Of a stretch of DNA of 64,000 nucleotides, positions 1 to 64,000 are shown one piece after another; position 1 is the stretch's first letter, and the number at the start of each line of letters is the position of its first letter. The position numbers and the translations under genes are program-made. The DNA comes from Salipiger pentaromativorans (GTDB taxonomy: Bacteria > Pseudomonadota > Alphaproteobacteria > Rhodobacterales > Rhodobacteraceae). The DNA lies in contig NZ_JAMDHK010000001.1 of NCBI RefSeq assembly GCF_024721115.1, positions 124,001 through 188,000 on the forward strand, read 5' to 3'. A model generated the notes under the pieces. The model was given only the letters and a program-made list of their open reading frames with translations. It had not been told where the DNA came from and ran no database searches.

Positions 1-1297
1 GGATGAAGCTGTTGTCGTTATCGGCCACCATCTCACGCACGAGCACCACGTCGCCGCGCTCGAAATTGTCGCGAAAGCTGCCGCGCATCCACGAGATGTC
101 CTTGCGCGGCACCGAGGTGCCGCGCGGGTCGTCGCTGGCCACATCCTCGATGCCCAGCCGCATCGACTGGTCGCCGACCTCCAGTACCACCGCCGGCAGC
201 CACTTGCTTTCGAGGTCGATGTCGCGGGCGACCGGCACCTCGGCCAATGCCGCGCGCCAGGTCTCTTCGCTGCCCAGCCTGTCCTCGGCGATGGTCTTGC
301 CGGTGCCGTGCCAGCGGCCCAGGCTGCGGTCGTATTGCTCCAGCGCGATGCGCAGGCTCTTGGCCGCCTCCACCTGCATTTCCGGATCGAGCGTGGCGCG
401 CACGCTGAACCCGCCGGAAAAGAACTCGCCCTCGCCGAAATCCTGCGAGAGCTGGCGGCGGATCTCGTCGGTGAAGTAATCGCGCGGCGGCAGCGATTTC
501 TGATAGGGCTCGTAATCGCCGTTCTGCACCGATTTCAAGGGCTGAGCGACCTCGGTCTCATAGGTCGGCTCGTCGATATAGCCGTTCTCCATCATCTCCT
601 TCAGCACGAAGTTCCGCCGCGCGAGCAGCCGGTCCTTGCGGCGGACGGGATGGAAATCGGAGGGCGCCTTGGGCAGCGAGGCCAGGGTCGCGGCCTCGTG
701 CGGGGCCAGCTCGGACAGGGTCTTGTTGAAATAGACCTGCGCGGCGGCGGTCACGCCATAGGAGTTCTGGCCGAGAAAGATCTCGTTCAGATAAAGCTCG
801 AGGATCTTGTCTTTCGAGAGCGTCTTCTCCAGCCGCGAGGCCAGGATGATCTCCTTGATCTTGCGCTCTGCCCGGCGGTCGCCCGAGAGCAGGAAGTTCT
901 TCATCACCTGCTGGGTGATGGTCGAGGCGCCGCGCACGTCGCGCCCGCGCGAGCGCACCGCGTCGATGGCGGCGGCGGCGATGCCACGGATGTCATAGCC
1001 CTGGTGGGTGTAGAAATTCTTGTCTTCCGCCGAGATGAAGGCCTGTTTCACCAGATCGGGGATCTGGTCGGCGGGGGTGAAAAGCCGCCGTTCCTGGGCA
1101 AATTCGTCGATGACCCGGCCCTGCTGCGAATAGATCCGGCTGATCGTCGGCGGGGTGTATTGCGCGAGGCTCTCGTGGCTCGGCAGGTCGCGGCCGTACA
1201 TCCAGAACACCGCGCCGATGGTCAGCGCGACCATCATCGCCCCCAGCGTGATCACGCTGAAGATGCCGCCGAAGAAAGACAGAATAAACCGAGTCAC
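1..1297 (-). CDS. mrcA: Penicillin-binding protein 1A (partial, C-terminus beyond left edge)
   Basis: Bifunctional class A penicillin-binding protein that polymerises and cross-links peptidoglycan at the inner membrane. About 432 N-terminal residues are visible, read on the reverse strand. A single membrane anchor (about residues 5-33) is followed by the GT51 transglycosylase domain, with the typical EDKNFYTHQG segment carrying the catalytic Glu, then GASTITQQVMKN and the LYLNEIFLGQ motif. The transpeptidase domain lies mostly outside the window. The start is a GTG at 1297, preceded by AAGGG about 8 bases upstream and giving the short cytoplasmic leader usual for this family. The amidase gene lies upstream on the same strand with a 103-bp gap, so both cell-wall genes may be co-transcribed. 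Confidence 0.93.
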   Translation of the reverse strand, partial: MTRFILSFFGGIFSVITLGAMMVALTIGAVFWMYGRDLPSHESLAQYTPPTISRIYSQQGRVIDEFAQERRLFTPADQIPDLVKQAFISAEDKNFYTHQGYDIRGIAAAAIDAVRSRGRDVRGASTITQQVMKNFLLSGDRRAERKIKEIILASRLEKTLSKDKILELYLNEIFLGQNSYGVTAAAQVYFNKTLSELAPHEAATLASLPKAPSDFHPVRRKDRLLARRNFVLKEMMENGYIDEPTYETEVAQPLKSVQNGDYEPYQKSLPPRDYFTDEIRRQLSQDFGEGEFFSGGFSVRATLDPEMQVEAAKSLRIALEQYDRSLGRWHGTGKTIAEDRLGSEETWRAALAEVPVARDIDLESKWLPAVVLEVGDQSMRLGIEDVASDDPRGTSVPRKDISWMRGSFRDNFERGDVVLVREMVADNDNSFI

Positions 1298-1400
1298 GCA
1301 GGAAGCCCTTCCAGATTGCCGTTCCTCTTATACCCCGGGGGCACGGCGGTCAAAACACACGCGCGCGTGACAGCGACGGATCGCCGGTTGACGCAACGTC

Positions 1401-2612
1401 TCATTGCCGGCGCAGCCGCGCCAGCGCCGCATCCTCGATGGCCCAGGCCGAGATCCCGTCGCGCAGCCCCGCCGCCATGCCCGCGCGCCAGGCCGGATCC
1501 GCGAGGTTCTTGAGATCCGCCTCGGTCGACAGGAACCCGACCTCGACCAGCACCGAGGGGATGTCTGCCGCCTTCAGCACCGAAAATCCCGCCCGGCGCA
1601 GCGGCCGCTTGTGGACATGACCCACGGCGTTCTCGATCCCGTCCACCAGATGGCGCGCCAGCGACAGGCTGCGCGGCGTGTTGTCGAGACGGGCGAGGTC
1701 GAGCAGCACATTGGCCACCCGGTCGTCCGAGCCCGACAGATCGAGCCCGGCGAGAATATCGTCGCGGTCGTGACGCTCGGCCAGCGCGGCCGAAGCGGCG
1801 TCCGAGGCGTCCTCGGCCAGCGTGTAGACGGTGGCGCCATGGGCGACCCCCTCCTCGATCGCATCCGCGTGCAGCGACACGAATAGATCGGCGCGCGCCT
1901 CATGCGCCCGCGCGACCCGGCCTTCGAGCGACACGAAGACATCGTCGTCGCGGGTGAGCAGGGCGTCATAGCCCGCCCGGCGCAGCACATCGCGCAGCTC
2001 GCGGGCGAAGATCAGCATCAGGGCCGCCTCGCTCACCCCGGCGCGTTCGGCCCCGGGGTCGATGCCGCCATGGCCCGGGTCGAGCATGATGCGCAACGGC
2101 GGGCCCTCGGCGCGGCGCGGCGCGGGTGCGACGGCGGCGGGCCGGGGCAGATCCCAGCGCGGATCGCGCGGCACGCCCGAGGCGCGGGCCATCTCGTCGG
2201 CGCTTGCCGGGATCAGGCGCAGCGCCAGCTCGGCGCGGCCCGAGCCCTCGGTCACGCGCATGCCCGCCTCGCCGATCACCATGGGACCGGACAGCACGGC
2301 AACCAGCCGCGACCAGCCCGACCGGAACCCGCCCATGCGCAGCGCGCCCACCGCGTCCGAGCGGTCCATCGCCTCGGGATCGGCACCGGTCCAATCGACC
2401 TCGCGGAAATCCAGCACGAGACGGGCCGGATCGGTCAGGGTGAAGGCGCGCCAGGGCACGCCCTGACTGAGCGTGAGCGTCAGTTCGGCGCCGCCGCCCC
2501 AGCGCGCATCGGTCGCCGCGCCCTCTTCAAAGCGTGCGCGCCCGCCCAGCTCCTGCGCCACGGCGGCTCCGGCCAGCCAAAGCGCTGCCATAAAAAGGAA
2601 AATCCTGCTCAT
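1401..2612 (-). CDS. amiC: N-acetylmuramoyl-L-alanine amidase, AMIN + Amidase_3
   Basis: Periplasmic zinc amidase that cuts the peptide stem from MurNAc, normally for daughter-cell separation. 403 residues: a signal peptide (1-19, ending AVAQ), an N-terminal AMIN-type peptidoglycan-targeting domain (about 40-135), a proline/alanine linker, and an Amidase_3 domain from about 174 to the end. Zinc-site motifs are visible: LDPGHGG (His at about 181), the SEAAL Glu, SLHAD His, and the catalytic Glu in LVEVGFLS near the end. It sits directly upstream of the penicillin-binding protein 1A gene, an arrangement common in alphaproteobacteria. Whether it is AmiC or another AMIN-domain amidase cannot be decided by sequence alone. 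Confidence 0.9.
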   Translation of the reverse strand: MSRIFLFMAALWLAGAAVAQELGGRARFEEGAATDARWGGGAELTLTLSQGVPWRAFTLTDPARLVLDFREVDWTGADPEAMDRSDAVGALRMGGFRSGWSRLVAVLSGPMVIGEAGMRVTEGSGRAELALRLIPASADEMARASGVPRDPRWDLPRPAAVAPAPRRAEGPPLRIMLDPGHGGIDPGAERAGVSEAALMLIFARELRDVLRRAGYDALLTRDDDVFVSLEGRVARAHEARADLFVSLHADAIEEGVAHGATVYTLAEDASDAASAALAERHDRDDILAGLDLSGSDDRVANVLLDLARLDNTPRSLSLARHLVDGIENAVGHVHKRPLRRAGFSVLKAADIPSVLVEVGFLSTEADLKNLADPAWRAGMAAGLRDGISAWAIEDAALARLRRQ

Positions 2613-2684
2613 CCGCCCGTTCGATTAGTGTTTCGGGCAGCCTAGCACGGGCGCCGGAGATTCGCACCCCACGCCCCCCTCACA

Positions 2685-2751
2685 AGATTTTTCGTCCGAA
2701 AAATCTCTCCGCCGCCCGTGCCGAAGAGATTTTTTCCTGCGAAAAAATCTC
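2685..2751 (-). terminator. Two tandem terminator-like palindromes
   Basis: Two AT-rich perfect hairpins lie just past the aminotransferase stop. The first (2685-2706) has arms AGATTTTTCG / CGAAAAATCT around TC. The second (2726-2751) has arms GAGATTTTTTC / GAAAAAATCTC around CTGC. Both stand out in GC-rich DNA, and the first recurs almost exactly at 61003-61034, again downstream of a reverse-strand gene. Confidence 0.7.
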
Positions 2752-2754
2752 GGG

Positions 2755-3900
2755 TCAGCCCCGCGCCGCCATGAAGCGGCGCAACCGGTCCAGACCTTCC
2801 TCGATCTCGGCGGTGCCCTGCGCGTAGGAGAACCGCAGCGTGCCCTTGCCGCGGTCGGGATCGAAATCCAGCCCCGGGGTCACCGCGACCCCGGCCTTGT
2901 CGAGGATCTCGGCGGCAAAGGCGTGGCTGTCCGAGGTCAGATGGCTCACATCGGCATAGACATAAAACGCCCCGTCCGGCGGCGCGATGCGGTCGAACCC
3001 GGCCTTGGGCAAGCCCTCCAGCATCAGGGCGCGATTGCGCTTGTAGACCGCGAGATTCGCATCCAGCTCCTCGCGCGCATCCAGCGCCGCCAGCGCCGCG
3101 ACCTGCGCCGCGTGCGGCGGGCAGATGAAGAAATTCTGCGCCAGCCGCTCGACCTGCCGGATCTGCGCCTCGGGCACCACCAGCCAGCCCACGCGCCAGC
3201 CGGTCATCGAGAAATATTTCGAGAAGGAGTTGATCACGCAGACATCGTCCGACAGTTCCAGAGCCGTCACAGCGCGCTGATCGTATTCGATACCGTGATA
3301 GATCTCGTCCGACAGAAAGGCCGCCCCCGCCTCCTGACAGGCGCCGATCATCGCCCCGAGCTGCGCCCGGTCGAGCATGGTGCCCGTGGGATTGGCCGGC
3401 GAGGCCATCATCAGCCCCTGATAGTCCAGCCCCGCCAGATCTTCGGGCACAAGCTGATACCCGTTCTCCGCCGACGCCTGGACCTCCACCGGTTCCAGGT
3501 TCAGCGCCTTCAGGATCTGCCGGTAAGAGGGATAGCCCGGCCGCCCCGCCACGACCCGGTCGCCGGCATCGAACAGCGCGGTGAAGGCCAGGATGAAGCC
3601 GCCCGACGATCCCGGCGTCACCACCACGCGGGCGGGATCGAGGTCGACATCGTACCACTCGCCATAGAGCCGGGCGATGCGCGCGCGCAGCGCCGGCAGC
3701 CCCAGCGCGACGGTATAGCCCAGCGGGTCGGTCTTCATCGTCTCGGCCAGCACCGCGCGGGCCTGGGCGGGCGCCGGCGACGAGGGCTGTCCCACCTCCA
3801 TATGCACGATGTGGCGCCCGGCGGCTTCGGCGGCGCGGGCCGCCTCCATCACGTCCATCACAATGAAGGCATCGACCGCCCCCCGGCTTGAGTTTCGCAT
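2755..3900 (-). CDS. Class I/II PLP-dependent aminotransferase
   Basis: Cytosolic fold-type I aminotransferase of the aspartate/aromatic type, 381 residues. Visible are the N-terminal VGQPSSPAP segment, ASPANPTGT (cofactor and substrate contact), SDEIYHGIEY (Asp and Tyr contacting the PLP ring), and SFSKYFSMTGWRVGW with the Schiff-base Lys, plus a late LRFSYA Arg for the substrate carboxylate. The substrate is not determined. ATG at 3900 is chosen because GGGAGAG lies just upstream; a longer reading to 4020 would run into the divergent protease gene. Only 56 bp separate the two divergent starts, so promoters overlap. It ends before two tandem terminator hairpins. Confidence 0.85.
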   Translation of the reverse strand: MRNSSRGAVDAFIVMDVMEAARAAEAAGRHIVHMEVGQPSSPAPAQARAVLAETMKTDPLGYTVALGLPALRARIARLYGEWYDVDLDPARVVVTPGSSGGFILAFTALFDAGDRVVAGRPGYPSYRQILKALNLEPVEVQASAENGYQLVPEDLAGLDYQGLMMASPANPTGTMLDRAQLGAMIGACQEAGAAFLSDEIYHGIEYDQRAVTALELSDDVCVINSFSKYFSMTGWRVGWLVVPEAQIRQVERLAQNFFICPPHAAQVAALAALDAREELDANLAVYKRNRALMLEGLPKAGFDRIAPPDGAFYVYADVSHLTSDSHAFAAEILDKAGVAVTPGLDFDPDRGKGTLRFSYAQGTAEIEEGLDRLRRFMAARG

Positions 3901-3956
3901 CCCGCTCTCCCATGGTGGCCCGGATCTCCGATTACGGGCGATGCAAGGGAGGGTCA

Positions 3957-5291
3957 ATGTCGACCGCTGCAAGACCGCTGGCCGTGCTGCTGATCGCCGC
4001 AACGCTGTTGCTGGTGGCAATGCCCGCGCGTGCCGTCAGCCTGCTGCGCGATGCCGACATCGAATATGCCCTGGGCGAACTCGCCGCCCCGGTGCTGCGC
4101 GCCGCCGGGCTCAGCCCGTCGCAGGTGCAGGTGCTGGTGGTGCATGACAGCAGCCTCAACGCCTTCATCGCCGACACCCAGCATATCTTCATCCATTCCG
4201 GGCTGATCATGAAGCTCGACAGCGCCGCGGCACTGCAGGCGGTGATCGCCCATGAGGCGGCGCATATCACCAACGGACATATCACCCGGCGGCTCGGCAA
4301 TATGCGCAGCGCCCGCACCGCCTCGGCGCTGGGGATGCTGCTCGCGGCGGCCACCGGCGCCGCCACCGGCAACGGCGACGCGATGGCCGGCGTGCTGCTG
4401 GGCACGCAAAGCGCGGCGATGCGGAACTTTCTCGCCCATACCCGGGCCGAGGAAAGCTCTGCCGACCTCACCTCGATCCGCACCCTCATCCGCGCCGGCA
4501 TCGACCCGCAGGGCGCGCTCGACGTGCAGGAGCTGTTCCGCGGCCAGGAGGCGCTCTCGTCCAGCCGGCAGGACCCCTACATGCTCACCCACCCGCTGAC
4601 CCGCGACCGGTTGCGCGCGCTCAAGGGGCTGGTCGCCGCGGCCGGCGACAAGGCCCGCGACGATCCCGAGGCCGACTATTGGTTCGCCCGCACCCGCGCC
4701 AAGCTCTCGGCCTTTCTGCGCGCCCCGAACTGGACGCTGCGCCGGCTCGATCGCGCGCCCAGCCGCGACATCGCGCTGATGAGCGAGGCGGTGGCGCGGC
4801 ACCGGCAATCCGATCTGACGCGCGCGCTGAAATCCATCGACGGCGCCATCGCCCTGCGCCCCCGCGACCCGTTCCTGCACGATCTCAAGGGCCAGATCCT
4901 GCTCGAGTCCCGCAAGGCGGGCCCGGCGGTGCAGGTCTATGACCAGGCCCGGCGGCTCGCCCCGCGCAACGCGCAGATCCTTGGCGGGCTGGGCCGCGCG
5001 CAGCTTGCCGCCGGACAATACAGCGCCGCCCTCCGCACGCTGGAAGAGGCGCGCGGCCGCGACTGGCGCGATTCGCGGGTGCTGCGCGACCTGGCCGTGG
5101 CCTATGCCAAGACCGGCAATCCCGGCATGGCCTCGGAGGCCACCGCACAGCGCTATGCGCTGGAGGGACGGCCGAAGGATGCGGGCATTCACGCCAAACG
5201 CGCGCTTGGCCTGCTGCCGCGCGGTTCCGCCCCATGGCGCCGCGCGCAAGACGTGCTAGATGCGGCGGAACGCGCCGCCAAGGCCCGCTGA
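3957..5291 (+). CDS. M48 metalloprotease with TPR tail, BepA/YfgC-like
   Basis: Predicted periplasmic zinc protease of the BepA type, which in E. coli handles outer-membrane protein assembly and quality control. 444 residues: signal peptide (about 1-27), M48 domain with the zinc motif HEAAH (residues 99-103) and a downstream EESSAD Glu as likely third ligand, then a C-terminal half of tetratricopeptide-like helices (from about 255). ATG at 3957 is set by the strong AGGGAGGG upstream; the longer frame would overlap the divergent aminotransferase start. The DsbA-like gene follows after 49 bp, so the two envelope-quality genes probably form an operon. Confidence 0.88.
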   Translation: MSTAARPLAVLLIAATLLLVAMPARAVSLLRDADIEYALGELAAPVLRAAGLSPSQVQVLVVHDSSLNAFIADTQHIFIHSGLIMKLDSAAALQAVIAHEAAHITNGHITRRLGNMRSARTASALGMLLAAATGAATGNGDAMAGVLLGTQSAAMRNFLAHTRAEESSADLTSIRTLIRAGIDPQGALDVQELFRGQEALSSSRQDPYMLTHPLTRDRLRALKGLVAAAGDKARDDPEADYWFARTRAKLSAFLRAPNWTLRRLDRAPSRDIALMSEAVARHRQSDLTRALKSIDGAIALRPRDPFLHDLKGQILLESRKAGPAVQVYDQARRLAPRNAQILGGLGRAQLAAGQYSAALRTLEEARGRDWRDSRVLRDLAVAYAKTGNPGMASEATAQRYALEGRPKDAGIHAKRALGLLPRGSAPWRRAQDVLDAAERAAKAR

Positions 5292-5340
5292 TCACAGGCC
5301 GGAAGGCCGACACCGGACAAGACAGACAAACGGAGATCCG

Positions 5341-6114
5341 ATGCTGACCCGACTGACCCGCCCCGCCACCGCGCTCACCCTCGCCGCCGGGCTTTTCGCC
5401 TCGGTGCCTGCGCTGGCGCAGGATTTCGATTTCGAGGCCATGACGCCCGAGCAGCGCCAGGCCTTCGGCGCGCAGGTCCGCGCCTATCTGATGGAGAACC
5501 CCGAGGTGATCATGGAAGCGGTGGGCGTGCTCGAGGCCAAACAGGCCGAGCAACAGGCCGCCGCCGACGACCAGATCGTCGCCGACAATGCCGACGCGCT
5601 CTATCGCGATGGCTATTCCTGGGTCGGCGGCAACCCCGAGGGCGACATCACCATCGTGGAATTCTCCGACTACCGCTGCGGCTATTGCCGCAAGGCCTTT
5701 CCCGAGGTCGAGGAGCTGGTGAAAAGCGACGGCAATATCCGCCTGATCGTCAAGGAATTCCCGATCCTGGGCGACGCCTCGCTGGTGTCGTCGCAATTCG
5801 CCATCGCCACGCTGCTCGAGGCCGGCCCCGATGCCTACAAGGCGATGCATGATGCGCTGATCACGCTCGAGGGCGACCCGTCGGAGCCGGTGCTGCGCCG
5901 GCTGGCGGGCACGCTCGGTCTGGATGCCGATGCGATCATCGCCCGCATGTCGGACGAGGAAATCACCCGCCGGATCCAGGAGACCCGGTCGCTGGCCGCC
6001 CGGCTTCAGATCAACGGCACGCCGAGCTTTGTCTTCGGTGGCGAGATGCTGCGCGGCTACGTGCCGCTCGACGGGATGCGCCAGCTCGTCGACGAGCTCC
6101 GCTCGAAAGGCTGA
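5341..6114 (+). CDS. DsbA-family thiol:disulfide oxidoreductase
   Basis: Periplasmic disulfide oxidoreductase/isomerase of 257 residues. It has a signal peptide (1-27, ending ALAQ), a helical N-terminal extension (about 30-90) of the kind seen in Com1/ScsC-like DsbA proteins, and a thioredoxin fold with active-site CGYC (Cys113, Cys116) and the cis-proline loop GTPSF. ATG at 5341 has GGAG 6 bases upstream and begins the signal peptide; earlier in-frame codons give no leader. It follows the M48 protease on the same strand. Its stop is 4 bp from the end of the converging histidine kinase gene. Confidence 0.9.
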   Translation: MLTRLTRPATALTLAAGLFASVPALAQDFDFEAMTPEQRQAFGAQVRAYLMENPEVIMEAVGVLEAKQAEQQAAADDQIVADNADALYRDGYSWVGGNPEGDITIVEFSDYRCGYCRKAFPEVEELVKSDGNIRLIVKEFPILGDASLVSSQFAIATLLEAGPDAYKAMHDALITLEGDPSEPVLRRLAGTLGLDADAIIARMSDEEITRRIQETRSLAARLQINGTPSFVFGGEMLRGYVPLDGMRQLVDELRSKG

Positions 6115-6118
6115 CCCC

Positions 6119-7471
6119 TCAGACCCGGTCCCTGCCCCGCCCGGATCCGGGCGGCGGCGCGGACAGGTTCTCCGGCCGGGCGGGCAGGTCGATCCAGACC
6201 TGCGTGCCCGCGCCATTGACCGACTCGAGCAGCAGTTCACCGTCGGATTGCTCGATGAACCCCCGCACCATCGGCAGCCCCAGCCCCGAGCCCCTGCCCC
6301 GCGGCTTGGTGGTGAAATAGGGTTCGAACACCGTCTTGAGCATATGCCCGGGAATGCCGCTGCCGCTGTCCGCGACACCGAAGCGCACGGCACCCCCGCC
6401 ATCCTGCTGCGGTGCGGTCTGCGCGCTCAGGACGATCTCGCCGCCCTCGGGCATGGCGTCGCGGGCGTTGCAGATCAGCTCCAGCAGCGCCGCCTGGAAC
6501 TTGGCGGGATCGACAAAGACCGCCGGCAGATCGGGCGCCAGCGCCAGCCGCAGCCGGTGTCCCGGCCCCACGAGACCCTGCGCGATCTCATGCACCGGGC
6601 CCAGCAGCCGCTCGGGGCGTTCCGAAACCGGGCTCAGATGCGCCTTGCGCGACAGGGTCAGCAACTGGTTCGTCAGCTCGGCACCGCGCCGCGCCGCAAG
6701 CTCCGCCTCGTTCATCAGCGCGTCGCGCTCGCCCGGCGCCTCGCTCAGCCGCGCCAGCTCCATATTGCCCAGCACAACGGTCAGCAGGTTGTTGAAATCA
6801 TGCGCCACCCCGCCGGTGAACTGCGTCAGCGCGCGCTGCCGGTCGCGCTCGGTCTGCTCGGCAAGCCGTGCCTGTAGCTGTACCCGCGTCCCGCGCAGAT
6901 CGCAGACCGCCTTCACGAAAAACAGATGCAAGGCCATCAGCGCCACGACCAGCGCCCAGCTTTCCGCCGCCCCCGGCGCCTGCCAGAGCACCCAGCCGAC
7001 CCGCGCCAGAACGGTGAAGCTCTGCAATCCCAGGTCGATCCAGAGCGGCTCCCGCAGATGCGACCGCAGCGTGATCGCGTTCAGCGCCCCCGCCACCAGG
7101 AACAGCAGCGAGAAAATCCGCGCATCGGGCGTATCGAGCGTCCAGAGATAGAGGCCCGGCAGACAGAAGACCGCGCTGCCAAGGGCCTGGGTCACGAGAA
7201 TGCGCCACATCAACTGGCGCGGCCCGGCATCCGGCAGGCTGCGCAATGCCGCGTAATGCAGAAGCTGCGCCGCCATCAGGCCGGCGAACCACCACAGCAG
7301 CAACGCACCGCCATAGGCGCGCCAATACAGCAGGCAGCAGACCCCCAGCAGCACGAAGCGCAGATAGCGCCCGCCGGCGAAAGGCTCTTCGAACCGCTTG
7401 ATCTGGGCGTAGTCCAGCACATTCGGGACGGTCGGGGCGGTGCCAAGCAGCTTGCCGAGCCCGTCCGCCAT
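6119..7471 (-). CDS. Orphan membrane sensor histidine kinase
   Basis: Two-component sensor kinase of 450 residues. About five to six hydrophobic membrane segments occupy residues 35-190, followed by a short coiled region and the phospho-acceptor motif GVAHDFNNLL (His224). The ATP-binding domain has N box ICNARDAM, G1 VADSGSGIP and G2 GRGSGLGLP. The AHDFNN type is typical of the HisKA family often found in hybrid kinases, but there is no receiver domain here and no response-regulator gene nearby. The ATG at 7471 lies 4 bp after the ispG stop, so it is very probably translated from the ispG transcript. The signal sensed is unknown. Confidence 0.88.
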   Translation of the reverse strand: MADGLGKLLGTAPTVPNVLDYAQIKRFEEPFAGGRYLRFVLLGVCCLLYWRAYGGALLLWWFAGLMAAQLLHYAALRSLPDAGPRQLMWRILVTQALGSAVFCLPGLYLWTLDTPDARIFSLLFLVAGALNAITLRSHLREPLWIDLGLQSFTVLARVGWVLWQAPGAAESWALVVALMALHLFFVKAVCDLRGTRVQLQARLAEQTERDRQRALTQFTGGVAHDFNNLLTVVLGNMELARLSEAPGERDALMNEAELAARRGAELTNQLLTLSRKAHLSPVSERPERLLGPVHEIAQGLVGPGHRLRLALAPDLPAVFVDPAKFQAALLELICNARDAMPEGGEIVLSAQTAPQQDGGGAVRFGVADSGSGIPGHMLKTVFEPYFTTKPRGRGSGLGLPMVRGFIEQSDGELLLESVNGAGTQVWIDLPARPENLSAPPPGSGRGRDRV

Positions 7472-7475
7472 CGGC

Positions 7476-8606
7476 TTATTCCGCCGCCTGGGCCCTGGCG
7501 GCCTGTGCCTCGATCTCCGAGGCCTTCTTCTCGACCTCCTCGACGATGTGGTCGATCATCTGATCGTTCGACATCTTGTGGCTCGCCTTGCCCGCCAGAT
7601 AGACCATGCCGCTGCCGGCGCCGCCGCCGGTAAAGCCGACATCGGTCATCAGCGCCTCGCCCGGGCCGTTCACCACGCAGCCGATGATCGAGAGGCTCAT
7701 GGGTGTCTTGATATGTTCCAGCCGCTTTTCCAGCGCCTCGACGGTCTTGATCACGTCGAACCCCTGCCGCGCACAGGAGGGGCAGGAGATGATGTTCACG
7801 CCGCGATGGCGCAGCCCGAGGCTTTTCAGGATCTCGTAGCCGACCTTGACCTCTTCCACCGGATCGGCCGAAAGCGAAACGCGCAGCGTATCGCCGATGC
7901 CCATCCAGAGCAGGTTGCCCAGCCCGATGGCCGATTTGATCGTGCCCGACATCAGCCCGCCCGCCTCGGTGATGCCGAGATGGATGGGCTTGTCGGTGAC
8001 CTCGGCCAGCCCCTGATAGGCGGCGGCCGAAAGGAAGACGTCCGACGCCTTCACCGAGATCTTGAACTCGTGGAAATCGTTGTCTTCGAGGATACGGATA
8101 TGGTCGAGCGCGCTCTCCACCATCGCCTCGGGGCACGGCTCGCCGTATTTGTCGAGCAGGTGCTTTTCCAGGCTGCCGCCGTTCACCCCGATCCGCATGG
8201 AACAGCCGTGATCGCGGGCGGCCGCGATGACCTCGCGCACACGCTCGGGGCTGCCGATATTGCCGGGGTTGATGCGCAGGCAGGCGGCGCCCGCCTCGGC
8301 GCTTTCGATGCCGCGCTTGTAGTGGAAATGGATGTCCGCGACGATCGGCACCGGACTTTCGCGCACGATCTCCTTCAGCGCCTTCGAGCTGGCCTCGTCC
8401 GGGACAGAGACCCGCACGATGTCGGCGCCGGCCTCGGCGGCGCGCTGCACCTGCGCCACCGTCGCCGCCACGTCGGAGGTGATCGTATTGGTCATCGTCT
8501 GCACGCTGATCGGGGCGTCGCCCCCGACGGGGACGTTGCCCACCATGATCTGGCGCGACTTGCGCCGCGCAATGCTGCGCCAGGGACGGATGGGGTTATG
8601 GCTCAT
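7476..8606 (-). CDS. ispG: 4-hydroxy-3-methylbut-2-enyl diphosphate synthase (flavodoxin)
   Basis: Penultimate enzyme of the MEP isoprenoid pathway; it reductively opens methylerythritol cyclodiphosphate to HMBPP using a [4Fe-4S] cluster. 376 residues, the normal length for the bacterial enzyme lacking the plant insert. The N-terminal TIM barrel begins around [13 protein letters not shown]. The C-terminal cluster domain shows [11 protein letters not shown] and [10 protein letters not shown], which carry the three cluster cysteines and the conserved NGPGE Glu. The histidine kinase gene follows after 4 bp. Confidence 0.97.
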
Positions 8607-8744
8607 GCCGCAAAGCTCCTGCTGAGGCGCTGATACGTTTCGGAAACGACTTTACCGCCCCGGCGGCGCCAAGACCAGTCACCGCCATGTGACATCTGCT
8701 GTGCAAGATGTGACGCTCCGGCCGCCCGCCGCGCGGGCGGCGGG

Positions 8745-10361
8745 TCAGTCGGCGACCGGCAGCCCGCCGTTCAGCTCGGCCACCACCCGCTCCAGATCCG
8801 CATCGCGCGCGGTATCCGCAACCTGATAGGTCTGCGTCAGGTGATCGACCGAGAGCGCCAGATTGGCGGTGACCGATCCGCGCGGACCGGCAGGACCGTA
8901 GGTCTGGCCGTTCACCGCGAAATAGATCGCCCCGGATTCGCCGACGCGCAGCGTGGCGGGATCCTCGGTGGCGGGCAGCTTGAACGTGTCGCCGGCGTTC
9001 ATGATCGATTCGTAGATCACCGATCCGTCGGCGGCGCGCACCCGCACCCAGGCCGGGCGCACGGCGATCATCATCACCCCGGGCGCGCCGTCTTCGAGAA
9101 CCTTGGGCATCGAGGGCGATGCCGGCACCGCCGCGAATTGGGTCATATCGGCCAGCACGCGCTGCAAATCGCCATCGCGCTGCGGATCTGCGGGCGTATA
9201 GGCGGCGTTCAGCAGTTCGGGCACCAGCGGCAGATCGCTGGTCACCGCACCGTTCGGGCCCACCGGGCCATAGGTCCGGCCGTTCATCGCGAAATAGACG
9301 GCGCCGGATTCGCCCACGTTGAGCTTGGCCTCGGCCTCGTCGCGCGGCACGGTCCAGGTTTCGCCCGCCGCCATCACGCGTTCAAAGATCACATCGCCCT
9401 CGGTGCCGCGCACCCGCACCCAGGCCGGGCGCACCGCAACCAGCGTCACCGCCCCCGGCAGCGCCGCAGAGGCCCCGGGCCGCTGCGGCGAGGGCATCTG
9501 TGCCAGCCGGCGCTCGGACCCGTCCGGCGCCATGACCGGCGAGGGCGCGGTCACGCCCCGCTGGGCAAAGGCGCCCACGGTTGCCGGGTCCAGCGAAGAG
9601 ATCGGCGCATCCCGCGCAATCAGCACCGGCACATCCAGCGCCTGCGGACGATAGAGACGGTCCATCGCCTCGGAGCCGGGCGGCGAGAACGCCCCCACCC
9701 CCTCGGCCTGAGCCACATCCTCGGCGCCGGTCTCGTCCTCGACGGGCAATGCTGCGCCGTCCAGCGGATCCAGCTCGCTCAGCACCACCGGGGTCTGATC
9801 CACCGGGGCGAGCTGCACGCGCTGCACCTCGCGCAGAACCGTCCAGCCGCCATAACCGATCCCGCCGATCAAAGCGATCAGCACCAGGACCGAGCCGATG
9901 GCGCCGGGTTCGATCCGCGACAGCACCGAGTCTCCGGACGGAGCGAACGGCAGGCGCGGCTGTTCGAACGGGTCGCGCGCCGCGGGGCGCGGCAGGTCGC
10001 CCGGATGCGGCTTGCGGATGGTCGAGGCCTTTTCCGACATGCCATGCGCCACGGAGAACCCGCTTTCGGCGCAGAACTGCTGGAAACACTCGTCCGGATC
10101 CATCCCCAGATACCGAGCGTAAGAGCGGACATAGCCGGCGATGAAGCCCGGCGTATCGAATGCGGAAGGATCGCAATTCTCGATGGCGGCAATATAGCTC
10201 GCCTTGATGCGCAATTCGCGCTGCACGTCGAGCAGGGATTTCCCCATGGTCGCACGTTCGCCGCGCATCACGTCGCCAAGACGCAGCGCGAAATCGTCAA
10301 AGCCGCGCGGCCCGTCTTCAGCCACCTCTTCCGGCTTGCGTGTGGATTTCCGCCCGATCAT
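8745..10361 (-). CDS. RodZ-like HTH membrane protein with duplicated DUF4115
   Basis: Bitopic membrane protein of 538 residues related to the MreB-associated morphogen RodZ. A RodZ-type helix-turn-helix domain occupies residues 24-98 and a single membrane helix 155-173. A long acidic/Pro-rich periplasmic linker follows. The C-terminus has two tandem copies of the DUF4115-like beta domain (about 305-379 and 429-503), both starting with a VAVRPAWVRVR-type strand and containing GESGA(V/I)YFA and TYGP. Usual RodZ-type proteins carry one such domain. The gene lies 138 bp upstream of ispG on the same strand, as is frequent for rodZ-ispG. Role in cell shape is inferred from the family. Confidence 0.85.
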   Translation of the reverse strand: MIGRKSTRKPEEVAEDGPRGFDDFALRLGDVMRGERATMGKSLLDVQRELRIKASYIAAIENCDPSAFDTPGFIAGYVRSYARYLGMDPDECFQQFCAESGFSVAHGMSEKASTIRKPHPGDLPRPAARDPFEQPRLPFAPSGDSVLSRIEPGAIGSVLVLIALIGGIGYGGWTVLREVQRVQLAPVDQTPVVLSELDPLDGAALPVEDETGAEDVAQAEGVGAFSPPGSEAMDRLYRPQALDVPVLIARDAPISSLDPATVGAFAQRGVTAPSPVMAPDGSERRLAQMPSPQRPGASAALPGAVTLVAVRPAWVRVRGTEGDVIFERVMAAGETWTVPRDEAEAKLNVGESGAVYFAMNGRTYGPVGPNGAVTSDLPLVPELLNAAYTPADPQRDGDLQRVLADMTQFAAVPASPSMPKVLEDGAPGVMMIAVRPAWVRVRAADGSVIYESIMNAGDTFKLPATEDPATLRVGESGAIYFAVNGQTYGPAGPRGSVTANLALSVDHLTQTYQVADTARDADLERVVAELNGGLPVAD

Positions 10362-10650
10362 GCGCTCAACCCAGTTACCGATGTCCCAGTCTGCCTGCCC
10401 ACTTCACGCTTTCGCGATTCGCGCTGCGTGTTTTATTGATACAACGTTAGCACATCACAACCCGTTTTACAGGGTTTCCAAGGGGCATGAGCGTGGTTCT
10501 GCGCAGCCGCCCCCGTCTTGCCCTGGATCGTGCAGGCCGCGCCCGTTTCAGAGCGTCTTTCCCGAACCCGTTCATATGTCACGCGAATCCCCTTCCCTCT
10601 TTCGCCCTTCCCGGGCCGCCGCCGCCCCGGCCCTGTTGGAGACCGGATAG

Positions 10651-10683
10651 AAAAAACCTCCCGCGGTCTTTCGCGGGAGGTTT
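10651..10683 (-). terminator. Rho-independent terminator of hemA
   Basis: Twelve-base-pair stem AAACCTCCCGCG (10654-10665) / CGCGGGAGGTTT (10672-10683) with a 6-base loop. Read on the reverse strand it is followed by a run of T, about 40 bp past the hemA stop. Confidence 0.93.
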
Positions 10684-10721
10684 CGAAACGGGCAGGACAC
10701 GCGCCCCGGCGCGGGCCGTGA

Positions 10722-11945
10722 TCAGGCGCTCAGTTCCTGACGGTTGAGCGCGCAATGCGACCACAGCTCGTCGATGGCGCGGATCAGCTTGTCCATCTCG
10801 TTGGGCCCGTGCACCGGCGAAGGCGTAAAGCGCAGACGCTCGGTGCCGCGCGGCACGGTCGGGAAGTTGATCGGCTGGACATAGATGCCGTAACCGTCGA
10901 GCAGCATGTCGGAGAGCTGCTTGGTATGCACCGGATCGCCCACGATCAGCGGCACGATATGCGAGCCGTGGTCGATGATCGGCAGCCCCATGCCCTTGAG
11001 CCGGGTCTTGAGGATATTGGCCTGGGTCTGATGCTTGTCGCGCAGCGCCTGGTCGGTCTTCAGATGCGCGATCGAGGCCGCCGCCCCCGCCGCCACCGCC
11101 GGCGGGATCGAGGTGGTGAAGATGAAACCCGGCGCATAGGAGCGGATCGCGTCGCACATCTTGAACGAGGCCGCGATATAGCCGCCGAAGACGCCGAACG
11201 CCTTGCCCAGCGTGCCGTTGATGATGTCGATGCGATGGCTCAGCCGGTCGCGCTCGGCCACGCCGCCGCCGCGGGGCCCATACATGCCCACCGCGTGCAC
11301 CTCGTCGAGATAGGTCAGCGCGTTGAACTCGTCGGCCAGGTCGCAGATTTCCTTGATCGGGCCGAAATCGCCGTCCATCGAATAGACCGATTCAAAGGCG
11401 ATGAGCTTGGGCGCCTTGGGATCGTCGGCCTCGAGCAGCTCGCGCAGATGCGCCAGATCGTTGTGGCGGAAGATGCGCTTGGCGCCGCCGTTGCGCTTGA
11501 TCCCCTCGATCATCGAGGCGTGGTTCAGCTCGTCGGAATAGATGATGAGCCCCGGAAACAGCTTCGGCAGGGTCGAGAGCGTCGCGTCGTTGGCGATATA
11601 GGCCGAGGAAAAGACCAGCGCCGATTCCTTGCCGTGCAGATCGGCGAGCTCGGCCTCGAGCCGCTTGTGATAGACCGTGGTGCCCGAGATGTTGCGCGTG
11701 CCGCCCGAGCCGGCGCCGGTGGCGTCGATGGCCTCGTGCATGGCGGCCAGAACCACCGGGTGCTGGCCCATGCCCAGATAATCGTTGCCGCACCATACGG
11801 TGATCGGCTGTTCGCTGCCATCGGGCTTGCGCCAGGTGGCGTGGGGGAACTGGCCGTTCTTGCGTTCGATGTCGATGAAGGTGCGGTAACGCCCCTCTTC
11901 ATGCAGGCGGTTCAGGGCTTCGTCGAGCTTCGCGGTGTAGTCCAC
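10722..11945 (-). CDS. hemA: 5-aminolevulinate synthase
   Basis: First enzyme of C4-pathway tetrapyrrole synthesis: glycine + succinyl-CoA to 5-aminolevulinate, PLP-dependent. 407 residues, the same length as Rhodobacter sphaeroides HemA and collinear with it from the DYxxxLDxALNRL start to the C-terminal HCALNRxE. Visible motifs are [31 protein letters not shown] and NGTLGKAFG with the PLP Lys. The GTG at 11945 is chosen over upstream ATG codons because AAGGAGGAG sits 8 bases before it and the family begins exactly there. A perfect FNR-type box lies 156 bp upstream, so control by oxygen through FnrL is likely. A clean terminator follows. Confidence 0.97.
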
Positions 11946-12248
11946 CGTGGTCTCCTCCTTCATCTTCGGGCCACGTCGTTTTCCGGGCTGCGTGGCGTCT
12001 CTGCGGCTGTATACATCCGCATTCAGGTTCGTGAATGGATAACGCTCACACATCTTTCTGTCCACGGTTTAGAAAGAGACTAAGAGTCGCGGCCTTGATT
12101 TGCATCAAGACTTTCGGCGCGGGTCGGCCAAGTCAGGTTTCCCATACTCGTCAGCCGGCGCCGATAGGCGCATCTTCACCAGGTCTCATTCCTTTCGCCG
12201 CGCGGCGCTTTTCCGTCTTGCGGTCCAGTCATTATTTCAGGCTTTTCC
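11946..12248. other. hemA / membrane-protein divergent promoter region
   Basis: 303 bp without a gene between divergent hemA and a small membrane protein. It holds the hemA ribosome-binding site, a TGTATACA palindrome at 12008-12015, and the FNR-type box at 12095-12108. Confidence 0.7.
12095..12108 (-). promoter_or_regulatory. FNR/FnrL-type box upstream of hemA
   Basis: TTGATTTGCATCAA is a perfect match to the FNR consensus TTGAT-N4-ATCAA. In Rhodobacter sphaeroides FnrL is known to regulate hemA. If it acts as a class II activator (-41.5), transcription would start near 12060, with CTAAAC at 12071-12066 on the reverse strand as a weak -10; that start is inferred. Confidence 0.88.
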
Positions 12249-12581
12249 ATGCCCTCTGCGCTTTCCATCCTGCCCCCTTCGCCCTTGCTGATCCTTGGCA
12301 CCGCCATCGGCTACGCGCTTGCCACCGTCGGCATGAAGCTCGTCTCTCAAGGGCATACAAACCCCGGTATCCTCTTGGCCGGGCTTGGCTTTCTTGCCGC
12401 CTTTGTGGCCAAGATCCTGCTCATGCGGCGGGCCGATCTTTCGGTCGTCTATATCGCGATCATCGCCGCGGAAACGCTGCTGGTGATGCTTTACGCCTCC
12501 TGGATCGGCGAGGGGCTCAGCCTGCGGCAGACGCTCGGCGCGCTGATGGTGCTGGCGGGGCTGGCGGTGGTGGCGGTGTGA
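12249..12581 (+). CDS. Small four-helix membrane protein, DMT/SMR-like
   Basis: 110-residue integral membrane protein made almost entirely of four hydrophobic helices (about 11-30, 40-58, 65-85, 90-110). Size and GxxxGxxLxxxG-type packing resemble small multidrug resistance and other drug/metabolite transporter proteins. The essential SMR glutamate in helix 1 is absent; the only membrane-embedded Glu is in helix 3 (IIAAETLLVM). It is therefore unlikely to be a canonical proton-coupled drug exporter. It is transcribed away from hemA. No close partner gene is present, although some DMT proteins of this size act as heterodimers. Function unknown. Confidence 0.75.
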   Translation: MPSALSILPPSPLLILGTAIGYALATVGMKLVSQGHTNPGILLAGLGFLAAFVAKILLMRRADLSVVYIAIIAAETLLVMLYASWIGEGLSLRQTLGALMVLAGLAVVAV

Positions 12582-12655
12582 CGCCCGGGCGCTCTGGACA
12601 GTCGGGGCGGCGCTGCTAGGCTCGCGCCGAAATGATCCCGAACAGGAGCCCCTCC

Positions 12656-14029
12656 ATGTCCCTCGACGCCGTTCTTGCCCGTATCGACACCGACCTGCCC
12701 GCCGCGACCGACCGGCTGATCGAGCTTTTGCGAATCCCTTCGATCTCCACCGATCCGGCCTTCAAGGCCGAGTGCGACCGCGCGGCGGATTGGCTGGTGA
12801 CCGATCTGCAATCGCTGGGTGTAACGGTCGAGAAACGCCCCACCCCCGGCCATCCGATGGTGGTGGGCCATGTGGACGGCCCCGGCCCGCATATCCTGTT
12901 CTACGGCCATTACGACGTGCAACCGGTCGATCCGCTGGAGCTCTGGGACCGCGATCCGTTCGATCCCGCCATCGAGGAGACCGCCAAGGGCAAGGTCATC
13001 CGCGGGCGCGGCTCTTCGGACGATAAGGGCCAGCTCATGACCTTTATCGAGGCCTGCCGGGCGTGGAAGGCGGAATACGGCACCCTGCCCTGCAAGATCA
13101 CCTTCTTCCTCGAAGGCGAGGAGGAATCCGGCTCGCCCTCGCTGGTGCCCTTCATGAAGGAGAACGCCGAGGAGCTGAAAGCCGATCTCGCGCTGATCTG
13201 CGACACCGGCCTCTTCCAGTCCAAGGCGCCCGCGATCATGACCATGCTGCGCGGGCTGCTGGGCGAGGAGATAACGATCACCGGCCCCGACAAGGATCTG
13301 CATTCGGGCATGTATGGCGGCGTCGCCATGAACCCCGCCCGCGTGCTGACCCGGATCCTGGGCGGGCTGTTCGACGATCACGGCGTGATCCAGGTGCCCG
13401 AGTTCTATGACGGCGTGCCGGTGCTGACCGAGGAGCTGAAGGCACAATGGGAAGGGCTGGGCTTCGATTACGACGCCTTCCTCCAGGATGTGGGCCTGTC
13501 GATCCCCGCGGGCGAGGACAGCGTCACGCCGCTCGAGATGATCTGGGCACGTCCCACCGCCGAGATCAACGGCATCTGGGGCGGCTATACCGGCGACGGG
13601 TTCAAGACGGTGCTGCCCTCCAAGGCGCATGCCAAGGTGAGCTTCCGCCTGGTGGGCACGCAGGATCCGCAGGCGATCCGCAAGAATTTCCGCGCCTGGG
13701 TCGAGGCGCAGCTCCCCGCCGACTGCAAGATCGCCTGGACCGATCATAGCTGCTCGCCCGCCTCGCAGATGTCGACCGAGCATCCCGCCTTCGAAGCCGC
13801 GCGCATGGCGCTCTCCGACGAATGGCCCGATCCGGCGGCCTATGCCGGCTGCGGCGGCTCGATCCCGATCGCGGGCTATTTCAAGACCATCCTGGGCATG
13901 GATGCGATGCTGGTGGGCTGGGGCAAGGACGACGACCAGATCCACTCGCCGAACGAGAAATACGACCTCGAGAGCTTTCACAAGGGCATCCGGAGCTGGG
14001 CCCGGATCCTGGCGGCGATGAGCGCCTGA
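12656..14029 (+). CDS. M20-family metallodipeptidase
   Basis: Cytosolic dinuclear-zinc peptidase of the M20 family (carnosine dipeptidase/DapE-like branch), 457 residues. Metal-site motifs are visible: GHYDVQP (first His), GRGSSDDKGQL (bridging Asp), EGEEESGSP (catalytic Glu-Glu) and a C-terminal HSPNEKY (last His). The dimerisation domain occupies roughly residues 200-360. ATG at 12656 has AGGAG 8 bases upstream; the upstream in-frame ATG at 12632 lacks one. Substrate is probably a dipeptide or N-acyl amino acid but cannot be fixed from sequence. A strong terminator follows 25 bp after the stop. Confidence 0.9.
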   Translation: MSLDAVLARIDTDLPAATDRLIELLRIPSISTDPAFKAECDRAADWLVTDLQSLGVTVEKRPTPGHPMVVGHVDGPGPHILFYGHYDVQPVDPLELWDRDPFDPAIEETAKGKVIRGRGSSDDKGQLMTFIEACRAWKAEYGTLPCKITFFLEGEEESGSPSLVPFMKENAEELKADLALICDTGLFQSKAPAIMTMLRGLLGEEITITGPDKDLHSGMYGGVAMNPARVLTRILGGLFDDHGVIQVPEFYDGVPVLTEELKAQWEGLGFDYDAFLQDVGLSIPAGEDSVTPLEMIWARPTAEINGIWGGYTGDGFKTVLPSKAHAKVSFRLVGTQDPQAIRKNFRAWVEAQLPADCKIAWTDHSCSPASQMSTEHPAFEAARMALSDEWPDPAAYAGCGGSIPIAGYFKTILGMDAMLVGWGKDDDQIHSPNEKYDLESFHKGIRSWARILAAMSA

Positions 14030-14053
14030 GGCGCTTGCCCAAAAACGATGCAG

Positions 14054-14084
14054 AAAGCACCGGTCTCCGGTGCTTTTTTTCTTT
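14054..14084 (+). terminator. Rho-independent terminator after the M20 peptidase
   Basis: Ten-base-pair stem AAAGCACCGG / CCGGTGCTTT with a TCT loop followed by a T-rich run (TTTTCTTT). Confidence 0.93.
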
Positions 14085-14322
14085 GTGCGACAGATCAAAT
14101 CCCCGTCGTAACGCCATGTTTTGCGCTTATTTTAGGGAATTTCCCGATCAATTTGACCAATTTGGGGCGCCACGGCCCAGTTCGGTAAAAGTGACAATAT
14201 CAAACCGTTTGTCAGACGTATTCGACACATGAATTTGCCACAATCTCGGCCTAGCCCTTAATCATCGGATACGGGAAACCCTCTCGCCGAAGCAGACAAG
14301 CGGAGCGGTCAGGACAAGGAAG

Positions 14323-14862
14323 ATGAGGAAGTACGCCTTTCGCAAAATGACTCGCGAAGACTTCCAGGCACGTGTGAAGCGTGTCGATCCTCAGTATTTC
14401 CGTCACGGTCCCCGTAAAATCCATCAATCCGGCACCGCGCGCCCCTTCCTGTTCCTGTCGATGGGCTTTGCCTGGGCCTATCTGGTGATCTCCGTCGCCC
14501 GCAACCGCGCCTATGTCGAACAGAGCCTGCTGCAAGGCAGCCTGCCGGCGGAATATCACGGCTATATCTTCCACGGGCTGGCGGCGCTGCTGTCGGTCTC
14601 GGCCGTGATGATGCTGCTGCATCTCTTCCGCTACTGCCTGCGCCGCAGCGGTCCCGCCAAGCGCAATTCCGGCGGGCTGCTGATGGGCGCCACCGCCGCC
14701 GCGCTGCTGGTCTATACCCCGCCCGGCGTCTTCGAGACCGGGTTCGGCATGCTCGACGACAATTCCCGCGCGGTGATCCTGGCCGCCTCGAGCGGCGTCA
14801 AGAACGCCGTACCGGTCGATTTCGCATCGGTCGCCTTCGTCTCTTCGCAGGGCAACTACTGA
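14323..14862 (+). CDS. Hypothetical three-helix membrane protein
   Basis: 179-residue protein not recognised as a named family. A basic N-terminus (residues 1-40, rich in Arg/Lys/His) precedes three likely membrane helices at about 43-62, 82-104 and 121-138. A polar C-terminal tail of about 40 residues follows. An AAGGAAG sequence lies close upstream of the ATG. The preceding 293-bp gap is unusually AT-rich for this genome and contains the perfect 11-bp palindrome GGGAATTTCCC (14135-14145), so the gene probably has its own regulated promoter. Function cannot be assigned. Confidence 0.75.
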   Translation: MRKYAFRKMTREDFQARVKRVDPQYFRHGPRKIHQSGTARPFLFLSMGFAWAYLVISVARNRAYVEQSLLQGSLPAEYHGYIFHGLAALLSVSAVMMLLHLFRYCLRRSGPAKRNSGGLLMGATAAALLVYTPPGVFETGFGMLDDNSRAVILAASSGVKNAVPVDFASVAFVSSQGNY

Positions 14863-14908
14863 GCCCCCGCGCTTGACGCTCCGGGCGGGCTGCGCTTCTG
14901 TACCCGCC

Positions 14909-15787
14909 ATGACCCAGTCCTCTGCGCAGCAAGCCGCCGTCAACGGCCAGACCATCGCCTATGACATCGCCGGAAACGGCCCGCCGCTGCTGCTGTTGCA
15001 TGGCTATCCGCAATGCCGCGCGCTCTGGCGTCCGGTCTTTCCGCTGCTGACCGATGCCTTCACGGTGATTGCACCGGATCTGCGCGGTTACGGCGACAGC
15101 TCCATGCCCGACAGCGTCGAGGCGATGAGCTTTCGCGCCATGGCCGAGGATATGCTGGCGCTGATGGATCATCTGGGCTTCGGCCGCTTCCACCTGGCCG
15201 GTCACGACCGGGGTGCGCGGGTGAGCCACCGGCTGGCGCTGGATGCCCCGGACCGGCCCGTCGCGGTCTCGCTGCTCGACATCGTGCCCACGCATCACCT
15301 GCTCAGCCACTGCACGCAGGAGGTGGCCCGCGCCTATTACCACTGGTTCTTTCTGGCTCAGCCCGCCCCCTTCCCCGAAACGCTGATCGGCCACGATCCG
15401 CAAACCTATTTCGAACGCTGCCTGCTGGGCTTCGGCAAGGCGGCGCTGTCGGATTTCGACCCCGAGCTGCTGGCGGAATACCGCCGCGCCTGGGCGCAGC
15501 CCGGCGCGATCCGTGCGGGCTGCAACGATTATCGTGCCGCCATCGACGTGGATTTCCACCACGATGCCGCCGATCTTGGGCGCCGCGTCGAATGCCCCGC
15601 CCAGGTGCTCTACGGCGCCGAAGGGGCCATGGCCCGGCTGATGGATGTGCCCGCCACCTGGGCCGACCGGCTGGCGCGGATGGAGGCGCAGGCGATCCCC
15701 GGCGGGCATTTCTTCCCCGACCAGTCGCCCCGCGAGACGGCAGAGGCGCTGCGGGCGTTTCATCTGAAACATGCGGGGGACGGGTAG
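14909..15787 (+). CDS. Alpha/beta hydrolase, fluoroacetate dehalogenase type
   Basis: 292-residue cytosolic alpha/beta hydrolase that keeps the residue set described for fluoroacetate dehalogenases. The nucleophile elbow is GHDRGAR (Asp100, with Arg101 and Arg104 as carboxylate binders). Asp124 in LLDIVPT is the acid partner, and His145-Trp146 in YYHWFF together with Tyr208 in NDYRA form the halide pocket. His267 in GGHFFPD is the base. Asp100-to-His145 spacing (45) is identical to the characterised Rhodopseudomonas enzyme. An epoxide-hydrolase or haloacetate role cannot be separated without assay. ATG at 14909 begins a normal N-terminus; the ribosome-binding site is weak. Confidence 0.85.
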   Translation: MTQSSAQQAAVNGQTIAYDIAGNGPPLLLLHGYPQCRALWRPVFPLLTDAFTVIAPDLRGYGDSSMPDSVEAMSFRAMAEDMLALMDHLGFGRFHLAGHDRGARVSHRLALDAPDRPVAVSLLDIVPTHHLLSHCTQEVARAYYHWFFLAQPAPFPETLIGHDPQTYFERCLLGFGKAALSDFDPELLAEYRRAWAQPGAIRAGCNDYRAAIDVDFHHDAADLGRRVECPAQVLYGAEGAMARLMDVPATWADRLARMEAQAIPGGHFFPDQSPRETAEALRAFHLKHAGDG

Positions 15788-15916
15788 GTCCCGATCTCTG
15801 GGGCATGCCGCTCTCTGGCAGCCCGGTCCATCCCCGCGCCTCTGGCCGGGGAACAGTCGCACACATCGTTCTGCGACGTTTGAAAGGCCCGCGCTTTTCG
15901 CAAGCGCAACGGAGCC

Positions 15917-16816
15917 TCAGAACAGCCCGAAAAACCGTTCCGGCAGCGCGTATTGCAGATCGTACTCCGGCCGGTCGAACTGCCAGAACCCGGTCTCGCC
16001 GCGCGGTTTCCAGCTTCGCTGCATGCGCTTGCGCACCCAGTCCAGCGCGAACCCGTCTTCCTGCCTGAGCGCCGCGAACCCCTCGAACACCGCGCGGTCC
16101 TCTCCCCGCGCCTCGGCGAACCAGTGCCGCCCGATGGCCGCCTCCTTCACCCCGGCGCCCACCGCCTCGGTGACCGCGTTGCGCCGGTCCATCACCGCCA
16201 CGTAATTCTCGAAATCGCAGAACTTCAGATGAAACAGATAGAGCGGTTCCGGCGTGAAAAGCTTGGAGGCCTGGGTGAAATGCCCGCCCCGCGCGATCTT
16301 GGTCCCCAGCGACAGCACGCAGGGTTTGGAGTAATGCGGCGCCAGCCGAACGTGACGGCGCGGCCCGAGGATCTGCGCCGCCACCGGCTCGGGTTCGAGG
16401 TCGATGCGATGGATCACCTCCAGCCCCAGCGGCGTCAGCACCCGGCGGATCGGCTGATCGGCCAGCCAGTCGCGCAGCGACCGCCCCTCGGCGGGGTCGA
16501 GCACCACCAGCTCGTCCACATCCCCCACGATCACATGGCTGTAATAGCTGCGCAGCCCGGCCACGAGCCCGTTCAGCAGCCGCCAGCGCTTCATGTCGAA
16601 ATTCGGGTGCGGATCGCCGGGAATGCCGACGATATTGCAGCCTTCGGCGAGCTCGGCCACCTCGGCCCCGCGCCCGTGGTTCACCACATAGCAGTTCTCG
16701 CGGCCCAGCAGATCGCCGTAATAGCGCACCCAGGCCTTCAGGAAAAACGCGTCGTCGCGCACCATGGTTACCGCGGCGGCCACCGATTGCATCTGCTCCA
16801 GCCCTTCTTCTGACAT
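15917..16816 (-). CDS. Glycosyltransferase family 2-like protein
   Basis: 299-residue protein with the fold signature of short GT-A glycosyltransferases. The N-terminal strand AAAVTMVRDDAFFLKAWVRYY precedes an NHGRG loop and a DVDE metal-binding DxD-type motif (VGDVDELVVLD). The C-terminal half is rich in aromatic residues. Such genes in this group are often called glycosyltransferase family 2 and sit with surface polysaccharide genes. ATG at 16816 is chosen; an earlier in-frame ATG at 16897 would add a low-complexity leader reaching the divergent gene. It is transcribed away from the sulfotransferase-like gene, 101 bp apart. Acceptor and sugar donor are unknown. Confidence 0.75.
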   Translation of the reverse strand: MSEEGLEQMQSVAAAVTMVRDDAFFLKAWVRYYGDLLGRENCYVVNHGRGAEVAELAEGCNIVGIPGDPHPNFDMKRWRLLNGLVAGLRSYYSHVIVGDVDELVVLDPAEGRSLRDWLADQPIRRVLTPLGLEVIHRIDLEPEPVAAQILGPRRHVRLAPHYSKPCVLSLGTKIARGGHFTQASKLFTPEPLYLFHLKFCDFENYVAVMDRRNAVTEAVGAGVKEAAIGRHWFAEARGEDRAVFEGFAALRQEDGFALDWVRKRMQRSWKPRGETGFWQFDRPEYDLQYALPERFFGLF

Positions 16817-16917
16817 GGGTCTTGCGCCCGAGCTTACCCGCGCGCCCGGCGAAAGAGAATCGCCAATCGCGCGGGCGGCGGCTATCGTTGCGTGCAAAAC
16901 ACGTGAGGCAGGCGCGC

Positions 16918-17664
16918 ATGATTGCAGAGAATTTCCCCGAAACCGGCTGGCAATTCGCCCTCACCGGCCATCCGATCACCCGGTTTCAGGTCTTCGGCGA
17001 GCGCTCCTCGGGCACGAATTTCATCAAGCGCCTGATCGGGCGCAACACCCCGCTGGCCCCGACCGAGGATCTGGGCTGGAAGCACGCGCTGCCCCACATG
17101 ACCGCGATCCCGGCGGATCTGGCCATCGTCTGCGTGCTGCGCCATGCCGGAGACTGGGCCCGCTCGATGCATGCCAAACCCTGGCATTGCCCGCCCGAGA
17201 TGCAGCGGCTCGGTTTTTCCGACTTCCTCCGTGCGGAATGGGCAACCATCGCCGACCGCGCGCGCTATTTCCCGCAGGTCAAGGCGCTTGGCGGCGTGGG
17301 AGAGGCGCTGCAACTCGACCGCGATCCGCTGACCGGCCTGCCCTATGCCAATCTCTTCGCGCTGCGCCGCGCCAAGCTGCAAGGTCTGCTGAGCTTCTTC
17401 AACCGGGGCTGTTCGGTGATCTTCTGCCGTCTCGAGGCGGTTCAGGGCGCCCCGCAGAGCTTTCTCTCGGCGCTCGAAACGCAGCTTTCCCTGCCCCCCG
17501 CGCCACAGGGCTATCGCCCGGTGGTCAAACGTCTGGGGTCCAGGTTCCTGCCAGCGGTTGAACCCCGCCCGGCCTCCCCCGTGCAACTCAGCGAAGACGA
17601 CCTCACCTTTCTGCGCTGCCAGCTCGATCTCGGGCAGGAGGCGGATCTGGGCTATCGCTACTGA
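16918..17664 (+). CDS. Sulfotransferase-like P-loop protein
   Basis: 248-residue soluble protein. Near the N-terminus is FGERSSGTNFIKRLI, which resembles the phosphosulfate-binding loop of PAPS-dependent sulfotransferases. A later strand CVLRHAGDWARSMH could be the 3'-phosphate-binding segment with its conserved Arg and Ser. No transmembrane segment or signal peptide is visible. ATG at 16918 follows a GAGGCAGG sequence; the longer frame from 16822 overlaps the divergent gene. Paired divergently with a glycosyltransferase-like gene, it may modify a cell-surface glycan, which is inference. Catalytic function is not certain. Confidence 0.6.
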   Translation: MIAENFPETGWQFALTGHPITRFQVFGERSSGTNFIKRLIGRNTPLAPTEDLGWKHALPHMTAIPADLAIVCVLRHAGDWARSMHAKPWHCPPEMQRLGFSDFLRAEWATIADRARYFPQVKALGGVGEALQLDRDPLTGLPYANLFALRRAKLQGLLSFFNRGCSVIFCRLEAVQGAPQSFLSALETQLSLPPAPQGYRPVVKRLGSRFLPAVEPRPASPVQLSEDDLTFLRCQLDLGQEADLGYRY

Positions 17665-17680
17665 GCGCGCCCGCGCGCCG

Positions 17681-18982
17681 TCAGTGCCCCGGCCCGGCCT
17701 TCTCGACCGAATGTCGGATCCGCCGGATCCCCAGCCAGACCGCCGCCATCACCGGCAATACCGCCAGCGCGGTCAGCATGCCCTTGCTGATCCCCACCGC
17801 CGAGGCGACCGGATAGAGCAGATAGCCCACCAGCGACACCGCGTAATAGCTGATCGCCACCACCGAGAGCCCCTCGACCGTGTGTTGCAGCCGCAGTTGC
17901 AGATCCGCACGCCGGTCCATGCTCTCCAGAAGCTCCTGGTTCTGCGCCGAGCGCTTCACCTCCACCCGCGTGCGCAGCAGATCCCCCGCCCGCATCGCCC
18001 GCGCCGACATCGCCTCCAGCCGCTTCTCGGCGCTTTTCACCGTGCGCATGGCGGGCTCGAACCGCCGCGCCATGAATTCGCGAAAGGTCTGCCGACCCTG
18101 GAACCGCTCTTCCCGCAGCACCGCGATGCGCTGCGTGACCAGCGCCTCATAGGCCCCGGTGGCCGACAGCCGGAAGGCGGTCTGCGCCGCCAGCGTCTCC
18201 AGCTCCGAGGAGACCCGCAAGAGCGCCTGCAAGGTCTCCTCCTCCGGCGCGTCGCCATGGGTCATCACGGTCATCAGCCGGGTCAGTTCCTCGTCGATCT
18301 CGGTCATCCGGGGCGAGACCCCGCGGATGCGGGTAAAGCCCAGCATCGACAGAGCCTTGTAGGTCTCGATCTCGCAGAGCCGCTGCACCACGCGGCCCAC
18401 CCGCCGCTCGCCGAGCCCGCGTTCGGGAAAGACCGCAAAGCGCAGATGGCCGCCCTGGTCGATGCGGAAATCCCCCGCCACGATCATCGCGTCGTCCAGC
18501 ACCCGACTCACCGCCATGCTGTCGGCCACCAGCCAGCGGTTGGCCAGCGCGTTGACCTCGTCCTCATCCTCGGGCCGCTCGCAGATCCGGATCATCGCCG
18601 AGGTCACCCGCACGCCGGGCGCCGTCTCCAGCCAGTCCTCGGGGAAGACCTCGAAATCCGCCGGATCGAAAGGCCGCTCGCCCAGCCCGTTCAGAAACAC
18701 CGTGTAGGTGACGAATTCGGTATGCTGCTCCCATTTCAGCACATGCTGGCCGATGGGCGCCGAGAAATGCGTGGCGCCGGGCTGCGGATGCTGGGTGCCG
18801 TAGCGGTCGAGCAGATCGCAAAGATGCGCCACATCCAGCGCCCGGTCGCGCGAGGCCGCGTCCTGCGCCTTCTTCACCGCCAGATAGACCGCCCGGCAGG
18901 GCGCGCGCAGCGCCGGAAACGGGCGGGCGTGCAGCTCATTGGCAAGCTGATAGCGCAGCGGGTGGTCCTGGATCGGCGGCAT
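17681..18982 (-). CDS. DUF3422 family membrane-anchored protein
   Basis: 433-residue member of the DUF3422 family, recognised from the N-terminal HPLRYQLANELHARPFP motif. The body is soluble, with a long helical coiled region at about 250-370. Two hydrophobic helices close to the C-terminus (about 372-392 and 397-415) and a short basic tail end the protein, so it is likely a C-terminally anchored inner-membrane protein with a cytosolic domain. ATG at 18982 has AAGGAC upstream and fits the family start. Its biochemical function is not established. It converges on the sulfotransferase-like gene with a 16-bp gap. Confidence 0.85.
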   Translation of the reverse strand: MPPIQDHPLRYQLANELHARPFPALRAPCRAVYLAVKKAQDAASRDRALDVAHLCDLLDRYGTQHPQPGATHFSAPIGQHVLKWEQHTEFVTYTVFLNGLGERPFDPADFEVFPEDWLETAPGVRVTSAMIRICERPEDEDEVNALANRWLVADSMAVSRVLDDAMIVAGDFRIDQGGHLRFAVFPERGLGERRVGRVVQRLCEIETYKALSMLGFTRIRGVSPRMTEIDEELTRLMTVMTHGDAPEEETLQALLRVSSELETLAAQTAFRLSATGAYEALVTQRIAVLREERFQGRQTFREFMARRFEPAMRTVKSAEKRLEAMSARAMRAGDLLRTRVEVKRSAQNQELLESMDRRADLQLRLQHTVEGLSVVAISYYAVSLVGYLLYPVASAVGISKGMLTALAVLPVMAAVWLGIRRIRHSVEKAGPGH

Positions 18983-19112
18983 CGGGAGCGTCCTTCGGGC
19001 GGAATGTCGCCGCAACCTACCGTCGCGCGCCTCAAAGTAAAGAAATTTTTTCCAGCGGTTTCAGCACGTTACAGGAATGCCGCTGTATACCGAGCGGCAA
19101 GTCCCGGAAATC

Positions 19113-19520
19113 TCACCGCTTTGCCGCCGTCAAACGCGCATAGCGCGACAGCATGACGTAATCCTTGCGCGGGCCGGTCACCCGCCAGCGCGCCCACCAG
19201 ACCGGCCAGTCGCCGAAGCCGTACTCCACGTCATACTGGTCGGGATCGCACCAATGCCCCGCCGGACCGCCCTCTGCCGGGACCTGATGAAAAAACCGCC
19301 CGTCCTCGAAAAAGACCCGCAGATCCCGGTCCCAGCGATAGCGCCGCTCCGCCGCAAAACGCCCGGACGGCAGCAGCAGCGCGCCCTCCTCCACATAAAG
19401 CGCGCCCTCCCCCTCGGGCAGCCAGCGCGCCACGCCTTCGAACCGCCCGTCGCCGCCGTCGCCCTGACGGATCTCCCGCTCCAGCCGCCACTCTCCGAAA
19501 AACGCCTCCAGCCCGCACAC
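19113..19520 (-). CDS. DUF6314-like small protein
   Basis: 135-residue protein with the pattern of the DUF6314 family: an early EAFFGEWRLEREI segment, alternating strands (ARWLPEGEGALYVEEGALLL, YRWDRDLRVFFEDGRFFH), then HWCDPDQYDVEY and a final W-rich RWRVTGPRKDYVM. Composition suggests a lipocalin-like beta barrel. A GTG at 19520 is the probable start because GAAGGGCAGAGGG lies just before it and upstream sequence is low-complexity; the open frame extends to 19655. The dispersed element at 19529-19552 sits immediately upstream. Function unknown. Confidence 0.7.
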   Translation of the reverse strand: MCGLEAFFGEWRLEREIRQGDGGDGRFEGVARWLPEGEGALYVEEGALLLPSGRFAAERRYRWDRDLRVFFEDGRFFHQVPAEGGPAGHWCDPDQYDVEYGFGDWPVWWARWRVTGPRKDYVMLSRYARLTAAKR

Positions 19521-19528
19521 GCCCTCTG

Positions 19529-19552
19529 CCCTTCTTCTCTTTCCAAATACGC
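19529..19552 (-). repeat. Dispersed GCGTATTT...AAAGAGAAGA element, copy 1
   Basis: Reverse-strand copy of a sequence reading GCGTATTTGGAAAGAGAAGA and continuing AGGG. Related copies lie at 21020-21050 and as an inverted pair at 29327-29391. Confidence 0.7.
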
Positions 19553-19671
19553 GGGGGAAGCGCGCTCCGGCGCGCGAGGGGCGAAGCCCCCTCAAACCCT
19601 TGCCGCCCCGCGCCGCACGCCCTATGACGCCCGCGACGCCCACACAACCCGCCACAAGCCGAGGATAGCCG

Positions 19672-20979
<1,308 letters not shown>

Positions 20980-21019
20980 GCGACCCTCCGGCGGCGGCGC
21001 AAACGGCGCTGCCGGAGTT

Positions 21020-21050
21020 GCGTATTTTAGAAAGAGAAGAAACAGGGGAG
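21020..21050 (+). repeat. Dispersed GCGTATTT...AAAGAGAAGA element, copy 2
   Basis: Copy reading GCGTATTTTAGAAAGAGAAG then AAACAGGGGAG, in the gap after purB. It shares the AAAGAGAAGAA core and the trailing ACAGGGG with the copy at 29327. Confidence 0.7.
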
Positions 21051-21158
21051 CGGCGCGAAATCCGGCGCTCACGCCCCTGTGATCCTCGCCTTTTGCGGGA
21101 ATCTTTTTGCCGTTACGTCAGTCCATGCTAGCTTTGGAATATTCCAACAGGAGGACGC

Positions 21159-21317
21159 ATGATGACGATCAAGACGCTACTGACCGCCGCCGCCCTCGCG
21201 GTGACGCCGGCCCTCGCCATGGCCACATGCCCGTCGAAGCAGGAGGTCACCATGACCTGCGCGGCGGGCCAGATGTATGACGCCGCCACCAACAGCTGCA
21301 AGGTGGTGTCGGGCTGA
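21159..21317 (+). CDS. Small secreted cysteine-containing protein (52 aa)
   Basis: Short gene with AGGAGG 5 bases before ATG 21159 (a second ATG follows directly). It encodes 52 residues: a signal peptide of about 21 residues ending in ALAMA, and a mature peptide of about 31 residues with three cysteines in the order TCPSK, MTCAAGQ, NSCKV. The AAGQMYDAATNSC stretch resembles short chitin-binding or metal-trap peptides common in this family of bacteria, but no function is established. A clear terminator follows 25 bp after the stop, so it is a complete single-gene transcription unit. An odd cysteine number suggests either an intermolecular disulfide or a free thiol. Confidence 0.75.
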   Translation: MMTIKTLLTAAALAVTPALAMATCPSKQEVTMTCAAGQMYDAATNSCKVVSG

Positions 21318-21342
21318 CCCGCCCGGAAAACCGGACCGGATG

Positions 21343-21369
21343 AGGCGGCCGCGCGAGGCCGCCTTTTTC
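21343..21369 (+). terminator. Rho-independent terminator after the 52-aa gene
   Basis: Eight-base-pair stem AGGCGGCC / GGCCGCCT with a 6-base loop, followed by TTTTCG. Confidence 0.9.
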
Positions 21370-21453
21370 GTTTTGAAGTGGGCCGCGGTGCTGGAGAGGC
21401 TTCGTTAACCTCGGCGCGATAGCTCTGGGGAGACGATTACGGAGCGGTTTCAG

Positions 21454-22500
21454 ATGTCCTCTCTCCCCCCCATGGCCCTCGCCGGCGAGTCCCGGCCGCC
21501 GCTGACACGGCGCGCCAAGGCGGCGATCATCGTGCAGTTCCTGCTGAACGAGGGCGCCGACGTGCCGCTCGCCGCGCTGCCCGAGGCGCTGCAGGCCGAA
21601 CTGACCCAGCAGCTGGGGCGCATGCGCTATGTCGACCGCGAGACGCTGAACGCGGTGGTGCAGGAGTTTTCCGACGAGCTCGACTCGGTGGGGTTGTCCT
21701 TTCCCGGCGACATGGCGGGCGCGCTGTCCGCGCTCGACGGCAAGATCAGCCATCGCACCGCCGCGCGGCTGCGCAAGGAGGCGGGCGTGCGGCAGACCGG
21801 CGACCCGTGGGAGCGGATCAACGCGCTCGAGGAAGAGCGGATCGAACGGCTGATCCTTGGCGAATCGACCGAGGTGGCGGCGGTCGCCATGTCCAAGATC
21901 GACACCGCCAAGGCCGCCAAGGTGCTGGCCCGGCTGCCCGGCGACCGGGCGCGGCGCATTTCCTATGCGATTTCCATGACCGCCGGGGTCAGCCCCGATG
22001 CGGTGGACCGGATCGGGCTGAGCCTGGCCGCCCAGCTGGATGCGGAACCGCCAAAGGCCTTTGCGAAAAAGCCAGACGAACGGGTCGGCGCGATCCTCAA
22101 TTTCGCCGCCAGCGCCAAGCGCGACGAGGTTCTGGAGGGGCTGGAGGAGACCGACAAGGCCTTTGCCGAGGCGGTCCGCAAGGCGATCTTCACCTTCGCC
22201 AACATTCCCGACCGGTTGAAAAAGCTCGACGTGCCCAAGATCACCCGCGACGTGCCCGTGGATGTGCTGACCGCGGCCATCGCCGCCGCAAACGGCGAGG
22301 CCGATCTGGCAGCGGCGGAGTATCTGCTCGAGAACATGTCGAAACGCATGTCGGGCTCGCTGCGCGAGGATGCGGCGGGGCTGACGGTGAACGCCAAGAA
22401 GGGCGAGGCGGCGATGAACCAGGTCGTCGCCGCGATCCGCGATCTGGTGAGCGCCGGAGAAATCGAGCTGAAAGATCCCGACAACGACGACGAGGACTAG
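21454..22500 (+). CDS. fliG: Divergent flagellar motor switch protein FliG
   Basis: 348-residue protein matching the three FliG domains in order. FliG_N spans about 17-110 (AKAAIIVQFLLNEG start), FliG_M about 120-205 (SKIDTAKAAKVLARLPGDRA), and FliG_C about 235-340, with AIFTFANI, the torque-helix region, LLENMSKRMSGSLREDA and a closing IRDLVSAGEIEL. The FliM-binding EHPQ motif of the middle domain is replaced by ESTE, and the GPV turn before the last helices reads LTV, so binding surfaces have diverged. GGAG precedes the ATG. No other flagellar gene is in the window. It may be a second copy or a split-off of the main flagellar locus. Confidence 0.82.
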   Translation: MSSLPPMALAGESRPPLTRRAKAAIIVQFLLNEGADVPLAALPEALQAELTQQLGRMRYVDRETLNAVVQEFSDELDSVGLSFPGDMAGALSALDGKISHRTAARLRKEAGVRQTGDPWERINALEEERIERLILGESTEVAAVAMSKIDTAKAAKVLARLPGDRARRISYAISMTAGVSPDAVDRIGLSLAAQLDAEPPKAFAKKPDERVGAILNFAASAKRDEVLEGLEETDKAFAEAVRKAIFTFANIPDRLKKLDVPKITRDVPVDVLTAAIAAANGEADLAAAEYLLENMSKRMSGSLREDAAGLTVNAKKGEAAMNQVVAAIRDLVSAGEIELKDPDNDDED

Positions 22501-22667
22501 GACCAGGACGCGCACTCATGAAATCTGAGCCATAGGCGGGAGAATACGCGGAGGTCGGAGGCAAGGAGGTTGTGGGCGGTCTTCTCGAAACGGGCCACAA
22601 CCCTTCGCAAATGTTTGAGCTGGCGGACACACCTCTCAACAAGGTTGCGCCCTCGGTCGCGCACCGG
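22497..22667 (-). pseudogene. IS5-family transposase remnant (C-terminal fragment)
   Basis: On the reverse strand this segment encodes about 56 residues matching the end of an IS5-type DDE transposase. RGRNLVERCVRQLKHLRRVV contains the R(3)E(6)K part of the Y-R-E-K signature, followed by ARFEKTAHNLLASDLRV and RLWLRFHE. The upstream catalytic domain, both ends and any target duplication are missing. The frame runs on upstream only into the leader of the acyltransferase gene. It overlaps the fliG stop, so an old insertion or deletion joined fliG to this fragment. Confidence 0.8.
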
Positions 22668-22807
22668 AGAGGTTGAACGTCCCGACCGCACGGCGCCGGC
22701 AAGAGCGCGCCGACTCGGCCAGCGCCTGCGGCGCGCGCCCGGCCGGCTGCGCTTGTGCCCCGGCGCCGGGCGGCCTATTTCTTCGCCCGCAACGAGGGGA
22801 ACGGCGA

Positions 22808-23743
22808 GTGGGCAAGCGCGAGGACGACAAGGCACGCGGCGGCTGGGCCGACTGGATCTCGGACCGGGTGCTGCGCGGGCTGATCGGGCTGGCGCTCGCC
22901 CTGCCCCACCGCACGCGACTGCGGCTGATGGGCTGGGCCGTGCGCCGGATCATCGCGCCGCTGGCGGGCTACCGACGGCGGGCGATGGAGAACCTCGCCC
23001 ATGTCTGGCCCGAGATGCCCGAGGCCGAGCGCCGCGCCATCGCCGACCGCGTGGCCGACAATGCCGGTCGCACGATGATCGAGAATTACGACGTGACGGG
23101 CCTGCTGGCGCGGATGGCGGACGCGCCGGTCACCGGCGACGGCCTGGCCGAGATCGAACGCGCCCGCGCCGAGGGCCGCCCCATCCTCTTCGTCACCGGC
23201 CATTACGGCAATTTCGAAGCCCCGCGCGCCGCGCTGGTGGCGCGCGGCTGGCGGATCGGCGGGCTTTACCGACCCATGGCCAACCCGTTCTTCAACGAAC
23301 ATTACGCCGCCAATATGCATGCGCTCTCCGATCCGGTCTTCGAACAGGGCCGGCGGGGCACCATGGGGCTGCTGAAACATATCCGCGGCGGCGGCATGGG
23401 CGTGCTGCTCTTCGATGTCTACAGCAGCGACGGCGTGCCCATCGACTTTCTCGGCCAGCCCGCTCCCACGCTCACCTCCGCCGCCGAGATCGCGCTGAAG
23501 ACCGGGGCGCTCTTTGTGCCCTTCTTCGGCATCCGCCGACCGGACGGGCAGAGTTTCGACGCGGTGTTCGAGGCGCCGATTCCGCATGGCGACCCGGTCG
23601 AGATGATGAAAGAGGCGACGCGGCGGCTGGAGGCGCGCATCGCGGCGGACCCCGGGCAATGGTTCTGGATTCACCGCCGCTGGAAGCCCAGACGGCAGGC
23701 GAAACGTCAGCGCAAGCGCGCGGCGGCCAGGATGGGTCCGTAA
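22808..23743 (+). CDS. LpxL/HtrB-type lysophospholipid acyltransferase
   Basis: 311-residue inner-membrane acyltransferase of the lipid A late-acylation family, which transfers a fatty acyl chain from acyl-ACP to a lipid A precursor or similar lipid. One N-terminal hydrophobic segment (about 21-34) acts as anchor. The catalytic HxxxxE motif is GHYGNFE (His132, Glu137), with the later YRPMANPF and GVLLFDVYSSDGVP blocks typical of the family. A GTG at 22808 with GAGGGGAACGG upstream is the likely start; the longer frame begins in the transposase remnant and gives an Ala/Arg-rich leader. Its last 37 bp overlap the converging DUF1223 gene. Confidence 0.85.
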   Translation: MGKREDDKARGGWADWISDRVLRGLIGLALALPHRTRLRLMGWAVRRIIAPLAGYRRRAMENLAHVWPEMPEAERRAIADRVADNAGRTMIENYDVTGLLARMADAPVTGDGLAEIERARAEGRPILFVTGHYGNFEAPRAALVARGWRIGGLYRPMANPFFNEHYAANMHALSDPVFEQGRRGTMGLLKHIRGGGMGVLLFDVYSSDGVPIDFLGQPAPTLTSAAEIALKTGALFVPFFGIRRPDGQSFDAVFEAPIPHGDPVEMMKEATRRLEARIAADPGQWFWIHRRWKPRRQAKRQRKRAAARMGP

Positions 23744-24405
23744 CCCTCTTCCTGCACCATCACCACCACCGGATCGTCGCCTTCGACGGGCACCGACATT
23801 TCCAGCGGCGCGGCACCGTCCCATTCGCCCAGAACCTGCCAGCCATGGGCGATATGGGTGTAGGTAAAGGCATGCCCGGCGTTCTCGCCATCGAGGATCT
23901 CGACCCGCGCCTGCGGCGTGTAGCGCACCATGTTCACCAGCATCATCGGCAGGGTGCCCAGCGGCTCGGCCTGCACCAGCAGCGTCGCGCCGTCGCGCGT
24001 GAGCGTCAGCCGCACCAGCGCCGGTTTCGCCGCGGCGTGCCGGATTGCATCGACCACTTTCATCGGGCGCGACCCGACGACATCGTAGCGCCCGCCGATC
24101 ACCATCTGCGGCGTGTAGATCGACCGCCGCCCCGAGGCGCGCGCATAGCCTTTCTGCCGTTTGGTGAAGGCCGGATCGGCAAAGGCATCGGGCCAGCCGA
24201 TATAGTCCCAGTAATCCACATGCAGCGCCAGCGGTATGACGTTCTCGGTCTCGCCCAGCTCGGCCAGCACCACATCCGCCGCCGGACAGGAGGCGCAGCC
24301 CTGCGAGGTGAAAAGCTCCACCACGACCGGATTGTCCTCTGCCTGAGCCGCCGCGCCGCTTAGCGCACAGCATGCCGCCGCAATCCAGGAGGTGAGTCGG
24401 TTCAT
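23707..24405 (-). CDS. DUF1223 thioredoxin-fold secreted protein
   Basis: 232-residue member of DUF1223. A signal peptide (1-22, ending AQAE) is followed by a thioredoxin-like domain with VVVELFTSQGCASCPAAD, giving a CxxC pair (Cys37, Cys40), then HVDYWDYIGWPD and YTPQMVIGG, all hallmarks of the family. The C-terminal half is a beta domain of unknown role. Probably periplasmic; a redox role is suggested by the CxxC but not established. ATG at 24405 is preferred; ATG at 24417 would add four residues. It is divergent from acnA with a 228-bp shared promoter region. Confidence 0.82.
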   Translation of the reverse strand: MNRLTSWIAAACCALSGAAAQAEDNPVVVELFTSQGCASCPAADVVLAELGETENVIPLALHVDYWDYIGWPDAFADPAFTKRQKGYARASGRRSIYTPQMVIGGRYDVVGSRPMKVVDAIRHAAAKPALVRLTLTRDGATLLVQAEPLGTLPMMLVNMVRYTPQARVEILDGENAGHAFTYTHIAHGWQVLGEWDGAAPLEMSVPVEGDDPVVVMVQEEGYGPILAAARLR

Positions 24406-24633
24406 AGGCTCTGTCATCCCTGTTTCTGCCCCTGTCCGGGGTATCGAAGCGCGTGTGAAATAACCAATCAAGGTTTTGCGAGAGGCAGTGAACCCCCGGA
24501 ACTGTGGCAGATGGGCGTTTTTTAGTATTCTACGGTATACAAAACACCGCATCCCTCTTGAATGCAAAGAAGGCTTCGGGCAGAAGGCAGGGCAAGCGAA
24601 CCCTTTTTTTCAGTCCTTGCAAGGGAGCCACCT

Positions 24634-27378
<2,745 letters not shown>

Positions 27379-27427
27379 TCGGCACAGAAGCGATCCCCGC
27401 CCGCGACCCAGCGGGCGGGTGACAGAC

Positions 27428-27465
27428 AAAAAAGCCTGCCGGATGGTCCGGCAGGCTTTTTTGTT
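27428..27465. terminator. Bidirectional terminator between acnA and hydantoinase B
   Basis: Sixteen-base-pair perfect stem (27428-27443 / 27447-27462) with core GCCTGCCGGA, TGG loop, and A-run on the left and T-run on the right, so it can stop transcription from both converging genes. The following 27466-27601 shows no gene. Confidence 0.92.
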
Positions 27466-27601
27466 GCTCTGTCTCTTTCGCGAGCACGTCGCCGAGAGGT
27501 CCGGCGTGCTCCTGCCCGCGGCCAGCGCAGCGTGCCGGGTGTCGGGCATGGTTTGCCCTTCATGGCGTGACAGTCCCGCGCGCCGCCCCGGAGGCCGGAA
27601 C

Positions 27602-29284
27602 TCACCCTGCGCCGAACAGCCGCTCCGCCTCTTCCGCGCTGTAGCGCCCCAGCCGCACATCCTCCTCCACCAGCGCCCTGTCGCGCGCCGCCGGATCGCC
27701 GTAGCCGCCGCCGCCCGGCGTCTTGACCCGCACCCGGTCGCCGGCACTCAGCGCAATGTCCTGCGCCTTCGAGAGATGCTCCGGCGTGAATGTCTCGCCG
27801 CTCCGCGTCACCGCGACCTCGTTCACCGCGCCGTCGCCGCCGCCCAGCACGCCCTGCGGGCCGAACCGCCCGTGATCCATCACGAAGCTCGCCCGCGCCG
27901 TGCCCCTGAGGATCTCCACCTCGTAATCCAGCCCGAACCCGCCGCGATGCGCCCCGGCCCCGCCCGAGCCCTCGCGCAGCGCGTAGCGGTGATAGAGCAC
28001 CGGGAATTGCTGCTCCATGATCTCCACCGGCGGCGCCTTGGAAATGCCGATGGTCGAGCAGCCGTTGGAAATACCGTCGCCCCCCGCATAGCCGCCATAG
28101 CCGCCGCCCGAGATCTGATACATCACATAGCTCTGCCCGGTCTCGGCCACCTCGCCGCCCAGCGCGAAATTGCCCGAAGAGCCCGCCGGCGACGCGCTCA
28201 CCCTGTCGGGCAGCGCGTCCACCAGCGCGGCAAACACCGCCTCGGCGATACGCTGGCTGACCTCCGCCGCGCAGCCCGAGACCGGCCGCGGATAATGCGC
28301 ATCGAGGAATGTGCCCTCGGGGCGGATAATTTCCAGCGGCTCGAAGGCCCCGGCGCTGATCGGCACATCGGGAAAGATGTGCCGCATGGCGAGATAGACC
28401 GAGCTGTGCGTGGTCGCCAGAACCGAGTTCATCGGCCCGGCGCAGGGCGCGCTGGACCCGGTGAAATCGAAGGTCAGCTTTTCCCCGTCGGCGGTGATCG
28501 CAAGCCGGATCTCCAGGGGGTCGTTCACCACCCCGTCGCTGTCGATCCAGGCCGTCGAGCGATAGACGCCCGGCGGAATCGCCGCGATCTGCGCCCGCAT
28601 CTGCTCGGCGGCACGGCGGCGCAGCTCGGCAATGGCCTCGCGCACGGTGTCGTCGCCATAGCGGTCGAGCAGCCGCGTCAGCCGCGCCTGCCCCACGTAA
28701 AGCGCCGCCGCCTGCGCCTTCACATCGCCGATGCGCTGATCGGCGACGCGGATGTTGGAGCAGATGATCGCGTAGATCTCCGGATCGAGCTCGCCCTGCT
28801 TGAAGAGTCGCACCGGCGGCAGGCGCAGCCCCTCCTGTTCCACCGCCGTGGCGCTGGCCGAGAACCCGCCGGGCACCGCGCCGCCGGTATCGGGCCAGTG
28901 GCCGGTATTGCTGAGCCAGCAGAAAATCTCGCCCCCGCGCCAGACCGGCATGGCAAAGCGCACATCCATCAGATGGGTGCCGCCGAGATAGGGGTCGTTG
29001 ACGATATAGATGTCCCCCGGCCGCGGCGCCGCGACGCGCCCCTCGGCGATCATCTCGATGATCTTGCGGGTGGAATGCTGCATGACGCCGACAAAGACCG
29101 GCAAGCCTTGCGAGCCCTGCGCGATCAGGCTGCCATCCTCGGCGGCATAGATTCCGTCCGAGCGGTCGTTGGCCTCGGCGATCACCGGCGAAAACGCGGC
29201 GCGGGAAAAGCTCAGATCCATCTCGTCGCAGACCTGTTGCAGCCCCGACTGGATAACGGTGAGGGTGATGGGATCGAGACTCAT
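27602..29284 (-). CDS. Hydantoinase B / 5-oxoprolinase-type subunit
   Basis: 560-residue HyuB-family protein, the partner of HyuA in ATP-dependent hydrolases that open lactam or imide rings (N-methylhydantoinase, 5-oxoprolinase, acetophenone carboxylase families). Family blocks visible are SFSRAAFSPVI, the metal-site region GDIYIVNDPYLGGTHLMD, SNTGHWPDTGG, FDFTGSSAPCAGPMN, and the glycine-rich end TPGGGGYGDP. ATG at 29284 with GGAGGAAGG 4 bases upstream is clear. It lies downstream of hyuA on the same strand; the 157-bp gap contains an inverted repeat. Ring substrate unknown; the neighbours suggest a lactam made by the adjacent molybdenum hydroxylase and reductase. Confidence 0.9.
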   Translation of the reverse strand: MSLDPITLTVIQSGLQQVCDEMDLSFSRAAFSPVIAEANDRSDGIYAAEDGSLIAQGSQGLPVFVGVMQHSTRKIIEMIAEGRVAAPRPGDIYIVNDPYLGGTHLMDVRFAMPVWRGGEIFCWLSNTGHWPDTGGAVPGGFSASATAVEQEGLRLPPVRLFKQGELDPEIYAIICSNIRVADQRIGDVKAQAAALYVGQARLTRLLDRYGDDTVREAIAELRRRAAEQMRAQIAAIPPGVYRSTAWIDSDGVVNDPLEIRLAITADGEKLTFDFTGSSAPCAGPMNSVLATTHSSVYLAMRHIFPDVPISAGAFEPLEIIRPEGTFLDAHYPRPVSGCAAEVSQRIAEAVFAALVDALPDRVSASPAGSSGNFALGGEVAETGQSYVMYQISGGGYGGYAGGDGISNGCSTIGISKAPPVEIMEQQFPVLYHRYALREGSGGAGAHRGGFGLDYEVEILRGTARASFVMDHGRFGPQGVLGGGDGAVNEVAVTRSGETFTPEHLSKAQDIALSAGDRVRVKTPGGGGYGDPAARDRALVEEDVRLGRYSAEEAERLFGAG

Positions 29285-29326
29285 GACCTTCCTCCAAAGG
29301 ATCGCCCGGCCACAGGGGCGCGCCGT

Positions 29327-29391
29327 GCGTATTTGGAAAGAGAAGAAGACAGGGGCGCCTCTTTGCCCCTTCTTCTCTTTGACAAATACGC
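29327..29391. repeat. Inverted pair of the GCGTATTT...AAAGAGAAGA element
   Basis: A forward copy (29327-29348, starting GCGTATTTGGAAAGAGAAGA) and an inverted copy (29369-29391) face each other around a loop containing AGGGGC/GCCCCT, forming a large hairpin between the two hydantoinase subunit genes. Arms differ only at GG versus GTC near the middle. Confidence 0.8.
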
Positions 29392-29441
29392 ATGCGGCAT
29401 CGGCCATGGCAGGGTCGCGGGTCCGGTCGAGGGCGCGGCGC

Positions 29442-31499
29442 TCATGATCCGCCCCCCAGCGTGACGATCAGATTGCCGTCGCCATCCTGGGTGGCCCGGT
29501 CGCCCGGTTCCAGCACCAGCGTGCAGTCCATCTGCTCGACAATCGCCGGGCCGGTGAGCGTGGCCTCGGGCGGCAGAAAATCGCGCCAGTAGACCGGCGT
29601 GTCGGTCCAGCTCTCGAAATAGACCCTGCGCGTGCCGGTCCGCGCCTCGGCCAGCGTGGCCTTGCGGCCCGCCGCGTCGATCAGCGCCGAGAGGTCGATC
29701 TCCGGGCGGCGGCCGATCACCGAGGTGTTGAGATTGACCAGCGCCGGGCGGATTTCCGGCAGGCGCACCTGGAAGCGGCGGAAATAGGCCTCCTCGAAGA
29801 GCGCTTGCAGATCGTCGCGTGTGGGCGTGGCGGAGGCGAGCGGGACGCGCAGCAGATGGGTCTGGCCGATGAAGCGCATCTCAACCGAATGGGTCACGTG
29901 CAGCTCGGCGATCTCGACCCGCTCGCGGGCGATGGCGGCGCGGCCCTCCCCGGTCTGGCGTGCGAAGAGCGCATGCACCTCCTCCATGTCGCAGACATCG
30001 AGCGGCTTGTTCACCGTGGCGACGTAATCGTGGCGCAGATCGGCGACGATGCAGCCCAGAGCGTTGGTGATGCCCGGGCGCGCGGGCACCAGCACGCGCG
30101 GCACGCCCAGCTCGCGGGCGATGGCGCAGGCATGCAGCGGCCCGGCGCCGCCGAAGGCGAAGAGCGCGAAATCGCGCGGGTCTTCGCCCAGCGAAACGGA
30201 GACCATGCGCACCGCATCGGCCATCTTCGCCGTGGCGATGCGCAGCACCGCCGCCGCCGCCTCTGTCGCATCGAGCCCCAGCCGGTCGCCGAGCGTTTCG
30301 GCAAAGGCGGCGCGGATCGTCTCCAGCGACACCCCTCCGGCGCCGGTGTTCAGCCGCTCCGGGTTCATCCGTCCAAGCAGCATATTGGCATCCGAGATTG
30401 TCGGCTCCGTGCCGCCCTTGCCGTAGCAGATCGGTCCCGGCACCGAGCCCGCGCTTTCCGGCCCCACCTGCAACAGCCCCGCCGCATCGACCCGCGCGAT
30501 GGAGCCGCCGCCCGCGCCCACGGTGCGCACATCGACCATGGGCACATGGATCGGCATGGCGTATTCGATCTCGATCTCGTGGCTCACCGCCGGGTCGGCG
30601 CCCCGGATCATCGCCACATCGGTGCTGGTGCCGCCCATATCGTAGGTCAGCAGGTCCGGGATGCCCGCGCGGCGCCCGGTATAGGCCGCCGCCATCACGC
30701 CGGAGGCCGGGCCGGACATCACCGTCTTGGCGGCCTCCTCCGCCACCACCCGTGCCGAGACCATGCCGCCATTGCCGTTCATCACCAGCAGGTCGCGCCC
30801 GTAACCGCGCTCCGACAGCCGGTCGGCCAGCCGCTCCACATAGCGGCGCAGCAGCGGCTGCACCGAGGCGTTGACCGCCGCCGTCACCCCGCGCTCGTAT
30901 TCGCGGCTTTCCGAAATCAGCGCGTGGCCGAGGGTGATATTGCCGTTGGGCCAGATCTCGCGGGCGATCTCTCCGGCGCGGATCTCATGCGCGGGGTTGG
31001 CATAGGCGTGCAGGAAATGAATCACCAGCGCCTCGCAGCCCTTTTCCACCAGTGCGAACAGCGCGACGCGCAGGGCGTCTTCGTCGAGCGGCAGATAGAC
31101 GCTGCCATCGGCCAGCAGCCGCTCGGGGATCTCCAGCCGCAGGTCGCGCGGGATGATCGGGCGGAACTGGCCGGTCATGCCATAGGCATGCGGCCTTGTG
31201 CGGCGGCCGAGCTCCAGCACGTCGCGGAACCCCTGCGTGGTGATCAGCCCGGTCTTGCAGAGCCGACGCTCCAGCACCGCGTTGGTGGTGGTGGTGGTGC
31301 CGTGCACGATGAGATCCAGCGCGGCGGCATCGACCGAGGCCGCATCCAGCGCCGCCAGCACCCCCATCGCCTGATTGTCGAGCGTGGTCGGCACCTTGGC
31401 GAGTTTCACCGCCGCGGCGCGGCTGTCATAGAACACCAGATCGGTGAAGGTGCCGCCCACGTCGATCCCGGCAAAGGCGCCGGTCAGCTCGTCTGTCAT
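29442..31499 (-). CDS. Hydantoinase A / 5-oxoprolinase-type ATPase subunit
   Basis: 685-residue HyuA-family protein, the ATP-using subunit of ATP-dependent lactam/imide hydrolases. ASKHA-type nucleotide-binding motifs are visible: GIDVGGTFTD (11-20), HGTTTTTNAV (66-75), DMGGTSTDVAMI (287-298) and the later FAFGGAGPLHA. The ATG at 31499 overlaps the TGA of the molybdenum hydroxylase gene (ATGA), indicating translational coupling and a shared job. Known relatives hydrolyse 5-oxoproline or hydantoins, or carboxylate acetophenone or acetone. The context, with a ring hydroxylase and a ring reductase, favours ATP-driven opening of a lactam; that is inference. Confidence 0.9.
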   Translation of the reverse strand: MTDELTGAFAGIDVGGTFTDLVFYDSRAAAVKLAKVPTTLDNQAMGVLAALDAASVDAAALDLIVHGTTTTTNAVLERRLCKTGLITTQGFRDVLELGRRTRPHAYGMTGQFRPIIPRDLRLEIPERLLADGSVYLPLDEDALRVALFALVEKGCEALVIHFLHAYANPAHEIRAGEIAREIWPNGNITLGHALISESREYERGVTAAVNASVQPLLRRYVERLADRLSERGYGRDLLVMNGNGGMVSARVVAEEAAKTVMSGPASGVMAAAYTGRRAGIPDLLTYDMGGTSTDVAMIRGADPAVSHEIEIEYAMPIHVPMVDVRTVGAGGGSIARVDAAGLLQVGPESAGSVPGPICYGKGGTEPTISDANMLLGRMNPERLNTGAGGVSLETIRAAFAETLGDRLGLDATEAAAAVLRIATAKMADAVRMVSVSLGEDPRDFALFAFGGAGPLHACAIARELGVPRVLVPARPGITNALGCIVADLRHDYVATVNKPLDVCDMEEVHALFARQTGEGRAAIARERVEIAELHVTHSVEMRFIGQTHLLRVPLASATPTRDDLQALFEEAYFRRFQVRLPEIRPALVNLNTSVIGRRPEIDLSALIDAAGRKATLAEARTGTRRVYFESWTDTPVYWRDFLPPEATLTGPAIVEQMDCTLVLEPGDRATQDGDGNLIVTLGGGS

Positions 31500-34207
31500 G
31501 TGGTCCTCGACAGGATGGCCGCGCGGATCTTGTCCGGGGTCGCGGGCAGATGGTGGATGCGCGCGCCCGTGGCATGGGCGATGGCGTTCAGCACGGCGGG
31601 CGCGGTGGGGATGAGGCAATGCTCGCCCAACCCCTTGGCGCCGTAAGGCCCGTGCGCGTCGCCGCTCTCGACGATCAGCGTGTCGATGGGGGGCACGTCG
31701 CCGATGGTGGGGATGAGGTAATCGTGCAGGTTCTCGGTGCGGCCCGGCAGGAATTCCTCCATCAGCGCCATGCCGATGCCCTGCGCCACGCCGCCCTCGA
31801 TCTGGCCCTCGACCAGCAGCGGGTTGATGGCCTTGCCGACATCATGCGCCGCCACAATACGCCGCAGCTTCACCGTGCCAAGCGCCATATCGACCTCCAG
31901 TTCGCAGATCTGCGCGGCGGTGCCGAAGACGGCGTAGGGGTCGCCCTGCCCGTTCGCGTCGAGCGGCGTGGTCGGTGGATCGTAGCTCTCGATAGCCTCC
32001 AGCGCATAAGGCGCGCCCGGCGGCAGCTCGACCCGCACGGTGGTGCCCCCGTCGGTGAGCAGGATGCCCTCTTCGGTGAACGCAATCTCGGCGGCGTCCG
32101 AGACATTGCCCAGCCGCAGGATCTGCGCCCGCAGCGCTTCGCCGCAAAGCCGGGCGGCATTGCCGGAGATATAGGTCTGGCGGCTGGCAGATGTCTTGCC
32201 CGCATCGGGGGTGATGTCGGTATCCGGCCCCACCCGCGTCACGGCGGAGACCGGCACGCCCAGGGCCTCGGCAAAGATCTGGGTGATGACCGTGTTCGAG
32301 CCCTGCCCGATGTCCACCGCACCCTGATGCAGCATCAGCATGCCCTCTGCCGTCACCCCCGCGCGGATGGTCGAGGGGTTCGACATCGAGGTGTTGCCGC
32401 AGCCATACCAGCCCGCCGCCACGCCGACCCCCCGCTTGCGGTCCTCATGGCTGGCGTTGAACGCCGCCACCTCGGCTTGCGCCCTGTCCCAATGCGGTTT
32501 CAGCGCGTCGAGACAGGCGTCGATGCCCATGCCGGTGTCAAAGACCTGCCCGGTCACGGTCGGATCGCCGTTCACCAGGCAGTTGCGGCGGCGGAAGTCC
32601 AGCCGGTCGAGGCCCAACTTTTCGGCCAGCATGTCGTAGAGCTGCTCCTGCGCCAGCGCCGATTGCGGCACGCCGAAGCCGCGAAAGGCCCCGGCGGGCG
32701 CGGTGTTGGTGTGAATCCCCGCGCTTTTCGCCTGATAATTCGGCGTCCGGTACGGCCCGCTGGCGTGGATCGGCACGCGGTTCGCCACGGTCGGCCCCCA
32801 GCTCGCATAGGCGCCGGTGTTGAACACGCCGTCAAAGCGTGCGGCGACGATATGGCCATCGGCATCGGCGCCGATCTCCATCACCATGTCCGAGGGGTGG
32901 CGCTTGGTCGAGGTCGAGATCGACTCGCCCCGCGTATAGGCGATGCGGACCGGGCGGTTCAGATGCCAGGCGGCCAGTGCCACATAGGGCTGCGCGGTGA
33001 GATCCAGCTTGGAGCCGAAGCCGCCGCCCACCGCCGTGGGCAGGATGCGCACCGCCTCGGGCGCGAGCCCCATGATCGTGGCGATGCCGTCGCGGTTCAT
33101 ATAGGGCGCCTGGGTGCAGCAGGAAATCTCGATCCGGTCCCCGACCCGGCGGGCCGAGGCCGCCTCGGGCTCGATATAGCCATGCTCGATGAAACCGGTG
33201 GAGAAGCGGCCCGAGACCACATGCGCGGCACCCTTCAGCGCGGCATCGGCATCGCCGCGCGCCACATAGCCCCGGCACATGACGTTTTCGGCGCGGCTCT
33301 GGTGCAGTTGCGCGGCGCTCTCGGCCCCCTCCGGGGTGAGGATCGCGGGCCGTTCCTCCCACTCGACCGGAAACGCTGCCATGGCGTCGAGCGCCTCCTG
33401 CGTGCCGACCACCGCCGCCACCGCCTCGCCCTTGAATCGCGCCTCGCCCTCGGCAAAGACCGGCTGGTCTTCGAAACCGGGGATGACGCCGAAACGGTTC
33501 TCGCCGGGGATGTCGGCGGCGGTGAGGATCAGGTCGAGCCCGTTGGCCTCGCGAAACGCCTCAAGATCGCCGAAACGAAAGGTCGCCCGGTGATAGGGCG
33601 AGCGGATCACCCGCACCACCAGCGCGTCGCTGGGCGCCACATCATCACCGAAGCGCTCCTCGCCGGAGAGTTTAGGCCCGCCGTCGAGCCGAGCGATGGG
33701 CGCGCCCACGCCGCCCTCGGTCAGCGGTTCGGTGCCGGACGCATCGAGCACCGCCGCGACGATCTTGCGATACCCCGTGCAGCGGCAGAGCACGCCACCG
33801 AGCGCATCCGCGACATTCTCCTCGCTCAGTGCCGCCCCCGAGCGCAGCAGCGCCACCGCCGAGACCATCATGCCGGGCGTGCAGATCCCGCATTGCGCCG
33901 CCTGATGGCGCTGAAAGCTCTGCGCCAGCCGCGCCGCGTCGCGATCCGCCGCCACAAGCCCGGCCTGGGTTTCCACCGCGCAGCCCTGCACCTGCCCCGC
34001 CGCCATCAGGCAGGAACAGACCGGCGCGCCATCGACCAGCACCGTGCAGGCGCCGCAATCGCCCGCGTTGCAGCCGACCTTGACGTCCTTCGCCCCGGCC
34101 ACCTCGCGCAGCACATCCGACAGCCGCGCCGTGGCCTCGGCGGGCACGGTGACCTCGGCGCCGTTGAGGACAAAGCCGATATGGCCCTGCGGTGCATCAA
34201 GCGACAT
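31496..34207 (-). CDS. Molybdenum hydroxylase: fused 2Fe-2S + molybdopterin subunit
   Basis: 903-residue xanthine dehydrogenase-family enzyme in which the iron-sulfur and molybdopterin parts are one chain. The first 2Fe-2S cluster is plant-type (Cys46, 51, 54, 66) and the second is CGIC...CRC (Cys106, 109, 141, 143). The Moco domain starts near residue 165, with motifs AVGGGFGSK, GAFRGFGVPQ and VDIGQGSNT. The catalytic base is Glu862 in GAKGLGE. No signal peptide, so it is cytosolic. It overlaps the FAD-subunit gene upstream by 11 bp and hyuA downstream by 4 bp. Such enzymes insert water-derived oxygen next to ring nitrogen, or oxidise aldehydes; substrate is not determined. Confidence 0.92.
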   Translation of the reverse strand: MSLDAPQGHIGFVLNGAEVTVPAEATARLSDVLREVAGAKDVKVGCNAGDCGACTVLVDGAPVCSCLMAAGQVQGCAVETQAGLVAADRDAARLAQSFQRHQAAQCGICTPGMMVSAVALLRSGAALSEENVADALGGVLCRCTGYRKIVAAVLDASGTEPLTEGGVGAPIARLDGGPKLSGEERFGDDVAPSDALVVRVIRSPYHRATFRFGDLEAFREANGLDLILTAADIPGENRFGVIPGFEDQPVFAEGEARFKGEAVAAVVGTQEALDAMAAFPVEWEERPAILTPEGAESAAQLHQSRAENVMCRGYVARGDADAALKGAAHVVSGRFSTGFIEHGYIEPEAASARRVGDRIEISCCTQAPYMNRDGIATIMGLAPEAVRILPTAVGGGFGSKLDLTAQPYVALAAWHLNRPVRIAYTRGESISTSTKRHPSDMVMEIGADADGHIVAARFDGVFNTGAYASWGPTVANRVPIHASGPYRTPNYQAKSAGIHTNTAPAGAFRGFGVPQSALAQEQLYDMLAEKLGLDRLDFRRRNCLVNGDPTVTGQVFDTGMGIDACLDALKPHWDRAQAEVAAFNASHEDRKRGVGVAAGWYGCGNTSMSNPSTIRAGVTAEGMLMLHQGAVDIGQGSNTVITQIFAEALGVPVSAVTRVGPDTDITPDAGKTSASRQTYISGNAARLCGEALRAQILRLGNVSDAAEIAFTEEGILLTDGGTTVRVELPPGAPYALEAIESYDPPTTPLDANGQGDPYAVFGTAAQICELEVDMALGTVKLRRIVAAHDVGKAINPLLVEGQIEGGVAQGIGMALMEEFLPGRTENLHDYLIPTIGDVPPIDTLIVESGDAHGPYGAKGLGEHCLIPTAPAVLNAIAHATGARIHHLPATPDKIRAAILSRTT

Positions 34208-35039
34208 GAGCGGCCTCCTCTGCCATGGCGTCCACGAGCGTGCGGGTCACAAGTATGCGAACCGCCTCGTCGCGATAGGCCGCCGGCGCCCGGACATCGC
34301 CGATGGGCGCCAGCTCTGGAAACGGATAGTCCTGCGCGATTTCGGGCACGTCCGAAAGGCGCTTGCCGCTCAGGACGGATTCCAGATCGGGCAGCCGCCG
34401 CGCCGCCGGCGAACAGGCGCCCACGGCGATGCGCGCGCGCGCGATGCGGCCCGCCTCCGTCTCGACCGTCGCCGCGACCATGGCGATGGAGATCACCAGA
34501 TAGCGCCGCGCCCCGAGCTTGCGAAACGCCCCCCGCCCTTCGGCGGCGGGCACATGCACCGCGGTCACGATCTCGCCCGGGCGCAGCGCGGTGGCGCGCG
34601 GGCCGGTGATGAAGGCGTCGAGCGGCAGCCGCCGCGTGCCCGTCTCCGATTGCAGCGCGACCTCGGCATCCAGCGCCAGCAGCGCCGGCACCCCGTCCGC
34701 CGCCGGAGAGGCGTTGCAGAGATTGCCCGCCACCGTACCCGCGTTCTGGATCTGCACCGACCCGACCTCGCGCGCGGCGGCCCGGAGCCCGTCGAAGAGC
34801 GGCGGCAGATCGGCCCGCAGCAGCTCGCTCCAGGTGGTCGCGGCGCCGATACGCCAGCCCTCCGGCCCGGAGGTCACGCCGCGCAGCCCGGCAACGCGCG
34901 TCAGATCGACCATCTCGCCGGGCGGCGGGCCATCGCGCAGCGCCGGATATAGATCGGTTCCACCCGCCAGCACCACCGCTCCGGGCGCCCGCATCAGGGC
35001 CAGCGCGGCGTCGAGCGATTCGGGACGATGCAAGGACAT
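34197..35039 (-). CDS. Molybdenum hydroxylase FAD subunit
   Basis: 280-residue FAD-binding medium subunit (CoxM/XdhB type) that passes electrons from the iron-sulfur clusters of the catalytic subunit to an acceptor. FAD-contact motifs are visible: VVLAGGTDLYPALRDG (about 22-37) and AGTVAGNLCNASPAADGVPALLAL (about 99-122), with the C-terminal CO-dehydrogenase flavoprotein domain after about 175. GGAG precedes ATG 35039. It is the first gene of the leftward arm of a divergon; its promoter region holds a 16-bp palindrome only 40 bp from the start codon. Confidence 0.92.
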   Translation of the reverse strand: MSLHRPESLDAALALMRAPGAVVLAGGTDLYPALRDGPPPGEMVDLTRVAGLRGVTSGPEGWRIGAATTWSELLRADLPPLFDGLRAAAREVGSVQIQNAGTVAGNLCNASPAADGVPALLALDAEVALQSETGTRRLPLDAFITGPRATALRPGEIVTAVHVPAAEGRGAFRKLGARRYLVISIAMVAATVETEAGRIARARIAVGACSPAARRLPDLESVLSGKRLSDVPEIAQDYPFPELAPIGDVRAPAAYRDEAVRILVTRTLVDAMAEEAAHVA

Positions 35040-35078
35040 GGCGAGTCTCCGGGCTTGTCGCTTGGACGAGTCTTTTCA

Positions 35079-35094
35079 TTCGTATGCAAACGAA
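35079..35094. promoter_or_regulatory. Operator-like palindrome, copy 1
   Basis: TTCGTATGCAAACGAA: outer arms TTCGT / ACGAA around a 6-base centre, 40 bp upstream of the leftward FAD-subunit start. Only one base differs from the copy at 35250-35265. Probable binding site of the cluster's MarR-type regulator (inference). Confidence 0.75.
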
Positions 35095-35249
35095 GATACC
35101 CGCAGCCTATGAGCGCGGCGCGGAACCTGTCAATCCGCTTGCACGCGGCATGCCCCGCCGCCGCGCGGAATGCTGAAATTCTCACCACGGCGCCGGCCCG
35201 CCCCCGCCCCCGCCCTGCCGCCGCTTGACAGAAAGCCCCCGAACATGCG

Positions 35250-35265
35250 TTCGTATACAAACGAA
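35250..35265. promoter_or_regulatory. Operator-like palindrome, copy 2
   Basis: TTCGTATACAAACGAA, 35 bp upstream of the rightward reductase start. Same 16-bp motif as copy 1 except A for G in the centre; the two centres are 171 bp apart. A TTGACA hexamer at 35225-35230 lies just upstream, so the site would cover the -10 region of a rightward promoter. Confidence 0.75.
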
Positions 35266-35300
35266 TTGACGCCACCAGGCCAGCGACAGGAGCCCGCGAC

Positions 35301-36818
35301 GTGACGGCTGAGACGTCTTCAGTGAACCGCAGCGGCCCGGACCGTCCGGAGAAGATTCGCTGCGACGCCTGCCCGGTGATGTGCTTCATCGCCGAGGGCC
35401 GCGCCGGCGCCTGCGACCGCTACGCCAACGAGGGCGGCACGCTGGTGCGGCTCGACCCGCTGACCATCCTGCAAAACCGCGCCGACGAAGACATCGCGCT
35501 GGTCCCGTTTCTCGAACATGAATGGGACGGCGACATCGTGTCGGGCGAAGAGACCTTCATCACCGCAGTGGGCTCCGGCACGACCTATCCCGATTACAAG
35601 CCCGCGCCCTTCATCGTCGCCTCCAAGGCGGCGGATGCGGATATGATCACCGTGGTGACCGAGGGGATCTTTTCCTATTGCGGCGCCAAGGTGAAGATCG
35701 ACACCGACCGGCATCTGGGCAGCGAATGCGCCTGGGTGCGCGCCGAAGGCGAGGTGATCGGCCATGTGACCACCTCGGAATACGGCAGCCAGATGCTGAG
35801 CCTCGGCGGGGTCAATCACCTCACCGGCGGCTCCAAGAAAGAGGGCCGCGCGACCTGCGCCGCGCTGCTGGCGCTATGCAATGGCGAAAGCGTCGCGCTG
35901 AGCATCGACAATGGCGCAGAGCTGGAGATTGCCGCCGGGCAGGCACCGGTGGTCAATGGCCAGCGTGAAGAGCGCATGCGCGTGGGCTGCGGCTCGGCCA
36001 CGGTGGGCATGTTCGCGGCGCAGTGGAAGGGGCTGGTGGACGAGGTTGTCGTGGTCGATGATCATATCACCGGCGTGATGTCCGAACATCAGGCGGGCAA
36101 GGTGATCGGCTGGCGCCCCACGGGGATCAAGATCAACGGGCGCCGCTCCACCCCGGGGCGCTATTTCCAGGTGGCCGAGCCCGGCACCGGCTGGGGCGGC
36201 ACCGATCTGACCGACCCGCTGACGATCCTGGGGCCGTGGAAGACCGGAATCGCCTGGCCCGGCCTGTCGCTGCTCATGGTCTCGACCACCGGCGAGCACG
36301 CCGCTTATTACGAACTGGATGACGATCTGCGCCCGGTTCAGCAGGAGATGCCGGCGCGGTTGCGGCCCTCGGTCCGGCGGATCGAGGAGAATTGCGAACC
36401 CTCCTTGGCCTCGGTGCTGTTCATGGCCGGCGCCGGCGGCTCGCTGCGCTCCGGCGTCACCGAGAACCCCGTCGGCCTGACGCGCTCGGTGCAGTCGCGG
36501 CTCACCCGGGTGACCTGCGGCGGCGCGCCGGTGATGATGTGGCCCGGCGGCGGCATCACCTTCATGTCGGACGTGACGCAGATGCCGAAGAACGCCTTCG
36601 GCTACGTGCCGACCCCGGCGCTGGTCGCCCCCATCGAATTCACCATGACGCGCGCCGATTATCAGGCGCTTGGCGGACATATGGATTACGTGATGCCGCT
36701 GGAGGACGCACTGAAGGGCGTTACCGGACGGCAGAGCGATCACCGGCTCTCCGGACGCCGCGCCGAAAGCCGCAAGTCGGGCGCGCCCTGGCCGCTGCCC
36801 GGGGAGCGCCGGGAATGA
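35301..36818 (+). CDS. 6-hydroxynicotinate reductase-like iron-sulfur protein
   Basis: 505-residue soluble protein matching the family annotated from the Eubacterium barkeri 6-hydroxynicotinate reductase, which reduces the hydroxylated pyridine ring with Fe-S clusters and a covalent flavin. The N-terminus carries CX2CX3CX9C (Cys21, 24, 28, 38), a likely [4Fe-4S] site. Further cysteines at 127, 143, 186, 193 and 230 could hold more clusters. The start is a GTG with AGGAG 9 bases upstream. Its TGA overlaps the next ATG. It heads the rightward arm of the divergon, facing a molybdenum hydroxylase as in nicotinate clusters; the true substrate may differ. Confidence 0.8.
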   Translation: MTAETSSVNRSGPDRPEKIRCDACPVMCFIAEGRAGACDRYANEGGTLVRLDPLTILQNRADEDIALVPFLEHEWDGDIVSGEETFITAVGSGTTYPDYKPAPFIVASKAADADMITVVTEGIFSYCGAKVKIDTDRHLGSECAWVRAEGEVIGHVTTSEYGSQMLSLGGVNHLTGGSKKEGRATCAALLALCNGESVALSIDNGAELEIAAGQAPVVNGQREERMRVGCGSATVGMFAAQWKGLVDEVVVVDDHITGVMSEHQAGKVIGWRPTGIKINGRRSTPGRYFQVAEPGTGWGGTDLTDPLTILGPWKTGIAWPGLSLLMVSTTGEHAAYYELDDDLRPVQQEMPARLRPSVRRIEENCEPSLASVLFMAGAGGSLRSGVTENPVGLTRSVQSRLTRVTCGGAPVMMWPGGGITFMSDVTQMPKNAFGYVPTPALVAPIEFTMTRADYQALGGHMDYVMPLEDALKGVTGRQSDHRLSGRRAESRKSGAPWPLPGERRE

Positions 36819-37678
36819 GCTTTCACGAGGCGCCCATCGTGCGGATGGCCCGGGATGGCCGGATGCGGCTGAGCCACGGCCCCATCGACGTGATCGTGAC
36901 CGCCGAGGGCCCGGCCGAGGCGGCCCGCGCCGCGCTGCGCCGGGCGCATGTGGCTTTCGATCCGGTGCTGAACGATCTTTGCGCCGAACTGCCCCGGCTG
37001 CGCGCGGCGCAGGGGCCGGCGCCACGCGGCGCCGTCGCCCGCCGGATGCAGCGCGCGACCGATCGTTTCGCGCCCGCCTTCGTGACGCCGATGGCGGCGG
37101 TGGCCGGGGCGATCGCCGATCACCTGCTTGCAGCGATGCTGATCCCCGGCCACGGGCTCGAGCGCGCGCATGTGAACAATGGCGGCGACATCGCGCTCTG
37201 GACCGGCGCCGCGCCGCTGCGGCTGGCGGTCTGCGAAGACCCGCTGACCCGCGCCCCCGGCGCCCGTGCCACCATCGCCGCCGGCGCCGGCATCGGCGGC
37301 GTGGCGACCTCGGGCTGGCGCGGGCGGTCCCAGTCGCTGGGCATCGCCGATGCGGTCACCGTGCTGGCGCGCGACGCGGCGCAGGCCGATGCCGCCGCCA
37401 CGCTGATCGCCAATGCGGTGGACCTGCCCGGCCACCCCGCCATCGCGCGCCGGCCCGCCTCGGCCCTCGCGCCCGACAGCGATCTGGGCGACCGCCCGGT
37501 CACGGTCGCGGTCGGCCCGCTGGGCGCGGCCGAGATCCGCAAGGCGCTGGACGCCGGGCGGACATTGGCCGAAGAGTACAGCAGCCGGGGTCTCCTCCAT
37601 GCCGCCTGCCTTGCGCTGGCCGGCGAACGGGTGGTGCTCGGGTCCATGATTGCCGAAAAGGAGCCATGCCATGGCTGA
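36815..37678 (+). CDS. UPF0280 family protein, ApbE-like fold
   Basis: 287-residue protein of the UPF0280 family, which is grouped with ApbE-like flavin transferases. Two ApbE-like segments are visible: VNNGGDIALW (120-129; compare the NxGGD nucleotide site) and ATSGW...ADAVTV (164-183; compare the metal-binding TSG and VTV blocks). Unlike typical ApbE it has no lipoprotein or export signal, so it would act in the cytosol. Its ATG overlaps the reductase stop (ATGA), tying the two proteins together. Since the characterised reductase carries a covalent flavin, a role as its dedicated flavin transferase is plausible but unproved. It overlaps the next gene by 8 bp. Confidence 0.8.
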   Translation: MSFHEAPIVRMARDGRMRLSHGPIDVIVTAEGPAEAARAALRRAHVAFDPVLNDLCAELPRLRAAQGPAPRGAVARRMQRATDRFAPAFVTPMAAVAGAIADHLLAAMLIPGHGLERAHVNNGGDIALWTGAAPLRLAVCEDPLTRAPGARATIAAGAGIGGVATSGWRGRSQSLGIADAVTVLARDAAQADAAATLIANAVDLPGHPAIARRPASALAPDSDLGDRPVTVAVGPLGAAEIRKALDAGRTLAEEYSSRGLLHAACLALAGERVVLGSMIAEKEPCHG

Positions 37679-38255
37679 CGTCAAACTCCGCAAGACGCTG
37701 ATTCAGGTCGAGACCATCTATCACGAGGGCGGTCCCGCCCCCGAGGTGCCGCAGAAACGCGCCGCCGCGCTTGCGGTCATCGAAAACCCCTTCGCCGGCG
37801 GCTACACCGAGGACATCGCGCCGTTCATGAAGGATCTGGAACCCCTGGGGGTGCAGATGGCTGGCGAGCTGATCGCCGCGCTCGGCGGCGACGCGACGGC
37901 AATCGAGGGCTATGGCAAGGGCGCCATCGTCGGGGTGAACGGCGAGGTCGAACATGGCGCGCTCTGGCATGTGCCCGGCGGCTATGCGATGCGCGATTCC
38001 ATCGAGAAGAGCATGGCCATCGTGCCCTCGACCAAGAAGGTCGGCGCGGCGGGCACACGGCTCGACGTGCCGGTGACCCATACCAACGCCTCTTACGTGC
38101 GCTCGCATTACGATGCGGTCGAGGTCGGCATCCCCGACGCCCCGCGCCCCGACGAACTGGTGCTGGTGCTGGTGATGACCACCGGCGGCCGGGTGCATGC
38201 CCGTGTCGGCGGCCTGACGAAAGAGGACGTCAAGGGCGAGGACGGATTGCGGTGA
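37671..38255 (+). CDS. DUF1185 'amino acid synthesis' family protein, copy 1
   Basis: 194-residue DUF1185 protein. The family has a solved structure with a chorismate-mutase-like (YjgF-type) trimeric fold, and databases call it 'amino acid synthesis', but no reaction is established. Conserved blocks are AVIENPFAGGYTEDI, EGYGKGAIVG, VPSTKKVG, THTNASYVRSHYDA and PDAPRPDE. AAAGGAG precedes ATG 37671, which lies inside the end of the UPF0280 gene. It overlaps its paralogue downstream by 4 bp. Compared with copy 2 it keeps a longer N-terminus (MADVKLRKTLIQ) and similar core; the two probably assemble together. Confidence 0.85.
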   Translation: MADVKLRKTLIQVETIYHEGGPAPEVPQKRAAALAVIENPFAGGYTEDIAPFMKDLEPLGVQMAGELIAALGGDATAIEGYGKGAIVGVNGEVEHGALWHVPGGYAMRDSIEKSMAIVPSTKKVGAAGTRLDVPVTHTNASYVRSHYDAVEVGIPDAPRPDELVLVLVMTTGGRVHARVGGLTKEDVKGEDGLR

Positions 38256-38830
38256 AACTGCGCAAGATCATCACGCAGGTCGAGGAGACCCGCTCGGAGA
38301 TGGGGCGGGCGGTGACGCCGCCCGCCCGCCGGGCGCTCGCGGCGGCGGTGATCGAGAACCCGTTTGCCGGGCGCTATGCAGAGGATCTGTCGGAGCTGAT
38401 CGACACCGGCGCCACGCTGGGCGATCTGCTGGGCCGCGAGGCGCTGGCGGCGCTCGGCTGCGGCGCGCAGGCGGTCGAGGGCTATGGCAAGGCCGCGCTG
38501 GTGGGCGAACTGGGCGAGCTGGAACATGCCGCCGCCCTGCTGCACCCCAGGCTCGGCGCGCCGCTGCGCGCGGTGCTAGGCGGCGGCAAGGCGCTGGTGC
38601 CCTCCTCCAAGGCCATCGGACGCGCGGGCGAGATTCTCGATATTCCGCTGGGGCACAAGGACGCCGCCTATGTGCGCAGCCATTTCGACGGCATGCGGCT
38701 GCGCCTGCCCGACGCCCCGCGCCCGCGCGAGATCGTGGTGGCGGTGGCGTTGCAGCAGACCGGCCGCCCGCTGCCCCGCGTCGGCGGGCTGCGACATGAC
38801 GAGGTCCTTGGCGAGGACGGGCTGCGATGA
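38252..38830 (+). CDS. DUF1185 'amino acid synthesis' family protein, copy 2
   Basis: 192-residue paralogue of the preceding protein, aligning along its full length: LRKIITQVEETRSEMG, AVIENPFAGRYAEDL, EGYGKAALVGE, LVPSSKAIG, HKDAAYVRSHFDG and PDAPRPRE. It starts with a GTG whose last bases form the stop of copy 1 (GTGA), so translation is coupled and equal amounts are expected. The shared EGYGK, SK and RSH residues are candidates for an active site at subunit interfaces. After it, 206 bp without a gene precede the transporter genes. Confidence 0.85.
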   Translation: MKLRKIITQVEETRSEMGRAVTPPARRALAAAVIENPFAGRYAEDLSELIDTGATLGDLLGREALAALGCGAQAVEGYGKAALVGELGELEHAAALLHPRLGAPLRAVLGGGKALVPSSKAIGRAGEILDIPLGHKDAAYVRSHFDGMRLRLPDAPRPREIVVAVALQQTGRPLPRVGGLRHDEVLGEDGLR

Positions 38831-39036
38831 CCGTCTGCGCGCCACCACAGGCCCTTGGCGCCGCTTCGCGCCGCGCCCGGCTTGCCTGGCCGGCGGCGAT
38901 CGCCCAAGCTCGGGGCGGACGCCCCGTCCCGACCCGCCGCCCGTCCGGCGCCCCTTTCAGAACCCGATACCCGGCACAAAGACCGGATCATCCCAGGGAG
39001 CCCCGAGGGCCCCGACCAACAGGAGAGTGATACGCG

Positions 39037-40245
39037 ATGAACCTGATGAGACGCACCGTGCTGGCCACGGCCGCCGCCCTGGCCCTGACCCCTGCCGCAG
39101 CTTTTGCGCAGGACACGATCAAGGTCGGCGAGATCAACCATTACAAACGGATGGCCGCCTTTGCCGAGCCCTACAGGAAGGGCATCGAACTGGCGCTGAG
39201 CGAGATCAACGCCGATGGCGGCGTGCTGGGCAAGGATCTGGAATTCATCTTCCGCGACGACCAGGGCGACCCCGCCGAGGCGGTGAAGATCGCCGAAGAA
39301 CTGATGACCCGCGACGGCGCGGTGATGTTCACCGGCTCGATCCTGTCCAACGTCGGGCTGGCGCTGTCGAGCTTCGCCAACGAGAAGAAATATCTCTACC
39401 TCGCCTCCGAGCCGCTGGCCGACACGCTGGTGTGGAAATCCGGCAACCCCTACACCTTCCGCCTGCGCGTCTCGACCTGGGTGCAGGCCGCCATGCTGGC
39501 CGAGGAGGCCGCCAAGACCGACGCGGTGACCTACGCCACCATCGCGCCGAACTACGCCTATGGCACCGATGCGGTCGAGGCGTTCAAGGCCAACCTCAAG
39601 ATGCTGAAGCCCGAGGTGGAATTCGTCGCCGAGCAATGGCCGGCGCTGTTCAAGATCGACGCGGGCGCCGAGGTGCAGGCCATCGAACGCGCCAAGCCCG
39701 ACGCGATCTACAACGTCACCTTCGGCACCGACCTTGCCAAATTCGTGCGCGAGGGCACCGACCGGGGGCTGTTCGACGGCCGTCCCGTCTACGGGCTGCT
39801 GACCGGCGAGCCGGAATATCTCGAACCGCTGGAGGACGAGGCGCCCGAGGGCTGGTTCGTCACCGGCTTCCCCTGGTACGGGTTCGAGGACGGCACACCG
39901 GGCAAGACCTTTGTCGATGCCTATGAGGCCTTTACCGGCGAGACGCCGAAGATCGGCTCGCTGGTGGGCTACATGACCGCGCAGAGCATCGCCGCCGCGA
40001 TTGCCAAGGCGGGCGCCACCGATACCGAGGCGCTGCGCATGGCCTTCGAGGGGCTCGAGGTCGAAAACACCCCCATCGGCACGCTGCATTACCGCGAGAT
40101 CGACAACCAGTCGACGCTGGGCGCCTGGACCGGCACCACGGCGGTGGTGGACGGCAAGGGCGTGATGGTCGATTGGACATATAACGACCCCGCGCCCTAC
40201 ACGCCCTCCGACGAGGACATCAAGGCGATGCGCCCCGCCGAGTGA
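39037..40245 (+). CDS. Branched-chain-amino-acid-type ABC substrate-binding protein
   Basis: 402-residue periplasmic binding protein of the LivJ/UrtA (HAAT) type. A signal peptide (1-22, ending AFAQ) precedes a two-lobed Peripla_BP_6 domain: KVGEINHYKRMAAFAEPYRKGIELAL, then FRDDQGDPAEAVKIAEEL and FTGSILSN. AGGAG lies upstream of ATG 39037. Family ligands range from amino acids and urea to aromatic and heterocyclic acids. Its place after the reductase/DUF1185 genes suggests it captures the substrate or a precursor of this pathway. A 13-bp hairpin follows the stop, likely keeping its mRNA level high. Confidence 0.9.
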   Translation: MNLMRRTVLATAAALALTPAAAFAQDTIKVGEINHYKRMAAFAEPYRKGIELALSEINADGGVLGKDLEFIFRDDQGDPAEAVKIAEELMTRDGAVMFTGSILSNVGLALSSFANEKKYLYLASEPLADTLVWKSGNPYTFRLRVSTWVQAAMLAEEAAKTDAVTYATIAPNYAYGTDAVEAFKANLKMLKPEVEFVAEQWPALFKIDAGAEVQAIERAKPDAIYNVTFGTDLAKFVREGTDRGLFDGRPVYGLLTGEPEYLEPLEDEAPEGWFVTGFPWYGFEDGTPGKTFVDAYEAFTGETPKIGSLVGYMTAQSIAAAIAKAGATDTEALRMAFEGLEVENTPIGTLHYREIDNQSTLGAWTGTTAVVDGKGVMVDWTYNDPAPYTPSDEDIKAMRPAE

Positions 40246-40254
40246 CACGCTTCG

Positions 40255-40290
40255 CCTCGCAGGGGGGACGGCTACCGCCCCCCTGCGAGG
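40255..40290 (+). promoter_or_regulatory. Intercistronic mRNA hairpin after the binding-protein gene
   Basis: Thirteen-base-pair stem CCTCGCAGGGGGG / CCCCCCTGCGAGG with an inner CGG/CCG extension and no T-run. Such structures between a binding-protein gene and its permeases usually protect the upstream mRNA rather than stop transcription. Confidence 0.6.
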
Positions 40291-40348
40291 AAAGCCCGCA
40301 AGGGCTTGACGAGCACCGCCCCACCGCGCCTGCACGAAAGTCCCTCCC

Positions 40349-42205
40349 ATGGCCTTCTTCTTCGCCCAGTTCCTCACCGGGCTTGCCAATGCCGCCGCGC
40401 TGTTCCTCGTGGCCTCCGGCCTGTCGCTGATCTTCGGCGTTACCCGGATCGTGAATTTCGCGCATGGCTCCTTTTACATGCTCGGCGCCTTCATCGGCAT
40501 CGTGCTGATGGATCTGCTGCCCGGCCATGTCGACTTCTGGGGCGCGATCCTGCTCACCGGCCTTGCGGTGGGGCTCATCGGCGCCGTGGTCGAGATGGTG
40601 GTGCTGCGCCCGATCTACCGCGCGCCGGAGCTCTTCCAGCTTGTCGCCACCTTCGGGGTGATCCTCGTCATCCAGGATCTGGCGCTGATGATCTGGGGCG
40701 CCGAAGACCGGCTCGGCCCCCGCGCCCCCGGCCTGCGCGGCGTCTGGCGGATCTTCGGCGAGCCGGTGCCGAAATACGACATCGTGCTCATCGCCATCAC
40801 CCCCTTCATCCTCTTCGCGCTCTGGTATCTCATCGCCCGCACAAGGCTGGGCGTGCTGGTGCGCGCCGCCACGCAGGACCGCGAGATGGTCGGCGCGCTC
40901 GGCGTCAACCAGGCCTGGCTCTTCACCGGGGTCTTTGCGCTCGGCTCGGCGCTGGCGGGGCTCGGCGGCGCGCTGCAACTGCCCAAGGGCGGCGCCGATC
41001 TGCTGATGGATTTCAACATCATCGGCGCGGTCTTCGTCGTGGTCGTCATCGGCGGCATGGGCTCCCTGCCCGGCGCCTTCATCGCCTCGGTGCTGATTTC
41101 GGTGCTGAACGTCTTCGGCGTGACCTACCTGCCGCAATCGACGCTGGTGCTGATGTATGTGGTCATGGCCGTGGTGCTGATCGTGCGCCCCTACGGCCTT
41201 CTGGGCCGCGAGGAGGTCGCGGGCGAACACGGTCAGGTCGGCGCGCCGGAAACCCCGATCCGCCCCTACGGCCCCAAGGGCATGGCGCTGGTCGCCGCCC
41301 TGCTCACCCTTCTGGCGCTGCTGCCCGCCTTTGCCGAGCCCTTCGTGCTGACGCTGGTGGTCGATATGGTGGTCTTTGCGCTGTTCGCCGCCAGCCTGCA
41401 TTTCATCCTCGGCTCCGGCGGGCTGGTCAGCTTTGGCCATGCGGCGTTTTTCGGTGGCGGCGCCTATGCGGCGGCGCTGCTGGTCTATCACACCGGCACG
41501 CCGATGGAGCTGGCCTTTCTCTTCGCGCCGCTCGCCGCCGGGCTGCTGGCGCTGGGGATCGGCTGGTTCTGCATCCGCCTCACAGGCGTCTATTTCGCCA
41601 TGCTGACCTTGGCCTTCTCGCAGCTCGTCTGGAGCCTCGCCTTCCAGTGGCGCTCGGTCACGCGCGGCGATGACGGGCTGGTCAATATCTGGCCCGCCGA
41701 CTGGCTGAACGGCAGCGTACCCTATTACTATTTCGCGCTGGCCTTTGGCGTCGGCGGCATCCTTTTCCTGCGCCATGTCATTCACGCGCCCTTCGGCTAC
41801 GCCCTGCGCGCCGGGCGCGACAGCCCGCGCCAGGCCGAGGCCACCGGCATCGACGTGAAGCGCGTGCAATTTGTGGCCTTCGCGCTGGCGGGCGCCATGG
41901 CGGGGCTCGCGGGCGGGATCTTTGTCTTCTCCAAGGGCTCGGTCTTCCCGACGGAGCTGGAGATCGCCAAGAGCTTCGACGCGCTGATCGTGGTCTTTCT
42001 CGGCGGGGTGAAGACGCTGGCGGGGGGCGTCGTGGGCGCCAGCTTCATGACCGTGGTCGAGGACTGGCTGGTGCGGCTGGAATACTGGCGCCTGCTGCTG
42101 GGGCTGGTGATCATCGCGGTGGTGATCGTGATGCCCGAAGGCATCGTCGGCACCCTGCGCACGCTCTGGCGGCGCATCCGCCACAGCGATGAGGAGGCGG
42201 TCTGA
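40349..42205 (+). CDS. Fused branched-chain-type ABC permease (LivH-LivM)
   Basis: 618-residue membrane protein joining the two permeases of a HAAT importer. Residues about 1-290 form a LivH-like half ending near VLIVRPYGLLG. Residues about 310-600 form a LivM-like half (GSGGLVSFGHAAFFGGGAYAAALL, then RAGRDSPRQAEATGID as the coupling loop to the ATPases). A polar linker (EEVAGEHGQVGAPETPIRPYG) separates them. In most genomes these are two genes. The stop overlaps the next start by one base (TGATG). The transported ligand is unknown. Confidence 0.9.
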   Translation: MAFFFAQFLTGLANAAALFLVASGLSLIFGVTRIVNFAHGSFYMLGAFIGIVLMDLLPGHVDFWGAILLTGLAVGLIGAVVEMVVLRPIYRAPELFQLVATFGVILVIQDLALMIWGAEDRLGPRAPGLRGVWRIFGEPVPKYDIVLIAITPFILFALWYLIARTRLGVLVRAATQDREMVGALGVNQAWLFTGVFALGSALAGLGGALQLPKGGADLLMDFNIIGAVFVVVVIGGMGSLPGAFIASVLISVLNVFGVTYLPQSTLVLMYVVMAVVLIVRPYGLLGREEVAGEHGQVGAPETPIRPYGPKGMALVAALLTLLALLPAFAEPFVLTLVVDMVVFALFAASLHFILGSGGLVSFGHAAFFGGGAYAAALLVYHTGTPMELAFLFAPLAAGLLALGIGWFCIRLTGVYFAMLTLAFSQLVWSLAFQWRSVTRGDDGLVNIWPADWLNGSVPYYYFALAFGVGGILFLRHVIHAPFGYALRAGRDSPRQAEATGIDVKRVQFVAFALAGAMAGLAGGIFVFSKGSVFPTELEIAKSFDALIVVFLGGVKTLAGGVVGASFMTVVEDWLVRLEYWRLLLGLVIIAVVIVMPEGIVGTLRTLWRRIRHSDEEAV

Positions 42206-42975
42206 TGTCCGAGATCCTGCGTGTCGAAAACCTCAGAAAGAGCTATGACGGCTTTCTCGCTGTCAACGGCGTGTCCTTCGCGGTGGCGAAGGGCGAGCTG
42301 AAGGCGCTGATCGGCCCCAACGGGGCGGGCAAATCCACCTGCTTCAACATGCTCATGGGGCAGCTCAAACCCAGCGCCGGCGAGGTCTATCTCGACGGCC
42401 AGCGCATCACCGGCAAGCGTCCGCGCGAAATCTGGCGGCGCGGCGTCGGGCGCACCTTCCAGATCACCGGCACCTATCAATCGATGAGCGTGATCGAGAA
42501 TGTGCAGATGGCGCTGATGAGCCACCACAAGCGGATCTTTTCCATCGCGCCCCGCGCCTGGAAGCTCTACCGCGACGAGGCGTTCGAGTTTCTCGACACC
42601 GTGTCCATGGCCGATCAAGCCGACCGGCCCTGTTCGGTGCTGGCCTATGGCGATCTCAAGCGGCTGGAGCTGGCGATTGCACTCTGCCACCGCCCGCGCC
42701 TCTTGCTCATGGACGAGCCCACGGCGGGCATGGCGCCCTCGGCGCGGATCGAACTCATGCAGCTGGTGGCCGACATCGTGCGGGATCAGGGCGTTTCGGT
42801 GCTCTTTACCGAGCATGACATGGACGTGGTCTTTGCCCATGCCCATCACATCATGGTGCTGAACCGGGGCGAGCTGATCGCCGACGGCTCCGCGACCGAG
42901 GTGCGCAACAACCCGCAGGTGCAAGAGGTCTATCTGGGCGGCGGCACGCTCTTCAAGGAGGACGCAAATGCTTAG
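42205..42975 (+). CDS. ABC transporter ATPase, LivG-type
   Basis: 256-residue ATP-binding subunit. Walker A is GPNGAGKST, Walker B LLLMDEPTAGMAP, and the H-loop FTEHDMD. The signature reads LAYGDLKRLELA instead of LSGGQ, normal for LivG-type ATPases. The C-terminal VQEVYLGGG tail is typical of the family. It overlaps LivF by 8 bp and works with it as a heterodimer under the fused permease. Confidence 0.92.
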   Translation: MSEILRVENLRKSYDGFLAVNGVSFAVAKGELKALIGPNGAGKSTCFNMLMGQLKPSAGEVYLDGQRITGKRPREIWRRGVGRTFQITGTYQSMSVIENVQMALMSHHKRIFSIAPRAWKLYRDEAFEFLDTVSMADQADRPCSVLAYGDLKRLELAIALCHRPRLLLMDEPTAGMAPSARIELMQLVADIVRDQGVSVLFTEHDMDVVFAHAHHIMVLNRGELIADGSATEVRNNPQVQEVYLGGGTLFKEDANA

Positions 42976-43669
42976 CGTCGAGCGCATCCACAGCTATTAC
43001 GGCAAGGCGCATATCCTCAACGACCTGTCCTTCGAGGTGCGGCGCGGCGAGGTGGTGGCGCTGCTGGGCCGCAACGGCGCCGGCAAATCCACCACGATGA
43101 AATCGGTGATGCAGCTGGTGCGCCCGCGTCAGGGACAGGTGACGTTTCAGGGCCGTGAGCTGGTGGGCGAGCCCGCCTTCCGCGTCGCCAAATGCGGCAT
43201 CGGCTACGTGCCCGAGGACCGGCGCATCTTCACCGATCTGACGGTACTTGAGAACCTTGAGGTGGGCCGCCAGCCAAAGCGCGAGGACGCGCCGTTCTGG
43301 ACGCAGGAGCAGCTCTTCGAGATCTTCCCCAACCTTTTCGAGCGCCGCGCCAACCGGGGCAAGCACATGTCGGGCGGCGAGCAGCAGATGCTGACCATCG
43401 CGCGCACGCTGATGGGCAACCCGGCGCTGCTGCTGCTCGACGAGCCTTCGGAGGGCATCGCGCCGGTGATCGTCGAGCAGATGGCCGAGACCATCAAGAC
43501 GCTGAAGGCCGAGGGGCTGACGGTGATGATCTCGGAGCAGAACCTGCATTTCGCCCGCGCCGTGGCGGATCGCGCGATCATCATCGAGGGCGGGGAAAAG
43601 AAATTCGACGGCAGCTTTGCCGAGCTGGAGGCACACCCCGAAATCCGCGACGCCTATCTTTCGGTCTGA
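42968..43669 (+). CDS. ABC transporter ATPase, LivF-type
   Basis: 233-residue partner ATPase. Walker A GRNGAGKST, signature MSGGEQQMLTIAR, Walker B LLLLDEPSEGIAP, and the final DAYLSV end typical of LivF. It starts inside the last codons of the LivG-type gene. It completes the importer: one binding protein, one fused permease chain, two ATPases. The MarR-type regulator follows after 185 bp. Confidence 0.92.
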   Translation: MLSVERIHSYYGKAHILNDLSFEVRRGEVVALLGRNGAGKSTTMKSVMQLVRPRQGQVTFQGRELVGEPAFRVAKCGIGYVPEDRRIFTDLTVLENLEVGRQPKREDAPFWTQEQLFEIFPNLFERRANRGKHMSGGEQQMLTIARTLMGNPALLLLDEPSEGIAPVIVEQMAETIKTLKAEGLTVMISEQNLHFARAVADRAIIIEGGEKKFDGSFAELEAHPEIRDAYLSV

Positions 43670-43854
43670 GGCGGGTCTGGCGCCCCCTATGAGATCGAGG
43701 AGCGCGTCGCATTCGACCGCAAGGAGAGCCAGGCACACCCCCCGCAAGGAATCGCCCACAACGCATGCGGCCTTCGTCGCTAACACGCCGCTGCGGCATT
43801 GCCCTCGGACGACATTAACGCTAGGGCAACCCACCGAACAGGAGACCGTAGCCC

Positions 43855-44301
43855 TTGAACGATTTCCCCAAAGCCCGCACCAGCGCCGAGCACGGCTATC
43901 TGCTGGACGAACAGATCGGATTTCTGCTGCGCAAGGCCTATCAGCGCAACTCCACCATCTTTGCCGAGACGGTGCCGGGCAAGCTGACGCCGACGCAGTT
44001 CTCGGTGATGCACCGGCTGGCCGAGGACGGACCGATGTCTCAGAACCGGCTGGGCCGTTCGGTGGCGATGGACGGCGCGACCACCAAGGGTGTGGTCGAC
44101 CGGCTGATCGCGCGTGGGCTGCTGCGCACCGCCCCCGACCCCGATGATCGCCGGCGCCATCTGGTCTCGCTGACGGCGCAGGGCGTGGCGCTGATCGACG
44201 AGGCGGTGGAGGCGGCGATCGAGGTCAGCGCCGAAACCCTGGCCCCGCTGCGCGAACGCGAGCGCGAGACGCTGCTGCGGCTTTTGAAGAAGCTGGGGTA
44301 A
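43855..44301 (+). CDS. MarR-family transcriptional regulator
   Basis: 148-residue winged-helix regulator. The wHTH core spans about residues 35-105: LTPTQFSVMHRLAEDGPMSQNRLGRSV, recognition helix GATTKGVVDRLIARGLL, and the wing DPDDRRRHLVSLT. It probably works as a dimer on a 16-20-bp palindrome, and the two TTCGTATRCAAACGAA sites in the cluster's divergent promoter fit that size. The start appears to be TTG at 43855 with AGGAG about 11 bases upstream. The 185-bp gap before it contains no copy of the palindrome, so self-regulation through that motif is not evident. Ligand is likely a pathway compound (inference). Confidence 0.85.
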   Translation: MNDFPKARTSAEHGYLLDEQIGFLLRKAYQRNSTIFAETVPGKLTPTQFSVMHRLAEDGPMSQNRLGRSVAMDGATTKGVVDRLIARGLLRTAPDPDDRRRHLVSLTAQGVALIDEAVEAAIEVSAETLAPLRERERETLLRLLKKLG

Positions 44302-44701
44302 CGCGCTGTTTGCAGGTCGGACAGAACAGGGTGTCTGTCGGTCCGCCCCGATAAATGCGCCGCACATCCTGCAACGGTCGCACAGGGCGCCTCTGCGTGG
44401 ACGACGGCAGGGCTGGCTCTGAAGGGGGGAGCTCCAGGTTGAAAGGAGTGCCCGCAGGGGCCTAAACCGGCGCGAAGGCCCGCAGATGACAACACCGCCA
44501 GGGCTGCCGTATCGCCCGCTCCCGGCATTGAGGCGGAAGGTGCGCCTGCTCTGCGTGACGAGTGGGCCGCATCCCGTTTCCTGAGTAGAAACCGCCCTTG
44601 GGCACACGCGGCCCGGCCCGCAGGTCCTATCTTCGGGTCCTGACGCTGCCCAACACCTCCCCCGCGTGATCGACAGCGTGCCGTGGATTTTGCGACGGAC
44701 C
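44302..44701. other. 400-bp gap without a recognised gene
   Basis: Between the MarR gene and the convergent orphan secreted-protein gene. Open frames here are short and unrecognised. A small inverted repeat (GACAGAACAGGGTGTCTGTC, about 44321-44340) is the only structure seen. Confidence 0.6.
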
Positions 44702-45976
44702 TCAGAGGTCCGGCGCGACCTTTCGCGACGACTTCTGAAGGCTGAGATTCTCCGCGATCTCCTTTTCCAGCGTCTTCTTCCGCTCTCCCCAGATGTCCGT
44801 GCGAACCGGATCGTAGGCATACATCGAGGCGGTCATGGTCTTGAGCAGCCCTTCATCGCTCGGATGGATGTGGTAGCGGATCGAATAGCTGCATGCAGCG
44901 GCCACGCGCAGCTTCATCACCTGAACCGCATCCACAACCCTCACGGGCTGGCCCTCCATGATTTCCTGTAAAGTGGTCTTGAGCTCCTTCTGCTCGAGCA
45001 GGACATAGCGGGAATCCGTCCGATCGGAATCGAACCGCGACTGGCAGGTGCTGCCGGCCTGACTGTCGAGGAGCTGGCCCTGAGCGTTGAAATGCCACTC
45101 ATAGACGGATCCGGCCCCGGAACGGCGCGTGATGGTCGGCGTCCCGTAGGTGGAACCCAAAGCCTCCTGGACCGCCTCATATCTTGGCGCTTCATCTGCC
45201 AAAGGCTCCTGGCGACGCAGCACGGCAACGACGCGGCCATTGACGCCATAGACCCCCAAGTGATCGAGAGAGACGGAACCGGCCGTATCGGGCAGATCGC
45301 GCGGCTCGGTCAGCTGAACATAGGTCGCGCCCTCGAAATAATTGGTTTTCCGGAAACCCATCATGCCAATAGAGGTTTCCGAAAATCTGGAAAGCCGACC
45401 GCGATCCCGGAACACGCTGTACCCGTCGACATCGGCGGCCGTGGTCGGCATGGGCTGACCGAGCGTGACCCCCTTGATGGTCGCGACGGACGGCACCGTC
45501 TCGATCCAGCCGGCCCCCATGTTCCCCGACAGGAAGGGTAGCGTGACCGGCTTCTGCATCGTGTCGATATTGAAGGTCAGGCTTTTGTCATCGTTCCGGA
45601 CGGCCTCGAACTTGCCGGTCTCGCAGGTGCCCCTGCCTTGTTCCGAGACATAGGTTTCCGCCGTCTCCGGATCGACCACCTGCGTGCACTTCCACATCGT
45701 GCCATTGATGTCGACCTGAACCCCCTCCTGCGTCACCGAAACGAGGAAATCGGCATATCCCATTCCGATGGACAGTTTGGCGCCATATTCGCCCTCAGCC
45801 GTTTCGATGATGGACTGAAGGGATTGCGCCTCTAGCGCGGCAGGTGGGTTTTCATCCTGCTGCTTCTCGGTCTGACGCTCCTCAGTCGTTGTGATGAAGG
45901 GCTTAAAGGCTTGCGCCTGAGCATTCGAAGCGGCGGCTGCGAACAGGAGAAAAGCGGTGGTCTTCAAGTATTGCAT
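44702..45976 (-). CDS. Orphan secreted protein, lower-GC
   Basis: 424-residue protein not recognised as a known family. A signal peptide (1-22, ending NAQAQ) is followed by a mature protein with a Gln/Glu-rich stretch (about 32-50), a beta-rich middle, and five well-spaced cysteines. Two Cys (in MWKCTQ and RGTCETG) are close enough for a disulfide. The basic C-terminal region (ERKKTLEKEIAENL) is helical. AGGG lies 5 bases before ATG 45976. Codon choice is visibly more AT-rich than in neighbours and no operon partner exists, suggesting recent acquisition. Function unknown; a periplasmic location is inferred. Confidence 0.75.
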   Translation of the reverse strand: MQYLKTTAFLLFAAAASNAQAQAFKPFITTTEERQTEKQQDENPPAALEAQSLQSIIETAEGEYGAKLSIGMGYADFLVSVTQEGVQVDINGTMWKCTQVVDPETAETYVSEQGRGTCETGKFEAVRNDDKSLTFNIDTMQKPVTLPFLSGNMGAGWIETVPSVATIKGVTLGQPMPTTAADVDGYSVFRDRGRLSRFSETSIGMMGFRKTNYFEGATYVQLTEPRDLPDTAGSVSLDHLGVYGVNGRVVAVLRRQEPLADEAPRYEAVQEALGSTYGTPTITRRSGAGSVYEWHFNAQGQLLDSQAGSTCQSRFDSDRTDSRYVLLEQKELKTTLQEIMEGQPVRVVDAVQVMKLRVAAACSYSIRYHIHPSDEGLLKTMTASMYAYDPVRTDIWGERKKTLEKEIAENLSLQKSSRKVAPDL

Positions 45977-46319
45977 GGGAACCCTAGACACTTTCTGAGC
46001 ATGCATTCGTCAATGATTATTGAATGCTATCAAACCGCTTTGATGGCCACCACCTCTTTGAACCGATGAGTTCAGATTTTGCGGCGTCCGGCAAACGCAA
46101 TGCCTGGATCGTCGCCAACGCGCGCCTCGATCCCGGACAGGAGCCCATCAGAGCGGGCCTCTCCGGCTCCCCTGGTAACGCCTGTGCCGCATGGGCCGCG
46201 CGTCGGGGATCGCCACGACCACATTCTTGGCCCTAGACACAATGATAGGCGGGCGGGCATCGAATGCGCAGGGCGCCGAACGGGGCCCGCCCCCTAACCG
46301 GCCATGCGTCTGCGGCACC
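45977..46319. other. 343-bp gap without a recognised gene
   Basis: Between the orphan secreted gene and the isochorismatase-like gene. It contains an imperfect inverted repeat, CATTCGTCAAT...ATTGAATG (46004-46026), in the orphan's promoter region. Short open frames occur but none resembles a known protein. Confidence 0.55.
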
Positions 46320-46988
46320 TCACCCCAGAAACCCCCGCACCTCGGCGCTGCTCGCCACATGGCAATAAATCATATTGATGATCCGCAGCTCCGCCTCGTG
46401 CAGCTCCATCGTCGCTGCCGCGCAGCAATCCTCGACCACCACCACGCCAAAGCTCTCGTCCGCCAGCGAGCGCACCGTGGAGGAAATGCACTGGTCGGTG
46501 AAAATCCCCGCCACGATCACATCGCGGATGCCCATATTGTGCAGGATCATCCGCAGATTGGTGCCGGTCAGCGCCGAATCCGTGGTCTTCGTCACCACAA
46601 TCTCGTCGCCCACCGGGCCGACCGTATCGACGATCTGGCTGTCCGGGCGGTCCTTGGGCAGCAGCAGATAGTTGAAACCCGGCTTCTTCTGCGACAGCGA
46701 CCGGTCGCGCCCGTCCTCTTTCTGGCAGGCGATGCGCGCATGGATCACCTCGATGCCATTCGCCCGCGCCCAAGCCTGCAGCGCCGCCGTGTTCGGGATC
46801 ACCGTGCCCTGCATCCGCTCGAAGAACGGCGCCCAGCGCGCGGCCTCTGCCGGGTCGTCCGGCAGCTCCAGATAGGTGTTCTGGATGTCGATCACCAGAA
46901 GCGCCGTCTTCGGCGCCTCCAGAACGATGTCCTCGGGCTCTTCGGCGGTCTCGTAGTAAAACGAGCGCCAGGCGGTCTTCCAGCTCAT
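46320..46988 (-). CDS. Isochorismatase-like cysteine hydrolase
   Basis: 222-residue cytosolic hydrolase of the isochorismatase-like superfamily. The full amidase-type catalytic triad is present: Asp34 in LLVIDIQN, Lys134 in VTKTTDSA, and Cys167 in TDQCISST. A cis-peptide segment precedes the Cys as usual. Members with Cys hydrolyse amides such as N-carbamoyl compounds, biuret, nicotinamide or peroxyureidoacrylate; true isochorismatases lack it. It is the last gene of the leftward transporter operon, 62 bp after the dehydrogenase gene, so an amide release step in that pathway is likely. Substrate not determined. Confidence 0.9.
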   Translation of the reverse strand: MSWKTAWRSFYYETAEEPEDIVLEAPKTALLVIDIQNTYLELPDDPAEAARWAPFFERMQGTVIPNTAALQAWARANGIEVIHARIACQKEDGRDRSLSQKKPGFNYLLLPKDRPDSQIVDTVGPVGDEIVVTKTTDSALTGTNLRMILHNMGIRDVIVAGIFTDQCISSTVRSLADESFGVVVVEDCCAAATMELHEAELRIINMIYCHVASSAEVRGFLG

Positions 46989-47050
46989 GCGATCTTCCTT
47001 TCCGTCTCCCGCGCACGCCCGATGCCAGACCCGGCGCGCACGGGCGCTGC

Positions 47051-47830
47051 TCAGATCTCTTCGATCGCCTCGAGACTTTCGGGCAGGATCTGCCCGCCGT
47101 CCACCACGATCTGCTGGCCGGTGATATAGCCCGCCTCGTCGCTGGCGAAGAACAGCGCGGCATTGCCGATGTCCTCCACCGCGCCCAGCCGCTTGAGCGG
47201 GATCGAGGCGGCCATGGTCTTGAGATACTCCTCGCCCAGATCCTGCAGACCCTCGGTATAGATATTGCCCGGCATCACCGCGTTGATCGTGGTGCCGTAG
47301 CGCGACAGCTCCATTGCCGCGGTCTTGAGGAACCCGAGCTGACCCGATTTCGACGCGCCGTAATGCGCCCAGCCCGGGAAGCCCGTTACCGGCCCGGTGA
47401 TCGACGAGGTCAGCACCACGCGGCCTTTGCCGGCCTTCTCGAAATACGGGATGCAGGCCTTCACGCAGAGAAAGCTGCTCTTGAGATTGGTGGACATGAC
47501 CGTGTCCCAGTCGTCGGGCGACATATCCACCAGCTTCACCTGCGGGAAGATCCCCGCATTGGCGCAGAGGATGTCCACCCCGCCAAAGGCGTCGGCGGTC
47601 GCGGCGACCATCTCCTGCACGCTGTCCCAGTCGGCCACATCGGTCAGATGATAGGCGGCGGTCCCGCCTGCCGCCTCGATCTCGGCCACGGCGGCCTTGG
47701 CCGCCTCTTCGCCGCGCGCCGCGATCATCACCTTGGCGCCCTGTTTGGCAAAGACCATGGCGATGCCCTTGCCGATCCCCTTGGACCCGCCGGTGACGAT
47801 CACCGATTTCCCGGCAATGGATGTAAGCAT
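47051..47830 (-). CDS. Short-chain dehydrogenase/reductase
   Basis: 259-residue classical SDR oxidoreductase using NAD(P)H. Cofactor motif TGGSKGIG (13-20), structural NAG (91-93), and catalytic Ser143, Tyr157 and Lys161 (YGASK) are all present. The acidic/basic residue after strand 2 (AARGEE) suggests NADP preference, which is uncertain. It lies 22 bp after the second permease gene and 62 bp before the isochorismatase-like gene, so it belongs to the transporter operon. It probably oxidises or reduces an alcohol/carbonyl intermediate from the imported compound. Confidence 0.92.
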   Translation of the reverse strand: MLTSIAGKSVIVTGGSKGIGKGIAMVFAKQGAKVMIAARGEEAAKAAVAEIEAAGGTAAYHLTDVADWDSVQEMVAATADAFGGVDILCANAGIFPQVKLVDMSPDDWDTVMSTNLKSSFLCVKACIPYFEKAGKGRVVLTSSITGPVTGFPGWAHYGASKSGQLGFLKTAAMELSRYGTTINAVMPGNIYTEGLQDLGEEYLKTMAASIPLKRLGAVEDIGNAALFFASDEAGYITGQQIVVDGGQILPESLEAIEEI

Positions 47831-47852
47831 GAGTGTTTCTCCCAGTGTTTTC

Positions 47853-48659
47853 TTATGAGACGCGCGCCGCGCGGGCGCGCTTGAAGATCCAGGCGGCGGT
47901 CAGGCCGACCGCCAGCAGCACGGCCGAGGTGCAGACCGTCAGGATTCCCACCGTCGGCACCAGCGGCGAGTACCCCGCCACCATCTTGGCATAGAGCCAT
48001 TCGGGCAGCGTGCTGTCGGCTCCGGTGGTGAACAGCGACAGCGGGAAATTGCCCCAGCTCAGCAGGAAGGCAAAAAGCCCCGCCGAGACCACGCCCGGCA
48101 TCAGCAGCGGGATGGTCACCTCGCGCAGCGTGTCCCAGGTGCTGGCGCCCATGTCGCGCGCGGCCTCTTCCAGCGCCGGATCGAAGCTGTAGGCGCGGAT
48201 CGAGATCACCAGCGTGGCGATGGGCGCGATCCAGACCAGATGCGCGATGACGGCGGTCTTCCACGACGGCACCACGCCCAGCGTGTTGAACCACATGAGC
48301 AGCGCCAGCCCCAGCACCGTCTGCGGAAAGAAGATCGGCAGCAGGATGAGCTTTTGATAGGTCTTGCGGAAGCGCCAGGAATAGCGCGCGAAGGCGAGCG
48401 CGCCCAGAAAGCCGATCACCATCGAGACGACGGTCACGATCCCCGCCACCTTGAGCGAGATGACCAGCAGGTCGCGCACCGTGTCCGAGGCCAGCGCCTC
48501 GCCATACCAGTCATAGGAATAGCGCCGGATCGGAAAGCTGAGGTAGCGCGCCTTGGAGATCGAGGCGAGCCCGACCGAGACCAGCGGCACGTAGAGAAAG
48601 GCGAGGATCAGGCAGCCATAGGCCACCAGCGCCCATGCGGCGAAACGCGAGGTCTTCAT
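47853..48659 (-). CDS. ABC permease, polyamine type (PotC-like)
   Basis: 268-residue inner-membrane permease of the spermidine/putrescine class with about six helices. The ATPase-coupling EAA loop is visible as EEAARDMGASTWDTLREVTIPLLMPG. Its ATG overlaps the stop of the first permease gene by one base. It forms the channel heterodimer with that protein. Confidence 0.92.
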   Translation of the reverse strand: MKTSRFAAWALVAYGCLILAFLYVPLVSVGLASISKARYLSFPIRRYSYDWYGEALASDTVRDLLVISLKVAGIVTVVSMVIGFLGALAFARYSWRFRKTYQKLILLPIFFPQTVLGLALLMWFNTLGVVPSWKTAVIAHLVWIAPIATLVISIRAYSFDPALEEAARDMGASTWDTLREVTIPLLMPGVVSAGLFAFLLSWGNFPLSLFTTGADSTLPEWLYAKMVAGYSPLVPTVGILTVCTSAVLLAVGLTAAWIFKRARAARVS

Positions 48660-49510
48660 CAGCGCCTCCCCATCATGCGGTCGAGGTCGGCCTTGCCGAT
48701 GCCCCAGATCGCGATGCCGCCGACGATGGCGATCAGCACCATGGCCAGCGCCGCGCCCAGCGGCCAGTTCTGGCCGTAGGTGAAGGCGGTCTCGACCTCT
48801 TCGGCGATGACGATCACCGCCTGCCCGCCCAGCAATTTGGTCTCGGCGATGGCGCCGGCGGCCAGCACGAAGGTCAGCAGGCTGCCGACGAGAATACCCG
48901 GCATGGCCAGCGGCAGCTCGATCTCCCTGAGGATCTGCCAGCGCGTGGCGCCCAGATCATAGGCCGCCTGCCGCGCATCGTCGGGCACCATGGCGATGCC
49001 CTGCGCCAGCGGGAACAGCATGAAGGGCAGATAGACGTAGCAGAGGCCGAAGACGATGATCGGCACGTTATAGAGCAGCCCGTCAAAACCCGCGCCGGTC
49101 CAGTGGCGCACATAGCCCTCGATCAGCCCGCCCTTCATCAGCGTCAGCACCCAGCCGAACAGCCGGATGTTCTCGGACACGAACAGCGTCATCACCACAC
49201 CGATGGTCAGCACCAGCGAGAAGCGGCCGAACACCTTGGCCATGCCATAGGCCAGCGGCCAGCAGATCACGAAGAGGATCGCCGTTGCCGCCAGCGCCAT
49301 GCCCAGAGACCACATCACCGATTTCCAGTACCCCTGCGTGAGCACCGTGTAATAGGCGCTGAAATCCGGCAGGTTGGCGAGCGAGAACACCTTGGCGGGC
49401 ATGGTGGAAAACGCCGCGACCAGCAGGATCGGCGCAAGAAAGGCGAGCGCCAGGAAAACGCCCAGCGGCAGCGCGTAAAGCGCGCCGAGCTGGCGGTCAC
49501 GCCGCTGCAT
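48659..49510 (-). CDS. ABC permease, polyamine type (PotB-like)
   Basis: 283-residue permease with about six membrane helices and the EAA loop ARQAAYDLGATRWQILREIELPLAMPG. The start overlaps the ATPase gene by 14 bp. It is the first of the two permeases in the leftward operon; the exact solute is unknown. Confidence 0.92.
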   Translation of the reverse strand: MQRRDRQLGALYALPLGVFLALAFLAPILLVAAFSTMPAKVFSLANLPDFSAYYTVLTQGYWKSVMWSLGMALAATAILFVICWPLAYGMAKVFGRFSLVLTIGVVMTLFVSENIRLFGWVLTLMKGGLIEGYVRHWTGAGFDGLLYNVPIIVFGLCYVYLPFMLFPLAQGIAMVPDDARQAAYDLGATRWQILREIELPLAMPGILVGSLLTFVLAAGAIAETKLLGGQAVIVIAEEVETAFTYGQNWPLGAALAMVLIAIVGGIAIWGIGKADLDRMMGRR

Positions 49511-50567
49511 CTTGCACCTCTTGCGCGATGAGATGACAGGCCGAGGCCGGGCAGCCCAGCGTCACCGGCGTGCCCGGGCCGCCGGACACCGCGTTCTCGC
49601 GCAGCACCTCGACGATCACCGGCGCCGCGCCGTCGCGCGCGACGGTATATTGCACGCGCGAGCCCAGCAGATATTCCGCCTCGATCACCCCGTCGAAGGC
49701 GATCTCCGCCCCCTGCCCCGGCGCCAGGACCGAGAGGCTCTCGGGCCGCACCATCAGCGCGCCGCTCTGTCCGCCATAGAGCGCTGTCGCCTCGGGGCCG
49801 AAGCGCAGGCCCGGCACCGCGCCGCCGGTCATGTCGAACAGGTTCACCTCGCCCATGAACTCCGCCACGAAGCGCGAGACCGGGCGGGCATAGATCTCTT
49901 CCGCGGGGGCGATCTGTTCGAAATGACCCGCCTTCATGATGGCGATCCGGTCGGACATCACCATCGCCTCCTCGAGCGAATGGGTGATGTAGATAAAGGT
50001 CTTGCCGGTGCGCTGGTGCAGATCCTTCAGCTCTTTCTCGAGCGTCTTGCGCAGCCGGTAGTCGAGCGCCGAAAGCGGCTCGTCGAAAAACAGGATCTCG
50101 GGATCGAAGGCCAGCGCGCGCGCCAGCGCCACGCGCTGCCGCTCGCCGCCGGAACATTCGTCGATACGCTTGTCGTAGTAATGCGCAGGCAGGCGCAGCA
50201 GCTCGAGCAGCTCCAGCGCGCGGGCCTTGCGTTTCGCCGCCGGCACCTTGCGCAGTTTCAGCGGGAACTCGATGTTCTGCCCGACCGAGCGGTGCGGGAA
50301 CAGCGCCAGCGACTGGAACACCATGCAGGTGGGGCGCTTGTTGGCCGGCACCTCGTCGATGCGCCGGTCGCGCAGCCAGATCGACCCGTCGGTGGGCTCG
50401 TCCATGCCCACCAGCAGCCGGATGAGCGTGGTCTTGCCGCTGCCCGAGGGGCCGACGATGGCCAGGAACTCGCCGTCGCGGACGTTAAGATTGATGCCGT
50501 GCAGCGCGGTGAAATCGTCGAACCGCTTGGTCAGCGCGTTGATGCGCAGGATCGGCATGTCGCTCAT
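49497..50567 (-). CDS. ABC ATPase, polyamine type (PotA-like)
   Basis: 356-residue ATPase subunit. Walker A GPSGSGKTT, signature CSGGERQRVAL, Walker B ILFFDEPLSALD, H-loop YITHSLEE. A C-terminal TOBE domain (about 275-350) typical of PotA/FbpC-type ATPases follows. ATG at 50567 is 81 bp after the binding-protein gene. It powers uptake through the two downstream permeases. Confidence 0.94.
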   Translation of the reverse strand: MSDMPILRINALTKRFDDFTALHGINLNVRDGEFLAIVGPSGSGKTTLIRLLVGMDEPTDGSIWLRDRRIDEVPANKRPTCMVFQSLALFPHRSVGQNIEFPLKLRKVPAAKRKARALELLELLRLPAHYYDKRIDECSGGERQRVALARALAFDPEILFFDEPLSALDYRLRKTLEKELKDLHQRTGKTFIYITHSLEEAMVMSDRIAIMKAGHFEQIAPAEEIYARPVSRFVAEFMGEVNLFDMTGGAVPGLRFGPEATALYGGQSGALMVRPESLSVLAPGQGAEIAFDGVIEAEYLLGSRVQYTVARDGAAPVIVEVLRENAVSGGPGTPVTLGCPASACHLIAQEVQDAAA

Positions 50568-50604
50568 GGGGCCTCTTGGTCTTGTCGTTGTGAAACCGGA
50601 AGGC

Positions 50605-50629
50605 CCCGCGCATCCGAAAGCTGCGCGGG
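50605..50629 (-). promoter_or_regulatory. Intercistronic hairpin after the binding-protein gene
   Basis: Eight-base-pair stem CCCGCGCA / TGCGCGGG between the substrate-binding and ATPase genes, without a T-run. Likely raises binding-protein mRNA relative to downstream genes, like the hairpin at 40255-40290. Confidence 0.5.
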
Positions 50630-50647
50630 ACCCCAGGGACAGCGCGC

Positions 50648-51778
50648 TTAGGACCGGCGCGCAGCGGTGTAGAGTTCCATGAGCTTGTCGTAATCGGCGA
50701 CCACGTCATACTCCACGGAATTGGCCATTTCCTCTTCCAGCGTGTCCCACTGGATGGCGTCGAGCTCGTCGGCATCCCACAGCTTGAACACCTCCGGGTC
50801 GCCCATCTGCGCCACCGGGTTATAGGTGCCCTCGGCAAAGCCCACGGCCTTGCAGATCTCGGGCTTCTGCACGAATTCCAGGAAATCCTCGGCCAGCGGC
50901 GAGCCCTGCGGGTTGTTGACCACCGAGGTCAGCTCGATCCAGACCACGCCGCCCTTGCCGCCGATGGGGCCGGATTTCGGCGTGACCGCACGCACATTGG
51001 TCAGCCCGTCCAGACGCGCTGGCGAGGCGGTATAGGTGCCGCCGGTGAAATAGGCGTCGATCTCGCCGTTGATCAGCGCGGTGTTCATCGCGACCAGATC
51101 GTCGGTCATCAGCTTGGCGCCCTTGAACAGCGTCTTGGCCACCTCGTCGAACTCGGCGAACCCCGCCTCGTCCAGCGGCTCGAACGGGTTCAGATCGCCC
51201 GTCAGGCACATGTGGATGAGGTTCCAGTTGTCATAGGTCAGGATGCCGTAGCGCCCCGCCATCGCCGGATCGAGGAAGATCTTCCAGCCCTCGTCCTCGG
51301 CCATCTCCTTGGAGATCTTGTCGGTGTTCACCACAAAGGAGAACGGGCCATAGCGCTGCGGCATGCCGATCAGCTCGCCCTCGGGCGAGAAGGCCAGCGG
51401 ATAGGCGGGATCGGAGAACTCCGGCGCCATCTTTTCGAAATAGGGCAGGAAGCGCTCTTTGTTCAGCGGCTTGATCAGCCCTTCGGGCAAAAGCTGGCCA
51501 CGCGCCCAGGGCTGGTTGAGGTTGATGAGATCCCAGACATTGACCTCGCCGGCGCGCAGCTTGTTGATCATGTCGGGATCGGAGGTGCCGCTTTCGGCGC
51601 GCACCGTGGCGCCCGGGTGCAGGTCGCGGAACGGGCCCAGCACATCGTCGGTGTTGTAGCCTTCCCAGCACAGGATGTTCAGCTCGGTCTCGCGCGCGGC
51701 ACGGGCGGCGCGCGGCAGAAGCGACGTGGCACCGGCGGCGCCGAGACCGGCGGTGAAGGCGCGGCGTGTCAGATTCAT
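50648..51778 (-). CDS. ABC substrate-binding protein with Tat signal (PotD-like)
   Basis: 376-residue periplasmic binding protein of the spermidine/putrescine class. The leader MNLTRRAFTAGLGAAG has a twin-arginine pattern and ends ARAAR, so folded export through Tat is likely. The mature part starts LNILCWEGYNTDDVLGPF, a common start of PotD-like proteins. ATG at 51778 with GAGAGGAT upstream is preferred over an in-frame extension to 51919. It is the first gene of the leftward operon binding protein - ATPase - two permeases - dehydrogenase - hydrolase. Ligand unknown; a cationic amine is the family expectation. Confidence 0.92.
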   Translation of the reverse strand: MNLTRRAFTAGLGAAGATSLLPRAARAARETELNILCWEGYNTDDVLGPFRDLHPGATVRAESGTSDPDMINKLRAGEVNVWDLINLNQPWARGQLLPEGLIKPLNKERFLPYFEKMAPEFSDPAYPLAFSPEGELIGMPQRYGPFSFVVNTDKISKEMAEDEGWKIFLDPAMAGRYGILTYDNWNLIHMCLTGDLNPFEPLDEAGFAEFDEVAKTLFKGAKLMTDDLVAMNTALINGEIDAYFTGGTYTASPARLDGLTNVRAVTPKSGPIGGKGGVVWIELTSVVNNPQGSPLAEDFLEFVQKPEICKAVGFAEGTYNPVAQMGDPEVFKLWDADELDAIQWDTLEEEMANSVEYDVVADYDKLMELYTAARRS

Positions 51779-51857
51779 GGCGGTATCCTCTCTGCATGTG
51801 CCGGCCGGCCTCCCGGCCCGGCCGTGGCCGCGTTGATCCGCGGCCCGGTTTGTATCG

Positions 51858-51879
51858 AGATGCGCGATTTGCGACATCT
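51858..51879. promoter_or_regulatory. Candidate operator in the second divergent promoter
   Basis: Imperfect inverted repeat AGATG-N12-CATCT between the divergent transporter and kinase genes. The nearby DeoR-type regulator would be a candidate binder. Only five bases per arm match, so support is weak. The AT-rich stretch 51890-51955 beside it is likely the promoter. Confidence 0.35.
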
Positions 51880-51984
51880 GATCCAAGTGAATCCGTCTAA
51901 TGTTGAGATGAGCAAGCAAAAATGTTGCAAGACAAAGATTTTCTGCTTAGCTGAATGTGGGATGCAAAAGAAAAGGGCAGGCCG

Positions 51985-52986
51985 ATGTCAGGATTGTACG
52001 ACGAGGGTTTCGTAGAGCGGCTGCGGCGCGGCGCCGAGGGGCTTTCCGCGGAATGGGATCTGGGCCCGGAGGCCCGGATTCGCCTGCTGACCCTGTCCGA
52101 GAACGCGACCTTCATCGCCGAGGATCCGGCGCGCGACACGCCGCTGATCCTGCGGGTGCACCGCCCGGACTATCACAGCAAGGCCGAGATCGAATCGGAG
52201 CTGGCCTGGATCAACGCGCTGCGCGACAGCGGCGCAGTCGATACGCCCGAACCCCTGCTGGTGCGCAACGGCACGCATATCGCCTCGTTCGAGGATGCCG
52301 GACAGACCCGCCATGTGGTGGGCTTCTCCTTCATGTCGGGGAAAGAGCCCGACGCCGACGCCAGCCTCGTGCCCGGCTTCGAGATGCTGGGGGCGATCTC
52401 GGCGCGGCTGCACGGCCATGTGCGCAGCTGGACGCCGCCGGCGGGCTTTGTCCGCAAGACATGGAATTTCGAGACGGCCTTCGGCCCCGCCCCGCTCTGG
52501 GGCGACTGGCGCGCGGCGCTGGGGCTGACCCCGGCGCAGAAAGAGGTGCTCGAGCGGCTCTGCACGGTCCTGGAGGCCAAGCTCGCCGCCTATGGCGCGG
52601 GGGCCGACCGGTTCGGGCTGGTGCACGCGGACCTGCGGCTTGCCAATCTGCTGGTCGAGGGCGACCGGCTGGGGGTGATCGACTTCGACGATTGCGGCTT
52701 CTCCTGGTTCATCTACGATTTCGCTGCGGCGATCTCCTTCCTGGAAACCGATCCCATCGTGCCGGCGCTGCAAGAGGCGTGGATCAAGGGCTATCGCTCG
52801 GTGGCACCGCTCTCGGACGAGCATGTGGCGATGATCCCCACCTTCATCCTGTTCCGCCGGCTGCTGCTGACGGCCTGGATCGCCAGCCATGCCGAGACCG
52901 AGACCGCCGCCATGGCGGGGCATGCCGCCTATACCGAAGGCACGGTAGCACTGGCCGAGGCCTATCTGGCGGAGCACGGCGCATGA
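51985..52986 (+). CDS. APH-family small-molecule kinase, hydroxylysine/amino-alcohol kinase-like
   Basis: 333-residue phosphotransferase with the aminoglycoside-phosphotransferase/choline-kinase fold. The catalytic loop HADLRLANLL has His214, Asp216 and Asn221, and the metal-binding IDFDD has Asp233 and Asp235. An N-lobe with ENATFIAEDP, then LILRVHRPDY replacing the ATP-site Lys region, matches the bacterial branch related to hydroxylysine kinase. ATG at 51985 is chosen because it starts the family N-terminus; ATG at 51955 adds ten residues. Its TGA overlaps the next ATG, coupling it to a class III PLP enzyme. Likely phosphorylates an amino alcohol (inference). Confidence 0.85.
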   Translation: MSGLYDEGFVERLRRGAEGLSAEWDLGPEARIRLLTLSENATFIAEDPARDTPLILRVHRPDYHSKAEIESELAWINALRDSGAVDTPEPLLVRNGTHIASFEDAGQTRHVVGFSFMSGKEPDADASLVPGFEMLGAISARLHGHVRSWTPPAGFVRKTWNFETAFGPAPLWGDWRAALGLTPAQKEVLERLCTVLEAKLAAYGAGADRFGLVHADLRLANLLVEGDRLGVIDFDDCGFSWFIYDFAAAISFLETDPIVPALQEAWIKGYRSVAPLSDEHVAMIPTFILFRRLLLTAWIASHAETETAAMAGHAAYTEGTVALAEAYLAEHGA

Positions 52987-54293
52987 CCCAGATCCGGCAG
53001 ATCCTCGAGATGAACGCCTTCGACATCCGCAAGGGCGGCGCGGGCCCGGTGGGGCGGCGGCTGGCCAATCTCGGCGCCGCTTCGGTGCTGTTCTACCGCG
53101 AGCCGATCGAGATGGTCTCGGCCAGCGGCGCCTGGATGGTGGCGAAGGACGGCACGCGCTATCTGGATTTCTACAACAACGTGCCCTCGGTCGGGCATTC
53201 GCACCCGACCGTGGTTGCGGCGGTCACGCAGCAGATCGGCACGCTGAACACCAATATGCGCTATCTGGTCGAGGTGGTGGACCGCTATCTCGAGGCGCTG
53301 AAGGCGAAGCTGCCGGCGGATCTGTCGAATGTGGTGCTGACCTGCTCGGGCAGCGAGGCTAACGATCTGGCGATGCGCGTGGCGCGGCGGGCGACCGGCG
53401 GCACCGGGTTCATCGTCACCGAGACCGCGTATCACGGCAACACCGCGCTGGTGACCGATGCCTCGCCCTCGGCGCTGAAACGCGGCTCTCTGCCCGATTT
53501 CGTGGTCACCGTGCCCGCGCCGGGCAGCGCCGCCTATGGCGCGGACATCGCGGGCGGCTTTGCCCGCGCCGTCGAGGCGGCGATGGCCGAACTCAAGCGG
53601 CGCGGCCTGAAACCCGCCGCGCTGCTGGCGGATTCGATCTTTTCCTCCGATGGCATCTTCGCCGATCCTCCGGGCTTCCTGCTGCCTGCGGTGCAGGCCG
53701 TGCAGGCGGCGGGCGGGCTTTACATCGCCGATGAGGTGCAGCCCGGCTTCGCCCGCTCCGGCACCGCCTTCTGGGGCTTCGAGCGCCACGGCATCGCACC
53801 GGACATCGTCACCATGGGCAAGCCCATGGGCAACGGCTTTCCGATGGCGGGCATGGCGGCGCGGCCGGATCACCTTGCCGCCTTCTGCCAGGACGTGGGC
53901 TATTTCAACACGTTCGGCGGCAATCCGGTGGCGGCGGCGGCGGGGCTCGCGGTGTTGCAGGTGATCGAGGAGGAAGGTCTTCAGGAAAACGCCCGCGTGG
54001 TGGGCGCGCATCTCAAGGCCGGGCTGGAAGAGGTCGCCGCGAACGCCCCGCAGGTGGCCGAGGTGCGCGGCTCGGGGCTGTTCATCGGCGTCGATCTCTG
54101 CGCGCCGGACGCCCCGGAGCGCCCGGATGCGGAAGTCACCGTCAAGGTCATCGACGCGATGCGCAATGCAGGCGTGCTGATCGGGGCCGCCGGGCGCTAT
54201 GGCGCCACGCTCAAGGTGCGGCCGCCGCTCTGCCTGACCCGCGCCGAGGCCGACCGGTTCATCGAGGCCTTTGCCGGCGCGGTGGCGCTCTGA
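52983..54293 (+). CDS. Class III PLP enzyme, phospho-lyase-like
   Basis: 436-residue fold-type I enzyme annotated generally as class III aminotransferase. Lys280 in VTMGKPMGNG is the Schiff-base residue, and Asp250 in YIADEVQPGF contacts the PLP nitrogen. The pattern LDFYNNVPSVGHSHP, then TLNTNMRYL, then YFNTFGGNPVAAAAG and RGSGLFIGVDL closely follows ethanolamine-phosphate and phosphohydroxylysine phospho-lyases. These eliminate phosphate and ammonia instead of transaminating. It is translationally coupled (ATGA) to a kinase that could make the phosphorylated amino alcohol. Transaminase activity cannot be excluded. It converges on the DeoR gene. Confidence 0.85.
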   Translation: MTQIRQILEMNAFDIRKGGAGPVGRRLANLGAASVLFYREPIEMVSASGAWMVAKDGTRYLDFYNNVPSVGHSHPTVVAAVTQQIGTLNTNMRYLVEVVDRYLEALKAKLPADLSNVVLTCSGSEANDLAMRVARRATGGTGFIVTETAYHGNTALVTDASPSALKRGSLPDFVVTVPAPGSAAYGADIAGGFARAVEAAMAELKRRGLKPAALLADSIFSSDGIFADPPGFLLPAVQAVQAAGGLYIADEVQPGFARSGTAFWGFERHGIAPDIVTMGKPMGNGFPMAGMAARPDHLAAFCQDVGYFNTFGGNPVAAAAGLAVLQVIEEEGLQENARVVGAHLKAGLEEVAANAPQVAEVRGSGLFIGVDLCAPDAPERPDAEVTVKVIDAMRNAGVLIGAAGRYGATLKVRPPLCLTRAEADRFIEAFAGAVAL

Positions 54294-54338
54294 AGCCATC
54301 CGGCGGCGGGGACCGGACCAAAGGTCCCTGCCCCGGCG

Positions 54339-55106
54339 CTACATCCGCGCCAGCCGCAGATCCACACCGCCCGTCTTCAGCGCCCGTTGCAGCGGGCCCT
54401 GCGGACGGGCGTCGCTGACCAGCACGTCGATCTCGCCCCAGTCGGCATAGCGCGCCGTGGCGATGCGGTCGAATTTCGAATGATCCGCCACCACCATGTG
54501 CCGCGCGCTCTGCCGCAGCATCGTGGCATAGACGTCGCCCGCCTCCATCAGCGCATCCGAGGGGCCCAGCGGCGACATGGCGCTGGCGCCGGTGACCGAC
54601 CAGTCCGCCGAGTAATCCGACAGGAAGCGCACGGTCTGCGCGCCATGCAGCGCGCCCTCGCCCGAATGGTAGAGCCCCGGCGCCATGACCACCTGAATCG
54701 TCGGATTGAACGACAGCGCCGTGGCCACGCTGAAACTATGCGCGATCACTGTGACATTGTTCATCTCGAAGGCGACGCGCTTGGCAAGCTGCGTCGTCGT
54801 CGCCCCAGACCCGATCATGATCACCCGCGCGCCCACCAGCAGCGGCGCCGCCGCGCGTCCGATGGCGGCGCGTTCCTCGACCAGCTCCTTGTGGCGCTCC
54901 GACAGCACCGGCTCGACCGGCTGGCGCAGCATGGCCCCGCCATAGGTGCGGCTGATCAGCCCCTGTGCCGCCAGCTCCTCGAGATCGCGGCGGATGGTTT
55001 CGGTGGTCACCTCCAGCGCCTCCGAAAGCCGCCCCACCCGCATCGTCGGATTGATCGACAACTGATCCAGTATCGCCTTCTGGCGCTTGTCCTTTTTGCG
55101 CGACAT
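54339..55106 (-). CDS. DeoR-family transcriptional regulator
   Basis: 255-residue DeoR-type regulator. The N-terminal HTH covers about 8-60 (RQKAILDQLSINPTMRVGRLSEALEV, recognition helix TTETIRRDLEEL, then ISRTYGGAML). The C-terminal DeoRC sensor domain carries GSGATTTQLAKRV and VADHSKFD, which normally bind a phosphorylated small molecule. This fits control by the phosphorylated product of the adjacent kinase. ATG at 55106 has AGAGGGCGG upstream; the longer frame has no leader logic. It converges on the PLP-enzyme gene with a 45-bp gap holding a GGACC/GGTCC hairpin. Confidence 0.9.
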   Translation of the reverse strand: MSRKKDKRQKAILDQLSINPTMRVGRLSEALEVTTETIRRDLEELAAQGLISRTYGGAMLRQPVEPVLSERHKELVEERAAIGRAAAPLLVGARVIMIGSGATTTQLAKRVAFEMNNVTVIAHSFSVATALSFNPTIQVVMAPGLYHSGEGALHGAQTVRFLSDYSADWSVTGASAMSPLGPSDALMEAGDVYATMLRQSARHMVVADHSKFDRIATARYADWGEIDVLVSDARPQGPLQRALKTGGVDLRLARM

Positions 55107-55217
55107 GCCGCCCTCTGCCCCGGAAGGCGCCCGCCACGGGCACCCTCTCCGTCCCTCAATCCAAACCAGAGCCCCCGGCGGCATTCAAGCCCTAGGGCCC
55201 GTTGCCGCCCGCCGGGG

Positions 55218-56873
55218 TCAGAAACTGCCGATCTTGCAGAAGCAGGAGGATTTCACCGGCACATCGGTCCGGCCCCGCGCGATCTCGAGCCGCTGGCCGA
55301 TGACCCCGGCCTCGGCATCGCGGCCCAGCCGCGTCAGGCAGTCGTGATAGCCGTGCAGACTCCAGATATTGTCCGGGTGCTGCACCGCCCGCGACAGCGT
55401 GTCGTCCAGCCCCAGATCGGCGCGGTAGACCGCCGCCGAATCCTCGACCCGGCCCTGTTCCAGCAGCAGCGCCGCCAGCGCGTGCCGCGTGGGCTGCATC
55501 CAGCCCCAGGGCTCGTCATAGGGCAGCGCATCGTCCAGCGCGACCGAGGCCCGCAGATGCGCGAAGGCCAGATCGTAGTTCTCCTTGCGGTATTCCAGCT
55601 CGCCCAGCATCATCTCTTTCGCCACCGCCAGAATATCGCGGCAGGTGTTGTTGAAGAGGAACCGGCTGGCCGGCACCCGCGCATAGGCGGCAAGGAACAG
55701 CTCGGCCTCGACCTCGGCCTGCTGCACCCGTCCCGTGGCGGCATAGGCCACCGCCTTGGCATAATGGATCATCGCCGTGGTGACGCAGAACAGCTCCGGG
55801 TCCGCCGGCAATTCCTGCGCGACGATCTCCTCCCATTTGCCGAAGCGGATATAGACGTGCTGCTTGATCGGCACGAAACTTTCCAGCCAATCCGCCATTG
55901 GCGGGCTGTCGATGCGCAACAGCTCCTCGGGCAGCGTCGCGATCATCTCCTCGGCGGTCTCGATGGCCGGCTTGTACTGGCCGAGGAACATCGCCCCGTA
56001 GATCTTGAAGTGGTAATCGTGGCAGCGGTAGAGCGAGTAGAAATTCAGCGCCCCCTCGCGGTCGAGATATTTGCGATCCGCCGCAATCGCCGCCTCGTTG
56101 GAGCTGACCACCCGCTCGTAATGCCCGCACAGCACGTCGATATGCGTGGGCATATGGCACAGATGCCCGGCATCGGGCACCAGATGGCGCAGCGCGTCAC
56201 CCATGCGCAGCGCGCGTTCGGGATGCGGCGACATCTCCATCAGGTGGATATACATGTGCAGGATGCCCGGATGCCGCCAGGCGGCCTCCTTGTCCAGCGC
56301 GCGCTCCAGCACCTCGATGGCCTCGGCGGTGCTGGCGCCCTCGGCAATCGCGCCGGTCTGGAGATCCCAGAGCGCCCAGGGCGTGCGGTTCATGATGGAT
56401 TCCGCAAAGATCGCCGCGACGTCGAGGTCGCAATGATATGTGCGGTGCACCTCGCGCATGGCATCGGCGAAAGTGTCGTTCCAAACGCAGAACCGTTCGG
56501 CCGCGGGCGGGGTGCGGGTCTGGTAGCGGGTCGCCACGGCGCGGATCAGCGCCGCCTCGGCGGGCGAGGCGCCCGCGATCTTGTCCAGCCCCGCCTGCGC
56601 ATGGTCATAGGCGCGGGCCAGAGAGGCGGTCATGTCGGCGTCGTCGAACGCCTCCCAGGGCTTGTTGTAATTGCAGCCCGAGGCATAGGCGGCGCCCCAA
56701 TGCGCAATGGCCAGACCGGGATCGGCGACCAGCGCCTTTTCGAAACAGGCCACCGCCTCGTCGTGATTGTAACCGTAGCACCAGACCAGACCCCGGTCGA
56801 ACCAGCGCTGCGCCTCGGCGGACTCCGTCGAGACCGTCCGGCTGTAGCCGCCCAGATCGTAATAGCCGTCCAT
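55218..56873 (-). CDS. TPR-repeat protein with conserved His/Cys motifs
   Basis: 551-residue soluble protein of helical tetratricopeptide-like repeats; the clearest N-terminal unit is GYNHDEAVACFEKALVADPGLAIAHWGAAYA. It lacks a signal peptide. Histidine-rich conserved segments HMYIHLMEMSPHPERAL and HLCHMPTHIDV, and a C-terminal SSCFCKIGS, could bind a metal or cofactor. The family is widespread in proteobacteria but has no assigned biochemical role that can be named here. ATG at 56873 follows AGGGGACAGGG; the longer frame to 56960 has a low-complexity leader. It stands alone between the DeoR and transglycosylase-like genes. Confidence 0.7.
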   Translation of the reverse strand: MDGYYDLGGYSRTVSTESAEAQRWFDRGLVWCYGYNHDEAVACFEKALVADPGLAIAHWGAAYASGCNYNKPWEAFDDADMTASLARAYDHAQAGLDKIAGASPAEAALIRAVATRYQTRTPPAAERFCVWNDTFADAMREVHRTYHCDLDVAAIFAESIMNRTPWALWDLQTGAIAEGASTAEAIEVLERALDKEAAWRHPGILHMYIHLMEMSPHPERALRMGDALRHLVPDAGHLCHMPTHIDVLCGHYERVVSSNEAAIAADRKYLDREGALNFYSLYRCHDYHFKIYGAMFLGQYKPAIETAEEMIATLPEELLRIDSPPMADWLESFVPIKQHVYIRFGKWEEIVAQELPADPELFCVTTAMIHYAKAVAYAATGRVQQAEVEAELFLAAYARVPASRFLFNNTCRDILAVAKEMMLGELEYRKENYDLAFAHLRASVALDDALPYDEPWGWMQPTRHALAALLLEQGRVEDSAAVYRADLGLDDTLSRAVQHPDNIWSLHGYHDCLTRLGRDAEAGVIGQRLEIARGRTDVPVKSSCFCKIGSF

Positions 56874-57029
56874 TCCCTGTCCCCTGCTGCTGGCGCGTCT
56901 TCCGCTGACCCGCAGTCTAGGCGGCGCCGCGCCGAAGGTCGCGCAAAAGCACAGGCTCAACGCGCGCCAAACGCCCGGATGATCACGCAGCAGGCACTGG
57001 CACGGTCCGTCCGCCGCAGCCCCTCCGGC

Positions 57030-57887
57030 TCAGCGGGCGCGCAGGAGCTTTTGTTCGGATGTCATGCCCGAGGTGGCGATGATGCCATCGCCCTTGCGCA
57101 GCACCGTGCCATCGACCGTGCGGGCGACGACCCCGTCGGTGGCCGGCACCTGCGGGCGGGTCTGGCCGGCCGTCGCCATCAGCGCCGGCTGGCCCCAGGC
57201 ATCGGGCCGCGCGATCGGGCGCAGCGACCGCGGCAGGCCGGCGCAATAGGGCTGCGCGCGCGTCCAGGCGATCATGTCCTGACGTTTCTTGCTGGAGTGG
57301 AACGGGCCCCAGTCGGCCGCCACGCCGCGCATGTTGCGGCTGACCACCCCGTCGCGCGCCACGGTCTTGGCCATGATGCGCAGGCCGCAGGACAGGTTCA
57401 GGCGCGGATCCTTGAGCGCCGCGCCGCTGCGCGCCTCGCAGCCATAGAGCCGCGCGGTGGAGGGCAGGATCTGGAGCAGCCCGTACCACAGCCCGCCGCC
57501 GCCGACGGCTGTGGGACGGTAGGTGCTTTCATGCTTGGCCAGCGCCGAGACCAGCCCGAGCCAGAACGCTTCGCGATCGGCACGCCCGGCGCTCGGATAG
57601 GCGGGGCACCAGGTGGCGATGTCGTCGGGCACGGTTTCGGGCAGGTGGCTGGCATGGCTGCGCAACGCGGTGAGCACCGCAAGCGACCAGGACTTGCGGC
57701 CGCCGTCGCTGCCCCAGCGCGCCTCGGGGATCGCCATGCGGCGGGCCTGCGGGCGCAGGGACTCGTAAACCGCCCGCACCGATTGGGTCGGCGGAAGCGG
57801 GACCGGGTCGGACCAGGCGACGGTTGCGGACAGCAACAGGGCGAGAATACTCAAGAAACGCGGCAGCATGGCCGGGACGTTTGGCAT
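57030..57887 (-). CDS. Lytic-transglycosylase-like secreted protein
   Basis: 285-residue protein with a signal peptide (about 1-26, ending VAWSD) and a lysozyme-like SLT domain: ALAKHESTYRP with the probable catalytic Glu120, then GLLQI (136-140) and STARLYGC. Four cysteines may form disulfides (ATWCPAY, LYGCEA, LSCGLR, PYCAGL). Such proteins cleave MurNAc-GlcNAc bonds or act as scaffolds. ATG at 57887 is taken, with 57869 as an alternative six residues shorter; neither has a strong ribosome-binding site. A Thr/Pro-rich tail of about 60 residues follows the domain. It is divergent from the unknown gene before gatB. Confidence 0.78.
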   Translation of the reverse strand: MPNVPAMLPRFLSILALLLSATVAWSDPVPLPPTQSVRAVYESLRPQARRMAIPEARWGSDGGRKSWSLAVLTALRSHASHLPETVPDDIATWCPAYPSAGRADREAFWLGLVSALAKHESTYRPTAVGGGGLWYGLLQILPSTARLYGCEARSGAALKDPRLNLSCGLRIMAKTVARDGVVSRNMRGVAADWGPFHSSKKRQDMIAWTRAQPYCAGLPRSLRPIARPDAWGQPALMATAGQTRPQVPATDGVVARTVDGTVLRKGDGIIATSGMTSEQKLLRAR

Positions 57888-58072
57888 ATTGCGCCCCGCG
57901 GGTAAAGCGCGGGGCTCCGGCCGCTGCGGCGCGGCGCGACACATATGGTTTTCCGCAACCGTTAACCCTTTGGAATCCAATACGGCAGCGGTCGGGCGCG
58001 GATGGGCGGAATGCCGCCGCTTCTTCCCCCTCTCGCCCTCAATGCGCCCGAATCCATCGCCATGATCGGCGC

Positions 58073-59395
58073 ATGCTGATGACCGCCAAGCTCCCCTCCG
58101 TCCGTCTGCTCTCGGCCCTGCGGCGCCCGGCCGCGCGGCCCCGCGCGGTCAGGGCGGCGGACCCCGCCTGCCCTGCCGGGATCACCCCGCCGCAGATCGA
58201 GATCCCGGTCCGCGACACCGCCCCCGACGCGGCGGACCGCGGCCGGCTGCGCACCCAGGGGCGCTTTCTTGCCCGTCAGGAGGATTGGGACACGCTCGCG
58301 CGCGGTCTGCACGAGGCCGACAGCCAGCGCGCCGCCACCACCGGCGGCACGCCGGTGGTCCGCCTGCTGGCCGAGGGCGCCCATTCGGACGCACTGGACA
58401 GCGCGCTGGCGGCGGTGACCCGCGACGATCCGACCGCCGCGCGCAGCATCCTCTTCGGATTGCGCGACGCCATCGACCGGGTCGATCGCGATCCCTGGCT
58501 CGCCTATACGCAGGCGCTGGCGCATCTGTCGGTGGCCCGCGCCTGGACCGCCCGCCCCGGCGCACCCACCCTCACCGCGCTGCGTCTCGACGCCCGCGCC
58601 CAGCATCTCGAAACCGCGCAGCGCCTGACCGCGCGCTTCGACCCGCTGGAATGCGACTCGCCCGCGCTGGCGGCGCTGCGCTGCGGGCTGCTCGAGCTCG
58701 ACCCGCGCCCGGACCGCCGGGTCATCGACGATTACGAGGATCTGATCGACCTCGATCCCGCCTGTCCCGATCACATGCGCGCGCTCGGGCGCGACCTGAC
58801 CCCCGCCCGGTTCGGTAGCTGGGACCGGCTCGACCGCGAGGCGCGGCGCACCGCCGGGCGCACGGCGGATCTCTGGGGCACCGGCGGCTATGTCTGGGTC
58901 TGGCTCGACGCGCTGGCGGGCGCCGATGGCGGCGGCTTTGCCCATGTCGATGCGGAGCTTTTCGCCGAGGGGCTGCACGATATTCTCCAGCGCCGCCCGG
59001 ATCAGCATATGGTCAACCTGCTCGCCGCCTATTGCGGGCTGACGCTGTCGGGCGCCGCCGCGCCGGGCTCGGCCCGGGCGCGGATCGCCGGCTGTTTCGG
59101 CTGGATCGCGCAGGACCATCTGCGCGAGGTGCATCCCGATCTCTGGGCCCGGGCCCGCCCTCTCCCCGGTGGCGCCGATGGCGGCGACGCCCTGCGCCGG
59201 GGCCGCAGCCGCGCGCTCTCGGCCCTGGCGGAACATTTCGCGCATCACCTGCGGCGCGGCCGCAAGCTGCGCTTTACCGACCGGGGCGTCCTACTCGAGC
59301 CGACACCCTGTGCCTCCTGCACCCTTGCTCCCTGTGCCGCTCTGGCGTATCCCCGTCCCGAATTGCGAGACGAGGACACGCCATGCTTGACCTGA
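58073..59395 (+). CDS. Hypothetical protein overlapping gatB
   Basis: 440-residue soluble protein of no recognised family, rich in Arg, Ala and Asp and predicted mostly helical, with repeat-like stretches such as [18 protein letters not shown] and [24 protein letters not shown]. The last 40 residues contain four cysteines in CASCTLAPC and TPC, a possible metal site. No signal or membrane segment. ATG at 58073 (or 58079) starts a reasonable N-terminus; the open frame extends upstream without a good start. Its end overlaps the gatB start by 13 bp, so the two are translationally linked. Confidence 0.7.
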
Positions 59396-60897
59396 GCTTC
59401 GAGACCCCCAAACCCAAGGTCATTGCCGGGGCGAAATACGATTGGGAACTGGTGATCGGCATGGAGGTCCATGCCCAGGTCGCTTCCGAGGCGAAGCTCT
59501 TCTCGGGCGCCTCGACCAAGTTCGGCGCCGAGCCGAACAGCAACGTGTCCTTCGTGGATGCCGCCATGCCCGGCATGCTGCCCGTCATCAACGAGTTCTG
59601 CGTGGAACAGGCGGTGCGCACCGGTCTGGGGCTGAAGGCGCAGATCAATCTGAAATCGGCCTTCGACCGGAAGAACTATTTCTACCCGGATCTGCCGCAG
59701 GGCTATCAGATCTCGCAACTTTACCACCCGATCGTCGGCGAGGGCGAGGTGATCGTGGATATGGAGCCGGGGATTGCCCGCCTCGTGCGCATCGAGCGCA
59801 TCCATATCGAGCAGGACGCGGGCAAGTCGATCCACGACATGGACCCGAACATGTCCTTCGTCGATCTCAACCGCACCGGCGTGGCGCTGATGGAAATCGT
59901 CTCGCGCCCCGACATTCGCGGCCCGGAAGAGGCCGCCGCCTATGTCGCGAAACTGCGCCAGATCCTGCGCTATCTCGGCACCTGCGACGGCAATATGCAG
60001 AACGGCAACCTGCGGGCGGATGTGAACGTCTCGGTCTGCCGTCCGGGCCAGTACGAGAAATATCAGGAAACGCAGGATTTCTCGCATCTCGGCACGCGCT
60101 GCGAGATCAAGAACATGAACTCCATGCGGTTCATCCAGCAGGCGATCGACTACGAGGCGCGCCGCCAGATCGCCATTCTGGAAGCGGGCGGCTCGGTGGA
60201 TCAGGAAACCCGGCTCTACGATCCGGACAAGGGCGAGACGCGGTCGATGCGCTCCAAGGAAGAGGCGCATGATTACCGCTATTTCCCCGACCCCGACCTG
60301 CTGCCGCTGGAAATCGAGCAGGGCTGGGTGGATGATATCGCCGCCAACCTGCCCGAACTGCCGGATGCCAAGAAGGCGCGCTTCGTGGGCGATTTCGGCC
60401 TGTCGGAATATGACGCGGGCGTGCTGACCGCCGAGGTGGCGAATGCCGCCTATTTCGAAGCGGTCGCGGGCGAGGCAGGCGACGGCAAGCTGGCCGCCAA
60501 CTGGGTGATCAACGAGCTCTTCGGGCGTCTCAAGAAGGAAGACCATGTCATCGAGGACAGCCCGGTGACCCCGGCACAACTCGCGGGCATCATCCGGCTG
60601 ATCAAGTCGGACGCGATTTCCGGTAAGATCGCCAAGGATCTCTTCGAGATCGTCTATACCGAAGGCGGCGACCCGGAAGAGATCGTCGAAGCGCGCGGCA
60701 TGAAGCAGGTGACCGACACCGGCGCCATTGAGACGGCGGTGGACGAGATCATCGCCGCCAATCCGGCGCAGGTCGAGAAGGCCAAGCAGAACCCCAAGCT
60801 CGCGGGCTGGTTCGTGGGTCAGGTGATGAAGGCCACCGGCGGCAAGGCCAACCCGAAGGCCGTGAACGAGCTGGTGGCGCAGAAGCTGGGGCTCTGA
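59383..60897 (+). CDS. gatB: Aspartyl/glutamyl-tRNA amidotransferase subunit B
   Basis: 504-residue GatB subunit of the GatCAB complex, which turns misacylated Glu-tRNA(Gln) and Asp-tRNA(Asn) into the amidated forms. Visible are the start of the kinase-like domain, [45 protein letters not shown] and the tRNA-binding tail ending NELVAQKL. The ATG at 59383 lies inside the end of the previous gene, and earlier in-frame codons belong to that gene's alternative frame. GatA and GatC are not in the window. A strong terminator follows 23 bp after the stop. Confidence 0.97.
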
Positions 60898-60920
60898 TCC
60901 CCACGCAATCGCAAAACGGC

Positions 60921-60958
60921 AAAACGCCCGGGCGCCCCGACGCCCGGGCGTTTTCCGT
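60921..60958 (+). terminator. Rho-independent terminator of gatB
   Basis: Fourteen-base-pair stem AAAACGCCCGGGCG / CGCCCGGGCGTTTT with a CCCCGA loop, then TTTT. Confidence 0.94.
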
Positions 60959-61002
60959 TTCCATCCCCCGACCGGCGCCGGCAGGATCCGTTCCGCGAAA
61001 CA

Positions 61003-61034
61003 CGGCAAGATTTTTCGTCCGAAAAATCTTGCCG
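61003..61034 (-). terminator. Palindrome past the helicase gene, copy of the 2685 element
   Basis: Fifteen-base-pair arms (61003-61017 / 61020-61034) built on AGATTTTTCG around TC, matching the hairpin at 2685-2706. Probably a terminator for the leftward helicase gene. Confidence 0.7.
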
Positions 61035-61057
61035 CTCGGCCTTCCCAAACGCGCCTC

Positions 61058-61087
61058 CCCAACACTCTTCGAACGAAGAGTGTTGGG
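61058..61087 (-). terminator. Second perfect palindrome past the helicase gene
   Basis: Fourteen-base-pair arms CCCAACACTCTTCG / CGAAGAGTGTTGGG around AA, immediately after the helicase stop. Same TTCG..CGAA apex as the neighbouring palindrome. Confidence 0.65.
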
Positions 61088-61099
61088 CCCAGGCATCGC

Positions 61100-62383
61100 T
61101 CAGGCGGCGCGGCGGCGGGGCCGGCGCCCTCTGCCCGAGCCGCCGCCCGGCCGCGCCGATCCGCTCGGCTTGAACCCGCCCTTGCCCGGGCCGTTCCGGC
61201 GCGAACCGCCACCGCCCCGGCGGCGCCCCTGCCCCTCGTTGCCGTTCAGCGCCTCGGGCGCCTCGCCGCTCGCAACGGGGATCTCGATCTTCATCAGCTT
61301 CTGGATCTGACGCAGCAGATCCGCCTCGTCCGGCGCGCAGAAGGCAATCGCCTCGCCCTCGCGCCCGGCGCGCGCGGTGCGGCCGATGCGGTGCACATAG
61401 TTGTCGGGCACCTCGGGCAGATCATAGTTCACCACATAGGCCACGCCCGGAATGTCGATGCCGCGCGCCGCCACATCGGTGGCCACCAGCACGTTGATGT
61501 CGCCGTCGCGGAACGCCTTGATGGCGCGGTCGCGCTGGCCCTGGCTCTTGTTGCCGTGGATCGAGGCGGCGTTATAGCCGTCGGCCACAAGCCCTTTCAT
61601 CAGCTTCTCGGCGCCGTGTTTGGTGCGGGCAAAGACCAGCGTCAGCGCCTCGGTATCCATCGACAGGATCTCGCGCAGCTTGTGCGGCTTCGCGGGCTTT
61701 TCCACGAAATGCACCGACTGGGTGATCTTGTCCGCCGCCTTGCCCGGCGGCGAGACCTGCACGCGGCGCGGGTTGTTGAGATAGGCCTGCGACAGCTCTT
61801 CCATCTGCTTGGGCATGGTGGCCGAGAACAGCATGGTCTGGCGCGGCGTGCCCAGCGCCGGCGCGATGCGGCGCAGCGCGTGGATGAAGCCCAGGTCGAG
61901 CATCTGGTCGGCCTCGTCCAGCACCAGATGGCGCACGGTCGACAGATCCACCGCCTTGCGGTCCATCAGGTCGATGAGACGACCGGGCGTGGCGATCAGA
62001 ATGTCGGTGCCGCGCGACAGAAAGTTGATCTGGCGGTTGATCGACTGGCCGCCGACCACGGTGCCGACGCGGATCCTGGTGCCGTCGGTCAGCACACGCA
62101 GGTTGTCGGCGATCTGGTTGACCAGCTCGCGGGTGGGCGCCAGCACCAGCGCCTTGACGGTCTTCGGCGCGGGTTTGCCGGGCTGCGCCAGCAGGTGGTC
62201 AATCAGCGGCAGGCCAAAGGCCATGGTCTTGCCGGTGCCGGTCTGGGCGAGGCCCAGCACGTCATGGCCTTCGAGCGCCAGCGGAATGGCCTGGTTCTGG
62301 ATCGGGGTGGGCTGGGTGAAGTTCAGGCGCTTCAGCGCCTCGGTCAGTGCCGGCGCGAGGCCGAGCATGTCGAAATCGAACAA
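61100..62383 (-). CDS. DEAD-box RNA helicase, RhlE type
   Basis: 427-residue ATP-dependent RNA helicase. Motifs in order: Q motif LNFTQPTPIQNQAIP, motif I AQTGTGKT, Ia PTRELV, Ib TPGRL, II DEAD, III SAT, V VATDVAARGIDIP and VI HRIGRTARAG. A Gly/Arg-rich tail of about 50 residues (RRRGGGGSRR onwards) is likely an RNA-binding extension, as in RhlE-like proteins. The start is TTG at 62383, preceded by AAAGGATA, giving the family MFDFDMLGLAP-type N-terminus; an internal ATG at 62368 would shorten it by five residues. Confidence 0.93.
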   Translation of the reverse strand: MFDFDMLGLAPALTEALKRLNFTQPTPIQNQAIPLALEGHDVLGLAQTGTGKTMAFGLPLIDHLLAQPGKPAPKTVKALVLAPTRELVNQIADNLRVLTDGTRIRVGTVVGGQSINRQINFLSRGTDILIATPGRLIDLMDRKAVDLSTVRHLVLDEADQMLDLGFIHALRRIAPALGTPRQTMLFSATMPKQMEELSQAYLNNPRRVQVSPPGKAADKITQSVHFVEKPAKPHKLREILSMDTEALTLVFARTKHGAEKLMKGLVADGYNAASIHGNKSQGQRDRAIKAFRDGDINVLVATDVAARGIDIPGVAYVVNYDLPEVPDNYVHRIGRTARAGREGEAIAFCAPDEADLLRQIQKLMKIEIPVASGEAPEALNGNEGQGRRRGGGGSRRNGPGKGGFKPSGSARPGGGSGRGRRPRRRAA

Positions 62384-62657
62384 GTGTTATCCTTTGTCGG
62401 ACCGCAACCCCATTGGGCAGCGGCAAAGCGTGCCGCCCACCATATGTGGCGGGCCGGACAGGGTGCCGCGCGGCCTCTGGATGCGCGGGCGTCTCCCGTG
62501 CCATCCGGCCGTCGCGTTCAGAACCCTGCGTGATGGGGAACCGGAGGTTTCAACGCTGATGCGCCCATGCATATGGACATAGGGGCGCGGCTGGCTCACG
62601 CGGCAGCGCAGCGTCACCCTCGCATGTGGGGCTTTTGCGCCGTTCTGTCAAGCTTTC

Positions 62658-64000
62658 TCAGAGCGCGAGCGCCGGAAAGCCGAAACCGCGCTCCAGCAGC
62701 TCGCCCGCCTCAAGGCAGATGTCCTCGCGCCAGGGCGGCGCCACAAGCTGCACGCCCGAGGGCATGCCGTCGACCACGCCGGAGGCGATGGAGATGCCCG
62801 GCAGCGCCAGCAGCGGGATGGCGATCTGAGGCAGCTGCGACTCCCACAGGCGGGCCAGCACGGCGCTGCCCTCCAGATCCTCGTCCTGCCGGAAGGGCAG
62901 CTCCGCCGAGACCGGCATCAGCACCACGGGGTAGTCCTGGAGGAACCCGCGCCAGGCGCGGATCAGCGCCGAGCGGCGGGCGAAAATCTCGCCAAAGCGT
63001 TTCACGTCGATGGCGGCGGCGCGGTCGGCGTAATGCGTGAGCAGCGCCAGCGCGCCCGGATCGCCCTCCTGTTCCGCCAGCGCCATCTTGTCCGCATGGC
63101 CGTCGGACAGCCAGAGGTCGATCTGAAGATCGACCGCCTCGCGGATCTCGGGGATCTCGGTGGGTTCCTCGACCCCCCATCCGGCGGCGCGGAACATCGC
63201 CGCCGCCCGGTCGAGATCGTCGAGGATGCGCGGATCGGTGGCGATCCCGCCGGGGCGTTTGACCAGCGCCACGCGGCGGCGATACGCCGGGCCGGTGAGC
63301 GGCACGGGTGCTGTCCAGGGATCGTCGGGCGCATAGCCCGCCATCCCTTCGAGCCCCAGCCGCAGATCGTCGACCCGCCGCGCGATGGGACCGGAAACCG
63401 CCATGATCTGCGGCCCGATCCCCCGGTCGGGGCCGGAATGGTTGAACTGCGGGATCCGGCCCGGCGTCGGGCGCAGCCCCTGAATGCCGCAGGCATAGGC
63501 GGGATAGCGGATCGACCCGGCAATGTCCGATCCATGGGCGATATGGCCCAGCCCCGCCGCCGCCGCCGCCGCTGCACCACCGGACGAGCCCCCGGCGGTC
63601 AGCGCCGGATTGTGCGGGTTCTTCGTCTCGCCATGCATCTGGTTGGTGGTGAACCAGCGATAGGAAAAGGCGGGCGTGTTGGTGCGCCCGATCACGATGG
63701 CGTCTTTCTCGCGCATGTGGCGCAGGAACGGGTTGTCCTGCGGCGCGATCACATCCTTGAAGATCCGCGTGCCGTTGGTGGTGGCATAACCCTTCTGGTC
63801 CGACACAACCTTGACCGTCACCGGCACCCCGGCCAGCGCCCCCACCTGCTGCCCTGCCGCGATGCGGCGGTCCAGCGCATCGGCCTCGGCCAGCGCATCG
63901 GCGCCGCAGTCCTGCACGATGGCGTTGATCTGCGGATTGACCTTTGCCACCCGGTCGAGCGTGTCGCGGATCACAGAAGTGGCAGACAGCTCGCCGCGCC
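62658..64000 (-). CDS. Amidase, amidase-signature family (partial, N-terminus beyond right edge)
   Basis: At least 447 residues of an amidase-signature hydrolase, with the frame still open at the window end (RGELSATSVIRDTLDRV), so the first several residues lie outside. The catalytic Ser-cisSer-Lys triad is present: Lys in VTVKVVSD, the glycine-rich GGSSGGAAAA with one Ser, and GSDIAGSIR with the nucleophile region. The family hydrolyses a range of amides; substrate is not determined. It is not linked to gatB here. Between it and the helicase start lie 274 bp with no recognised gene. Confidence 0.9.
   Translation of the reverse strand, partial: RGELSATSVIRDTLDRVAKVNPQINAIVQDCGADALAEADALDRRIAAGQQVGALAGVPVTVKVVSDQKGYATTNGTRIFKDVIAPQDNPFLRHMREKDAIVIGRTNTPAFSYRWFTTNQMHGETKNPHNPALTAGGSSGGAAAAAAAGLGHIAHGSDIAGSIRYPAYACGIQGLRPTPGRIPQFNHSGPDRGIGPQIMAVSGPIARRVDDLRLGLEGMAGYAPDDPWTAPVPLTGPAYRRRVALVKRPGGIATDPRILDDLDRAAAMFRAAGWGVEEPTEIPEIREAVDLQIDLWLSDGHADKMALAEQEGDPGALALLTHYADRAAAIDVKRFGEIFARRSALIRAWRGFLQDYPVVLMPVSAELPFRQDEDLEGSAVLARLWESQLPQIAIPLLALPGISIASGVVDGMPSGVQLVAPPWREDICLEAGELLERGFGFPALAL

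Follow-up and report, generated by a model that had tools for sequence, protein, structure and literature searches.

A divergent gene cluster of Salipiger pentaromativorans for probable nicotinate catabolism by the reductive route, with HyuA/HyuB as the probable substitute for enamidase

Known nicotinate routes and the Salipiger locus

The nic pathway of Pseudomonas putida starts with NicAB and proceeds to 2,5-dihydroxypyridine, and its regulator NicR is of the MarR type. For aerobic bacteria, the accessible portion of a 2012 paper (PMC3511419) cites Kitts 1989 and 1992 for the THON route in Azorhizobium caulinodans and reports an Hnr cluster for nicotinate, which BLAST searches located in A. 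caulinodans ORS571, B. japonicum USDA110, R. palustris HaA2 and strain SG-6C. Genes for the initial three steps were assigned there by BLAST from Eubacterium barkeri, a fermenter of nicotinate whose ring opener is enamidase; the Hnr homologue of SG-6C is 42% identical to that of E. barkeri (PMC3511419, same portion).

The locus analyzed here occupies positions 27602-44301 of the window (the whole stretch of 64,000 nucleotides under study). By prediction, it shares the Hnr cluster and the aerobic route with Azorhizobium and the Bradyrhizobiaceae, but differs in having HyuA/HyuB as the putative ring opener and two DUF1185 genes. The first two enzymes appear to belong to the same families as those of E. 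barkeri, whereas no enamidase orthologue was detected in the window genome. A MarR-type regulator is held in common with P. putida; the pyridine ring, however, would be reduced here and not oxidatively cleaved. With the cyclic amide hydrolases caprolactamase, 5-oxoprolinase and N-methylhydantoinase, the HyuA/HyuB pair shares the Pfam domains of both subunits, but it falls below every equivalog cut-off and, within the sampled order, was found in no genome lacking Hnr. The sequence-only reading had regarded the pathway as a candidate undescribed one that would be new for an aerobe. Its outline of the route and the exchange of enamidase for HyuAB were supported, but the novelty was lost to the published cluster, and the role it gave to DUF1185 was not supported. 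Most likely, the pathway is a known one whose ring-opening enzyme was swapped, repeatedly among relatives, for an unrelated and probably ATP-driven one. The roles in the published cluster were assigned by BLAST (PMC3511419, in the portion consulted), and those given here are predictions from sequence.

The minus-strand arm consists of HyuB (27602-29284; hydantoinase B/oxoprolinase family, PF02538 at 8e-160, start at 29284 with GGAGGAAGG upstream), HyuA (29442-31499; hydantoinase A/oxoprolinase family, PF01968/PF05378/PF19278, with DVGGTFTD and DMGGTSTD visible in the sequence), a molybdenum hydroxylase chain with fused 2Fe-2S and Moco domains (31496-34207; five Pfam domains) and its FAD subunit (34197-35039; PF00941, PF03450). 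On the plus strand follow the 6-hydroxynicotinate-reductase-like Hnr (35301-36818; named after annotated relatives), UPF0280 (36815-37678), DUF1185a (37671-38255; PF06684, closer to BB2672, 3BYQ), DUF1185b (38252-38830; PF06684, closer to SPO0826, 2QTP), an ABC importer and a MarR-family regulator (43855-44301; PF01047, 3e-12). The importer comprises a substrate-binding protein (39037-40245; Peripla_BP_6), a fused LivH+LivM permease (40349-42205) and the ATPases LivG (42205-42975) and LivF (42968-43669), the last three assigned from their open reading frames and annotated relatives in locus L133 (87%, 90% and 88%, respectively). Pfam cut-offs were passed by hydantoinase A and B, the Mo/Fe-S and FAD domains, both AA_synth (DUF1185) proteins, Peripla_BP_6 and MarR. 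The gene overlaps described before were confirmed for seven of the 11 within-arm junctions (1-11 bases), the other four being gaps of 103-206 bases.

Related loci were counted from 186 stretches with an Hnr match (L053-L238; L001-L052 were left out of the locus counts). Removal of seven near-duplicates gave 179 distinct loci, 146 of which reach 7 kb or more to either side of Hnr. Presence was called from the best tblastn hit above identity and coverage limits, so that genes near the edge of a stretch may be missed. The divergent gene set proved real and conserved, its core recurring across the 179 loci, in which Hnr is about 58-91% identical. A lack of joint conservation, named beforehand as a refuting result, was not observed; UPF0280, for example, shares the locus with Hnr in 144 of the 146. 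Such co-occurrence is not due to chance.

The divergent promoter holds the palindrome TTCGTATRCAAACGAA twice, as operator-like sequence matches, given without strand, at 35079-35094 (TTCGTATGCAAACGAA) and 35250-35265 (TTCGTATACAAACGAA). A scan allowing up to two mismatches returned three matches against 0.05 expected, but one of these is the first site read in reverse. In 14 of the 186 loci (L068 and L141 being one record), a palindrome of the relaxed form TTCGT-N6-ACGAA precedes the Hnr match by 44-103 bases, and 13 of these 14 have an Hnr at least 83% identical. The MarR protein probably binds the two near-identical palindromes and so controls both arms.

HyuA/HyuB and enamidase as proposed alternative ring openers

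HyuA or HyuB was present in 60 of the 146 loci and an enamidase homologue in 46; none had both, and 40 had neither. In the enamidase homologue of Sulfitobacter (L136), 172 of 383 positions (45%) are the same as in PDB 2VUN. The same complementarity was seen in the 292 genomes of the order, searched with HyuA as the only member of its pair. Among the 77 with Hnr (78 before G206, with a 47-residue Hnr fragment containing a stop, was dropped), 37 had only the HyuA orthologue, 38 only enamidase, one both and one neither. Neither gene was found in any of the 215 Hnr-less genomes at the limits used, and all 38 genomes of the order with HyuA orthologues (E<=1e-225) also have Hnr. These strict E-value limits were fixed after the identity gap had been seen (HyuA orthologues from 57% upwards, the next matches at 51%; enamidase from 61% upwards, the next at 44%), and two enamidase matches at 52-53% were counted as present. 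Since up to four HyuA and six enamidase candidates per genome were scored, misses such as G231 are possible.

A further set of 80 genomes consisted of the window genome (G000) and 79 chosen from 100, including all 40 with neither gene near Hnr. All 80 hold HyuA or enamidase and two hold both; the window genome has HyuA, and enamidase was not found in it at E<=1e-20. Across 118 genomes, both enzymes occurred in three and neither in one. On the Hnr tree, built with FastTree only (179 rows, 25 of them unlabelled and two labelled both), the HyuAB/enamidase label switches at least 10 times. A kinship-corrected comparison, for which 73 of the 80 genomes were used, left only four independent pairs behind the mutual exclusion, with a mean of 3.9 opposite and 0.1 tied (median p 0.125).

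The proposal that the arms are unrelated neighbours brought together incidentally finds some room in a number of relatives with HyuA or the importer outside the examined Hnr stretch. It is rendered extremely improbable by the shared divergent promoter with its paired palindromes and by the restriction of HyuA orthologues to Hnr genomes (0/215 otherwise). Altogether, the placing of HyuA/HyuB where enamidase would act is well supported by complementary presence and absence in both loci and genomes, and the two enzymes appear to share a function, which HyuAB would perform with ATP chemistry. Such a replacement looks wasteful, because enamidase requires no ATP. A search among open-licence PMC papers gave no link between HyuAB and nicotinate, which is no proof of absence in print.

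All superfamily domains of HyuA/HyuB (Hydant_A_N, Hydantoinase_A, Hydant_A_C and Hydantoinase_B) are present, and PDB matches are headed by entries named N-methylhydantoinase and 5-oxoprolinase. Caprolactamase CapAB models (NF050156/NF050157) were matched with 497 bits for alpha and 302 bits for beta, both below the cut-off of 1000, and acetophenone carboxylase ApcA/ApcC/ApcD models with 127-316 bits, below cut-offs of 1250-1500. The scores of the pair thus fall well short of the curated cut-off in each characterized family that it matches, so its substrate is unreadable from sequence. A rather improbable alternative keeps the nicotinate pathway but makes HyuAB and enamidase two downstream branches, HyuAB acting on another amide or as an acetophenone-carboxylase-like carboxylase and the ring being opened by an unrecognized enzyme. 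The matches of HyuAB to acetone/acetophenone carboxylases would fit it, as would the three genomes of 118 with both enzymes and the distribution of DUF1185b, present in 31/31 enamidase genomes vs 8/47 HyuAB genomes (with 61% identity as the lower limit; inclusion of a partial match at 57% in G514 would raise the latter to 9/47), so that more than a single gene separates the two versions. Lactam hydrolases, however, score higher (caprolactamase alpha 497 bits vs 316 for acetophenone carboxylase), and no third ring-opening candidate was recognized by eye among the gene families shared by six or more loci, a list that includes several antisense-artefact ORFs. The exchange of enamidase for HyuA/HyuB is retained as the preferred reading.

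The first enzyme bears on the identity of the substrate. The Mo chain, encoded with its FAD subunit (31496-35039) in one cluster with Hnr, matches E. barkeri nicotinate dehydrogenase 3HRD (chain A 5e-69, chain B 7e-59), but its best single PDB chain is aldehyde oxidoreductase 1SIJ, so nicotinate dehydrogenase is not specifically the closest. Across the 146 loci, the first enzyme was of the XDH type in 118 and NicB-like in 14, with both in none and neither in 14. The NicAB-like pair, which recalls the P. putida pathway and carries a nicotinate dehydrogenase annotation in Neorhizobium, points through these 14 loci to nicotinate, to which we infer that the range of substrates (lactams, pyrimidines, hydantoins) narrows. 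Another pyridine carboxylate or an N-methyl betaine (trigonelline, homarine, picolinate), with a Rieske enzyme of the relatives acting as N-demethylase, is a distinctly unlikely substrate. A Rieske oxygenase does occur in 42 of the 146 loci, 39 of them with the same Liv importer type, and homarine is called a ubiquitous marine metabolite (PMC13390433, in the part seen, citing a 2026 paper on homarine catabolism); the literature searched on homarine otherwise covered its ecology and listed no genes. Nevertheless, the window cluster has no Rieske gene and the genome only a 23% partial match; some relatives carry NicAB-like enzymes, and the published cluster is one for nicotinate (PMC3511419, in the portion consulted).

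Hnr, UPF0280 and DUF1185

Hnr is so named because of its annotated relatives, without a family-model match: no Pfam or NCBIfam model was matched at E<=1e-3. The relatives in 26 plasmid records are 61-87% identical, 17 of them annotated as 6-hydroxynicotinate reductase and three as hypothetical, with no gene listed in six. Among solved structures, there was no convincing relative (best E 0.52). The fold model was discarded for its poor pLDDT of 65.6, its fold search having given no match at E<=0.001. C21, C24, C28 and C38, with Fe-S-type spacing, as well as C230 and S232 are present in all 180 aligned rows. S232 and the Thr two places after it, the latter found in 150 of the 180, are candidate flavin acceptors. 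With Ala at the last place of GCGSAT in 28 rows, this Thr cannot be a universal ApbE-type flavinylation site and was rejected as one.

UPF0280 passes NCBIfam NF003322 with 320.5 bits (cut-off 290). Its structure model (pLDDT 93.7) has an ApbE-like fold by Foldseek: all 23 matches at E<=0.001 were DVU1097 or ApbE-type flavin transferases, among them 5MGY, 4XGV, 3PND and 1VRM (E 1e-4 to 1e-3). The catalytic motif of ApbE is HxxDPxTG. The fold is like that of the ApbE/Ftp/FmnB transferases (1.4e-4 and weaker), but identity is about 13-16% and visual inspection of the alignment gave no clear sign of the motif. Judging from the modelled fold, UPF0280 is probably a flavin-loading or supporting partner of Hnr.

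DUF1185a and DUF1185b reach 235 and 230 bits against PF06684 (gathering score 27). The suggestion that DUF1185 acts on the open product of HyuAB was not supported, given that no DUF1185 was detected at E<=1e-10 in six of the 47 HyuAB-only genomes and that DUF1185b tracks enamidase; a deaminase of that product, as one candidate role, is weakened by the same six genomes. The kinship-corrected comparison of HyuA with DUF1185b gave no support (1.9 of four pairs opposite, 2.1 tied, median p 0.5). The fold resembles Bacillus chorismate mutase, by which the role is not settled (PMC2954203, in the part available). For both UPF0280 (2O34) and DUF1185 (2QTP, 3BYQ) structures are solved, and no function was found in the literature searched.

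Proposed pathway and its meaning

The cluster is likely a catabolic divergon for nicotinate via the reductive (THON) route, with HyuAB replacing enamidase. Nicotinate would be brought in by the Liv-type importer and converted by the FAD and 2Fe-2S/Moco hydroxylase into 6-hydroxynicotinate, as its family, its neighbours and its exchange with NicAB-like enzymes suggest. Hnr, in line with annotation and the published cluster, would produce 1,4,5,6-tetrahydro-6-oxonicotinate, its flavin probably being loaded or supported by UPF0280. HyuA/HyuB, instead of enamidase, would then open the enamide lactam, using ATP as 5-oxoprolinase and caprolactamase do. The product, 2-(aminomethylene)glutarate, would be hydrolysed to 2-formylglutarate and ammonia, then lead to glutarate as in Azorhizobium. 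MarR, on the two palindromes, probably governs both arms.

We raise, as a tentative and less probable extension, that Proteobacteria harbour two complete forms of the reductive nicotinate pathway, distinguished by a module swap: one with enamidase and obligate DUF1185b, the other with an ATP-driven HyuAB THON lactamase able to dispense with DUF1185, UPF0280 maturing Hnr in both.

The analysis provides a strong genomic context for UPF0280 (2O34) and DUF1185 (2QTP, 3BYQ) and a testable substrate, THON, for an orphan clade of HyuA/HyuB proteins. If the extension above is true, THON would be a new substrate for the HyuAB superfamily and the orphan UPF0280 family would gain its first function. The distribution of HyuAB and enamidase suggests that, in marine and soil bacteria, an unrelated enzyme has repeatedly taken over one step in the breakdown of a vitamin.

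Layout of the divergent cluster

Two arms of the window cluster diverge from a single promoter region, confirming the divergent gene set described by the sequence-only reading. The minus arm encodes the FAD subunit and fused 2Fe-2S/Moco chain of the Mo hydroxylase together with the hydantoinase A/B-family proteins HyuA and HyuB. The plus arm encodes Hnr, the 6-hydroxynicotinate-reductase-like protein (35301-36818, plus strand), UPF0280, two DUF1185 proteins, a Liv-type importer, and a MarR regulator. By its Hnr the window most probably comes from a Salipiger: the nearest named loci were those of S. abyssi (91%) and other members of the genus. Two near-identical 16-base palindromes start at 35079 and 35250; a search of the window allowing up to two mismatches gave three matches (one being the first site in reverse reading) against 0.05 expected. 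In 14 of 186 related loci a relaxed form precedes the Hnr match by 44-103 bases, and since nearly all carriers are close relatives, this recurrence may be an effect of kinship. The minus-strand neighbours (46320-46988, 47051-47830, and 47853-49510), which by eye only resemble an isochorismatase-type hydrolase, an SDR oxidoreductase, and spermidine/putrescine-type ABC permeases, probably form a separate operon.

A probable variant of a described nicotinate pathway

The proposal of a new pathway in an aerobic bacterium fails, since a nicotinate cluster around Hnr has been published and the same ring opening reported. PMC3511419 describes the cluster, by BLAST, in Azorhizobium caulinodans, Bradyrhizobium, Rhodopseudomonas, and strain SG-6C; SG-6C grew on nicotinate with 6-hydroxynicotinate appearing transiently, and the A. 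caulinodans route ends via glutarate. PMC9304392 ascribes the same ring opening to E. barkeri and A. caulinodans and names the pathway anaerobic. The divergon is most likely a new variant of this pathway. Among the plasmid-borne Hnr relatives, 17 of 26 are annotated as 6-hydroxynicotinate reductase. In a number of Rhodobacterales, rhizobia, and other groups, Hnr is carried by a plasmid or secondary replicon (26 plasmid records, e.g., L133, L134, and L136), a location that may help module swapping.

Across the 146 related loci that extend ≥7 kb to each side of the Hnr match, the Mo hydroxylase was of the XDH type in 118, of the NicB type in 14, of neither type in 14, and of both in none. In Neorhizobium sp. 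NCHU2750, the NicA/NicB pair bears the annotation nicotinate dehydrogenase; a pair on a Comamonadaceae plasmid matches it with 61% identity in the small subunit. That two types of Mo hydroxylase occur with one core points to nicotinate as their probable common substrate. The window Mo chain matched both E. barkeri nicotinate dehydrogenase chains, the best single chain being an aldehyde oxidoreductase; therefore, the Mo-chain family alone is no proof of this substrate. A Rieske oxygenase (42/146 loci) and a ferredoxin-NADP reductase homologue (26/146) may feed an N-methylated substrate, e.g., trigonelline, into the route. Neither gene was seen among the ORFs of the window cluster, and the Rieske search of the window's genome gave only a partial match (23%).

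Several relatives showed further neighbours. Five SAR116/Puniceispirillum-type enamidase versions (L087, L092, L097, L101, and L119) have an aldehyde:ferredoxin-oxidoreductase-family gene beside the cluster, and four of them a gene like that of dimethylsulfoniopropionate demethylase, the gene families being checked in L087 only; the former enzyme could act on 2-formylglutarate. On a Sagittula stellata E-37 plasmid (L133, 1-4806), a CoA transferase, a cupin, a fumarylacetoacetate hydrolase, PrpB, and PrpF are annotated adjoining the cluster, beyond a transposase gene; PrpB/PrpF-like enzymes also act late in the E. barkeri route. The record titled Enemella evansiae TN21-6 (L067), thus named after an actinobacterium, carries a cluster whose Hnr is 86% identical to that of the alphaproteobacterial cluster and is probably a mislabelled or mixed assembly.

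UPF0280 as a possible partner of Hnr

UPF0280, encoded directly after Hnr, was present within the locus in 144 of 146 cases. Its predicted model was good (pLDDT 93.7), and the structural search gave 23 matches at E ≤ 0.001, each of them from its own family (2O34) or from the ApbE-type flavin transferases, enzymes that have a catalytic motif. UPF0280 is inferred to act in flavin loading of Hnr. As the ApbE motif was not evident in the UPF0280 alignment and the obvious acceptor Thr of Hnr is not invariant, this role stays a proposal.

HyuAB as a probable replacement for enamidase

Many loci without HyuAB contain an amidohydrolase; that of Sulfitobacter aligned with E. barkeri enamidase (PDB 2VUN) gaplessly over 383 positions, 172 of them identical (45%). 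HyuA or HyuB occurred in 60 of the 146 loci, enamidase in 46, neither in 40, and both in none. When 80 Hnr genomes were searched in full, among them all 40 fetched ones with neither gene at the locus, every one proved to have HyuA or enamidase, and two (G806 and G868) had both. Among 292 genomes drawn evenly from the order, 77 carried Hnr: 37 had HyuA only, 38 enamidase only, one both (G261), and one neither (G231). None of the 215 genomes without Hnr had either gene at the limits used. Of 118 distinct genomes in all, three had both and one had neither. These distributions support well the idea that HyuAB, which belongs to an orphan clade, stands in for enamidase. On the Hnr tree, the ring-opener label switches at least 10 times, nine switches being forced by well-supported branches. 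After correction for kinship, four independent pairs were left (mean 3.9 as expected, 0.1 tied) with a median p of 0.125, so by this strict test exclusivity in itself does not reach significance; the stronger result is that both genes are confined to Hnr genomes. In the genome of the window, HyuA is present, and enamidase was not found at E ≤ 1e-20.

In G806 (C11:55970-58290) and G868 (C11:29790-32149), Hnr and a separate DUF1185a-DUF1185b-enamidase group lie on different contigs.

The closer relative of the window DUF1185b is SPO0826 (2QTP), and that of DUF1185a is BB2672 (3BYQ). Counted at ≥61% identity among the 80 genomes, DUF1185b occurred in 31/31 with enamidase only, 8/47 with HyuAB only, and 2/2 with both. 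On independent pairs, it went with enamidase in 4 of 6 (2 tied; p 0.125), and an opposition to HyuA was not supported (opposite in 1.9 of 4, tied in 2.1; p 0.5). DUF1185b is therefore mainly part of the enamidase version, the Salipiger group being among the exceptions that keep it. Six of the 47 HyuAB-only genomes gave no DUF1185 match at E ≤ 1e-10, and the suggested action of DUF1185 on the HyuAB product is, on both grounds, unsupported.
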